Under the pieces are notes generated by a model. It saw only the letters and a program-made list of their open reading frames with translations. It was not told the DNA's origin and did no database searches. DNA of 64,000 bases from Siphonodentalium dalli (lineage: Eukaryota; Mollusca; Scaphopoda; Gadilida; Siphonodentaliidae). This document shows positions 1 to 64,000 of the stretch, piece by piece; position 1 is the first letter of the stretch; each line of letters begins with the position of its first letter. The translations under genes were made by a program, and so were the position numbers. The stretch covers positions 2,666,001-2,730,000 of the forward strand of contig CP136064.1 in the NCBI GenBank assembly GCA_032622095.1. Reading direction: 5' to 3'.

Positions 1-481
1 CCCTTGATACATAATATATCCCCACCTACATGTACCAGTAACATCCCTGATGGCACGGAACTTTTCTTCAGCATTTCTTAGACTGAGTAATTACATTCCC
101 TGCACTTTTAACCTAACAGATATTTGGTCAGTTGGAATGCCTCATCACGTAACATTAAATAGCCTGCCTCTGACCTCTCCTTTGCCCAATCTGGTATGCC
201 GTAACCTTTCTCTGACCTCTCTTTATCTGTGTGAGTCAGCGAGTCATGAGGGAAGGGAAGTCATGAGTCGACATATAAAGGAGTGTGATTCCGGAGAACA
301 AAGGGCCGGAGTTAGAGTATCGCTCCTGACTGAGTATGGATTTTCACCATGCTATACATATATTGATAACACACTAAGTCTTGCTGATCTCCATATATAT
401 GTTACAATACTTGTCACATGTTAATACATATATGATATATCAATTATAGGAATCATCATGATCTACTCTTCACACATCACC
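1..481. other. Left flank, no recognised feature
   Basis: Single-copy-looking AT-rich DNA left of the tandem array. An open stretch of 124 codons (50-424, +) exists, but its product has no recognisable domain, is rich in residues typical of chance frames, and has no clear splice or promoter context, so I do not call a gene. None of this sequence recurs in the array; homology to the repeat unit begins sharply at 482. Confidence 0.6.
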
Positions 482-547
482 TACCCCTAGACCATCACAT
501 CGACCCAGGTTGTTGGCCCATTATGTAACACCCTCTCCAAGTTGAGC

Positions 548-568
548 TAAAGTGTCATGGACACTTTA
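548..568. repeat. 21-bp palindrome upstream of the RhoGAP exon
   Basis: TAAAGTGTC-ATG-GACACTTTA: perfect 9-bp arms around a 3-bp centre. It lies 140 bp before the exon acceptor and recurs at the same offset in the other units. It could be a protein-binding site or simply repeat structure; nothing else supports a role. Confidence 0.5.
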
Positions 569-708
569 ATTTATCAACAACATGGTTGACGGCAGCCATC
601 AATCGACTTTACTTTTTACATCACTAAATATTTCAGCATTCACTTCTCTACAACCACTAAATTTACTGGGAGTTATATGTATCATGTTTATTATATTTCT
701 GTTTACAG

Positions 709-1156
709 AAGTCTATAAAAGCTGGTGGCAGGTCACTCCCAACATCGGTTGTGCTGCATGACGCAGCCGTGCTATTCAAAAGAACACTCCTCCAACTTCA
801 AAGCTTAATTCCCTTACGACTTATCAGTCATATGAAGAAAATGGATATAAATATCTGTTTACTAATAGAGAGAGAAAAACTAGTCATTTTAAAATTCGTT
901 ATTTCCATTTTAAAGAAGATTGCTGCCGATCCGGATAACGGAATGTCTGCTCGGGCGTTGGCTGTTGTAATGGCGCCAAACATTATTCAATCTGTCGACC
1001 AGCATGAGGTGATCATCCAATTTACAGAACTTCTTATTAATAATTCGGATGACATTGGAATGGTATCCAGGACATTAATGAAAAAAGCAAATGAATTTAA
1101 AACAATCGAATTAATTGGACATTTTCCAGTGAAGAGGCGAGGATCATCATTGTCGA
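709..1156 (+). CDS. RhoGAP C-terminal half-domain exon, array copy 1
   Basis: An internal exon of a Rho GTPase-activating protein; such proteins speed GTP hydrolysis by Rho/Rac/Cdc42 and act in cytoskeleton or cytokinesis control. The acceptor is TTTCTGTTTACAG ending at 708 and the donor is GA|GTAAGT from 1157, giving 448 nt, which reads as phase 0 in and phase 1 out. Residues about 18-35 (DAAVLFKR...LIP) match the RhoGAP helix before the usual L-P-E-P loop, which here reads LQLQS and is eroded. Residues 77-93 (NGMSARALAVVMAPNII) match the conserved N-K-M...N-L-A-V...A-P-N block. Residues 113-127 (SDDIGMVSRTLMKKA) recall the end of ARHGAP11-type domains; that subfamily call rests on memory. 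The arginine finger lies in the N-terminal half and is not encoded in the unit. A GTG at 751 begins the open frame only by codon-table convention; the true frame enters at 709. Residue 138 is His. Confidence 0.72.
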
Positions 1157-1425
1157 GTAAGTCACATTGTTACATGTCATATTGACAAATCTAGAAATGA
1201 ATGGAAGTTTTTGTGGTTGAATAATGTATCTAGACATCAGAAGCGCTTTTTGACGCCTTACAACATTTCCTCAGAAGCACATTTCGAAACCACGAAAGGC
1301 CATTTCTAGAATTTAAAAATTAGAATGACGGCGATCACAGAACTAAGGTAAAAACATGCTAAAGCCGACTAAAACGTCAAAATCTCTGAGGAAATGGGAC
1401 GTAAATTATGTTGCCGTGGCAAGGT

Positions 1426-1533
1426 GCGCTGAGTTTTTAACGTCACAACGTCAAAGTAACCTGGGGGTTGTAGTCAGCTGCGGGCAGAGTGGTAATGCGT
1501 TAATGAGTTGCAGTCGACCCAAGGATATATAAA
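1426..1533 (+). promoter_or_regulatory. Promoter-like block: paired CGTCA motifs and a TATA box
   Basis: Two CGTCA half-sites (TAACGTCAC, AACGTCAAAG; 1439-1457) lie about 70-85 bp upstream of a consensus TATATAAA at 1526-1533. The CGTCA word is the reverse of the CREB/ATF half-site TGACG. The block recurs in every unit, inside the segment that follows the RhoGAP exon. No convincing coding exon follows within the next 200 bp: the first ATG opens only about 28 hydrophobic codons. The promoter call is an inference from motifs alone. Confidence 0.25.
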
Positions 1534-1694
1534 TGCACCCCCCGCAATGAGTTTGATACAAAATTTAAGATTATTATTCAAGTTCATGATTTATATTTTT
1601 AATTTGTATATAGAATTTTGCAGCAGATGTTTTATAGCATTCTCTAGCTATCAATTCATTTTTTCATCGTAATTTGGCTAGCAGAAATTGGAAA

Positions 1695-1717
1695 TCACAT
1701 CGCAAATTGCGATGTGA
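1695..1717. repeat. 23-bp near-perfect palindrome in the array unit
   Basis: Arms TCACATCGCAA and TTGCGATGTGA are separated by a single A. It is repeated at the same place in every unit inspected. It would form a very short hairpin or a symmetrical binding site; function unknown. Confidence 0.6.
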
Positions 1718-2018
1718 ATCAAGTTAAAATGAGCCCTGAAGTTGTCATCTGTATTTATTCTACACTGTTCTGACAGATAATTTCAATCTATACCGGTACC
1801 TCACACCTTCATTCATACTATAGCTACCTCTGTGATTATAAGTCTGATGAATCACCCAGGGCTTATATTTCATCCCACTTAACAAGAATTCATGCCTACG
1901 GGTCCCAGGATCCGATGGGGTGACCTAGGTTGGCCCCATGGGAGGAAATTGTTCATTTTTATGTCTAAAATATGCAATTTCCTTGCTTCTAGATCTGGTG
2001 CATCATTAAAGATCCTGT

Positions 2019-2142
2019 GCCAGTGCATTCTCTTATATATGCGAGTCTCCCATAGTGAGCCTATTGTTAGACCGATACATTTTCTTTACACGCGGGGCTC
2101 CCTATGGGAGAATAGCTAGCGTATATTAGAGAACGCACTGGC
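2019..2142. mobile_element. 124-bp inverted-repeat element embedded in every array unit (unit 1 copy shown)
   Basis: Ends GCCAGTGC...GCACTGGC are the tips of ~40-bp imperfect arms that also contain TCTCCCATAG/CTATGGGAGA. The same family, with the tip sequence GCCA(A/G)(T/G)(G/C)CATTCTCTTATATATG, appears outside the array at 46564, 47570 and 47709. The preceding ATTAAAGATCCTGTGCCAG is shared with the 46564 copy, so the true element may start further left. The array copy is older and more diverged between its arms, and it was in the unit before amplification. Units 3 and 5 carry a 2-bp longer ATATATATGTGAG variant. Confidence 0.6.
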
Positions 2143-2552
2143 AAAGGGTTTTTCACAAAAAGCTCCAGTCATGAAAGGTTAAAGATATTTTTACTCAATA
2201 TCCATTCATAAAAAAATGAAGTAATTCATCTCCATAGTATAGCATTGATTCATTTCAATATATTAAATACTGGAATGTTACGAACATGAGTTTATACTAC
2301 TACTCTCTTAAATAACTCAAATAAAATAAACTTATATCTGATGTAAAGAGAAAGGCCAGTTTATATGACACAAATGAGTCATTTCTTGATCATATCCCAT
2401 TAAATAATGTACCAAGTACATTTAACCACTCGTACCAAATAGGCCACAGTCATCTATCTACATGATAGTACCTGGTCTATTCAGTACATTTACATCCAAC
2501 ATATATTTGGTCTAACATATATGTGCCTGTTATATTTCAACGTCAATTTCAG

Positions 2553-2930
2553 AGTGTTAGGTTATGGCCATGGGTTCAGAGTTATTCCTCTTTGATCCCA
2601 CTATGCAACAGTATCATTGGATATATTATGCATGTGATGAGAACAATGTTACAGTTTTTTTTACAGTGAGGAGTGAACAGTTTGTGCACAATAAAATTTC
2701 TACTGATTATCTCTCTGAGGTAAACTCTCTGAGACCACACATTTTATGCCCTCCTATTCATTACTCACTACGTAAATTACCATGTCCTCGTGTTGAAAAT
2801 GAGATTGTTTTATGGCTAAAGAGTTGCTGTTCCCATAGACTGTAAAACTGATTGCTTCGTTAGTTCTGTCAATTCATCACACACTATTTGTAACAAGTAG
2901 ATATATGAAATAAACTTTTCACCGCGGTCA
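2553..2930 (+). other. Possible terminal exon and poly(A) signal of the array unit
   Basis: A TTTCAG acceptor-like site ends at 2552. Joined to the phase-1 RhoGAP exon it would add Lys and Cys and then stop at TAG 2558-2560, leaving the rest as 3' UTR. AATAAA lies at 2909-2914. An alternative 93-codon frame (2564-2845) is open in units 1-6 only; a one-base deletion in the T run breaks it in units 7-18, and its product is unrecognisable, so it is unlikely to be coding. Units 7 and 8 carry AATTAA in place of AATAAA. This is inference from signals only. Confidence 0.25.
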
Positions 2931-2980
2931 TACCGCATGTCAACCTCGTTAAGGAGGGTCGATTAATTAGAGCATAGCTG
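2920..2980. repeat. 61-bp inter-unit linker
   Basis: Sequence between the end of one copy and the start of the next. It is present at internal junctions but missing at the left boundary (482) and the right boundary (45392) of the array. It contains a small perfect hairpin, GCGGT-CAT-ACCGC. It is probably filler created when the tandem duplication formed, or a remnant of the original flank. Confidence 0.7.
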
Positions 2981-3207
2981 TACCCCTAGACCATCACATT
3001 GACCCAGGTTGTTGGCCCATTATGTAACACCCTCTCCAAGTTGAGCTAAAGTGTCATGGACACTTTAATTTATCAACAACATGGCTGACGGCAGCCATCA
3101 ATCGACTTTACTTTTTACATCACTAAATATTTCAGCATTCACTTCTCTACAACCACTAAATTTACTGGGAGTTATATGTATCATGTTTATTATATTTCTG
3201 TTTACAG

Positions 3208-3655
3208 AAGTCTATAAAAGCTGGTGGCAGGTCACTCCCAACATCGGTTGTGCTGCATGACGCAGCCGTGCTATTCAAAAGAACACTCCTCCAACTTCAA
3301 AGCTTAATTCCCTTACGACTTATCAGTCATATGAAGAAAATGGATATAAATATCTGTTTACTAATAGAGAGAGAAAAACTAGTCATTTTAAAATTCGTTA
3401 TTTCCATTTTAAAGAAGATTGCTGCCGATCCGGATAACGGAATGTCTGCTCGGGCGTTGGCTGTTGTAATGGCGCCAAACATTATTCAATCTGTCGACCA
3501 GCATGAGGTGATCATCCAATTTACAGAACTTCTTATTAATAATTCGGATGACATTGGAATGGTATCCAGGACATTAATGAAAAAAGCAAATGAATTTAAA
3601 ACAATCGAATTAATTGGACATTTTCCAGTGAAGAGGCGAGGATCATCATTGTCGA
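3208..3655 (+). CDS. RhoGAP exon, array copy 2
   Basis: Same 448-nt exon in unit 2981-5479 with intact acceptor (AG at 3206-3207) and GTAAGT donor at 3656. It has His at residue 138 and the CGA arginine codon near the end, so the exon reads the same as copy 1. Confidence 0.7.
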
Positions 3656-5706
3656 GTAAGTCACATTGTTACATGTCATATTGACAAATCTAGAAATGAA
3701 TGGAAGTTTTTGTGGTTGAATAATGTATCTAGACATCAGAAGCGCTTTTTGACGCCTTACAACATTTCCTCAGAAGCACATTTCGAAACCACGAAAGGCC
3801 ATTTCTAGAATTTAAAAATTAGAATGACGGCGATCACAGAACTAAGGTAAAAACATGCTAAAGCCGACTAAAACGTCAAAATCTCTGAGGAAATGGGACG
3901 TAAATTATGTTGCCGTGGCAAGGTGCGCTGAGTTTTTAACGTCACAACGTCAAAGTAACCTGGGGGTTGTAGTCAGCTGCGGGCAGAGTGGTAATGCGTT
4001 AATGAGTTGCAGTCGACCCAAGGATATATAAATGCACCCTCCGCAATGAGTTTGATACAAAATTTAAGATTATTATTCAAGTTCATGATTTATATTTTTA
4101 ATTTGTATATAGAATTTTGCAGCAGATGTTTTATAGCATTCTCTAGCTATCAATTCATTTTTTCATCGTAATTTGGCTAGCAGAAATTGGAAATCACATC
4201 GCAAATTGCGATGTGAATCAAGTTAAAATGAGCCCTGAAGTTGTCATCTGTATTTATTCTACACTGTTCTGACAGATAATTTCAATCTATACCGGTACCT
4301 CACACCTTCATTCATACTATAGCTACCTCTGTGATTATAAGTCTGATGAATCACCCAGGGCTTATATTTCATCCCACTTAACAAGAATTCATGCCTACGG
4401 GTCCCAGGATCCGATGGGGTGACCTAGGTTGGCCCCATGGGAGGAAATTGTTCATTTTTATGTCTAAAATATGCAATTTCCTTGCTTCTAGATCTGGTGC
4501 ATCATTAAAGATCCTGTGCCAGTGCATTCTCTTATATATGCGAGTCTCCCATAGTGAGCCTATTGTTAGACCGATACATTTTCTTTACACGCGGGGCTCC
4601 CTATGGGAGAATAGCTAGCGTATATTAGAGAACGCACTGGCAAAGGGTTTTTCACAAAAAGCTCCAGTCATGAAAGGTTAAAGATATTTTTACTCAATAT
4701 CCATTCATAAAAAAATGAAGTAATTCATCTCCATAGTATAGCATTGATTCATTTCAATATATTAAATACTGGAATGTTACGAACATGAGTTTATACTACT
4801 ACTCTCTTAAATAACTCAAATAAAATAAACTTATATCTGATGTAAAGAGAAAGGCCAGTTTATATGACACAAATGAGTCATTTCTTGATTATATCCCATT
4901 AAATAATGTACCAAGTACATTTAACCACTCGTACCAAATAGGCCACAGTCATCTATCTACATGATAGTACCTGGTCTATTCAGTACATTTACATCCAACA
5001 TATATTTGGTCTAACATGTATGTGCCTGTTATATTTCAACGTCAATTTCAGAGTGTTAGGTTATGGCCATGGGTTCAGAGTTATTCCTCTTTGATCCCAC
5101 TATGCAACAGTATCATTGGATATATTATGCATGTGATGAGAACAATGTTACAGTTTTTTTTACAGTGAGGAGTGAACAGTTTGTGCACAATAAAATTTCT
5201 ACTGATTATCTCTCTGAGGTAAACTCTCTGAGACCACACATTTTATGCCCTCCTATTCATTACTCACTACGTAAATTACCATGTCCTCGTGTTGAAAATG
5301 AGATTGTTTTATGGCTAAAGAGTTGCTGTTCCCATAGACTGTAAAACTGATTGCTTCGTTAGTTCTGTCAATTCATCACACACTATTTGTAACAAGTAGA
5401 TATATGAAATAAACTTTTCACCGCGGTCATACCGCATGTCAACCTCGTTAAGGAGGGTCGATTAATTAGAGCATAGCTGTACCCCTAGACCATCACATCG
5501 ACCCAGGTTGTTGGCCCATTATGTAACACCCTCTCCAAGTTGAGCTAAAGTGTCATGGACACTTTAATTTATCAACAACATGGCTGACGGCAGCCATCAA
5601 TCGACTTTACTTTTTACATCACTAAATATTTCAGCATTCACTTCTCTACAACCACTAAATTTACTGGGAGTTATATGTATCATGTTTATTATATTTCTGT
5701 TTACAG

Positions 5707-6154
5707 AAGTCTATAAAAGCTGGTGGCAGGTCACTCCCAACATCGGTTGTGCTGCATGACGCAGCCGTGCTATTCAAAAGAACACTCCTCCAACTTCAAA
5801 GCTTAATTCCCTTACGACTTATCAGTCATATGAAGAAAATGGATATAAATATCTGTTTACTAATAGAGAGAGAAAAACTAGTCATTTTAAAATTCGTTAT
5901 TTCCATTTTAAAGAAGATTGCTGCCGATCCGGATAACGGAATGTCTGCTCGGGCGTTGGCTGTTGTAATGGCGCCAAACATTATTCAATCTGTCGACCAG
6001 CATGAGGTGATCATCCAATTTACAGAACTTCTTATTAATAATTCGGATGACATTGGAATGGTATCCAGGACATTAATGAAAAAAGCAAATGAATTTAAAA
6101 CAATCGAATTAATTGGACATTTTCCAGTGAAGAGGCGTGGATCATCATTGTCGA
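5707..6154 (+). CDS. RhoGAP exon, array copy 3
   Basis: Exon of unit 5480-7980. It has His at residue 138 and a silent CGA to CGT change in the KRRG segment, shared only with copy 5. A C to G change just inside the following intron (GTAAGTG instead of GTAAGTC) does not touch the donor, but it would end an unspliced reading frame seven codons sooner than in the other copies. Confidence 0.7.
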
Positions 6155-8207
6155 GTAAGTGACATTGTTACATGTCATATTGACAAATCTAGAAATGAAT
6201 GGAAGTTTTTGTGGTTGAATAATGTATCTAGACATCAGAAGCGCTTTTTGACGCCTTACAACATTTCCTCAGAAGCACATTTCGAAAACACGAAAGGCCA
6301 TTTCTAGAATTTAAAAATTAGAATGACGGCGATCACAGAACTAAGGTAAAAACATGCTAAAGCCGACTAAAACGTCAAAATCTCTGAGGAAATGGGACGT
6401 AAATTATGTTGCCGTGGCAAGGTGCGCTGAGTTTTTAACGTCACAACGTCAAAGTAACCTGGGGGTTGTAGTCAGCTGCGGGCAGAGTGGTAATGCGTTA
6501 ATGAGTTGCAGTCGACCCAAGGATATATAAATGCACCCTCCGCAATGAGTTTGATACAAAATTTAAGATTATTATTCAAGTTCATGATTTATATTTTTAA
6601 TTTGTATATAGAATTTTGCAGCAGATGTTTTATAGCATTCTCTAGCTATCAATTCATTTTTTCATCGTAATTTGGCTAGCAGAAATTGGAAATCACATCG
6701 CAAATTGCGATGTGAATCAAGTTAAAATGAGCCCTGAAGTTGTCATCTGTATTTATTCTACACTGTTCTGACAGATAATTTCAATCTATACCGGTACCTC
6801 ACACCTTCATTCATACTATAGCTACCTCTGTGATTATAAGTCTGATGAATCACCCAGGGCTTATATTTCATCCCACTTAACAAGAATTCATGCCTACGGG
6901 TCCCAGGATCCGATGGGGTGACCTAGGTTGGCCCCATGGGAGGAAATTGTTCATTTTTATGTCTAAAATATGCAATTTCCTTGCTTCTAGATCTGGTGCA
7001 TCATTAAAGATCCAGTGCCAGTGCATTCTCTTATATATATGTGAGTCTCCCATAGTGAGCCTATTGTTAGACCGATACATTTTCTTTACACGCGGGGCTC
7101 CCTATGGGAGAATAGCTAGCGTATATTAGAGAACGCACTGGCAAAGGGTTTTTCACAAAAAGCTCCAGTCATGAAAGGTTAAAGATATTTTTACTCAATA
7201 TCCATTCATAAAAAAATGAAGTAATTCATCTCCATAGTATAGCATTGATTCATTTCAATATATTAAATACTGGAATGTTACGAACATGAGTTTATACTAC
7301 TACTCTCTTAAATAACTCAAATAAAATAAACTTATATCTGATGTAAAGAGAAAGGCCAGTTTATATGACACAAATGAGTCATTTCTTGATCATATCCCAT
7401 TAAATAATGTACCAAGTACATTTAACCACTCGTACCAAATAGGCCACAGTCATCTATCTACATGATAGTACCTGGTCTATTCAGTACATTTACATCCAAC
7501 ATATATTTGGTCTAACATGTATGTGCCTGTTATATTTCAACGTCAATTTCAGAGTGTTAGGTTATGGCCATGGGTTCAGAGTTATTCCTCTTTGATCCCA
7601 CTATGCAACAGTATCATTGGATATATTATGCATGTGATGAGAACAATGTTACAGTTTTTTTTACAGTGAGGAGTGAACAGTTTGTGCACAATAAAATTTC
7701 TACTGATTATCTCTCTGAGGTAAACTCTCTGAGACCACACATTTTATGCCCTCCTATTCATTACTCACTACGTAAATTACCATGTCCTCGTGTTGAAAAT
7801 GAGATTGTTTTATGGCTAAAGAGTTGCTGTTCCCATAGACTGTAAAACTGATTGCTTCGTTAGTTCTGTCAATTCATCACACACTATTTGTAACAAGTAG
7901 ATATATGAAATAAACTTTTCACCGCGGTCATACCGCATGTCAACCTCGTTAAGGAGGGTCGATTAATTAGAGCATAGCTGTACCCCTAGACCATCACATC
8001 GACCCAGGTTGTTGGCCCATTATGTAACACCCTCTCCAAGTTGAGCTAAAGTGTCATGGACACTTTAATTTATCAACAACATGGCTGACGGCAGCCATCA
8101 ATCGACTTTACTTTTTACATCACTAAATATTTCAGCATTCACTTCTCTACAACCACTAAATTTACTGGGAGTTATATGTATCATGTTTATTATATTTCTG
8201 TTTACAG

Positions 8208-8655
8208 AAGTCTATAAAAGCTGGTGGCAGGTCACTCCCAACATCGGTTGTGCTGCATGACGCAGCCGTGCTATTCAAAAGAACACTCCTCCAACTTCAA
8301 AGCTTAATTCCCTTACGACTTATCAGTCATATGAAGAAAATGGATATAAATATCTGTTTACTAATAGAGAGAGAAAAACTAGTCATTTTAAAATTCGTTA
8401 TTTCCATTTTAAAGAAGATTGCTGCCGATCCGGATAACGGAATGTCTGCTCGGGCGTTGGCTGTTGTAATGGCGCCAAACATTATTCAATCTGTCGACCA
8501 GCATGAGGTGATCATCCAATTTACAGAACTTCTTATTAATAATTCGGATGACATTGGAATGGTATCCAGGACATTAATGAAAAAAGCAAATGAATTTAAA
8601 ACAATCGAATTAATTGGAGATTTTCCAGTGAAGAGGCGAGGATCATCATTGTCGA
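8208..8655 (+). CDS. RhoGAP exon, array copy 4
   Basis: Exon of unit 7981-10478. This is the first copy with Asp instead of His at residue 138 (CAT to GAT). The intron carries a one-base deletion and ACGTAAGG variant near 8780-8795, shared with copy 6. Confidence 0.7.
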
Positions 8656-10705
8656 GTAAGTCACATTGTTACATGTCATATTGACAAATCTAGAAATGAA
8701 TGGAAGTTTTTGTGGTTGAATAATGTATCTAGACATCAGAAGCGCTTTTTGACGCCTTACAACATTTCCTCAGAAGCACATTCGAAACCACGTAAGGCCA
8801 TTTCTAGAATTTAAAAATTAGAATGACGGCGATCACAGAACTAAGGTAAAAACATGCTAAAGCCGACTAAACCGTCAAAATCTCTGAGGAAATGGGACGT
8901 AAATTATGTTGCCGTGGCAAGGTGCGCTGAGTTTTTAACGTCACAACGTCAAAGTAACCTGGGGGTTGTAGTCAGCTGCGGGCAGAGTGGTAATGCGTTA
9001 ATGAGTTGCAGTCGACCCAAGGATATATAAATGCACCCTCCGCAATGAGTTTGATACAAAATTTAAGATTATTATTCAAGTTCATGATTTATATTTTTAA
9101 TTTGTATATAGAATTTTGCAGCAGATGTTTTATAGCATTCTCTAGCTATCAATTCATTTTTTCATCGTAATTTGGCTAGCAGAAATTGGAAATCACATCG
9201 CAAATTGCGATGTGAATCAAGTTAAAATGAGCCCTGAAGTTGTCATCTGTATTTATTCTACACTGTTCTGACAGATAATTTCAATCTATACCGGTACCTC
9301 ACACCTTCATTCATACTATAGCTACCTCTGTGATTATAAGTCTGATGAATCACCCAGGGCTTATATTTCATCCCACTTAACAAGAATTCATGCCTACGGG
9401 TCCCAGGATCCGATGGGGTGACCTAGGTTGGCCCCATGGGAGGAAATTGTTCATTTTTATGTCTAAAATATGCAATTTCCTTGCTTCTAGATCTGGTGCA
9501 TCATTAAAGATCCTGTGCCAGTGCATTCTCTTATATATGCGAGTCTCCCATAGTGAGCCTATTGTTAGACCGATACATTTTCTTTACACGCGGGGCTCCC
9601 TATGGGAGAATAGCTAGCGTATATTAGAGAACGCACTGGCAAAGGGTTTTTCACAAAAAGCTCCAGTCATGAAAGGTTAAAGATATTTTTACTCAATATC
9701 CATTCATAAAAAAATGAAGTAATTCATCTCCATAGTATAGCATTGATTCATTTCAATATATTAAATACTGGAATGTTACGAACATGAGTTTATACTACTA
9801 CTCTCTTAAATAACTCAAATAAAATAAACTTATATCTGATGTAAAGAGAAAGGCCAGTTTATATGACACAAATGAGTCATTTCTTGATCATATCCCATTA
9901 AATAATGTACCAAGTACATTTAACCACTCGTACCAAATAGGCCACAGTCATCTATCTACATGATAGTACCTGGTCTATTCAGTACATTTACATCCAACAT
10001 ATATTTGGTCTAACATATATGTGCCTGTTATATTTCAACGTCAATTTCAGAGTGTTAGGTTATGGCCATGGGTTCAGAGTTATTCCTCTTTGATCCCACT
10101 ATGCAACAGTATCATTGGATATATTATGCATGTGATGAGAACAATGTTACAGTTTTTTTTACAGTGAGGAGTGAACAGTTTGTGCACAATAAAATTTCTA
10201 CTGATTATCTCTCTGAGGTAAACTCTCTGAGACCACACATTTTATGCCCTCCTATTCATTACTCACTACGTAAATTACCATGTCCTCGTGTTGAAAATGA
10301 GATTGTTTTATGGCTAAAGAGTTGCTGTTCCCATAGACTGTAAAACTGATTGCTTCGTTAGTTCTGTCAATTCATCACACACTATTTGTAACAAGTAGAT
10401 ATATGAAATAAACTTTTCACCGCGGTCATACCGCATGTCAACCTCGTTAAGGAGGGTCGATTAATTAGAGCATAGCTGTACCCCTAGACCATCACATCGA
10501 CCCAGGTTGTTGGCCCATTATGTAACACCCTCTCCAAGTTGAGCTAAAGTGTCATGGACACTTTAATTTATCAACAACATGGCTGACGGCAGCCATCAAT
10601 CGACTTTACTTTTTACATCACTAAATATTTCAGCATTCACTTCTCTACAACCACTAAATTTACTGGGAGTTATATGTATCATGTTTATTATATTTCTGTT
10701 TACAG

Positions 10706-11153
10706 AAGTCTATAAAAGCTGGTGGCAGGTCACTCCCAACATCGGTTGTGCTGCATGACGCAGCCGTGCTATTCAAAAGAACACTCCTCCAACTTCAAAG
10801 CTTAATTCCCTTACGACTTATCAGTCATATGAAGAAAATGGATATAAATATCTGTTTACTAATAGAGAGAGAAAAACTAGTCATTTTAAAATTCGTTATT
10901 TCCATTTTAAAGAAGATTGCTGCCGATCCGGATAACGGAATGTCTGCTCGGGCGTTGGCTGTTGTAATGGCGCCAAACATTATTCAATCTGTCGACCAGC
11001 ATGAGGTGATCATCCAATTTACAGAACTTCTTATTAATAATTCGGATGACATTGGAATGGTATCCAGGACATTAATGAAAAAAGCAAATGAATTTAAAAC
11101 AATCGAATTAATTGGACATTTTCCAGTGAAGAGGCGTGGATCATCATTGTCGA
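10706..11153 (+). CDS. RhoGAP exon, array copy 5
   Basis: Exon of unit 10479-12979. His-138 and the silent CGT codon match copy 3, as does the longer 2501-bp unit. Splice sites are intact. Confidence 0.7.
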
Positions 11154-13206
11154 GTAAGTCACATTGTTACATGTCATATTGACAAATCTAGAAATGAATG
11201 GAAGTTTTTGTGGTTGAATAATGTATCTAGACATCAGAAGCGCTTTTTGACGCCTTACAACATTTCCTCAGAAGCACATTTCGAAAACACGAAAGGCCAT
11301 TTCTAGAATTTAAAAATTAGAATGACGGCGATCACAGAACTAAGGTAAAAACATGCTAAAGCCGACTAAAACGTCAAAATCTCTGAGGAAATGGGACGTA
11401 AATTATGTTGCCGTGGCAAGGTGCGCTGAGTTTTTAACGTCACAACGTCAAAGTAACCTGGGGGTTGTAGTCAGCTGCGGGCAGAGTGGTAATGCGTTAA
11501 TGAGTTGCAGTCGACCCAAGGATATATAAATGCACCCTCCGCAATGAGTTTGATACAAAATTTAAGATTATTATTCAAGTTCATGATTTATATTTTTAAT
11601 TTGTATATAGAATTTTGCAGCAGATGTTTTATAGCATTCTCTAGCTATCAATTCATTTTTTCATCGTAATTTGGCTAGCAGAAATTGGAAATCACATCGC
11701 AAATTGCGATGTGAATCAAGTTAAAATGAGCCCTGAAGTTGTCATCTGTATTTATTCTACACTGTTCTGACAGATAATTTCAATCTATACCGGTACCTCA
11801 CACCTTCATTCATACTATAGCTACCTCTGTGATTATAAGTCTGATGAATCACCCAGGGCTTATATTTCATCCCACTTAACAAGAATTCATGCCTACGGGT
11901 CCCAGGATCCGATGGGGTGACCTAGGTTGGCCCCATGGGAGGAAATTGTTCATTTTTATGTCTAAAATATGCAATTTCCTTGCTTCTAGATCTGGTGCAT
12001 CATTAAAGATCCTGTGCCAGTGCATTCTCTTATATATATGTGAGTCTCCCATAGTGAGCCTATTGTTAGACCGATACATTTTCTTTACACGCGGGGCTCC
12101 CTATGGGAGAATAGCTAGCGTATATTAGAGAACGCACTGGCAAAGGGTTTTTCACAAAAAGCTCCAGTCATGAAAGGTTAAAGATATTTTTACTCAATAT
12201 CCATTCATAAAAAAATGAAGTAATTCATCTCCATAGTATAGCATTGATTCATTTCAATATATTAAATACTGGAATGTTACGAACATGAGTTTATACTACT
12301 TCTCTCTTAAATAACTCAAATAAAATAAACTTATATCTGATGTAAAGAGAAAGGCCAGTTTATATGACACAAATGAGTCATTTCTTGATTATATCCCATT
12401 AAATAATGTACCAAGTACATTTAACCACTCGTACCAAATAGGCCACAGTCATCTATCTACATGATAGTACCTGGTCTATTCAGTACATTTACATCCAACA
12501 TATATTTGGTCTAACATGTATGTGCCTGTTATATTTCAACGTCAATTTCAGAGTGTTAGGTTATGGCCATGGGTTCAGAGTTATTCCTCTTTGATCCCAC
12601 TATGCAACAGTATCATTGGATATATTATGCATGTGATGAGAACAATGTTACAGTTTTTTTTACAGTGAGGAGTGAACAGTTTGTGCACAATAAAATTTCT
12701 ACTGATTATCTCTCTGAGGTAAACTCTCTGAGACCACACATTTTATGCCCTCCTATTCATTACTCACTACGTAAATTACCATGTCCTCGTGTTGAAAATG
12801 AGATTGTTTTATGGCTAAAGAGTTGCTGTTCCCATAGACTGTAAAACTGATTGCTTCGTTAGTTCTGTCAATTCATCACACACTATTTGTAACAAGTAGA
12901 TATATGAAATAAACTTTTCACCGCGGTCATACCGCATGTCAACCTCGTTAAGGAGGGTCGATTAATTAGAGCATAGCTGTACCCCTAGACCATCACATCG
13001 ACCCAGGTTGTTGGCCCATTATGTAACACCCTCTCCAAGTTGAGCTAAAGTGTCATGGACACTTTAATTTATCAACAACATGGCTGACGGCAGCCATCAA
13101 TCGACTTTACTTTTTACATCACTAAATATTTCAGCATTCACTTCTCTACAACCACTAAATTTACTGGGAGTTATATGTATCATGTTTATTATATTTCTGT
13201 TTACAG

Positions 13207-13654
13207 AAGTCTATAAAAGCTGGTGGCAGGTCACTCCCAACATCGGTTGTGCTGCATGACGCAGCCGTGCTATTCAAAAGAACACTCCTCCAACTTCAAA
13301 GCTTAATTCCCTTACGACTTATCAGTCATATGAAGAAAATGGATATAAATATCTGTTTACTAATAGAGAGAGAAAAACTAGTCATTTTAAAATTCGTTAT
13401 TTCCATTTTAAAGAAGATTGCTGCCGATCCGGATAACGGAATGTCTGCTCGGGCGTTGGCTGTTGTAATGGCGCCAAACATTATTCAATCTGTCGACCAG
13501 CATGAGGTGATCATCCAATTTACAGAACTTCTTATTAATAATTCGGATGACATTGGAATGGTATCCAGGACATTAATGAAAAAAGCAAATGAATTTAAAA
13601 CAATCGAATTAATTGGAGATTTTCCAGTGAAGAGGCGAGGATCATCATTGTCGA
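13207..13654 (+). CDS. RhoGAP exon, array copy 6
   Basis: Exon of unit 12980-15477. Asp-138, matching copy 4 in exon and intron variants. Units 5-6 therefore look like a duplicate of the 3-4 dimer. Confidence 0.7.
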
Positions 13655-15704
13655 GTAAGTCACATTGTTACATGTCATATTGACAAATCTAGAAATGAAT
13701 GGAAGTTTTTGTGGTTGAATAATGTATCTAGACATCAGAAGCGCTTTTTGACGCCTTACAACATTTCCTCAGAAGCACATTCGAAACCACGTAAGGCCAT
13801 TTCTAGAATTTAAAAATTAGAATGACGGCGATCACAGAACTAAGGTAAAAACATGCTAAAGCCGACTAAACCGTCAAAATCTCTGAGGAAATGGGACGTA
13901 AATTATGTTGCCGTGGCAAGGTGCGCTGAGTTTTTAACGTCACAACGTCAAAGTAACCTGGGGGTTGTAGTCAGCTGCGGGCAGAGTGGTAATGCGTTAA
14001 TGAGTTGCAGTCGACCCAAGGATATATAAATGCACCCTCCGCAATGAGTTTGATACAAAATTTAAGATTATTATTCAAGTTCATGATTTATATTTTTAAT
14101 TTGTATATAGAATTTTGCAGCAGATGTTTTATAGCATTCTCTAGCTATCAATTCATTTTTTCATCGTAATTTGGCTAGCAGAAATTGGAAATCACATCGC
14201 AAATTGCGATGTGAATCAAGTTAAAATGAGCCCTGAAGTTGTCATCTGTATTTATTCTACACTGTTCTGACAGATAATTTCAATCTATACCGGTACCTCA
14301 CACCTTCATTCATACTATAGCTACCTCTGTGATTATAAGTCTGATGAATCACCCAGGGCTTATATTTCATCCCACTTAACAAGAATTCATGCCTACGGGT
14401 CCCAGGATCCGATGGGGTGACCTAGGTTGGCCCCATGGGAGGAAATTGTTCATTTTTATGTCTAAAATATGCAATTTCCTTGCTTCTAGATCTGGTGCAT
14501 CATTAAAGATCCTGTGCCAGTGCATTCTCTTATATATGCGAGTCTCCCATAGTGAGCCTATTGTTAGACCGATACATTTTCTTTACACGCGGGGCTCCCT
14601 ATGGGAGAATAGCTAGCGTATATTAGAGAACGCACTGGCAAAGGGTTTTTCACAAAAAGCTCCAGTCATGAAAGGTTAAAGATATTTTTACTCAATATCC
14701 ATTCATAAAAAAATGAAGTAATTCATCTCCATAGTATAGCATTGATTCATTTCAATATATTAAATACTGGAATGTTACGAACATGAGTTTATACTACTAC
14801 TCTCTTAAATAACTCAAATAAAATAAACTTATATCTGATGTAAAGAGAAAGGCCAGTTTATATGACACAAATGAGTCATTTCTTGATCATATCCCATTAA
14901 ATAATGTACCAAGTACATTTAACCACTCGTACCAAATAGGCCACAGTCATCTATCTACATGATAGTACCTGGTCTATTCAGTACATTTACATCCAACATA
15001 TATTTGGTCTAACATATATGTGCCTGTTATATTTCAACGTCAATTTCAGAGTGTTAGGTTATGGCCATGGGTTCAGAGTTATTCCTCTTTGATCCCACTA
15101 TGCAACAGTATCATTGGATATATTATGCATGTGATGAGAACAATGTTACAGTTTTTTTTACAGTGAGGAGTGAACAGTTTGTGCACAATAAAATTTCTAC
15201 TGATTATCTCTCTGAGGTAAACTCTCTGAGACCACACATTTTATGCCCTCCTATTCATTACTCACTACGTAAATTACCATGTCCTCGTGTTGAAAATGAG
15301 ATTGTTTTATGGCTAAAGAGTTGCTGTTCCCATAGACTGTAAAACTGATTGCTTCGTTAGTTCTGTCAATTCATCACACACTATTTGTAACAAGTAGATA
15401 TATGAAATAAACTTTTCACCGCGGTCATACCGCATGTCAACCTCGTTAAGGAGGGTCGATTAATTAGAGCATAGCTGTACCCCTAGACCATCACATCGAC
15501 CCAGGTTGTTGGCCCATTATGTAACACCCTCTCCAAGTTGAGCTAAAGTGTCATGGACACTTTAATTTATCAACAACATGGCTGACGGCAGCCATCAATC
15601 GACTTTACTTTTTACATCACTAAATATTTCAGCATTCACTTCTCTACAACCACTAAATTTACTGGGAGTTATATGTATCATGTTTATTATATTTCTGTTT
15701 ACAG

Positions 15705-16152
15705 AAGTCTATAAAAGCTGGTGGCAGGTCACTCCCAACATCGGTTGTGCTGCATGACGCAGCCGTGCTATTCAAAAGAACACTCCTCCAACTTCAAAGC
15801 TTAATTCCCTTACGACTTATCAGTCATATGAAGAAAATGGATATAAATATCTGTTTACTAATAGAGAGAGAAAAACTAGTCATTTTAAAATTCGTTATTT
15901 CCATTTTAAAGAAGATTGCTGCCGATCCGGATAACGGAATGTCTGCTCGGGCGTTGGCTGTTGTAATGGCGCCAAACATTATTCAATCTGTCGACCAGCA
16001 TGAGGTGATCATCCAATTTACAGAACTTCTTATTAATAATTCGGATGACATTGGAATGGTATCCAGGACATTAATGAAAAAAGCAAATGAATTTAAAACA
16101 ATCGAATTAATTGGAGATTTTCCAGTGAAGAGGCGAGGATCATCATTGTCGA
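15705..16152 (+). CDS. RhoGAP exon, array copy 7
   Basis: Exon of unit 15478-17975, Asp-138. The intron has CATCGGAAGC and TTGCTGTGG variants shared only with copy 8. The far 3' part of this unit has the first single-T deletion in the T run near 17650. Confidence 0.7.
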
Positions 16153-18202
16153 GTAAGTCACATTGTTACATGTCATATTGACAAATCTAGAAATGAATGG
16201 AAGTTTTTGTGGTTGAATAATGTATCTAGACATCGGAAGCGCTTTTTGACGCCTTACAACATTTCCTCAGAAGCACATTTCGAAACCACGAAAGGCCATT
16301 TCTAGAATTTAAAAATTAGAATGACGGCGATCACAGAACTAAGGTAAAAACATGCTAAAGCCGACTAAACCGTCAAAATCTCTGAGGAAATGGGACGTAA
16401 ATTATGTTGCTGTGGCAAGGTGCGCTGAGTTTTTAACGTCACAACGTCAAAGTAACCTGGGGGTTGTAGTCAGCTGCGGGCAGAGTGGTAATGCGTTAAT
16501 GAGTTGCAGTCGACCCAAGGATATATAAATGCACCCTCCGCAATGAGTTTGATACAAAATTTAAGATTATTATTCAAGTTCATGATTTATATTTTTAATT
16601 TGTATATAGAATTTTGCAGCAGATGTTTTATAGCATTCTCTAGCTATCAATTCATTTTTTCATCGTAATTTGGCTAGCAGAAATTGGAAATCACATCGCA
16701 AATTGCGATGTGAATCAAGTTAAAATGAGCCCTGAAGTTGTCATCTGTATTTATTCTACACTGTTCTGACAGATAATTTCAATCTATACCGGTACCTCTC
16801 ACCTTCATTCATACTATAGCTACCTCTGTGATTATAAGTCTGATGAATCACCCAGGGCTTATATTTCATCCCACTTAACAAGAATTCATGCCTACGGGTC
16901 CCAGGATCCGATGGGGTGACCTAGGTTGGCCCCATGGGAGGAAATTGTTCATTTTTATGTCTAAAATATGCAATTTCCTTGCTTCTAGATCTGGTGCATC
17001 ATTAAAGATCCTGTGCCAGTGCATTCTCTTATATATGCGAGTCTCCCATAGTGAGCCTATTGTTAGACCGATACATTTTCTTTACACGCGGGGTTCCCTA
17101 TGGGAGAATAGCTAGCGTATATTAGAGAACGCACTGGCAAAGGGTTTTTCACAAAAAGCTCCAGTCATGAAAGGTTAAAGATATTTTTACTCAATATCCA
17201 TTCATAAAAAAATGAAGTAATTCATCTCCATAGTATAGCATTGATTCATTTCAATATATTAAATACTGGAATGTTACGAACATGAGTTTATACTACTACT
17301 CTCTTAAATAACTCAAATAAAATAAACTTATATCTGATGTAAAGAGAAAGGCCAGTTTATATGACACAAATGAGTCATTTCTTGATCATATCCCATTAAA
17401 TAATGTACCAAGTACATTTAACCACTCGTACCAAATAGGCCACAGTCATCTATCTACATGATAGTACCTGGTCTATTCAGTACATTTACATCCAACATAT
17501 ATTTGGTCTAACATATATGTGCCTGTTATATTTCAACGTCAATTTCAGAGTGTTAGGTTATGGCCATGGGTTCAGAGTTATTCCTCTTTGATCCCACTAT
17601 GCAACAGTATCATTGGATATATTATGCATGTGATGAGAACAATGTTACAGTTTTTTTACAGTGAGGAGTGAACAGTTTGTGCACAATAAAATTTCTACTG
17701 ATTATCTCTCTGAGGTAAACTCTCTGAGACCACACATTTTATGCCCTCCTATTCATTACTCACTACGTAAATTACCATGTCCTCGTGTTGAAAATGAGAT
17801 TGTTTTATGGCTAAAGAGTTGCTGTTCCCATAGACTGTAAAACTGATTGCTTCGTTAGTTCTGTCAATTCATCACACACTATTTGTAACAAGTAGATATA
17901 TGAAATTAACTTTTCACCGCGGTCATACCGCATGTCAACCTCGTTAAGGAGGGTCGATTAATTAGAGCATAGCTGTACCCCTAGACCATCACATCGACCC
18001 AGGTTGTTGGCCCATTATGTAACACCCTCTCCAAGTTGAGCTAAAGTGTCATGGACACTTTAATTTATCAACAACATGGCTGACGGCAGCCATCAATCGA
18101 CTTTACTTTTTACATCACTAAATATTTCAGCATTCACTTCTCTACAACCACTAAATTTACTGGGAGTTATATGTATCATGTTTATTATATTTCTGTTTAC
18201 AG

Positions 18203-18650
18203 AAGTCTATAAAAGCTGGTGGCAGGTCACTCCCAACATCGGTTGTGCTGCATGACGCAGCCGTGCTATTCAAAAGAACACTCCTCCAACTTCAAAGCTT
18301 AATTCCCTTACGACTTATCAGTCATATGAAGAAAATGGATATAAATATCTGTTTACTAATAGAGAGAGAAAAACTAGTCATTTTAAAATTCGTTATTTCC
18401 ATTTTAAAGAAGATTGCTGCCGATCCGGATAACGGAATGTCTGCTCGGGCGTTGGCTGTTGTAATGGCGCCAAACATTATTCAATCTGTCGACCAGCATG
18501 AGGTGATCATCCAATTTACAGAACTTCTTATTAATAATTCGGATGACATTGGAATGGTATCCAGGACATTAATGAAAAAAGCAAATGAATTTAAAACAAT
18601 CGAATTAATTGGAGATTTTCCAGTGAAGAGGCGAGGATCATCATTGTCGA
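18203..18650 (+). CDS. RhoGAP exon, array copy 8
   Basis: Exon of unit 17976-20473, Asp-138. All unit-level variants I checked match copy 7, including the mutated AATTAA in place of AATAAA. Confidence 0.7.
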
Positions 18651-20700
18651 GTAAGTCACATTGTTACATGTCATATTGACAAATCTAGAAATGAATGGAA
18701 GTTTTTGTGGTTGAATAATGTATCTAGACATCGGAAGCGCTTTTTGACGCCTTACAACATTTCCTCAGAAGCACATTTCGAAACCACGAAAGGCCATTTC
18801 TAGAATTTAAAAATTAGAATGACGGCGATCACAGAACTAAGGTAAAAACATGCTAAAGCCGACTAAACCGTCAAAATCTCTGAGGAAATGGGACGTAAAT
18901 TATGTTGCTGTGGCAAGGTGCGCTGAGTTTTTAACGTCACAACGTCAAAGTAACCTGGGGGTTGTAGTCAGCTGCGGGCAGAGTGGTAATGCGTTAATGA
19001 GTTGCAGTCGACCCAAGGATATATAAATGCACCCTCCGCAATGAGTTTGATACAAAATTTAAGATTATTATTCAAGTTCATGATTTATATTTTTAATTTG
19101 TATATAGAATTTTGCAGCAGATGTTTTATAGCATTCTCTAGCTATCAATTCATTTTTTCATCGTAATTTGGCTAGCAGAAATTGGAAATCACATCGCAAA
19201 TTGCGATGTGAATCAAGTTAAAATGAGCCCTGAAGTTGTCATCTGTATTTATTCTACACTGTTCTGACAGATAATTTCAATCTATACCGGTACCTCTCAC
19301 CTTCATTCATACTATAGCTACCTCTGTGATTATAAGTCTGATGAATCACCCAGGGCTTATATTTCATCCCACTTAACAAGAATTCATGCCTACGGGTCCC
19401 AGGATCCGATGGGGTGACCTAGGTTGGCCCCATGGGAGGAAATTGTTCATTTTTATGTCTAAAATATGCAATTTCCTTGCTTCTAGATCTGGTGCATCAT
19501 TAAAGATCCTGTGCCAGTGCATTCTCTTATATATGCGAGTCTCCCATAGTGAGCCTATTGTTAGACCGATACATTTTCTTTACACGCGGGGTTCCCTATG
19601 GGAGAATAGCTAGCGTATATTAGAGAACGCACTGGCAAAGGGTTTTTCACAAAAAGCTCCAGTCATGAAAGGTTAAAGATATTTTTACTCAATATCCATT
19701 CATAAAAAAATGAAGTAATTCATCTCCATAGTATAGCATTGATTCATTTCAATATATTAAATACTGGAATGTTACGAACATGAGTTTATACTACTACTCT
19801 CTTAAATAACTCAAATAAAATAAACTTATATCTGATGTAAAGAGAAAGGCCAGTTTATATGACACAAATGAGTCATTTCTTGATCATATCCCATTAAATA
19901 ATGTACCAAGTACATTTAACCACTCGTACCAAATAGGCCACAGTCATCTATCTACATGATAGTACCTGGTCTATTCAGTACATTTACATCCAACATATAT
20001 TTGGTCTAACATATATGTGCCTGTTATATTTCAACGTCAATTTCAGAGTGTTAGGTTATGGCCATGGGTTCAGAGTTATTCCTCTTTGATCCCACTATGC
20101 AACAGTATCATTGGATATATTATGCATGTGATGAGAACAATGTTACAGTTTTTTTACAGTGAGGAGTGAACAGTTTGTGCACAATAAAATTTCTACTGAT
20201 TATCTCTCTGAGGTAAACTCTCTGAGACCACACATTTTATGCCCTCCTATTCATTACTCACTACGTAAATTACCATGTCCTCGTGTTGAAAATGAGATTG
20301 TTTTATGGCTAAAGAGTTGCTGTTCCCATAGACTGTAAAACTGATTGCTTCGTTAGTTCTGTCAATTCATCACACACTATTTGTAACAAGTAGATATATG
20401 AAATTAACTTTTCACCGCGGTCATACCGCATGTCAACCTCGTTAAGGAGGGTCGATTAATTAGAGCATAGCTGTACCCCTAGACCATCACATCGACCCAG
20501 GTTGTTGGCCCATTATGTAACACCCTCTCCAAGTTGAGCTAAAGTGTCATGGACACTTTAATTTATCAACAACATGGCTGACGGCAGCCATCAATCGACT
20601 TTACTTTTTACATCACTAAATATTTCAGCATTCACTTCTCTACAACCACTAAATTTACTGGGAGTTATATGTATCATGTTTATTATATTTCTGTTTACAG

Positions 20701-21148
20701 AAGTCTATAAAAGCTGGTGGCAGGTCACTCCCAACATCGGTTGTGCTGCATGACGCAGCCGTGCTATTCAAAAGAACACTCCTCCAACTTCAAAGCTTAA
20801 TTCCCTTACGACTTATCAGTCATATGAAGAAAATGGATATAAATATCTGTTTACTAATAGAGAGAGAAAAACTAGTCATTTTAAAATTCGTTATTTCCAT
20901 TTTAAAGAAGATTGCTGCCGATCCGGATAACGGAATGTCTGCTCGGGCGTTGGCTGTTGTAATGGCGCCAAACATTATTCAATCTGTCGACCAGCATGAG
21001 GTGATCATCCAATTTACAGAACTTCTTATTAATAATTCGGATGACATTGGAATGGTATCCAGGACATTAATGAAAAAAGCAAATGAATTTAAAACAATCG
21101 AATTAATTGGAGATTTTCCAGTGAAGAGGCGAGGATCATCATTGTCGA
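20701..21148 (+). CDS. RhoGAP exon, array copy 9
   Basis: Exon of unit 20474-22971, Asp-138. From here on the units share GGATAAATAATG in place of GGATATATTATG near the 3' end, and AATAAA is intact again. Confidence 0.7.
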
Positions 21149-23198
21149 GTAAGTCACATTGTTACATGTCATATTGACAAATCTAGAAATGAATGGAAGT
21201 TTTTGTGGTTGAATAATGTATCTAGACATCAGAAGCGCTTTTTGACGCCTTACAACATTTCCTCAGAAGCACATTTCGAAACCACGAAAGGCCATTTCTA
21301 GAATTTAAAAATTAGAATGACGGCGATCACAGAACTAAGGTAAAAACATGCTAAAGCCGACTAAAACGTCAAAATCTCTGAGGAAATGGGACGTAAATTA
21401 TGTTGCCGTGGCAAGGTGCGCTGAGTTTTTAACGTCACAACGTCAAAGTAACCTGGGGGTTGTAGTCAGCTGCGGGCAGAGTGGTAATGCGTTAATGAGT
21501 TGCAGTCGACCCAAGGATATATAAATGCACCCTCCGCAATGAGTTTGATACAAAATTTAAGATTATTATTCAAGTTCATGATTTATATTTTTAATTTGTA
21601 TATAGAATTTTGCAGCAGATGTTTTATAGCATTCTCTAGCTATCAATTCATTTTTTCATCGTAATTTGGCTAGCAGAAATTGGAAATCACATCGCAAATT
21701 GCGATGTGAATCAAGTTAAAATGAGCCCTGAAGTTGTCATCTGTATTTATTCTACACTGTTCTGACAGATAATTTCAATCTATACCGGTACCTCACACCT
21801 TCATTCATACTATAGCTACCTCTGTGATTATAAGTCTGATGAATCACCCAGGGCTTATATTTCATCCCACTTAACAAGAATTCATGCCTACGGGTCCCAG
21901 GATCCGATGGGGTGACCTAGGTTGGCCCCATGGGAGGAAATTGTTCATTTTTATGTCTAAAATATGCAATTTCCTTGCTTCTAGATCTGGTGCATCATTA
22001 AAGATCCTGTGCCAGTGCATTCTCTTATATATGCGAGTCTCCCATAGTGAGCCTATTGTTAGACCGATACATTTTCTTTACACGCGGGGCTCCCTATGGG
22101 AGAATAGCTAGCGTATATTAGAGAACGCACTGGCAAAGGGTTTTTCACAAAAAGCTCCAGTCATGAAAGGTTAAAGATATTTTTACTCAATATCCATTCA
22201 TAAAAAAATGAAGTAATTCATCTCCATAGTATAGCATTGATTCATTTCAATATATTAAATACTGGAATGTTACGAACATGAGTTTATACTACTACTCTCT
22301 TAAATAACTCAAATAAAATAAACTTATATCTGATGTAAAGAGAAAGGCCAGTTTATATGACACAAATGAGTCATTTCTTGATCATATCCCATTAAATAAT
22401 GTACCAAGTACATTTAACCACTCGTACCAAATAGGCCACAGTCATCTATCTACATGATAGTACCTGGTCTATTCAGTACATTTACATCCAACATATATTT
22501 GGTCTAACATGTATGTGCCTGTTATATTTCAACGTCAATTTCAGAGTGTTAGGTTATGGCCATGGGTTCAGAGTTATTCCTCTTTGATCCCACTATGCAA
22601 CAGTATCATTGGATAAATAATGCATGTGATGAGAACAATGTTACAGTTTTTTTACAGTGAGGAGTGAACAGTTTGTGCACAATAAAATTTCTACTGATTA
22701 TCTCTCTGAGGTAAACTCTCTGAGACCACACATTTTATGCCCTCCTATTCATTACTCACTACGTATATTACCATGTCCTCGTGTTGAAAATGAGATTGTT
22801 TTATGGCTAAAGAGTTGCTGTTCCCATAGACTGTAAAACTGATTGCTTCGTTAGTTCTGTCAATTCATCACACACTATTTGTAACAAGTAGATATATGAA
22901 ATAAACTTTTCACCGCGGTCATACCGCATGTCAACCTCGTTAAGGAGGGTCGATTAATTAGAGCATAGCTGTACCCCTAGACCATCACATCGACCCAGGT
23001 TGTTGGCCCATTATGTAACACCCTCTCCAAGTTGAGCTAAAGTGTCATGGACACTTTAATTTATCAACAACATGGCTGACGGCAGCCATCAATCGACTTT
23101 ACTTTTTACATCACTAAATATTTCAGCATTCACTTCTCTACAACCACTAAATTTACTGGGAGTTATATGTATCATGTTTATTATATTTCTGTTTACAG

Positions 23199-23646
23199 AA
23201 GTCTATAAAAGCTGGTGGCAGGTCACTCCCAACATCGGTTGTGCTGCATGACGCAGCCGTGCTATTCAAAAGAACACTCCTCCAACTTCAAAGCTTAATT
23301 CCCTTACGACTTATCAGTCATATGAAGAAAATGGATATAAATATCTGTTTACTAATAGAGAGAGAAAAACTAGTCATTTTAAAATTCGTTATTTCCATTT
23401 TAAAGAAGATTGCTGCCGATCCGGATAACGGAATGTCTGCTCGGGCGTTGGCTGTTGTAATGGCGCCAAACATTATTCAATCTGTCGACCAGCATGAGGT
23501 GATCATCCAATTTACAGAACTTCTTATTAATAATTCGGATGACATTGGAATGGTATCCAGGACATTAATGAAAAAAGCAAATGAATTTAAAACAATCGAA
23601 TTAATTGGAGATTTTCCAGTGAAGAGGCGAGGATCATCATTGTCGA
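23199..23646 (+). CDS. RhoGAP exon, array copy 10
   Basis: Exon of unit 22972-25469, Asp-138. No difference from copy 9 seen in the exon. Confidence 0.7.
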
Positions 23647-25696
23647 GTAAGTCACATTGTTACATGTCATATTGACAAATCTAGAAATGAATGGAAGTTT
23701 TTGTGGTTGAATAATGTATCTAGACATCAGAAGCGCTTTTTGACGCCTTACAACATTTCCTCAGAAGCACATTTCGAAACCACGAAAGGCCATTTCTAGA
23801 ATTTAAAAATTAGAATGACGGCGATCACAGAACTAAGGTAAAAACATGCTAAAGCCGACTAAAACGTCAAAATCTCTGAGGAAATGGGACGTAAATTATG
23901 TTGCCGTGGCAAGGTGCGCTGAGTTTTTAACGTCACAACGTCAAAGTAACCTGGGGGTTGTAGTCAGCTGCGGGCAGAGTGGTAATGCGTTAATGAGTTG
24001 CAGTCGACCCAAGGATATATAAATGCACCCTCCGCAATGAGTTTGATACAAAATTTAAGATTATTATTCAAGTTCATGATTTATATTTTTAATTTGTATA
24101 TAGAATTTTGCAGCAGATGTTTTATAGCATTCTCTAGCTATCAATTCATTTTTTCATCGTAATTTGGCTAGCAGAAATTGGAAATCACATCGCAAATTGC
24201 GATGTGAATCAAGTTAAAATGAGCCCTGAAGTTGTCATCTGTATTTATTCTACACTGTTCTGACAGATAATTTCAATCTATACCGGTACCTCACACCTTC
24301 ATTCATACTATAGCTACCTCTGTGATTATAAGTCTGATGAATCACCCAGGGCTTATATTTCATCCCACTTAACAAGAATTCATGCCTACGGGTCCCAGGA
24401 TCCGATGGGGTGACCTAGGTTGGCCCCATGGGAGGAAATTGTTCATTTTTATGTCTAAAATATGCAATTTCCTTGCTTCTAGATCTGGTGCATCATTAAA
24501 GATCCTGTGCCAGTGCATTCTCTTATATATGCGAGTCTCCCATAGTGAGCCTATTGTTAGACCGATACATTTTCTTTACACGCGGGGCTCCCTATGGGAG
24601 AATAGCTAGCGTATATTAGAGAACGCACTGGCAAAGGGTTTTTCACAAAAAGCTCCAGTCATGAAAGGTTAAAGATATTTTTACTCAATATCCATTCATA
24701 AAAAAATGAAGTAATTCATCTCCATAGTATAGCATTGATTCATTTCAATATATTAAATACTGGAATGTTACGAACATGAGTTTATACTACTACTCTCTTA
24801 AATAACTCAAATAAAATAAACTTATATCTGATGTAAAGAGAAAGGCCAGTTTATATGACACAAATGAGTCATTTCTTGATCATATCCCATTAAATAATGT
24901 ACCAAGTACATTTAACCACTCGTACCAAATAGGCCACAGTCATCTATCTACATGATAGTACCTGGTCTATTCAGTACATTTACATCCAACATATATTTGG
25001 TCTAACATGTATGTGCCTGTTATATTTCAACGTCAATTTCAGAGTGTTAGGTTATGGCCATGGGTTCAGAGTTATTCCTCTTTGATCCCACTATGCAACA
25101 GTATCATTGGATAAATAATGCATGTGATGAGAACAATGTTACAGTTTTTTTACAGTGAGGAGTGAACAGTTTGTGCACAATAAAATTTCTACTGATTATC
25201 TCTCTGAGGTAAACTCTCTGAGACCACACATTTTATGCCCTCCTATTCATTACTCACTACGTATATTACCATGTCCTCGTGTTGAAAATGAGATTGTTTT
25301 ATGGCTAAAGAGTTGCTGTTCCCATAGACTGTAAAACTGATTGCTTCGTTAGTTCTGTCAATTCATCACACACTATTTGTAACAAGTAGATATATGAAAT
25401 AAACTTTTCACCGCGGTCATACCGCATGTCAACCTCGTTAAGGAGGGTCGATTAATTAGAGCATAGCTGTACCCCTAGACCATCACATCGACCCAGGTTG
25501 TTGGCCCATTATGTAACACCCTCTCCAAGTTGAGCTAAAGTGTCATGGACACTTTAATTTATCAACAACATGGCTGACGGCAGCCATCAATCGACTTTAC
25601 TTTTTACATCACTAAATATTTCAGCATTCACTTCTCTACAACCACTAAATTTACTGGGAGTTATATGTATCATGTTTATTATATTTCTGTTTACAG

Positions 25697-26144
25697 AAGT
25701 CTATAAAAGCTGGTGGCAGGTCACTCCCAACATCGGTTGTGCTGCATGACGCAGCCGTGCTATTCAAAAGAACACTCCTCCAACTTCAAAGCTTAATTCC
25801 CTTACGACTTATCAGTCATATGAAGAAAATGGATATAAATATCTGTTTACTAATAGAGAGAGAAAAACTAGTCATTTTAAAATTCGTTATTTCCATTTTA
25901 AAGAAGATTGCTGCCGATCCGGATAACGGAATGTCTGCTCGGGCGTTGGCTGTTGTAATGGCGCCAAACATTATTCAATCTGTCGACCAGCATGAGGTGA
26001 TCATCCAATTTACAGAACTTCTTATTAATAATTCGGATGACATTGGAATGGTATCCAGGACATTAATGAAAAAAGCAAATGAATTTAAAACAATCGAATT
26101 AATTGGAGATTTTCCAGTGAAGAGGCGAGGATCATCATTGTCGA
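25697..26144 (+). CDS. RhoGAP exon, array copy 11
   Basis: Exon of unit 25470-27967, Asp-138. The intron reads AAAAATTAG and the later segment reads ACCTCACACC, as in copy 13. Confidence 0.7.
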
Positions 26145-28194
26145 GTAAGTCACATTGTTACATGTCATATTGACAAATCTAGAAATGAATGGAAGTTTTT
26201 GTGGTTGAATAATGTATCTAGACATCAGAAGCGCTTTTTGACGCCTTACAACATTTCCTCAGAAGCACATTTCGAAACCACGAAAGGCCATTTCTAGAAT
26301 TTAAAAATTAGAATGACGGCGATCACAGAACTAAGGTAAAAACATGCTAAAGCCGACTAAAACGTCAAAATCTCTGAGGAAATGGGACGTAAATTATGTT
26401 GCCGTGGCAAGGTGCGCTGAGTTTTTAACGTCACAACGTCAAAGTAACCTGGGGGTTGTAGTCAGCTGCGGGCAGAGTGGTAATGCGTTAATGAGTTGCA
26501 GTCGACCCAAGGATATATAAATGCACCCTCCGCAATGAGTTTGATACAAAATTTAAGATTATTATTCAAGTTCATGATTTATATTTTTAATTTGTATATA
26601 GAATTTTGCAGCAGATGTTTTATAGCATTCTCTAGCTATCAATTCATTTTTTCATCGTAATTTGGCTAGCAGAAATTGGAAATCACATCGCAAATTGCGA
26701 TGTGAATCAAGTTAAAATGAGCCCTGAAGTTGTCATCTGTATTTATTCTACACTGTTCTGACAGATAATTTCAATCTATACCGGTACCTCACACCTTCAT
26801 TCATACTATAGCTACCTCTGTGATTATAAGTCTGATGAATCACCCAGGGCTTATATTTCATCCCACTTAACAAGAATTCATGCCTACGGGTCCCAGGATC
26901 CGATGGGGTGACCTAGGTTGGCCCCATGGGAGGAAATTGTTCATTTTTATGTCTAAAATATGCAATTTCCTTGCTTCTAGATCTGGTGCATCATTAAAGA
27001 TCCTGTGCCAGTGCATTCTCTTATATATGCGAGTCTCCCATAGTGAGCCTATTGTTAGACCGATACATTTTCTTTACACGCGGGGCTCCCTATGGGAGAA
27101 TAGCTAGCGTATATTAGAGAACGCACTGGCAAAGGGTTTTTCACAAAAAGCTCCAGTCATGAAAGGTTAAAGATATTTTTACTCAATATCCATTCATAAA
27201 AAAATGAAGTAATTCATCTCCATAGTATAGCATTGATTCATTTCAATATATTAAATACTGGAATGTTACGAACATGAGTTTATACTACTACTCTCTTAAA
27301 TAACTCAAATAAAATAAACTTATATCTGATGTAAAGAGAAAGGCCAGTTTATATGACACAAATGAGTCATTTCTTGATCATATCCCATTAAATAATGTAC
27401 CAAGTACATTTAACCACTCGTACCAAATAGGCCACAGTCATCTATCTACATGATAGTACCTGGTCTATTCAGTACATTTACATCCAACATATATTTGGTC
27501 TAACATGTATGTGCCTGTTATATTTCAACGTCAATTTCAGAGTGTTAGGTTATGGCCATGGGTTCAGAGTTATTCCTCTTTGATCCCACTATGCAACAGT
27601 ATCATTGGATAAATAATGCATGTGATGAGAACAATGTTACAGTTTTTTTACAGTGAGGAGTGAACAGTTTGTGCACAATAAAATTTCTACTGATTATCTC
27701 TCTGAGGTAAACTCTCTGAGACCACACATTTTATGCCCTCCTATTCATTACTCACTACGTATATTACCATGTCCTCGTGTTGAAAATGAGATTGTTTTAT
27801 GGCTAAAGAGTTGCTGTTCCCATAGACTGTAAAACTGATTGCTTCGTTAGTTCTGTCAATTCATCACACACTATTTGTAACAAGTAGATATATGAAATAA
27901 ACTTTTCACCGCGGTCATACCGCATGTCAACCTCGTTAAGGAGGGTCGATTAATTAGAGCATAGCTGTACCCCTAGACCATCACATCGACCCAGGTTGTT
28001 GGCCCATTATGTAACACCCTCTCCAAGTTGAGCTAAAGTGTCATGGACACTTTAATTTATCAACAACATGGCTGACGGCAGCCATCAATCGACTTTACTT
28101 TTTACATCACTAAATATTTCAGCATTCACTTCTCTACAACCACTAAATTTACTGGGAGTTATATGTATCATGTTTATTATATTTCTGTTTACAG

Positions 28195-28642
28195 AAGTCT
28201 ATAAAAGCTGGTGGCAGGTCACTCCCAACATCGGTTGTGCTGCATGACGCAGCCGTGCTATTCAAAAGAACACTCCTCCAACTTCAAAGCTTAATTCCCT
28301 TACGACTTATCAGTCATATGAAGAAAATGGATATAAATATCTGTTTACTAATAGAGAGAGAAAAACTAGTCATTTTAAAATTCGTTATTTCCATTTTAAA
28401 GAAGATTGCTGCCGATCCGGATAACGGAATGTCTGCTCGGGCGTTGGCTGTTGTAATGGCGCCAAACATTATTCAATCTGTCGACCAGCATGAGGTGATC
28501 ATCCAATTTACAGAACTTCTTATTAATAATTCGGATGACATTGGAATGGTATCCAGGACATTAATGAAAAAAGCAAATGAATTTAAAACAATCGAATTAA
28601 TTGGAGATTTTCCAGTGAAGAGGCGAGGATCATCATTGTCGA
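28195..28642 (+). CDS. RhoGAP exon, array copy 12
   Basis: Exon of unit 27968-30465, Asp-138. The intron reads AAAAGTTAG and the later segment ACCTCTCACC, as in copies 14-18. Confidence 0.7.
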
Positions 28643-30692
28643 GTAAGTCACATTGTTACATGTCATATTGACAAATCTAGAAATGAATGGAAGTTTTTGT
28701 GGTTGAATAATGTATCTAGACATCAGAAGCGCTTTTTGACGCCTTACAACATTTCCTCAGAAGCACATTTCGAAACCACGAAAGGCCATTTCTAGAATTT
28801 AAAAGTTAGAATGACGGCGATCACAGAACTAAGGTAAAAACATGCTAAAGCCGACTAAAACGTCAAAATCTCTGAGGAAATGGGACGTAAATTATGTTGC
28901 CGTGGCAAGGTGCGCTGAGTTTTTAACGTCACAACGTCAAAGTAACCTGGGGGTTGTAGTCAGCTGCGGGCAGAGTGGTAATGCGTTAATGAGTTGCAGT
29001 CGACCCAAGGATATATAAATGCACCCTCCGCAATGAGTTTGATACAAAATTTAAGATTATTATTCAAGTTCATGATTTATATTTTTAATTTGTATATAGA
29101 ATTTTGCAGCAGATGTTTTATAGCATTCTCTAGCTATCAATTCATTTTTTCATCGTAATTTGGCTAGCAGAAATTGGAAATCACATCGCAAATTGCGATG
29201 TGAATCAAGTTAAAATGAGCCCTGAAGTTGTCATCTGTATTTATTCTACACTGTTCTGACAGATAATTTCAATCTATACCGGTACCTCTCACCTTCATTC
29301 ATACTATAGCTACCTCTGTGATTATAAGTCTGATGAATCACCCAGGGCTTATATTTCATCCCACTTAACAAGAATTCATGCCTACGGGTCCCAGGATCCG
29401 ATGGGGTGACCTAGGTTGGCCCCATGGGAGGAAATTGTTCATTTTTATGTCTAAAATATGCAATTTCCTTGCTTCTAGATCTGGTGCATCATTAAAGATC
29501 CTGTGCCAGTGCATTCTCTTATATATGCGAGTCTCCCATAGTGAGCCTATTGTTAGACCGATACATTTTCTTTACACGCGGGGCTCCCTATGGGAGAATA
29601 GCTAGCGTATATTAGAGAACGCACTGGCAAAGGGTTTTTCACAAAAAGCTCCAGTCATGAAAGGTTAAAGATATTTTTACTCAATATCCATTCATAAAAA
29701 AATGAAGTAATTCATCTCCATAGTATAGCATTGATTCATTTCAATATATTAAATACTGGAATGTTACGAACATGAGTTTATACTACTACTCTCTTAAATA
29801 ACTCAAATAAAATAAACTTATATCTGATGTAAAGAGAAAGGCCAGTTTATATGACACAAATGAGTCATTTCTTGATCATATCCCATTAAATAATGTACCA
29901 AGTACATTTAACCACTCGTACCAAATAGGCCACAGTCATCTATCTACATGATAGTACCTGGTCTATTCAGTACATTTACATCCAACATATATTTGGTCTA
30001 ACATGTATGTGCCTGTTATATTTCAACGTCAATTTCAGAGTGTTAGGTTATGGCCATGGGTTCAGAGTTATTCCTCTTTGATCCCACTATGCAACAGTAT
30101 CATTGGATAAATAATGCATGTGATGAGAACAATGTTACAGTTTTTTTACAGTGAGGAGTGAACAGTTTGTGCACAATAAAATTTCTACTGATTATCTCTC
30201 TGAGGTAAACTCTCTGAGACCACACATTTTATGCCCTCCTATTCATTACTCACTACGTATATTACCATGTCCTCGTGTTGAAAATGAGATTGTTTTATGG
30301 CTAAAGAGTTGCTGTTCCCATAGACTGTAAAACTGATTGCTTCGTTAGTTCTGTCAATTCATCACACACTATTTGTAACAAGTAGATATATGAAATAAAC
30401 TTTTCACCGCGGTCATACCGCATGTCAACCTCGTTAAGGAGGGTCGATTAATTAGAGCATAGCTGTACCCCTAGACCATCACATCGACCCAGGTTGTTGG
30501 CCCATTATGTAACACCCTCTCCAAGTTGAGCTAAAGTGTCATGGACACTTTAATTTATCAACAACATGGCTGACGGCAGCCATCAATCGACTTTACTTTT
30601 TACATCACTAAATATTTCAGCATTCACTTCTCTACAACCACTAAATTTACTGGGAGTTATATGTATCATGTTTATTATATTTCTGTTTACAG

Positions 30693-31140
30693 AAGTCTAT
30701 AAAAGCTGGTGGCAGGTCACTCCCAACATCGGTTGTGCTGCATGACGCAGCCGTGCTATTCAAAAGAACACTCCTCCAACTTCAAAGCTTAATTCCCTTA
30801 CGACTTATCAGTCATATGAAGAAAATGGATATAAATATCTGTTTACTAATAGAGAGAGAAAAACTAGTCATTTTAAAATTCGTTATTTCCATTTTAAAGA
30901 AGATTGCTGCCGATCCGGATAACGGAATGTCTGCTCGGGCGTTGGCTGTTGTAATGGCGCCAAACATTATTCAATCTGTCGACCAGCATGAGGTGATCAT
31001 CCAATTTACAGAACTTCTTATTAATAATTCGGATGACATTGGAATGGTATCCAGGACATTAATGAAAAAAGCAAATGAATTTAAAACAATCGAATTAATT
31101 GGAGATTTTCCAGTGAAGAGGCGAGGATCATCATTGTCGA
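30693..31140 (+). CDS. RhoGAP exon, array copy 13
   Basis: Exon of unit 30466-32963, Asp-138. It reverts to the copy-11 intron type (AAAAATTAG, CCTCACACC), breaking the run of copy-12-type units. Confidence 0.7.
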
Positions 31141-33190
31141 GTAAGTCACATTGTTACATGTCATATTGACAAATCTAGAAATGAATGGAAGTTTTTGTGG
31201 TTGAATAATGTATCTAGACATCAGAAGCGCTTTTTGACGCCTTACAACATTTCCTCAGAAGCACATTTCGAAACCACGAAAGGCCATTTCTAGAATTTAA
31301 AAATTAGAATGACGGCGATCACAGAACTAAGGTAAAAACATGCTAAAGCCGACTAAAACGTCAAAATCTCTGAGGAAATGGGACGTAAATTATGTTGCCG
31401 TGGCAAGGTGCGCTGAGTTTTTAACGTCACAACGTCAAAGTAACCTGGGGGTTGTAGTCAGCTGCGGGCAGAGTGGTAATGCGTTAATGAGTTGCAGTCG
31501 ACCCAAGGATATATAAATGCACCCTCCGCAATGAGTTTGATACAAAATTTAAGATTATTATTCAAGTTCATGATTTATATTTTTAATTTGTATATAGAAT
31601 TTTGCAGCAGATGTTTTATAGCATTCTCTAGCTATCAATTCATTTTTTCATCGTAATTTGGCTAGCAGAAATTGGAAATCACATCGCAAATTGCGATGTG
31701 AATCAAGTTAAAATGAGCCCTGAAGTTGTCATCTGTATTTATTCTACACTGTTCTGACAGATAATTTCAATCTATACCGGTACCTCACACCTTCATTCAT
31801 ACTATAGCTACCTCTGTGATTATAAGTCTGATGAATCACCCAGGGCTTATATTTCATCCCACTTAACAAGAATTCATGCCTACGGGTCCCAGGATCCGAT
31901 GGGGTGACCTAGGTTGGCCCCATGGGAGGAAATTGTTCATTTTTATGTCTAAAATATGCAATTTCCTTGCTTCTAGATCTGGTGCATCATTAAAGATCCT
32001 GTGCCAGTGCATTCTCTTATATATGCGAGTCTCCCATAGTGAGCCTATTGTTAGACCGATACATTTTCTTTACACGCGGGGCTCCCTATGGGAGAATAGC
32101 TAGCGTATATTAGAGAACGCACTGGCAAAGGGTTTTTCACAAAAAGCTCCAGTCATGAAAGGTTAAAGATATTTTTACTCAATATCCATTCATAAAAAAA
32201 TGAAGTAATTCATCTCCATAGTATAGCATTGATTCATTTCAATATATTAAATACTGGAATGTTACGAACATGAGTTTATACTACTACTCTCTTAAATAAC
32301 TCAAATAAAATAAACTTATATCTGATGTAAAGAGAAAGGCCAGTTTATATGACACAAATGAGTCATTTCTTGATCATATCCCATTAAATAATGTACCAAG
32401 TACATTTAACCACTCGTACCAAATAGGCCACAGTCATCTATCTACATGATAGTACCTGGTCTATTCAGTACATTTACATCCAACATATATTTGGTCTAAC
32501 ATGTATGTGCCTGTTATATTTCAACGTCAATTTCAGAGTGTTAGGTTATGGCCATGGGTTCAGAGTTATTCCTCTTTGATCCCACTATGCAACAGTATCA
32601 TTGGATAAATAATGCATGTGATGAGAACAATGTTACAGTTTTTTTACAGTGAGGAGTGAACAGTTTGTGCACAATAAAATTTCTACTGATTATCTCTCTG
32701 AGGTAAACTCTCTGAGACCACACATTTTATGCCCTCCTATTCATTACTCACTACGTATATTACCATGTCCTCGTGTTGAAAATGAGATTGTTTTATGGCT
32801 AAAGAGTTGCTGTTCCCATAGACTGTAAAACTGATTGCTTCGTTAGTTCTGTCAATTCATCACACACTATTTGTAACAAGTAGATATATGAAATAAACTT
32901 TTCACCGCGGTCATACCGCATGTCAACCTCGTTAAGGAGGGTCGATTAATTAGAGCATAGCTGTACCCCTAGACCATCACATCGACCCAGGTTGTTGGCC
33001 CATTATGTAACACCCTCTCCAAGTTGAGCTAAAGTGTCATGGACACTTTAATTTATCAACAACATGGCTGACGGCAGCCATCAATCGACTTTACTTTTTA
33101 CATCACTAAATATTTCAGCATTCACTTCTCTACAACCACTAAATTTACTGGGAGTTATATGTATCATGTTTATTATATTTCTGTTTACAG

Positions 33191-33638
33191 AAGTCTATAA
33201 AAGCTGGTGGCAGGTCACTCCCAACATCGGTTGTGCTGCATGACGCAGCCGTGCTATTCAAAAGAACACTCCTCCAACTTCAAAGCTTAATTCCCTTACG
33301 ACTTATCAGTCATATGAAGAAAATGGATATAAATATCTGTTTACTAATAGAGAGAGAAAAACTAGTCATTTTAAAATTCGTTATTTCCATTTTAAAGAAG
33401 ATTGCTGCCGATCCGGATAACGGAATGTCTGCTCGGGCGTTGGCTGTTGTAATGGCGCCAAACATTATTCAATCTGTCGACCAGCATGAGGTGATCATCC
33501 AATTTACAGAACTTCTTATTAATAATTCGGATGACATTGGAATGGTATCCAGGACATTAATGAAAAAAGCAAATGAATTTAAAACAATCGAATTAATTGG
33601 AGATTTTCCAGTGAAGAGGCGAGGATCATCATTGTCGA
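33191..33638 (+). CDS. RhoGAP exon, array copy 14
   Basis: Exon of unit 32964-35461, Asp-138, copy-12-type intron. Splice sites intact. Confidence 0.7.
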
Positions 33639-35688
33639 GTAAGTCACATTGTTACATGTCATATTGACAAATCTAGAAATGAATGGAAGTTTTTGTGGTT
33701 GAATAATGTATCTAGACATCAGAAGCGCTTTTTGACGCCTTACAACATTTCCTCAGAAGCACATTTCGAAACCACGAAAGGCCATTTCTAGAATTTAAAA
33801 GTTAGAATGACGGCGATCACAGAACTAAGGTAAAAACATGCTAAAGCCGACTAAAACGTCAAAATCTCTGAGGAAATGGGACGTAAATTATGTTGCCGTG
33901 GCAAGGTGCGCTGAGTTTTTAACGTCACAACGTCAAAGTAACCTGGGGGTTGTAGTCAGCTGCGGGCAGAGTGGTAATGCGTTAATGAGTTGCAGTCGAC
34001 CCAAGGATATATAAATGCACCCTCCGCAATGAGTTTGATACAAAATTTAAGATTATTATTCAAGTTCATGATTTATATTTTTAATTTGTATATAGAATTT
34101 TGCAGCAGATGTTTTATAGCATTCTCTAGCTATCAATTCATTTTTTCATCGTAATTTGGCTAGCAGAAATTGGAAATCACATCGCAAATTGCGATGTGAA
34201 TCAAGTTAAAATGAGCCCTGAAGTTGTCATCTGTATTTATTCTACACTGTTCTGACAGATAATTTCAATCTATACCGGTACCTCTCACCTTCATTCATAC
34301 TATAGCTACCTCTGTGATTATAAGTCTGATGAATCACCCAGGGCTTATATTTCATCCCACTTAACAAGAATTCATGCCTACGGGTCCCAGGATCCGATGG
34401 GGTGACCTAGGTTGGCCCCATGGGAGGAAATTGTTCATTTTTATGTCTAAAATATGCAATTTCCTTGCTTCTAGATCTGGTGCATCATTAAAGATCCTGT
34501 GCCAGTGCATTCTCTTATATATGCGAGTCTCCCATAGTGAGCCTATTGTTAGACCGATACATTTTCTTTACACGCGGGGCTCCCTATGGGAGAATAGCTA
34601 GCGTATATTAGAGAACGCACTGGCAAAGGGTTTTTCACAAAAAGCTCCAGTCATGAAAGGTTAAAGATATTTTTACTCAATATCCATTCATAAAAAAATG
34701 AAGTAATTCATCTCCATAGTATAGCATTGATTCATTTCAATATATTAAATACTGGAATGTTACGAACATGAGTTTATACTACTACTCTCTTAAATAACTC
34801 AAATAAAATAAACTTATATCTGATGTAAAGAGAAAGGCCAGTTTATATGACACAAATGAGTCATTTCTTGATCATATCCCATTAAATAATGTACCAAGTA
34901 CATTTAACCACTCGTACCAAATAGGCCACAGTCATCTATCTACATGATAGTACCTGGTCTATTCAGTACATTTACATCCAACATATATTTGGTCTAACAT
35001 GTATGTGCCTGTTATATTTCAACGTCAATTTCAGAGTGTTAGGTTATGGCCATGGGTTCAGAGTTATTCCTCTTTGATCCCACTATGCAACAGTATCATT
35101 GGATAAATAATGCATGTGATGAGAACAATGTTACAGTTTTTTTACAGTGAGGAGTGAACAGTTTGTGCACAATAAAATTTCTACTGATTATCTCTCTGAG
35201 GTAAACTCTCTGAGACCACACATTTTATGCCCTCCTATTCATTACTCACTACGTATATTACCATGTCCTCGTGTTGAAAATGAGATTGTTTTATGGCTAA
35301 AGAGTTGCTGTTCCCATAGACTGTAAAACTGATTGCTTCGTTAGTTCTGTCAATTCATCACACACTATTTGTAACAAGTAGATATATGAAATAAACTTTT
35401 CACCGCGGTCATACCGCATGTCAACCTCGTTAAGGAGGGTCGATTAATTAGAGCATAGCTGTACCCCTAGACCATCACATCGACCCAGGTTGTTGGCCCA
35501 TTATGTAACACCCTCTCCAAGTTGAGCTAAAGTGTCATGGACACTTTAATTTATCAACAACATGGCTGACGGCAGCCATCAATCGACTTTACTTTTTACA
35601 TCACTAAATATTTCAGCATTCACTTCTCTACAACCACTAAATTTACTGGGAGTTATATGTATCATGTTTATTATATTTCTGTTTACAG

Positions 35689-36136
35689 AAGTCTATAAAA
35701 GCTGGTGGCAGGTCACTCCCAACATCGGTTGTGCTGCATGACGCAGCCGTGCTATTCAAAAGAACACTCCTCCAACTTCAAAGCTTAATTCCCTTACGAC
35801 TTATCAGTCATATGAAGAAAATGGATATAAATATCTGTTTACTAATAGAGAGAGAAAAACTAGTCATTTTAAAATTCGTTATTTCCATTTTAAAGAAGAT
35901 TGCTGCCGATCCGGATAACGGAATGTCTGCTCGGGCGTTGGCTGTTGTAATGGCGCCAAACATTATTCAATCTGTCGACCAGCATGAGGTGATCATCCAA
36001 TTTACAGAACTTCTTATTAATAATTCGGATGACATTGGAATGGTATCCAGGACATTAATGAAAAAAGCAAATGAATTTAAAACAATCGAATTAATTGGAG
36101 ATTTTCCAGTGAAGAGGCGAGGATCATCATTGTCGA
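35689..36136 (+). CDS. RhoGAP exon, array copy 15
   Basis: Exon of unit 35462-37959, Asp-138, copy-12-type intron. No exon difference from copy 14 seen. Confidence 0.7.
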
Positions 36137-38186
36137 GTAAGTCACATTGTTACATGTCATATTGACAAATCTAGAAATGAATGGAAGTTTTTGTGGTTGA
36201 ATAATGTATCTAGACATCAGAAGCGCTTTTTGACGCCTTACAACATTTCCTCAGAAGCACATTTCGAAACCACGAAAGGCCATTTCTAGAATTTAAAAGT
36301 TAGAATGACGGCGATCACAGAACTAAGGTAAAAACATGCTAAAGCCGACTAAAACGTCAAAATCTCTGAGGAAATGGGACGTAAATTATGTTGCCGTGGC
36401 AAGGTGCGCTGAGTTTTTAACGTCACAACGTCAAAGTAACCTGGGGGTTGTAGTCAGCTGCGGGCAGAGTGGTAATGCGTTAATGAGTTGCAGTCGACCC
36501 AAGGATATATAAATGCACCCTCCGCAATGAGTTTGATACAAAATTTAAGATTATTATTCAAGTTCATGATTTATATTTTTAATTTGTATATAGAATTTTG
36601 CAGCAGATGTTTTATAGCATTCTCTAGCTATCAATTCATTTTTTCATCGTAATTTGGCTAGCAGAAATTGGAAATCACATCGCAAATTGCGATGTGAATC
36701 AAGTTAAAATGAGCCCTGAAGTTGTCATCTGTATTTATTCTACACTGTTCTGACAGATAATTTCAATCTATACCGGTACCTCTCACCTTCATTCATACTA
36801 TAGCTACCTCTGTGATTATAAGTCTGATGAATCACCCAGGGCTTATATTTCATCCCACTTAACAAGAATTCATGCCTACGGGTCCCAGGATCCGATGGGG
36901 TGACCTAGGTTGGCCCCATGGGAGGAAATTGTTCATTTTTATGTCTAAAATATGCAATTTCCTTGCTTCTAGATCTGGTGCATCATTAAAGATCCTGTGC
37001 CAGTGCATTCTCTTATATATGCGAGTCTCCCATAGTGAGCCTATTGTTAGACCGATACATTTTCTTTACACGCGGGGCTCCCTATGGGAGAATAGCTAGC
37101 GTATATTAGAGAACGCACTGGCAAAGGGTTTTTCACAAAAAGCTCCAGTCATGAAAGGTTAAAGATATTTTTACTCAATATCCATTCATAAAAAAATGAA
37201 GTAATTCATCTCCATAGTATAGCATTGATTCATTTCAATATATTAAATACTGGAATGTTACGAACATGAGTTTATACTACTACTCTCTTAAATAACTCAA
37301 ATAAAATAAACTTATATCTGATGTAAAGAGAAAGGCCAGTTTATATGACACAAATGAGTCATTTCTTGATCATATCCCATTAAATAATGTACCAAGTACA
37401 TTTAACCACTCGTACCAAATAGGCCACAGTCATCTATCTACATGATAGTACCTGGTCTATTCAGTACATTTACATCCAACATATATTTGGTCTAACATGT
37501 ATGTGCCTGTTATATTTCAACGTCAATTTCAGAGTGTTAGGTTATGGCCATGGGTTCAGAGTTATTCCTCTTTGATCCCACTATGCAACAGTATCATTGG
37601 ATAAATAATGCATGTGATGAGAACAATGTTACAGTTTTTTTACAGTGAGGAGTGAACAGTTTGTGCACAATAAAATTTCTACTGATTATCTCTCTGAGGT
37701 AAACTCTCTGAGACCACACATTTTATGCCCTCCTATTCATTACTCACTACGTATATTACCATGTCCTCGTGTTGAAAATGAGATTGTTTTATGGCTAAAG
37801 AGTTGCTGTTCCCATAGACTGTAAAACTGATTGCTTCGTTAGTTCTGTCAATTCATCACACACTATTTGTAACAAGTAGATATATGAAATAAACTTTTCA
37901 CCGCGGTCATACCGCATGTCAACCTCGTTAAGGAGGGTCGATTAATTAGAGCATAGCTGTACCCCTAGACCATCACATCGACCCAGGTTGTTGGCCCATT
38001 ATGTAACACCCTCTCCAAGTTGAGCTAAAGTGTCATGGACACTTTAATTTATCAACAACATGGCTGACGGCAGCCATCAATCGACTTTACTTTTTACATC
38101 ACTAAATATTTCAGCATTCACTTCTCTACAACCACTAAATTTACTGGGAGTTATATGTATCATGTTTATTATATTTCTGTTTACAG

Positions 38187-38634
38187 AAGTCTATAAAAGC
38201 TGGTGGCAGGTCACTCCCAACATCGGTTGTGCTGCATGACGCAGCCGTGCTATTCAAAAGAACACTCCTCCAACTTCAAAGCTTAATTCCCTTACGACTT
38301 ATCAGTCATATGAAGAAAATGGATATAAATATCTGTTTACTAATAGAGAGAGAAAAACTAGTCATTTTAAAATTCGTTATTTCCATTTTAAAGAAGATTG
38401 CTGCCGATCCGGATAACGGAATGTCTGCTCGGGCGTTGGCTGTTGTAATGGCGCCAAACATTATTCAATCTGTCGACCAGCATGAGGTGATCATCCAATT
38501 TACAGAACTTCTTATTAATAATTCGGATGACATTGGAATGGTATCCAGGACATTAATGAAAAAAGCAAATGAATTTAAAACAATCGAATTAATTGGAGAT
38601 TTTCCAGTGAAGAGGCGAGGATCATCATTGTCGA
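38187..38634 (+). CDS. RhoGAP exon, array copy 16
   Basis: Exon of unit 37960-40457, Asp-138, copy-12-type intron. No exon difference from copy 14 seen. Confidence 0.7.
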
Positions 38635-40684
38635 GTAAGTCACATTGTTACATGTCATATTGACAAATCTAGAAATGAATGGAAGTTTTTGTGGTTGAAT
38701 AATGTATCTAGACATCAGAAGCGCTTTTTGACGCCTTACAACATTTCCTCAGAAGCACATTTCGAAACCACGAAAGGCCATTTCTAGAATTTAAAAGTTA
38801 GAATGACGGCGATCACAGAACTAAGGTAAAAACATGCTAAAGCCGACTAAAACGTCAAAATCTCTGAGGAAATGGGACGTAAATTATGTTGCCGTGGCAA
38901 GGTGCGCTGAGTTTTTAACGTCACAACGTCAAAGTAACCTGGGGGTTGTAGTCAGCTGCGGGCAGAGTGGTAATGCGTTAATGAGTTGCAGTCGACCCAA
39001 GGATATATAAATGCACCCTCCGCAATGAGTTTGATACAAAATTTAAGATTATTATTCAAGTTCATGATTTATATTTTTAATTTGTATATAGAATTTTGCA
39101 GCAGATGTTTTATAGCATTCTCTAGCTATCAATTCATTTTTTCATCGTAATTTGGCTAGCAGAAATTGGAAATCACATCGCAAATTGCGATGTGAATCAA
39201 GTTAAAATGAGCCCTGAAGTTGTCATCTGTATTTATTCTACACTGTTCTGACAGATAATTTCAATCTATACCGGTACCTCTCACCTTCATTCATACTATA
39301 GCTACCTCTGTGATTATAAGTCTGATGAATCACCCAGGGCTTATATTTCATCCCACTTAACAAGAATTCATGCCTACGGGTCCCAGGATCCGATGGGGTG
39401 ACCTAGGTTGGCCCCATGGGAGGAAATTGTTCATTTTTATGTCTAAAATATGCAATTTCCTTGCTTCTAGATCTGGTGCATCATTAAAGATCCTGTGCCA
39501 GTGCATTCTCTTATATATGCGAGTCTCCCATAGTGAGCCTATTGTTAGACCGATACATTTTCTTTACACGCGGGGCTCCCTATGGGAGAATAGCTAGCGT
39601 ATATTAGAGAACGCACTGGCAAAGGGTTTTTCACAAAAAGCTCCAGTCATGAAAGGTTAAAGATATTTTTACTCAATATCCATTCATAAAAAAATGAAGT
39701 AATTCATCTCCATAGTATAGCATTGATTCATTTCAATATATTAAATACTGGAATGTTACGAACATGAGTTTATACTACTACTCTCTTAAATAACTCAAAT
39801 AAAATAAACTTATATCTGATGTAAAGAGAAAGGCCAGTTTATATGACACAAATGAGTCATTTCTTGATCATATCCCATTAAATAATGTACCAAGTACATT
39901 TAACCACTCGTACCAAATAGGCCACAGTCATCTATCTACATGATAGTACCTGGTCTATTCAGTACATTTACATCCAACATATATTTGGTCTAACATGTAT
40001 GTGCCTGTTATATTTCAACGTCAATTTCAGAGTGTTAGGTTATGGCCATGGGTTCAGAGTTATTCCTCTTTGATCCCACTATGCAACAGTATCATTGGAT
40101 AAATAATGCATGTGATGAGAACAATGTTACAGTTTTTTTACAGTGAGGAGTGAACAGTTTGTGCACAATAAAATTTCTACTGATTATCTCTCTGAGGTAA
40201 ACTCTCTGAGACCACACATTTTATGCCCTCCTATTCATTACTCACTACGTATATTACCATGTCCTCGTGTTGAAAATGAGATTGTTTTATGGCTAAAGAG
40301 TTGCTGTTCCCATAGACTGTAAAACTGATTGCTTCGTTAGTTCTGTCAATTCATCACACACTATTTGTAACAAGTAGATATATGAAATAAACTTTTCACC
40401 GCGGTCATACCGCATGTCAACCTCGTTAAGGAGGGTCGATTAATTAGAGCATAGCTGTACCCCTAGACCATCACATCGACCCAGGTTGTTGGCCCATTAT
40501 GTAACACCCTCTCCAAGTTGAGCTAAAGTGTCATGGACACTTTAATTTATCAACAACATGGCTGACGGCAGCCATCAATCGACTTTACTTTTTACATCAC
40601 TAAATATTTCAGCATTCACTTCTCTACAACCACTAAATTTACTGGGAGTTATATGTATCATGTTTATTATATTTCTGTTTACAG

Positions 40685-41132
40685 AAGTCTATAAAAGCTG
40701 GTGGCAGGTCACTCCCAACATCGGTTGTGCTGCATGACGCAGCCGTGCTATTCAAAAGAACACTCCTCCAACTTCAAAGCTTAATTCCCTTACGACTTAT
40801 CAGTCATATGAAGAAAATGGATATAAATATCTGTTTACTAATAGAGAGAGAAAAACTAGTCATTTTAAAATTCGTTATTTCCATTTTAAAGAAGATTGCT
40901 GCCGATCCGGATAACGGAATGTCTGCTCGGGCGTTGGCTGTTGTAATGGCGCCAAACATTATTCAATCTGTCGACCAGCATGAGGTGATCATCCAATTTA
41001 CAGAACTTCTTATTAATAATTCGGATGACATTGGAATGGTATCCAGGACATTAATGAAAAAAGCAAATGAATTTAAAACAATCGAATTAATTGGAGATTT
41101 TCCAGTGAAGAGGCGAGGATCATCATTGTCGA
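40685..41132 (+). CDS. RhoGAP exon, array copy 17
   Basis: Exon of unit 40458-42955, Asp-138, copy-12-type intron. This is the last unit that carries CGTATATTACC near its 3' end. Confidence 0.7.
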
Positions 41133-43182
41133 GTAAGTCACATTGTTACATGTCATATTGACAAATCTAGAAATGAATGGAAGTTTTTGTGGTTGAATAA
41201 TGTATCTAGACATCAGAAGCGCTTTTTGACGCCTTACAACATTTCCTCAGAAGCACATTTCGAAACCACGAAAGGCCATTTCTAGAATTTAAAAGTTAGA
41301 ATGACGGCGATCACAGAACTAAGGTAAAAACATGCTAAAGCCGACTAAAACGTCAAAATCTCTGAGGAAATGGGACGTAAATTATGTTGCCGTGGCAAGG
41401 TGCGCTGAGTTTTTAACGTCACAACGTCAAAGTAACCTGGGGGTTGTAGTCAGCTGCGGGCAGAGTGGTAATGCGTTAATGAGTTGCAGTCGACCCAAGG
41501 ATATATAAATGCACCCTCCGCAATGAGTTTGATACAAAATTTAAGATTATTATTCAAGTTCATGATTTATATTTTTAATTTGTATATAGAATTTTGCAGC
41601 AGATGTTTTATAGCATTCTCTAGCTATCAATTCATTTTTTCATCGTAATTTGGCTAGCAGAAATTGGAAATCACATCGCAAATTGCGATGTGAATCAAGT
41701 TAAAATGAGCCCTGAAGTTGTCATCTGTATTTATTCTACACTGTTCTGACAGATAATTTCAATCTATACCGGTACCTCTCACCTTCATTCATACTATAGC
41801 TACCTCTGTGATTATAAGTCTGATGAATCACCCAGGGCTTATATTTCATCCCACTTAACAAGAATTCATGCCTACGGGTCCCAGGATCCGATGGGGTGAC
41901 CTAGGTTGGCCCCATGGGAGGAAATTGTTCATTTTTATGTCTAAAATATGCAATTTCCTTGCTTCTAGATCTGGTGCATCATTAAAGATCCTGTGCCAGT
42001 GCATTCTCTTATATATGCGAGTCTCCCATAGTGAGCCTATTGTTAGACCGATACATTTTCTTTACACGCGGGGCTCCCTATGGGAGAATAGCTAGCGTAT
42101 ATTAGAGAACGCACTGGCAAAGGGTTTTTCACAAAAAGCTCCAGTCATGAAAGGTTAAAGATATTTTTACTCAATATCCATTCATAAAAAAATGAAGTAA
42201 TTCATCTCCATAGTATAGCATTGATTCATTTCAATATATTAAATACTGGAATGTTACGAACATGAGTTTATACTACTACTCTCTTAAATAACTCAAATAA
42301 AATAAACTTATATCTGATGTAAAGAGAAAGGCCAGTTTATATGACACAAATGAGTCATTTCTTGATCATATCCCATTAAATAATGTACCAAGTACATTTA
42401 ACCACTCGTACCAAATAGGCCACAGTCATCTATCTACATGATAGTACCTGGTCTATTCAGTACATTTACATCCAACATATATTTGGTCTAACATGTATGT
42501 GCCTGTTATATTTCAACGTCAATTTCAGAGTGTTAGGTTATGGCCATGGGTTCAGAGTTATTCCTCTTTGATCCCACTATGCAACAGTATCATTGGATAA
42601 ATAATGCATGTGATGAGAACAATGTTACAGTTTTTTTACAGTGAGGAGTGAACAGTTTGTGCACAATAAAATTTCTACTGATTATCTCTCTGAGGTAAAC
42701 TCTCTGAGACCACACATTTTATGCCCTCCTATTCATTACTCACTACGTATATTACCATGTCCTCGTGTTGAAAATGAGATTGTTTTATGGCTAAAGAGTT
42801 GCTGTTCCCATAGACTGTAAAACTGATTGCTTCGTTAGTTCTGTCAATTCATCACACACTATTTGTAACAAGTAGATATATGAAATAAACTTTTCACCGC
42901 GGTCATACCGCATGTCAACCTCGTTAAGGAGGGTCGATTAATTAGAGCATAGCTGTACCCCTAGACCATCACATCGACCCAGGTTGTTGGCCCATTATGT
43001 AACACCCTCTCCAAGTTGAGCTAAAGTGTCATGGACACTTTAATTTATCAACAACATGGCTGACGGCAGCCATCAATCGACTTTACTTTTTACATCACTA
43101 AATATTTCAGCATTCACTTCTCTACAACCACTAAATTTACTGGGAGTTATATGTATCATGTTTATTATATTTCTGTTTACAG

Positions 43183-43630
43183 AAGTCTATAAAAGCTGGT
43201 GGCAGGTCACTCCCAACATCGGTTGTGCTGCATGACGCAGCCGTGCTATTCAAAAGAACACTCCTCCAACTTCAAAGCTTAATTCCCTTACGACTTATCA
43301 GTCATATGAAGAAAATGGATATAAATATCTGTTTACTAATAGAGAGAGAAAAACTAGTCATTTTAAAATTCGTTATTTCCATTTTAAAGAAGATTGCTGC
43401 CGATCCGGATAACGGAATGTCTGCTCGGGCGTTGGCTGTTGTAATGGCGCCAAACATTATTCAATCTGTCGACCAGCATGAGGTGATCATCCAATTTACA
43501 GAACTTCTTATTAATAATTCGGATGACATTGGAATGGTATCCAGGACATTAATGAAAAAAGCAAATGAATTTAAAACAATCGAATTAATTGGAGATTTTC
43601 CAGTGAAGAGGCGAGGATCATCATTGTCGA
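43183..43630 (+). CDS. RhoGAP exon, array copy 18 (last)
   Basis: Exon of the final, truncated unit 42956-45392, Asp-138. The unit carries the copy-12-type intron but the older CGTAAATTACC spelling near 45243. It ends at the T run after AATAAA, without the 61-bp linker. Confidence 0.7.
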
Positions 43631-45392
43631 GTAAGTCACATTGTTACATGTCATATTGACAAATCTAGAAATGAATGGAAGTTTTTGTGGTTGAATAATG
43701 TATCTAGACATCAGAAGCGCTTTTTGACGCCTTACAACATTTCCTCAGAAGCACATTTCGAAACCACGAAAGGCCATTTCTAGAATTTAAAAGTTAGAAT
43801 GACGGCGATCACAGAACTAAGGTAAAAACATGCTAAAGCCGACTAAAACGTCAAAATCTCTGAGGAAATGGGACGTAAATTATGTTGCCGTGGCAAGGTG
43901 CGCTGAGTTTTTAACGTCACAACGTCAAAGTAACCTGGGGGTTGTAGTCAGCTGCGGGCAGAGTGGTAATGCGTTAATGAGTTGCAGTCGACCCAAGGAT
44001 ATATAAATGCACCCTCCGCAATGAGTTTGATACAAAATTTAAGATTATTATTCAAGTTCATGATTTATATTTTTAATTTGTATATAGAATTTTGCAGCAG
44101 ATGTTTTATAGCATTCTCTAGCTATCAATTCATTTTTTCATCGTAATTTGGCTAGCAGAAATTGGAAATCACATCGCAAATTGCGATGTGAATCAAGTTA
44201 AAATGAGCCCTGAAGTTGTCATCTGTATTTATTCTACACTGTTCTGACAGATAATTTCAATCTATACCGGTACCTCTCACCTTCATTCATACTATAGCTA
44301 CCTCTGTGATTATAAGTCTGATGAATCACCCAGGGCTTATATTTCATCCCACTTAACAAGAATTCATGCCTACGGGTCCCAGGATCCGATGGGGTGACCT
44401 AGGTTGGCCCCATGGGAGGAAATTGTTCATTTTTATGTCTAAAATATGCAATTTCCTTGCTTCTAGATCTGGTGCATCATTAAAGATCCTGTGCCAGTGC
44501 ATTCTCTTATATATGCGAGTCTCCCATAGTGAGCCTATTGTTAGACCGATACATTTTCTTTACACGCGGGGCTCCCTATGGGAGAATAGCTAGCGTATAT
44601 TAGAGAACGCACTGGCAAAGGGTTTTTCACAAAAAGCTCCAGTCATGAAAGGTTAAAGATATTTTTACTCAATATCCATTCATAAAAAAATGAAGTAATT
44701 CATCTCCATAGTATAGCATTGATTCATTTCAATATATTAAATACTGGAATGTTACGAACATGAGTTTATACTACTACTCTCTTAAATAACTCAAATAAAA
44801 TAAACTTATATCTGATGTAAAGAGAAAGGCCAGTTTATATGACACAAATGAGTCATTTCTTGATCATATCCCATTAAATAATGTACCAAGTACATTTAAC
44901 CACTCGTACCAAATAGGCCACAGTCATCTATCTACATGATAGTACCTGGTCTATTCAGTACATTTACATCCAACATATATTTGGTCTAACATGTATGTGC
45001 CTGTTATATTTCAACGTCAATTTCAGAGTGTTAGGTTATGGCCATGGGTTCAGAGTTATTCCTCTTTGATCCCACTATGCAACAGTATCATTGGATAAAT
45101 AATGCATGTGATGAGAACAATGTTACAGTTTTTTTACAGTGAGGAGTGAACAGTTTGTGCACAATAAAATTTCTACTGATTATCTCTCTGAGGTAAACTC
45201 TCTGAGACCACACATTTTATGCCCTCCTATTCATTACTCACTACGTAAATTACCATGTCCTCGTGTTGAAAATGAGATTGTTTTATGGCTAAAGAGTTGC
45301 TGTTCCCATAGACTGTAAAACTGATTGCTTCGTTAGTTCTGTCAATTCATCACACACTATTTGTAACAAGTAGATATATGAAATAAACTTTT

Positions 45393-45594
45393 ATTACACG
45401 CTTCACATATTCACAAATCCGTATGCAACATACGTTCCATACGCATCTCGTTGACGTAAAATGACGTACATGACGTTCGCCTCAACCACGAAACTGGAAC
45501 TATTTAATTAAAAGAATCATCACACATGACAAACACGCCCTGTATGAGCCTAAATAAACATTCTAATCTTGTATTTTTAATGCACGTGTAATAA
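45393..45594. other. Right flank of array, no gene seen
   Basis: Unique sequence starting exactly where unit homology stops. It holds several TGACGT-type words (GTTGACGTAAAATGACGTA, CATGACGTTCG) near 45452-45480 but no open frame or splice context worth calling. Confidence 0.5.
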
Positions 45595-45756
45595 ACACAG
45601 AACGACACGATGTGTAAATGGGTTTGTCGATACGGCACTCGTGCTGTCGCGGAAGGATAGAACTCGAGGCGCAAGCGCCTCTCGTTCTATCCTTACGCGA
45701 CAGCTAGCACTCGTGCCGTATCGACAAACCCATTTACACATCGTGTCATTCTGTGT
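45595..45756. mobile_element. 162-bp foldback hairpin (miniature inverted-repeat element)
   Basis: Two ~75-bp arms, nearly perfect, run from ACACAGAACGACACG to CGTGTCATTCTGTGT and surround a short GC-rich loop (GGCGCAAGCGCC, itself a palindrome). No coding capacity. A target duplication could not be fixed because the flanks are AT-rich. It would extrude as a long stem and may be hard to sequence. Confidence 0.75.
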
Positions 45757-46563
45757 ATTAATGGTACACCCATTGTATGTATTACCATAGTGGCCACTGG
45801 CAAGCTCCTATCATGGACAGTAATTAATTACCTCTTGACATGTGTCGGTCCTTGTTTATCAATTTTTTTTTATGATGATTATACCCTCTCCCCAACCCCC
45901 AACCCCCATATATTGTGGGGGTGATACTAGATCAGCTTGTCTGTCCATCATCTATCTGTGAACACAAATTTGTCCAGATTTTTTCTCAGTCATTGTTTAA
46001 ATAATTTTTCCTGAAACTTGGCACAGGCATCAACCACCATCGGAAACTGCACCTGTGATTATGAGGTCTGTCCTACTTTTTTTTTAGTTGTCTCCCTCCC
46101 TTTTTCTACTAAGAAAATTTTCATTTAGTGTTTTAAAAACATGGGGGTAGCCTTAGTCCCATTCAGGGACAGTCACACCTCATCACACCTAGTTCAATTT
46201 GTAACATGGGGCATGCATCCAATTAAAATTTTATCAAATTCGTATGGTTTTATTAATTAGTTTTATACTAAGAAAAAAAAATTCTTATTGGAACTAATTA
46301 TAACTTATTTATAATTAATAACTTATTTATAAGTATGAACTAATTATAAATTATTTATAAGTATGAATTAATTAATAACTTATTTATCAGTATGATAAGG
46401 TATCACAAGTTTCTGTTTGTAAATTCTTTATTGCTTTTTTTGTTTCTTCTCCAGGAGCAATAAAACGTATACGGTCGTTGACGGGGAAATATGCATCATA
46501 TGATCTTATGAACTAAATTAAGTGACTACGGTGAGTTTCTTTCAACAGCATTAAAGATCCTGT
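45757..46563. other. AT-rich non-coding stretch with a local tandem repeat
   Basis: No gene seen. It contains poly-T runs, a C-rich patch (45889-45908) and, at 46291-46395, about three copies of an AT-rich ~35-bp unit built on TAATTATAACTTATTTATA and AAGTATGAA. The segment around 45940-46030 reads like a dispersed repeat but I cannot name it. Confidence 0.5.
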
Positions 46564-46631
46564 GCCAGGCCATTCTCTTATATATGTGAGTCTCTCATAG
46601 GGAGCCTCGCATATTAATGAGATGCACTGGC
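46564..46631. mobile_element. 68-bp solo copy of the array-unit hairpin family
   Basis: Begins GCCAGGCCATTCTCTTATAT and ends ATGCACTGGC, folding on itself. It is the same family as the element inside the array unit and shares the 19 bp ATTAAAGATCCTGTGCCAG at its left edge with that copy. Confidence 0.6.
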
Positions 46632-47416
46632 TAACAAGGTCAAGGTAAATATTTTCAGGCCAATGCATTCTCCAGTCTGACAAAACTCAGACCGTGTTTC
46701 ATTTCAATCAACTTACGGTCTGAAGTCTCTCATGGTTAACATTATTTCAAACGAGAGAAATCTAGCCAATACGCAGCGAGTGATGCCCTGATTGACCAAT
46801 GAATAGCTTCTTGCGAATTCAATTAATATTCATATTCCTACAAGCCACACCCGCGGCATTTAACTGCAATCTCATGAAGTTATCGTATAAACTACAATTT
46901 TATTGCAAAAAAGAAGAGTGACAACTCTTATATGTTTACATGACCTCGGGCGCACGTGTGTAGATCTATGTGTGTATCGCAATGATAAACACTGCCTTAT
47001 GAATATTAATGAGTTTTCACAAACAAGGGAATTTCCTCTTCATCTCTGAAATCAGATTCCATGCGAGTGTCGTCAGACATAGATGAAAGTAATGATACAT
47101 GTATATCAGACTCTGCATTCTCTTGTACATGTATGTACAAGGTGTATGTACAAGGCACTGGAGCCATAAATTCATTTTCAGTATATTTATCATGTTGTTT
47201 GCACATGATTGTATTTCACACTAATCCATGTCGCAAATTGTTTCACTTGTCAGTCCTTCCCAGGAGATGGGAGTGATTGCTCCAGTATCCATACGCACTC
47301 GTACTTTTCAATTCACAGGTGCTAAAATTTGCACCCGTCCCTCTTCGCAAAATATTAATGGAGACTGTTTGAGATGACATTTATCCATTATTTGTAGCAT
47401 TCAATTCTAATATGCG
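46632..47416. other. No gene supported
   Basis: Includes another fragment of the hairpin family (GGCCAATGCATTCTCCAGTC near 46669) and a small hairpin with AGACCGT/ACGGTCT ends (about 46690-46722). A 66-codon minus-strand frame (47006-47206) ends in an acidic stretch, but a stop lies just upstream and there is no splice evidence, so it is left out as a gene. Confidence 0.45.
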
Positions 47417-47420
47417 TTAA

Positions 47421-47803
47421 CCCTTTACCCAACAGAATGCCCAGAAACGCCCGAATGAAGCTTCAACAGCCTAAATTATCTTGGGTCTGTCTCAATAAAA
47501 CCATACACATATGGATATCATTGGAACCGGCTCATTGACCACATTGTGATGGTTGCAGTTATGCCCTGTGCCAATGCATTCTCTTATATATGCGAGTCGA
47601 CCATAGGTCGCCTCGCATATATAAGAGAATGGATTGGCCTAAAAAAAAATCTTTTTTTACCATTTTTTCTTACGTTCTTTAACAATTTTATAATTTGTAA
47701 TGTGTTAAGCCAATGCATTCTCTTATATATGCGAGGCGACCTATGGTCAACTCGCATATATACGAGAATGCATTGGCACAGGGCCCTTCTGTTGGGTAAA
47801 GGG
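47421..47803. mobile_element. 383-bp piggyBac-type miniature element with TTAA target sites
   Basis: Terminal inverted repeats CCCTTTACCCAACAGAA (17 bp, perfect) lie at 47421-47437 and, inverted, at 47787-47803. Each is flanked by TTAA (47417-47420 and 47804-47807), the target duplication diagnostic of piggyBac-like transposases, whose ends typically begin CCC. Inside are two head-to-tail hairpins of the GCCAATGCATTC family (47570-47637 and 47709-47777), themselves facing each other. No transposase is encoded, so it would need one in trans. Confidence 0.8.
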
Positions 47804-47809
47804 TTAATA

Positions 47810-47956
47810 TAAAAATGGTGACGTGGCTCGAGGGCAACATTGCGGATTGTCTCCCCGAGGAACCAATGTCTCCCGAGGCGGAGCCGAGTGAGACATTGGT
47901 TCCAAGGGGAGACTATCCGCAATGTTGCCCTCGAAACACGTTACCATTGTTTTTAT
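47810..47956. mobile_element. ~147-bp foldback hairpin abutting the piggyBac-type element
   Basis: Long arms (AAAAATGGTGACGTG...CACGTTACCATTGTTTTT) share GAGGGCAACATTGCGGAT and GGAACCAATGTCTC and meet at a GC-rich loop near 47878-47888. It begins two bases after the right TTAA of the neighbouring element. Diverged fragments with similar words (AACATTGCAAA, ATGGTGACCGG) follow at 48168-48222. Confidence 0.7.
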
Positions 47957-48407
47957 TATACCGAATAACCATGTCATATCATCGGGTGAAACATCCGCCA
48001 ATCGCTTCGATTTGACACTGGCATCCATGATGTTACTTTGAAGAATGCGGAAGTCGTCTGAATCGTGACAATTTTTCCGGTTTGAATGTCACGGTCAAAA
48101 TACGTCATAAAATTTCGTTCGGGTGCTTCCGTGAACATGTTCGTGCTCTTCCGGTCTTAGCGGTTAACATTGCAAAAAATGGTGACCGGCAATATTTCAT
48201 GGGCGGGAAACATTGCAAATTGTAAAATCACACCCTATGGGAAATTAACATAGGCTTTTAATATGAGGTATAATAATATGATAATGCTCCAATCGTTAAT
48301 ACTAATACCTCATTGTTTTCAGACTTCCATGCATGACCAGGATATACCTGCAGTTACCATCGCCACCAGATCACAGGAGTCGAGTGTCTCATTGATTCGT
48401 CTATAAT
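47957..48407. other. No gene seen
   Basis: Non-coding-looking sequence with degenerate pieces of the preceding hairpin family around 48168-48225 and nothing else recognised. Confidence 0.5.
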
Positions 48408-48820
48408 GCCCCAGTTAAAGGATTCTCTTAATTCTAGAATCATTTATTTGTATTAAAGTTGATTTCTTAGAATAGGTGTAGCTCAAATACAATAAGTGTT
48501 TTCTTCCAAATAATAGAACTGATAACAAAGCCAGATGTTAGTTGGGAAATATTATTTAATACTATGTTCAACTGAATGGTATTTAGAAATTAGTCAGGCT
48601 CACAATAACACAAGATAGGCAAATAATACTGACAATAAATAACATGCAACTTTTGGTATTTGTTTCACCAAGTTCAGTGAGATTTTTGTAAGTGGGATAA
48701 ACTAGATTTTATAATATGACTGTTAGAACTCTATAAATTACATTTTTATTAAGATGAGTTATTTGATTCGAATATAAGTTATAAATGATTCTAGAATTGC
48801 TAGCATCTCGTAACTGGGGC
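48408..48820. mobile_element. 413-bp element with ~45-bp imperfect terminal inverted repeats
   Basis: Starts GCCCCAGTTA and ends TAACTGGGGC; within the arms ATTCTAGAATCATTTAT (left, near 48436) matches ATAAATGATTCTAGAAT (right, near 48781). The interior is AT-rich and non-coding. No clear target duplication, so the superfamily is not assigned. Confidence 0.6.
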
Positions 48821-48860
48821 GGGATCAGTGTGAATAGGAGTGTATCCCTTTGTGATCTGT

Positions 48861-49078
48861 AGTGGGGGGGGGGGGGGGGGGGGGTGTTTGAGTGGGGGGG
48901 GGGGGGGGGGGTGTTTGAGTGGGGGGGGGGGGTGTTTGAGTAGGGTGGGGTGTTTGAGTGGGGGGGGTGTTTGATTGGGGGGGGGTGTTTGAGTGGGGTG
49001 GGGTGTTTGAGTGGGGTGGGGTGTTTGAGTGGATTGGGGGTGTTTGAGTGGATTGGGGGTGTTTGATTGGGGTGGGGA
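48861..49078 (+). repeat. G-run minisatellite (GTGTTTGAGTGGGG type)
   Basis: About ten copies of a short unit GTGTTTGAGT followed by a variable G run (from 3-4 up to 21). The shortest copies read GTGTTTGAGTGGATTGGGG. The G runs can form quadruplexes and probably change length; their exact lengths in any assembly are unreliable. Proline-rich frames on the minus strand are by-products. Confidence 0.9.
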
Positions 49079-49179
49079 TATTTTAGTAGTGTGGTGGGTG
49101 TTTGGGAGGGGGGTTGTCAAAGGGGAGGGGGGTCATTGTTTTATGGAGCCCATATACAGAATGAGCAATGGAATCCCCT

Positions 49180-49858
49180 CTCTGGAGTTTAAATGTATGG
49201 GTCCCATTCTCCAATCCCCAAGTGGACTGGAACCCCCTCTCTGGAGTATAAATGTATGGGTCCCATTCTCCAATGTCCCATTCTCCAATCCCCAAGTGGA
49301 CTGGAACCCCCCATCTCTGGAGTGTAAATGTATGGGTCCCATTCTCCAATCCCCAAGTGGACTGGAACCCCCTATCTCCGGAGTGTAAATGTATGGGTCC
49401 CATTCTCCAATCCCCAAGTGGACTGGAACCCCCCTCTCTGGAGTATAAATGTATGGGTCCCATTCTCCAATGTCCCATTCTCCAATCCCCAAGTGGACTG
49501 GAACCCCCCATCTCTGGAGTGTAAATGTATGGGTCCCATTCTCCAATGTCCCATTCTCCAATCCCCAAGTGGACTGGAACCCCCCATCTCCGGAGTGTAA
49601 ATGTATGGGTCCCATTCTCCAATGTCCCATTCTCCAATCCCCAAGTGGACTGGAACCCCCCATCTCCGGAGTTTAAATGTATGGGTCCCATTCTCCAATC
49701 CCAAAGTGGACTGGAACCCCCCTCTCTGGAGTATAAATGTATGGGTCCCATTCTCCAATCCCCAAGTGGACTGGAACCCCCCCCCTCTCTGGGGTGTAAA
49801 TGAATGGGTCCCATTCTCCAATCCCCAAGTGGACTGGAACCCCCCTCTCTGGATGTAA
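49180..49858 (+). repeat. 60/76-bp minisatellite
   Basis: Eleven copies of a unit with the core ATGGGTCCCATTCTCCAATC followed by CCCAAGTGGACTGGAACCCC. Spacing of the GTATGGG word is about 59-63 bp, or 76 bp in units with a ~15-bp internal duplication of CCAATGTCCCATTCT. Long open frames on both strands arise from the repeat and are not genes. Confidence 0.9.
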
Positions 49859-51190
49859 ATCATCAGAAATCATGAGGTATAGTCCACAGAAAGCACACAT
49901 TTATTCAATTAAATAAAACAATATTGACCTAAATTTCAATATGTTACAAGCCACAAACTTCAGAGTGTGCAATAATCATAGAACACAGTTGTGCGAACAT
50001 GGCACACATTTCTAATGTTGCGAGGTAAAACTTGAACCAATGTTTCTTGATTCAATATCGCGTCACAACAAACTTGTGCATTATTGTTAGCAGTTCACAA
50101 ACTTGTGTTCTATGTCTTCTCATGCTTTCATTAAGCTAACCAAAGAAATTGGTCTAAATTAAACTATAATCTGGGCATTCTTTGGAAGTTGTGAAGTAAT
50201 CAATTTTAATTTCATCTTTTTTAGCTATCTCCACACAGTTACTAACCAGCAATCTTGTTTTAAAATTAAAAAAATACATACCAGTTCTTTGATTTTACCT
50301 GCCCATATTGGAAAATTCATATATATCTAGACAACACTCTGCGTCTGTGCATGTGGTTGCAAAGACTGGCTTATGACAGAATACCCTATATGATACAAAT
50401 GTGGCAAACCGTCCCCAAATTACTGTAAATGCTGTTCCTTGCAATACACATGTCTTAAATATTTCAGATGGCTGAATTGCTTTCTATGTAAAAAAAAATT
50501 CAAGAAAATACGTTAGAGAAACCGTCATGTAAGAGAACTGCATGTGAAGCGAGGACAAATGGAATGTTTTGAGTGCATCTACCATTGCAACAGGTGGGCA
50601 GATCTTTATCTCCACATTGAGAGAATGCATAGTTCTGGAGGTTTGTAAAACAGTTAGAAATATAATTATAAATATAACCTGGTCTTACTAAATTGATTTA
50701 TCTACTTAGTTCTTTATAAAATTTGATGTTTAGTGATTAAGTAGATAGATTCTAAGGCTGTAATGATTCACAGTGAATTCAATGTATTGCAATGCACTAT
50801 CAAACGATACATGTATCGTGTCATGTGGTATCTCGATACAATAAATCAAGTAATTTCTGAAGGTGGTCATGTGTAAACCAGCAATGTTGTCTATAAGGGT
50901 ATTAACAAAGTTGTACTGGTACAATCAAATCTTAAACATTATATGCATAATACCTGAATAGTAGATACTATTACCTCATGGTGTTCACTCGAGTATCAAC
51001 AACGTTTTACTGGTACAAACAAATATTAAAACTTATATGCATATTTCCTGAATAGTAGATACTATAACATGGTGTCTATAAGGGTACAAATAAATCTTAA
51101 ACCTTATATGCATATTTCCTGAATAATAGATACTATTAACACATGGTATCACTAGAGTATTTAACAAAGTTTTACTGGTACAATCAAATA
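49856..51190 (+). repeat. Zinc-finger segment, copy A
   Basis: First of three copies of a ~1.3-kb segment starting TAAATCATCAGAAATCATGAGG. It contains the zinc-finger exon remnant at 50468-50648 and ends in tandem ~95-bp subrepeats (CTGAATAGTAGATACTAT core, 50890-51190). 49864-50460 matches 60194-60734 plus 61966-62040 closely, apart from the hAT insertion there. Otherwise non-coding. Confidence 0.85.
50468..50648 (+). pseudogene. Two-finger C2H2 zinc-finger exon, copy A (broken)
   Basis: Homologous to the exons at 62041 and 63016. The AATATTTCAG acceptor is kept, but an extra A after ATGGCTGA shifts the frame, and a TAG replaces the Tyr codon between KKIR and RNRHV. The downstream part still reads a good second finger, ECFEC-x12-H-x4-H (CIYHCNRWADLYLHIERMH), ending in GGL and TAA. 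Residues differ from the other copies (EC..IYH; SSG at the end), so it diverged before or faster than B and C. Non-functional as it stands unless the exon is entered in another frame further in. Confidence 0.65.
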
Positions 51191-51513
51191 TTAACTCTTT
51201 AACACTCAAATAGTTTTCTAGCGTAACCCTCAATGACGTGATTTGACGTGGCTACCTATTCCTCAATGACGTGATTTGACGTGTTGGTTTGCATGGCAAG
51301 TTTTTTGTTTATATACCCTTACCGAAATCTTAGTGATATCTTAGTGCTTCCTTAGTGATTGAATGCTGGAGGAAAATCACTAAGAAATCACTAACAATAA
51401 TCAGTAGGTGAAATGCCTAATAGGGAAAGTGAATGCTAATCTTAGTGCTTCTTAATGCTCAAGCACTACCTTAGTGCTTCCTTAGTCCTCTATTTGGGTG
51501 AAATATTCATGAG

Positions 51514-51553
51514 CTTAGTGCTCGAGCACTAAGCTTAGTGCTCGAGCACTAAT
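51514..51553. repeat. Tandem 20-bp palindromes CTTAGTGCTCGAGCACTAAG
   Basis: A perfect palindrome followed directly by a second copy that ends AATC instead of AAG. The core AGTGCTCGAGCACT is surrounded by half-site words within a ~300-bp zone. The arrangement resembles clustered transposase-binding sites at transposon ends, but this is inference. Confidence 0.7.
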
Positions 51554-53689
51554 CTAATTTACATATCACTAGTGCTTGCCTTAGTGCTCAAGCACTTATT
51601 TTTAATGATTTGTGAGCACTAAGGTTGAAATAATAAATTCCAGCTAATATAGTATAGGCTAGTAGTAAATAAACATGCACATGTACTCACAATTTATTCT
51701 ATAGGGTCCATATTTGTGTCCCACGGGTGTATATATAATCCTTCATTAAGTTTTTAATGAAATACAGTAATTTTCAAATTGATAACTTGATAACTTTTAA
51801 TTGGAAAAATAACATTTATACTAAACATCTGTAACATTTCATCGAACACTTATCTAAATCACGAATATATGTACATGATTCTCTATTCTGGTCTTCCTCG
51901 GTTTAATTGTACTGACTTATTCCTGCAAAGAGAAATAAAAAATATGTTTAAAATTTGAATTATAATGTTGAATCTAGGCATACTATTACTGAATGAGTGT
52001 CTAATCTCCAATGGATGCAAATAGCAATTCTGCCAATATGCGTTATTTGCAATCCGATGCTAGCTTAAATTTAAAAAAACATATTTTTGAAATAACAGAA
52101 CTATATGCCAATATTATCATTATTCCTACCTGTTTTCCATAAAATAAGACCCACTTATACATATATACTGATGATACTGTCCTAGCTGCCTCAAACTTTT
52201 GCAATTTAACTGAAAACTTTCAATGTTAAAGGAAATAATTTAAAAAAATCCTGTATAAGCATCATTTTTGCAATCCATGTTTTAATAATTTGGCATTTCA
52301 CACATTTGTATAACTCACTCTATAATCTCTTTCTTTTTTGCCATAAGTTGAGCTACCAGTACTGCTACTGAGAGATTGATTCAACTCCCTGCAATTCAAG
52401 CTGATTTCCTGCTGTATAGTCATGATGCAGTTTCTTCCCAAATCTTGCATGAATGCATGCTTCTTTGAAAGAGAAATTGTGAAATCTGAAATTAAAATAG
52501 AATAATTAATATGTCTTGGCTATAAAGATATTAAAGTCATATTTTTCTCTCATTTTGATCTTGGGGGGTACCATTAAAGAAAATATATTGGCCTTATAAA
52601 ATTGTTTATTGGGGAAGACAATTAGCACATTATAGTTAATTAATACACCCAGTGTAAGTTTCTTTTAAATATAAAAAATTGCAATATATCATTCAAATAT
52701 GTATATATAGATTTACACCTTGGAGGTGTGAGTCATTTTTTTATTTTCAAAAGGGTTAAATTTCCTATGAGAATTGATATATTAAATCCCATTTATACAT
52801 GTTTGTGTATTTTTAAAGGGAACCTGAGAATCTGGTGGAGAGTTTGGTGAATTGTGGCAGCTGGGCCTTGTAATGATCGCTGTAGCTATTTATATTTGTT
52901 TAATATTGCACTGTGTGTACTTGAGTTGGTGAAGTAATCCTGTGAATATTATTAGTACTGTTGACAATATCATAGTTTGGATTTTCATGAGGCAACATAT
53001 AAATTAAAAAGATTTATGAGAGTATATACTTACATTGTTCCCCATCCTGGTGCTGTTGTTTCTCCATCAAAAACACAGAAAAAACTGAGAAATTATCTCT
53101 TTTCACATACATAAATGTGTTAGGTATATATATTGAAAACATACTTCTTCCATATTCCGATTAAACTCACTGATTCTTTAGAAAAAATATGAGAATAACA
53201 GCTAGCTCCATGTGTATAATATATGACTGAGAGACAAACTATGGGTAGTCAAAACAAGAGAGCACATACACTATGACAAACATCTGTTGCTGATATTAAA
53301 GAAGTGTCAAATTACAAGATGTGGCTGGATTCCTTTGTGATGTAACTAAATTTAGAACAAGTTCAAATAATCCTATATAGGCTCCAGGGGGTGGTCAGAT
53401 TAGATGATTAATTTATATATATAGGCACTGTCTTGTCCCAGGAATATTTTTAGAGCATGCATATGATACAGTTGGTTTTATTGCAGTTTAATAGCTCCAA
53501 TTAAGAGCCAGCTAGTAGCTAGTACATGTAGTGAGAACAATTCGATCATTACTTGAATTAGTTAAGCAAATTGTCTCTTTTATAACTACTTTGATTCAGA
53601 ATTGGGGTAGTTTCAATTCATATTAATTATCAACTACTAGTACTTATAGATCCAAAATGGTATTACATGTATTTCCAATTAAAAATTAT

Positions 53690-54730
53690 ATTTTAAATGT
53701 ATCTAAAAAAAATCAATAATTTTTGTCCCTTTTCAGAACAAATAATTGGAGAAAAATACATTTGAATAACACAAACTCATGTTGACTGGTCTGCCTGACT
53801 GAAAACATTATTATTTTATATAAAAAAAACAAAACAATATTAATAAATAATAATAATAATTTATTTATATAGGATATGAAGGGGTTGACAATCTGACAAT
53901 ATACTTTATATTGGTCTCACCTTGAAGTGTTGATCAAACCACTTATTTTGATATGTATAATGCACAGATCAACCAATTGTTGATGCAGCAATGGATTTTT
54001 TCTCACTTTTTCCATGAAATATCTGTTGAACCTGAGTTAGTTTAATTGCAAGAGATTCTCTGCTTGAAATAAACAAAGTTCTCAGCTGTAAGCACTAAGA
54101 GTGCCTTACTAGTGATTGAGAAAATCCCAGAAACATTAAATGACTGCTGTTATTTAGAAGCTAAATTCTTAGTGCTTCCTATTACTCCAATCTCATGGTT
54201 TTGACATTGTGTATTGAATAGATATCTTTTGTTGCAAATATTTCACTTAAAAGATAGATTTCCAATAAAAAAGTTTTTAAATGTATCTTAATCAGCCACA
54301 TTTTCCATCCTTGTTCAGAGAAAATATGTTCATGTGAGTGCATGTATGTGACACAAACTTACCCTAACTGGTCTGTTTCACTCAAAAATTATTTTTTAAT
54401 ATAAAAAAAATAATTGGTCTCAGCATGAAGAGTTCATCAAACTGCTTCTTTTGATATACATAAAGCACATACTAGTCAATACTTGTTACAGCAATGGATT
54501 TTTTCTCACTTTTTCCGTGAATTCCATGAACCTGACTTAGTTTATTTCAAGCAGAGATTCTCTTGAAATTAAACTAAGTTCTCTGTAAGCACTAAGAGTT
54601 CCTTACTAGTGATTGAGAAAATCTCACAAACATTAACTGACTGCAGATATTTGGAAGATAAATGCTTAGTGCTTCATATTACTCCAGTCTCATGGTTTAA
54701 AACATCATGCAGCATTAACAATCAGATGGT
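53690..54730 (+). repeat. ~490-bp direct duplication inside the 3.6-kb element
   Basis: Two diverged copies share AGCAATGGATTTTTTCTCAC, GTAAGCACTAAGAGT, CTTACTAGTGATTGAGAAAA and TCTCATGGTTT in the same order. Each holds TTAGTGCTT words, so duplication increased the number of such sites at this end. A short (TAA)n run lies at about 53840-53862. Confidence 0.6.
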
Positions 54731-54920
54731 TGGAGTACTAAGAATCACTAAGAATCACTAAGGAGAAAATCCCTTAGTGCTCAAGCACTAGCATTAGTGA
54801 TATTCTTAGTGCTTACACCCCACAAACATTAAGGAAATGTGGAAATTAATGATTCTTAGTGCTCGAGCACTAAGCAAGCACTAAGGAATCACTTATTTAG
54901 TGATTTCTTTCGGTAAGGGT

Positions 54921-55507
54921 AAACGGTGTATATTCAGTTTTTTTATGCTTTATTGAATATGAATACTGTGACATAACTGTTCAGATCAACACATTGTCGA
55001 TTTATTTATCAAGTAGCGGGAAGTTTATATCGCCAAGTGCAGTTTAATATGGAATAATCCATTTGAATCCCGGCTGGGGGTGCAAATAATTATTCCATTT
55101 TCAATGACATACTAGTATAGCGGTACCCAGGTATTACAACATACTGGTATCAGTACTGAAATTGTCTTCTAATGTTTCCAAATCCGCCTGAACAAACCAA
55201 AGATCTATTTCTTGTTGCCATTTTCTGAATAATTATATCGTTTGAACCAACTTTGCGATTCTTAATTCAACTTCGGTCGAGTGAAAACCACGTGTGTGTG
55301 TTGTGATGCAAACCGGAAGAGTGGATCAATCGGGAGGTTATTGGAAGAGCCTGTATAATTGATGGAAGAGCCGGACCAATCCAGTGACGGCAGAATCAAG
55401 CCTCACCCAAATAAGGAAGTTGGATTTATTTTTATTTTTTATTGATATTGGGAATCGTAGGGATTATTCATATTTAAGAGACGAGTGACACCATCGCAAC
55501 AGATAAA
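54921..55507. other. Middle part of the outer TTAA element, no gene seen
   Basis: Sequence between the two nested elements, presumably original interior of the 51195-59956 element. No long frame. It contains a CACGTGTGTGTG patch near 55290 and nothing else recognised. Confidence 0.4.
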
Positions 55508-58500
55508 TACTCTAGTAGCTGCATGAGGGCGTTTCGTATGCACTTTTATGTCCAGAACAAAACTCTTCACGAATCCACTAATTGAAGGTACACGAACAAT
55601 ATTTGGTTGGTGACACATTTCCCATTGAGGGCGAAATGGGTCAAATGGCCACGCCCTTTTTTGCGCGAAGTACTACCATCCGCCGTGACTATATCTCGAG
55701 AACCGTTGGTCAAAGGGGGTCGTGTGACCACTCAAAATGTGCAGAATGGCCACATTATGGGGGGTCAATAATACATTTTCATATCCAAAAGTCAATGGTT
55801 TTTAAGATAATTGCCAAAAACAAAAATAAATCCATTTTTAAGGGCACAATTTTGGGGTTCAGCACTTTTATCTCAAAGCTGAGCCCCCAATTCAAATTTT
55901 ATTGATCTATATCCATCGGTGCCACATATAGGTATAATTTCTGTAGCATTAGTGGATGAGATTGACCTCCAAGGAGCTCTTGACCCTGAAAATAAGGTTT
56001 TTGGATAGAATATATTGGTCGTAGAATGAAAAACAGACATTTTCCCCAATAACAAAGATGTTGAGGAAATCATCAATTATACGGTATTTGATCAGTAACC
56101 TAAAACTCCTACAAAAAGGTTACCTGGTGATATAATTTGAATGTAGTTCATCTTTTGTTATCTAGATTTCATGGCCTTTGATGTGATATGGCTGCCAAAA
56201 TGGTTATAAATGGAATGACATATATCAACACAATTTTATTGATCTATATCCATCGGTGCCACATATAGGTATATTTTCTGTACCATTATCGGATGGGATT
56301 GACCTCCAAGGAGCTCTTGACCCTGAAAATCCACAGTATGGGGGGTCAGTAATACATTTTCATATCCAAAAGTCAATGGTTTTTAAGATAATTGCCAAAA
56401 AAACGATTTCAGCATGTTACGCACCACAAGTATACAATACATCCAAGGCCACAGCATATGTATGACACTTTTTAAAGAACTATCCGAATTCTCTGATCGA
56501 CTTAAGAGCACAATTGACCACACACAATGGGATTAGCTGGAAATTGCTGCTGAGGATGTGTTGATCCCGACACACAACGTGAGCTCTTCATGACTGAACA
56601 TGCCTTGGAAACTGGTGTGCTTTACCAAAAATCAGGTAACAATTGTGCTCTAATCAACAGAAATGTACAGATTGAACAAAACAGGTTTTCAAAATTTGTT
56701 ATCAACATTTAACAGCTGATCTGATTTAAGTGACCAAGATATGAAACATGCTAAACACTTTTACTAAATGGAATAACCAGCTGTTTGCTTCATGCAGCAG
56801 CCACGTGTTGCGATCCTAAAATGGGTATTGCACCTGGGCATAGTAAAAACATGTTGTAATCAGATGGGAGATGACCATATATACCAGTATATATTTCAGA
56901 AGTAATCAATTCTTACAAAAGGACACCTCATCTCACAAAAAGTTTTAGGAAATGATGGAATGATCACTATTCAATCAATAGTAGAATGAGCCTTTGTCAG
57001 TCACACATTAGTTTTGATTGGCCATGATAGTTGCATCACTTGCAGGTTGGAGAAGATGAGGGTCTATAATTTCACTAACATAATTCTTCATAATAGCTAA
57101 TAGCCCTCATAACTTACCATTTTAAAGATATTTTCATTTTCAATACCACCTCAGGTTAAGTCGTCCTGCTAATTTTATATTATGCTGATGGGTACTGCTG
57201 TATTGATATGTTTGTAGGTCAAAGCAATTCTGTCAAGTACCATCATTTTACCTAAAGTTGGTTATTTTTGCATTGTTTGCCTAACCCGAGCAATTTGTGC
57301 AAGAGTCAGTGTCTGTATGCAACATTCAAGAACATATATACTTCAAAATTTTATTGTGTACGCTGATGTTTGGTAAACAACAGGAATAGTCATCTCAATT
57401 ATGACCAGTTTGTAAAAACCAGCACCCATTATTAAAATATTTCACAATATACATGTTTTTTAATGTTTTCTACACATTGTGGCTTATCCTCGATTCGTTC
57501 AGATCGCTTTGCTCCACCTGAATATCATACCAAATGTATTAGCATCACCACTACTGAATACTGCCAAATGAATATATTGTGATAAGGGCAGTGGAAAAAT
57601 AATGGTTGAGTGTTTTCTAAATATAATTCTAGTAAAACCTACACAATACCGTCTTGGTCTGATAAGACTCAGAGTCATGCTTATTTAGGAGTATAGACAT
57701 GAAGTCCACCAGTCTCATGAAAATTAAATGGGCTCTGCACTAGTAACATCTGGACTCCTGGGACCCATTAATATTGACAAATGCAACACAAATGAAAAAT
57801 ACATAGTAACTTTCCTCAAACATAGATTATACCCTGACAATCATTGTATTTGAATCAGTGTACATATGTAGGCATGGCCATAGCATGTTTTTGAAATACT
57901 GCAGAGTGCAGACCATAAATTTCACTAGAATATACATGTAGTTACTGCATGTACACCACACACATAAGGCGACTGACACACATAAACGTACCTGCAGGGT
58001 TCACAATATTTTACATGTAAAGTATATATATATCTCCTGTGCCTATAACATCAAACCAAACGGTTTACAGTACTTTTACTGACATTTTTGGAGTGGCACA
58101 TATACATGCATAAAAAATAAAAGTCAATTTAAAGGGACGAAATGAAAAATAAATTTGTGCAACTATAATGGAGATCTATATTGCATTACAACATCCACAA
58201 ATCTACAAAATCTACAACATCCACAAATCTACAAAATCTACAAAAACATCTGACTATCTTAGACATTGGTAATGTGATCATTTTTCCTTGAGGGAGGATT
58301 GCATAGCATGGCTACATGCAGAATGTAGATTTGTATGTATTTATATCTGCATATCAACTGATGCTTGTATTTTTCTTCTAACTCACTCCAGGCTAGCCAT
58401 TATTTGTTCTAGAATAATGTACATGTTAGGGAAATTGTAGAACCTTTATACAAAATGGTGATGCAGCCAATCAAAATTGATGTGGGACTGATAAAGACAC

Positions 58501-59394
58501 AACCTGCTCGACTACTGAATCATACTGATTGATCAAATTGTAGTAACTCAACATTTACTAAACCTACTTGTGGGCTGAGTATAATTCAATTCAACATTAG
58601 AATACCATAAAAACACCCTGTTCTCCCATAAGTTTAAAGAAAATAACACATTGAACTCATTTACAAGTATATTGCTAATGTGATATGTCATTCCATTTAT
58701 AACCATTTTGGCAGCCATCTCACATCAAAGGCCATGAAATCTAGATAACAAAAGATGAACTACATTCAAATTATATCACCAGGTAACCTTTTTGTAGGAG
58801 TTTTAGGTTACTGATCAAATACCGTATAATTGATGATTTCCTCAACATCTTTGTTATTGGGAAAATGTCTGTTTTTCATTCTACGACCAATATATTCCAT
58901 CCAAAAACCTTATTTTCAGGATCAAGAGCTCCTGGGAGGTCAATCTCATCCACTAATGGTACAGAAATTATACCTATATGTGGCACCGATGGATATAGAT
59001 CAATAAAATTTGAATTGGGGGCTCAGCTTTGAGATAAAAGTGCTGAACCCCAAAATTGTGCCCTTAAAAATGGATTTTTTTTGGTTTTTGGCAATTATCT
59101 TAAAAACCATTGACTTTTGGATATGAAAATGTATTACTGATCCCCCCATAATGTGGCCATTTTGCACATTTTGAGTGGTCACACGACCCCCTATGTCCAA
59201 CAGTTCTGGAGATATAGTCACGGCGGGTGGTAGTACTTCGCGCAAAAAGGGGCGTGGCCATTTGACCCATTTCGCCCTCAATGGGAAATGTGTCACCAAC
59301 CAAATATTGTTCGTGTACCTTCAATTAGTGGATTCGTGAAGAGTTTTGCTCTGGACATAAAAGTGCATACGAAACGCCCTCAGCTACTAGAGTA
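55508..59394. mobile_element. 3.9-kb element with ~715-bp terminal inverted repeats
   Basis: Left arm about 55508-56226 is repeated inverted at about 58682-59394, from TACTCTAGTAGCTG at the outer tip to GGAATGACATAT at the inner edge. Arms are roughly 95% alike by eye, with a CAT insertion at the left tip. A rearranged direct piece of the arm recurs at 56231-56400. The core (56400-58680) has no coding frame; it includes a ~27-bp tandem repeat of ACAAATCTACAAAATCT type at 58193-58250. Frames in the arms (for example 55582-55905 and its mirror 59000-59299) are by-products. Foldback-like, non-autonomous; superfamily not assigned. Confidence 0.7.
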
Positions 59395-59956
59395 AAATAA
59401 ACAACGCGTTTTGCGAAAGCGACAAACTGAAAATGACGCAACCAACAATCACGTCATAAAATGTTATGATTTACTCGATATTAAAGCTAGATTTTTCCAG
59501 TTTTCTCCGCAAAAGTTTAAATTATAATCGGAGATGGGATGTGTATTCCCTTCATAACAAGGATTTCCCCCTAAACAAACAGTCTGTTCAACTTTTTCTG
59601 GTGACTTTCTCAACTTTTCCGAGGAAGTTTGGCATAAATAAAAATGAAATTTTATCCATTCCTGCATGATTTAGACCAACCAGTTCCGTTGTATAGGCGT
59701 GATTCTCACAATGAAAATTTAGCTGGTAATAAGTTGTAGAATAACGGATACAATTTGCATTTAAATGTAACTTTCGGTGTTGTTCAAGAAATTCGCGGTA
59801 ACAACATGTCTAATAAAATTATCAATAAGCGAGCACAATAAATTCGCTACTAATTACGCCCTGTTGTCTACCTTGATGTTACATTTGAGGGCTGTCCCGG
59901 GCAACGTCACAGATACCCGTTAGACACGTCAAATCACGTCATTGAGGGTTAAAGAG
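59395..59956. other. Right part of the outer TTAA element, no gene seen
   Basis: Presumed original right end of the 51195-59956 element. Small frames on both strands at 59464-59669 overlap each other and have no recognisable product. Confidence 0.4.
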
Positions 59957-59966
59957 TTAAAGCAAC

Positions 59967-60192
59967 ATGGCAAAGAATATATTATTACTTTCAGACGAAT
60001 TCATCAACAACGTTCAAGCATTGATGGGAGCAGAGGTGGATGTTGAAGTACTCGACAGAAAGGCGGAACTAAAATCCATGTCAAAAGAGCAGGGGGGCAG
60101 ATTTATGTCTGGAGGATGACATGTTCGCACCGCATTACAAACAAATTACGTCATTGACGATGTCGACTTTAAAATAAAATGTTTTCACTAAA
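59967..60192 (+). pseudogene. Unrecognised short coding remnant between elements
   Basis: ATG at 59967 opens 50 codons (MAKNILLLSDEF..., with EVDVEVLDRKAELKS) to TGA at 60117-60119. The same frame then stays open for 24 more codons to TAA at 60190-60192, directly before zinc-finger segment B starts. The amino-acid composition looks coding, and a CTTTCAG acceptor-like site ends near 59993. I do not recognise the product. It may be an exon remnant with one disabling stop, or chance. Confidence 0.3.
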
Positions 60193-60734
60193 TCATCAGA
60201 AATCATGAGGTATAGTCCAAAGAAAGCACACATTTATTCAATTAAATAAAACAATATTGACCTAAATTTCAATATGTTACAAGCCACAAACTTCAGAGTG
60301 TGCAATAATCATAGAACACAGTTGTGTGAACATGGCACACATTTCTAATGTTGCGAGGTAAAACTCGAACCAATGTTTCTTGATTCAATATCGCGTCACA
60401 ACAAACTTGTGCATTATTGTTAGCAGTTCACAAACTTGTGTTCTATGTCTTCTCATGCTTTCATTAAGCTAACCAAAGAAATTGGTCTAAATTAAACTAT
60501 AATCTGGGCATTCTTTGGAAGTTGTGAAGTAATCAATTTTAATTTCCATCTTTTTTAGCTATCTCCACACAGTTACTAACCAGCAATCTTGTTTTAAAAT
60601 TAAAAAAATACATGCCAGTTCTTTGATTTTACCTGCCCATATTGGAAAAGTCATATATATCTAGACAACACTCTGCGTCTGTGCATGTGGTTGCAAAGAC
60701 TGGCTTATGACAGAATACCCTATATGATACAAAT

Positions 60735-61965
60735 TAGTGCTGAAACGGTTGACCTATTTTTGTAGCCGGTTAACCGCGACGTGTAACCGGATCATAACCG
60801 GTTATCCGCTATTTTCAACCTATGACTTTAAACTGATTATTTACACCATAATATGTACCAATATATCAGTATAATTTGATTTATTAACTGTATGGCAAAC
60901 TCGCGTAATGTTTACACAGACATAGCTTCTATTAAACGAATGTAAATCACCAAACACGAACGTCACAAAGCCACGTGTTGACAACTTGGCAGATGACACA
61001 GTGAACTAAAACTCAGTTTTTATAAATAGACGTGTCATGCTTGACCTGTTTGTACTGCAGTTGCGACTGCTACCTGACTTGTTATCGTTCTCGTCTTGGG
61101 AAGAATATTGTGTGACCTATATACATGTTCGTACATGCAAATATCAGAAGTGTTTTTTTTATTGCCATTATAGCGTTTGCGGGACTGGCCGATTATTAGG
61201 TCATGTGACTCAGGTATTCTAACTGCTGGGTGTTCTTTGGCAATTTGAGATTGATAGGATCATGACTGACATCGATAAACACAATTATGAAGATTGTGAA
61301 CTTTATGTAGTTAACAAATGAAAATAAAAAAATCAGCTGAAAACAGTGTTTTCTGTTATAAGACAATCAAATGCTGAGAATTTATAGTCATTAGTAGGAT
61401 GCAAATAAGTCCGACTGCACGAGAACACCACTTAAGTGATTCGAGTTCATTTGAACTTCATCGACTGAGATTACTCAAACTCAGTAATGTTACCGTAGAA
61501 GTATAGACCGAGCGTATGTAAATAGGGTTGGTTCTCAGAGATTGCATTCTGCCAATTTCTCTTTGAAATGTGCCCAGGCATCTGATTTACTCATTTCTTG
61601 GGTATCCATGATACTGTCTGCAAGTAGTGAGTCGGAGAGTAGAAGTCAAATGATCACGCCGTACTGCAGTGAAAACGATTGTATTGATCTTTGCCGATGA
61701 CCAGGTGGCGTCAGTGCACGTGTTTTACCGGACATAGGAATATCAAAGATGACGTCATGCATCTTTGATGTTTAGCCGCCAATGACAGACTATGTAATCT
61801 ACCATTCATGGAAGACTTTTGATCTGAAGGACCTGAACACGATAGTTTTTATCAGTGGCATTGCATGTGTGTATTACATAGCGGTTAACCGGTTGATCGT
61901 AGTTCAACCGGTTGCCGACGGTAGCCGGTTGCCAACCGGTTATCCGGATATCCGTTTCAGCACTA
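60735..61965. mobile_element. 1231-bp non-autonomous hAT-type transposon
   Basis: Terminal inverted repeats TAGTGCTGAAACGG (14 bp, perfect) and an exact 8-bp target duplication ATACAAAT at 60727-60734 and 61966-61973. Eight-base duplications with short tips of this kind are typical of hAT elements. Both ends are rich in AACCGG/CCGGTT words, likely subterminal transposase sites. Copies A (near 50396) and C (near 62940) of the host segment carry a single ATACAAAT, the empty site. No transposase coding; the 61-72-codon frames inside are unconvincing. Confidence 0.88.
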
Positions 61966-62040
61966 ATACAAATGTGGCAAAGCGTCCCCAAATTATGATA
62001 ATTGCTGTGCCTTGCAATACACATGTCTTAAATATTTCAG

Positions 62041-62214
62041 ATGGCTGATTGCTATATATGTCGAAAGAAAATATTGTATAGAAACCGTCATGTAAGAGAA
62101 CTACACGTTAAGCCAGGACTTATAGAATGTTTTGACTGCAACTACAAGTGCAACAGGTGGGGAAATCTTTCGATCCACATGAAGAGAATTCATCATGGTT
62201 GTGGAGGTTTGTAA
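62041..62214 (+). CDS. Two-finger C2H2 zinc-finger terminal exon, copy B
   Basis: Acceptor AATATTTCAG ends at 62040; the frame reads 57 residues to TAA at 62212-62214. Finger 1 is C4-x2-C7-x9-H17-x4-H22, three residues short of the usual x12 spacing. Finger 2 is C30-x2-C33-x12-H46-x4-H51 (CFDCNYKCNRWGNLSIHMKR core), a classical DNA-binding finger. The pair layout, second finger of Y-x-C/A-x-R-x-x-N-L form and short tail resemble alternative 3' exons of lola-type BTB-zinc-finger genes (family knowledge, recalled). AATAAA follows about 190 bp downstream. The short finger 1 may not bind zinc. It could equally be a captured exon copy with no parent transcript. Confidence 0.55.
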   Translation: MADCYICRKKILYRNRHVRELHVKPGLIECFDCNYKCNRWGNLSIHMKRIHHGCGGL

Positions 62215-62599
62215 AACAGTTAGAAATATAATTATAAATATAACCTGGTCTTACTAAATTGATTTATCTACTTAGTTCTTTATAAAATTTGATGTTTAGT
62301 GATTAAGTAGATAGATTCTAAGGCTGTAATGATTCACAGTGAATTCAATGTATTGCAATGCACTACCAAACGATACATGTATCGTGTCATCTGGTATCTC
62401 GATAAAATAAATCAAGTAATTTCTGAAGGTGGTCATGTGTAAACCAGCAATGTTGTCTATAAGGGTATCAACAAAGTTGTACTGGTACAAACAAATCTTA
62501 AACATTATATGCATATTACCTGAATAGTAGATACTATTACCTCATGGTGTTCACTCGAGTATCAACAAAGTTTTACTTGTACAATCAAATATTACAACT

Positions 62600-62910
62600 A
62601 AACTTTCTGAAATCGGTTCCGTCCGCTCCACTATTACATGTAGTCTTTATTTATCTGGGACGATTTCTTTACAAAGGCAAACAACAAATAGTTAAGTCAA
62701 TCTTCATGGCATACCTTATAGAAGCTGATGTTAGTTTCGCTTCCCAAAGGCTCAGTCCAAACCTAACTTACTGGACTCATTTTGTAAATTCTGATATAAA
62801 CCGGATCTCAAAATCCATAAAATGTTTTCAAAAATCAAAATATATCTGCTGCAAATCAGCTGCCTTTTATGAGAATCAAACTAAGAATTCTGATTCTTAT
62901 CAGATTTTTA
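62600..62910 (+). other. Spacer between zinc-finger segments B and C
   Basis: Sequence absent from the other segment copies. An open frame covers it (62544-62924, 126 codons), but it starts inside the subrepeat tail and ends in the next segment. The middle part (residues about 20-110) has a mixed, exon-like composition that I do not recognise. Confidence 0.35.
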
Positions 62911-63720
62911 GCCCTGGCTTATGACATAATACCCTATATGATACAAATGTGGCAAACCGTCCCCAAATTACTGTAAATGCTGTTCCTTGCAATACACATG
63001 TCTTAAATATTTCAGATCTCTGATTGCTATAGATGTCGAAAGACATTCAAGAAAATACGGTATAGAAACCATCATGTAAGAGAACTACATTATAAGCCAG
63101 GACTTATAGAACGTTTTGACTGCAACTACAAGTGCAACAGGTGGGGAAATCTTTCGATCCACATGAAGAGAATTCATCATGGTTGTGGAGGTTTGTAAAA
63201 CAGTTAGAAATATAATTATAAATATAACCTGGTCTTACTAAATTGATTTATCTACTTAGTTCTTTATAAAATTTGATGTTTAGTGATTAAGTAGATAGAT
63301 TCTAAGGCTGTAATGATTCACAGTGAATTCAATGTATTGCAATGCACTATCAAACGATACATGTATCGTGTCATCTGGTATCTCGATACAATAAATCAAG
63401 TAATTTCTGAAGGTGGTCATGTGTAAACCAGCAATGTTGTCTATAAGGGTATTAACAAAGTTGTACTGGTACAATCAAATCTTAAACATTATATGCATAT
63501 TTCCTGAATAGTAGATACTATTACCTCATGGTGTTCACTCGAGTATCAACAAAGTTGTACTGGTACAATCAAATCTTAAAACTTATATGCATATTTCCTG
63601 AATAGTAGATACTATTACCTCATGGTGTTCACTCGAGTATAAATAACGTTGTACTGGTACAAACAAATCTTAAACCTTATATGCATATTTCCTGAATAAT
63701 AGATACTATTAACACATATT
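62910..63720 (+). repeat. Zinc-finger segment, copy C (shorter)
   Basis: Third copy, starting at CTGGCTTATGACATAATACC, so it lacks the first ~500 bp present in A and B. It holds the exon at 63016-63198 and ends in about three ~94-bp subrepeats (63441-63720; unit with CTGAATAGTAGATACTATTA and GTGTTCACTCGAGTAT). Confidence 0.85.
63016..63198 (+). CDS. Two-finger C2H2 zinc-finger terminal exon, copy C
   Basis: Acceptor AATATTTCAG ends at 63015; 60 residues to TAA at 63196-63198. Finger 1 is canonical: C4-x2-C7-x12-H20-x4-H25 (CYRCRKTFKKIRYRNHH core). In finger 2 the first cysteine is Arg33 (TGT to CGT), leaving C36, H49 and H54, so zinc binding should be impaired. No ATG at the exon start (ATC), so it can only be read as a spliced 3' exon. 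Same frame relative to the acceptor as copy B, which supports the exon model. Downstream tail shared with A and B, with AATAAATC near 63391. Confidence 0.55.
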   Translation: MSDCYRCRKTFKKIRYRNHHVRELHYKPGLIERFDCNYKCNRWGNLSIHMKRIHHGCGGL

Positions 63721-64000
63721 GTATCTCACGTGACTTTGTTATTGAAATCAAGCTTTCCGATTGATTGGCTACTCGACTCTATTAGTCGTAGTTGCATACT
63801 ACGCCTTCAAGTCTCTCCCATCGTGCACTATGCATATGTAGTTTTGACTACTAAAAATAGTAACGAACACTACATCAAACTTTGTTCTGAAACTACTTGT
63901 TATTTCGCCGCTGATCCAACTTAAAGCTTCAGTAAGGCAAACATCAATTGTCTGACCTTAGTAAAAGTTGAAAATAGTAGTTTCCTACTGCTAAATCAAA
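63721..64000. other. Window end, no gene seen
   Basis: Unique sequence after the last subrepeat. A 64-codon frame (63730-63924) is open with a fairly protein-like composition but no recognisable motif, and the window ends before its context is visible. Confidence 0.35.

Follow-up and report, generated by a model that had tools for sequence, protein, structure and literature searches.

Eighteen near-identical copies of a RhoGAP exon form a tandem array, probably inside a gene, in the scaphopod Siphonodentalium dalli

The array and its exon copies

The window, i.e., the whole 64,000-nt stretch of DNA that was analysed (C4:2666001-2730000, in a searched genome of 2.23 Gb and 9 contigs), carries on its forward strand an array of head-to-tail units, all 18 of which were recovered by blastn. 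In order, the units measure 2499, 2499, 2501, 2498, 2501, 12 times 2498, and finally 2437 bp, and units 2-18 are 99.6-99.8% identical to unit 1 (blastn). Such an array, the copy number of which rests on a single assembly, is far beyond chance, and its kilobase-scale, nearly identical tandem units are those of a macrosatellite. The original prediction of a 2.5-kb unit with one exon that has been amplified to approximately 45 kb was borne out, and no description of this array was found in the partially covered literature.

482-45392, forward strand: tandem array of 18 units (blastn, unit alignment)
482-2980, forward strand: unit 1, 2,499 bp
709-1156, forward strand: RhoGAP second-half exon, copy 1 (Pfam)
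3208-3655, forward strand: exon copy 2
5707-6154, forward strand: exon copy 3
8208-8655, forward strand: exon copy 4
10706-11153, forward strand: exon copy 5
13207-13654, forward strand: exon copy 6
15705-16152, forward strand: exon copy 7
18203-18650, forward strand: exon copy 8
20701-21148, forward strand: exon copy 9
23199-23646, forward strand: exon copy 10
25697-26144, forward strand: exon copy 11
28195-28642, forward strand: exon copy 12
30693-31140, forward strand: exon copy 13
33191-33638, forward strand: exon copy 14
35689-36136, forward strand: exon copy 15
38187-38634, forward strand: exon copy 16
40685-41132, forward strand: exon copy 17
43183-43630, forward strand: exon copy 18

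The exon peptide of 149 residues matches Pfam RhoGAP (PF00620) with an E-value of 6.4e-7 and a score of 29.8 bits, compared to a Pfam cut-off of 24.5. As the match is limited to profile positions 99-146 of 148, the half of the domain that bears the arginine finger is absent from the unit. Both the assignment to a RhoGAP half-domain, which a profile search lacking any match would have contradicted, and the absence of the finger half had been anticipated from the letters of the sequence. Rfam (at the gathering threshold) and ARAGORN searches over the window gave 0 matches.

Each exon copy is an open stretch of 448 nt between an upstream ttctgtttacag and a downstream gtaagt (18/18), and the acceptor side reads tttacag in every case, in line with the earlier claim that all copies are open with an intact acceptor and GTAAGT. 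The alignment of the 18 units contains 27 variable columns; units differ from each other by a mean of 6.3 and a maximum of 13 substitutions over about 2,498 sites (approximately 0.25%), and 18 of the 153 unit pairs are identical when gaps are ignored. At this divergence, intactness is expected, and the presence of 18 intact exons among 18 copies is therefore uninformative. Two of the variable columns lie within the exon, just as had been noticed before: a His/Asp site, which separates copies 1, 2, 3, and 5 from the other 14, and a silent site, which concerns copies 3 and 5. The 18 exon copies encode two proteins that differ at one residue. Variable sites are less frequent inside the exon (2/448) than in the rest of the unit (25/2,053), an observation that leans against the mostly neutral repeat favoured below, though this depletion is not significant (Fisher p 0.21) and selection since the amplification is thus not demonstrated.

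Since 448 nt is not a multiple of three, serial copies are unable to extend the protein without a frame shift: two, three, or four exon copies in series all give 166 residues and then a stop, which is reached after 17 residues of the second copy. With serial copies running into a stop and only two near-identical proteins encoded, neither a repeat protein nor a cassette for diversity fits. The giant alternative-exon cassette that had been considered is therefore unsupported, as the copies of a mutually exclusive exon cassette encode different versions, whereas the two proteins found here are one residue apart.

A candidate for a second in-phase exon in the unit (59 codons and a stop, 2667-2845, present in 18/18 copies, with AATAAA at 2909) was attributed to chance. 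It falls in a dispersed repeat, some other copies of which contain stops. Moreover, 115 of 209 background pieces contain candidates of this sort when the pyrimidine-tract threshold is 0.6; raising it to 0.75 reduces their number to 18 and leaves none in the unit. The AATAAA search string is altered by a substitution in units 7 and 8.

Neighbouring exons and a related gene

A search of the organism's own genome with the array exon returned 19 matches. Apart from the 18 copies, there is one relative, which lies on the minus strand at C4:2504524-2504955 and is 45% identical to the array exon. The related gene to which it belongs lies 162 kb from the array on the opposite strand. A search with a profile built from the first halves of RhoGAP domains in this genome suggested a finger exon at a distance of 13.5 kb upstream of the relative, and on C1 it revealed the same motif in fusion with the second half. 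While both of these first-half matches are weak in themselves (E about 0.6), they are convincing because they have FRKSGVQRR in common and occupy the same place beside a second half, and because the one in the related gene has in-phase splice sites.

About C4:2518529-2518433, minus strand: finger exon of the related gene
About C4:2504955-2504514, minus strand: second-half exon of the related gene
From C4:2498631, minus strand: terminal exon of the related gene

When joined, the first two of these exons match Pfam RhoGAP with an E-value of 2.1e-15, and the third closes the protein with RVVKKVRNSLTGRIPDYDLN. With the related exon as the query, a C1 match with three stops was added, plus a weak match at E 0.09. 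Four separate stretches of the related gene recur in collinear order, uninterrupted by introns, in the C1 copy, which thus resembles a processed pseudogene and supports the exon order of the related gene. Against PDB, ARHGAP11A was the sole match of the array exon at an E-value of 0.1 or better (0.0036), and the best match of the related gene reached 0.0012, followed by chimaerins (0.0034 and 0.0047). The ARHGAP11-like label used here is tentative, as these best matches are weak.

To the right of the array, counterparts of the related gene's downstream exons were found:

46455-46530, forward strand: probable terminal coding exon, single copy, with a stop at 46514-46516 and a predicted donor GTGAGT at its end (alignment score 49)
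48323-48425, forward strand: probable 3' exon, with a predicted acceptor at its start and its end set by the limit of the alignment (alignment score 78)

The former begins 1,063 bases past the array end, where an acceptor is followed by RAIKRIRSLTGKYASYDLMN and a stop in a phase matching the 448-nt exon. Its score of 49 against the related terminal exon compares with 14 for the best unrelated site among 8,973 candidates, for which 264 kb were scanned on both strands. The latter gave a local alignment score of 78 with the related gene's 3' exon region, whereas none of 1,488 random pieces exceeded 39, and its predicted acceptor is out of line with that of the related gene. One exon copy together with the terminal exon yields an open 169-residue protein end. 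Judging by these two counterparts, the array is very probably located within a second gene, of the same type as the related gene, with the amplified exon internal to it, which supports the original picture of one internal exon per unit, each a partial gene.

An upstream exon with the arginine finger, for which a check had been proposed, was not found in the 148 kb that separate the array from the finger exon of the related gene, at incomplete power. On the array strand, an ungapped search over 264 kb reached a best score of 22, with 20 for the best unrelated opposite-strand site; in the array/related exon pair, 112 of 113 windows lie above 22. A gapped search of the 148 kb (2,209 open frames) reached 38 at C4:2605885, compared to 32 in 1,957 frames of the reverse strand, and a higher score than 38 was obtained for 95 of 116 test pieces. 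Genome-wide, the finger query matched the related gene and C1, and its second-exon part also matched the related exon and the array. A genome-wide Pfam search (71 matches) yielded nothing in C4:2.486-2.75 Mb apart from the 18 copies and the second-half exon of the related gene; its silence upstream means little, since the finger exon of the related gene likewise escaped it. Judging by the ungapped and gapped searches, with their incomplete power, a finger exon upstream of the array is probably absent, although it might be too diverged or lie in an unsearched stretch; the best gapped upstream match (38) exceeds that of the reverse strand (32).

Two candidates for the missing half were considered. 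At the weak finger match at C4:2605885, inspection by eye revealed neither an acceptor nor a donor of suitable phase, and it stays a weak candidate. Furthermore, an ARHGAP19-like short match occurs at 13 places over C4:2.617-2.731 Mb; the copy that was examined lies in a 69-aa frame with neither a Pfam match nor a finger, and this match was not accepted as the missing half.

The failure of both the ungapped (22) and the gapped search (38) to find a finger exon upstream on the array strand is what would be seen if the locus were a dead partial gene, which has lost its finger-bearing 5' part and the 3' part of which is decaying, so that the macrosatellite lies in a transcriptless pseudogene. However, the exon and the terminal exon are open with splice sites in matching phase, the exon bears signs of old coding constraint (see below), and the weak match at C4:2605885 might still represent the finger exon. 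We consider this explanation unlikely.

Age of the exon and formation of the array

The array exon and the related exon share 61 of 144 aligned residues, with identities of 50%, 64%, and 30% at codon positions 1, 2, and 3, respectively. In a crude neutral simulation at half of the array/related divergence, 0.5% of 2,000 sequences stayed open. The codon-position pattern and the simulation together are a misfit with a segment that was always dead and suggest that the exon had a long coding history that lasted until recently. The amplification itself would be young, which is part of the explanation favoured below.

Variants are distributed over the units as follows: unit 4 equals unit 6, unit 7 equals unit 8, private variants are common to units 3 and 5, units 5-6 resemble units 3-4, and units 9-17 represent two sets within which all units are identical if gaps are disregarded, while unit 18 is one change away from the second set. 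Repeated unequal crossing over would yield such a pattern of shared variants and runs of identical units. Furthermore, neighbouring units are linked by a short join piece:

2920-2980, forward strand: join piece 1 of 17, all identical and 61 nt long, belonging to a dispersed repeat

This piece is present at 17/17 inner joins and absent from both outer array ends. Among 693 first-look candidates, 40 join-piece matches were scored (17 in the array, 23 elsewhere), all of which are 100% identical over 64 or 65 nt. A minisatellite (approximately 20 bp) precedes the join-type repeat at 2 of the 3 sites read and is missing at the third and in the array. We infer as the simplest course that a first tandem duplication would have fused the segment tail to head, with the 61-nt piece of the dispersed repeat at the junction, and that unequal crossing over would then have multiplied and homogenised the units.

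Alternatively, the segment could have been circularised with a piece of a mobile element, amplified by rolling-circle replication or as an extrachromosomal circle, and reinserted by homologous recombination. A (U-join)n concatemer recombining into the native U would give the layout U-(join-U)17 with joinless ends, and the perfect identity of the join piece at 23 dispersed sites as well as the approximately 20-bp minisatellite before the join-type repeat at 2 of the 3 sites read are compatible with this course. However, an identical layout results if one tandem duplication, accompanied by a templated insertion, is followed by unequal crossing over, and a circular origin appears distinctly improbable.

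Interpretation and comparison with known repeats

The explanation that we favour, with a probability of roughly 0.66, is that an internal exon and its flanking introns were recently amplified in tandem and in situ, inside a second copy of an ARHGAP11-like RhoGAP gene. The array is probably a young, mostly neutral repeat and not a device for many proteins. As each exon copy would shift the frame by one, a productive message would hold at most one copy; whichever copy were used, nearly the same half-domain would result, and the amplified copies would add nothing to the protein. With no finger exon found, the locus most likely yields no active RhoGAP product and behaves as a gene-derived macrosatellite, which of the options originally listed comes closest to our own reading.

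The same frame shift could also serve as a poison-exon switch, in which splicing picks either one copy, productive together with the terminal exon, or at least two, with a stop in the second; the copy number would then set the amount of productive message. The stop 17 residues into a second 448-nt copy, the retention of both splice sites in 18/18 copies, and the downstream exons, the terminal one in matching phase, would suit such a switch. However, any asymmetrical exon gives an equal frame shift, which is thus no sign of design. Copies that diverge by 0.25% would be expected to have intact splice sites, and searches of incomplete power for an upstream coding exon found none. We regard this switch as very unlikely, and still less probable is its extension to a copy-number-coded splicing dial, in which inclusion of one copy leads to product, inclusion of more leads to a stop, and the repeat number sets the output of the gene. 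A poison-exon dial is less likely than a neutral macrosatellite.

Among known systems, human LPA kringle IV-2 consists of multi-kb exon-bearing units that occur in tandem inside a gene in 1 to more than 40 copies (PMC4378929), which is probably also the arrangement described here. A repeat of that kind would be expected to have exons of its gene on both sides; here, downstream exons were found, and none was found upstream in searches of incomplete power. Moreover, the KIV-2 exons of 160 and 182 bp add up to 342 nt, a multiple of three, whereas the array exon of 448 nt does not add whole codons per unit and two copies lead to a stop (PMC4378929). As large tandem arrays, human D4Z4, which has 3.3-kb units and encodes DUX4, and the macrosatellites TAF11-Like, SST1, PRR20, and ZAV (PMC3018141 for these four) are similar; the present unit differs from them in comprising an exon with introns and in adjoining its own gene's downstream exons. 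In Tetrahymena, a single exon was likewise multiplied within a gene, for which the authors invoke unequal crossing over, possibly with retrotransposition; its 90-bp exons, however, are a multiple of three and are read through in frame, unlike the array exon. Finally, human ARHGAP11B is a partial duplicate of ARHGAP11A with a truncated RhoGAP domain, and the array locus would resemble it as a partial duplicate of an ARHGAP11-type gene with a truncated domain. ARHGAP11B keeps the first 8 exons and loses the last 26 residues of the domain (PMC8156310), whereas the array locus seems to lack the first half and has one exon multiplied.

What is new is that the array probably lies inside a gene, as indicated by the related gene and the downstream exon counterparts. 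While the copies in LPA and Tetrahymena add whole codons, this array multiplies an exon that is unable to chain in frame. It is also a warning that intact reading frames over many copies mean little when the copies are this young. The array represents a natural test of splicing among 18 equal choices and of how a gene fragment becomes a macrosatellite.

Dispersed repeats at the joins and in the amplified intron

The 64-nt sequence found at the joins between array units (2920-2980 in the window and 16 more) recurs with 100% identity at 23 dispersed sites elsewhere in the genome, a count that comes from the 40 of 693 candidates that were scored, 17 of which lie inside the array itself. Among these same 40, the dispersed sites are carried by contig CP136064.1 (C4) and by four further contigs, C1, C2, C3 and C8, and the repeat is sometimes preceded by a minisatellite of approximately 20 bp. 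In appearance, the join repeat resembles a young mobile element's tail. Dispersed repeats are also borne by the amplified intron of the unit, at positions 805-1023, 1534-1575 and 1980-2359 of the stretch window:481-2978, and the first of these pieces is 93-96% alike at 37 other places among the matches listed.

Other duplicated and repeated sequence on C4

Duplicated blocks, most of them ~98% alike over ~370 bp, lie within C4:2.615-2.731 Mb, including a place near 60085 of the window. In 13 places, they contain a short match to the ARHGAP19-like exon of this genome; a Pfam search with the 69-aa frame holding one copy of this match returned no match. Two frames resembling each other were observed at 62032-62214 and 63007-63198 of the window, the former resembling a C2H2 zinc finger in Pfam at E 0.00036, short of the curated cut-off. 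Furthermore, a satellite of ~50 bp forms two long arrays (C4:2620.0-2628.6 kb and about 2645.2-2651.7 kb), within which shifted copies are ~90-94% alike.

The related RhoGAP gene and its copy

C4:2497.9-2518.5 kb, minus strand: the related RhoGAP gene, which has an arginine finger and four or more exons
C4:2546901-2547200, minus strand: open frame
C1:79007.6-79008.4 kb: copy of the related gene, without introns and with stops

The open frame resembles a fragment of a retrotransposon polymerase. The related gene and the probable second gene of this kind around the array are arranged head-to-head, with 148 kb between the finger exon of the former and the array. The copy on C1 probably represents a processed pseudogene of the related gene.
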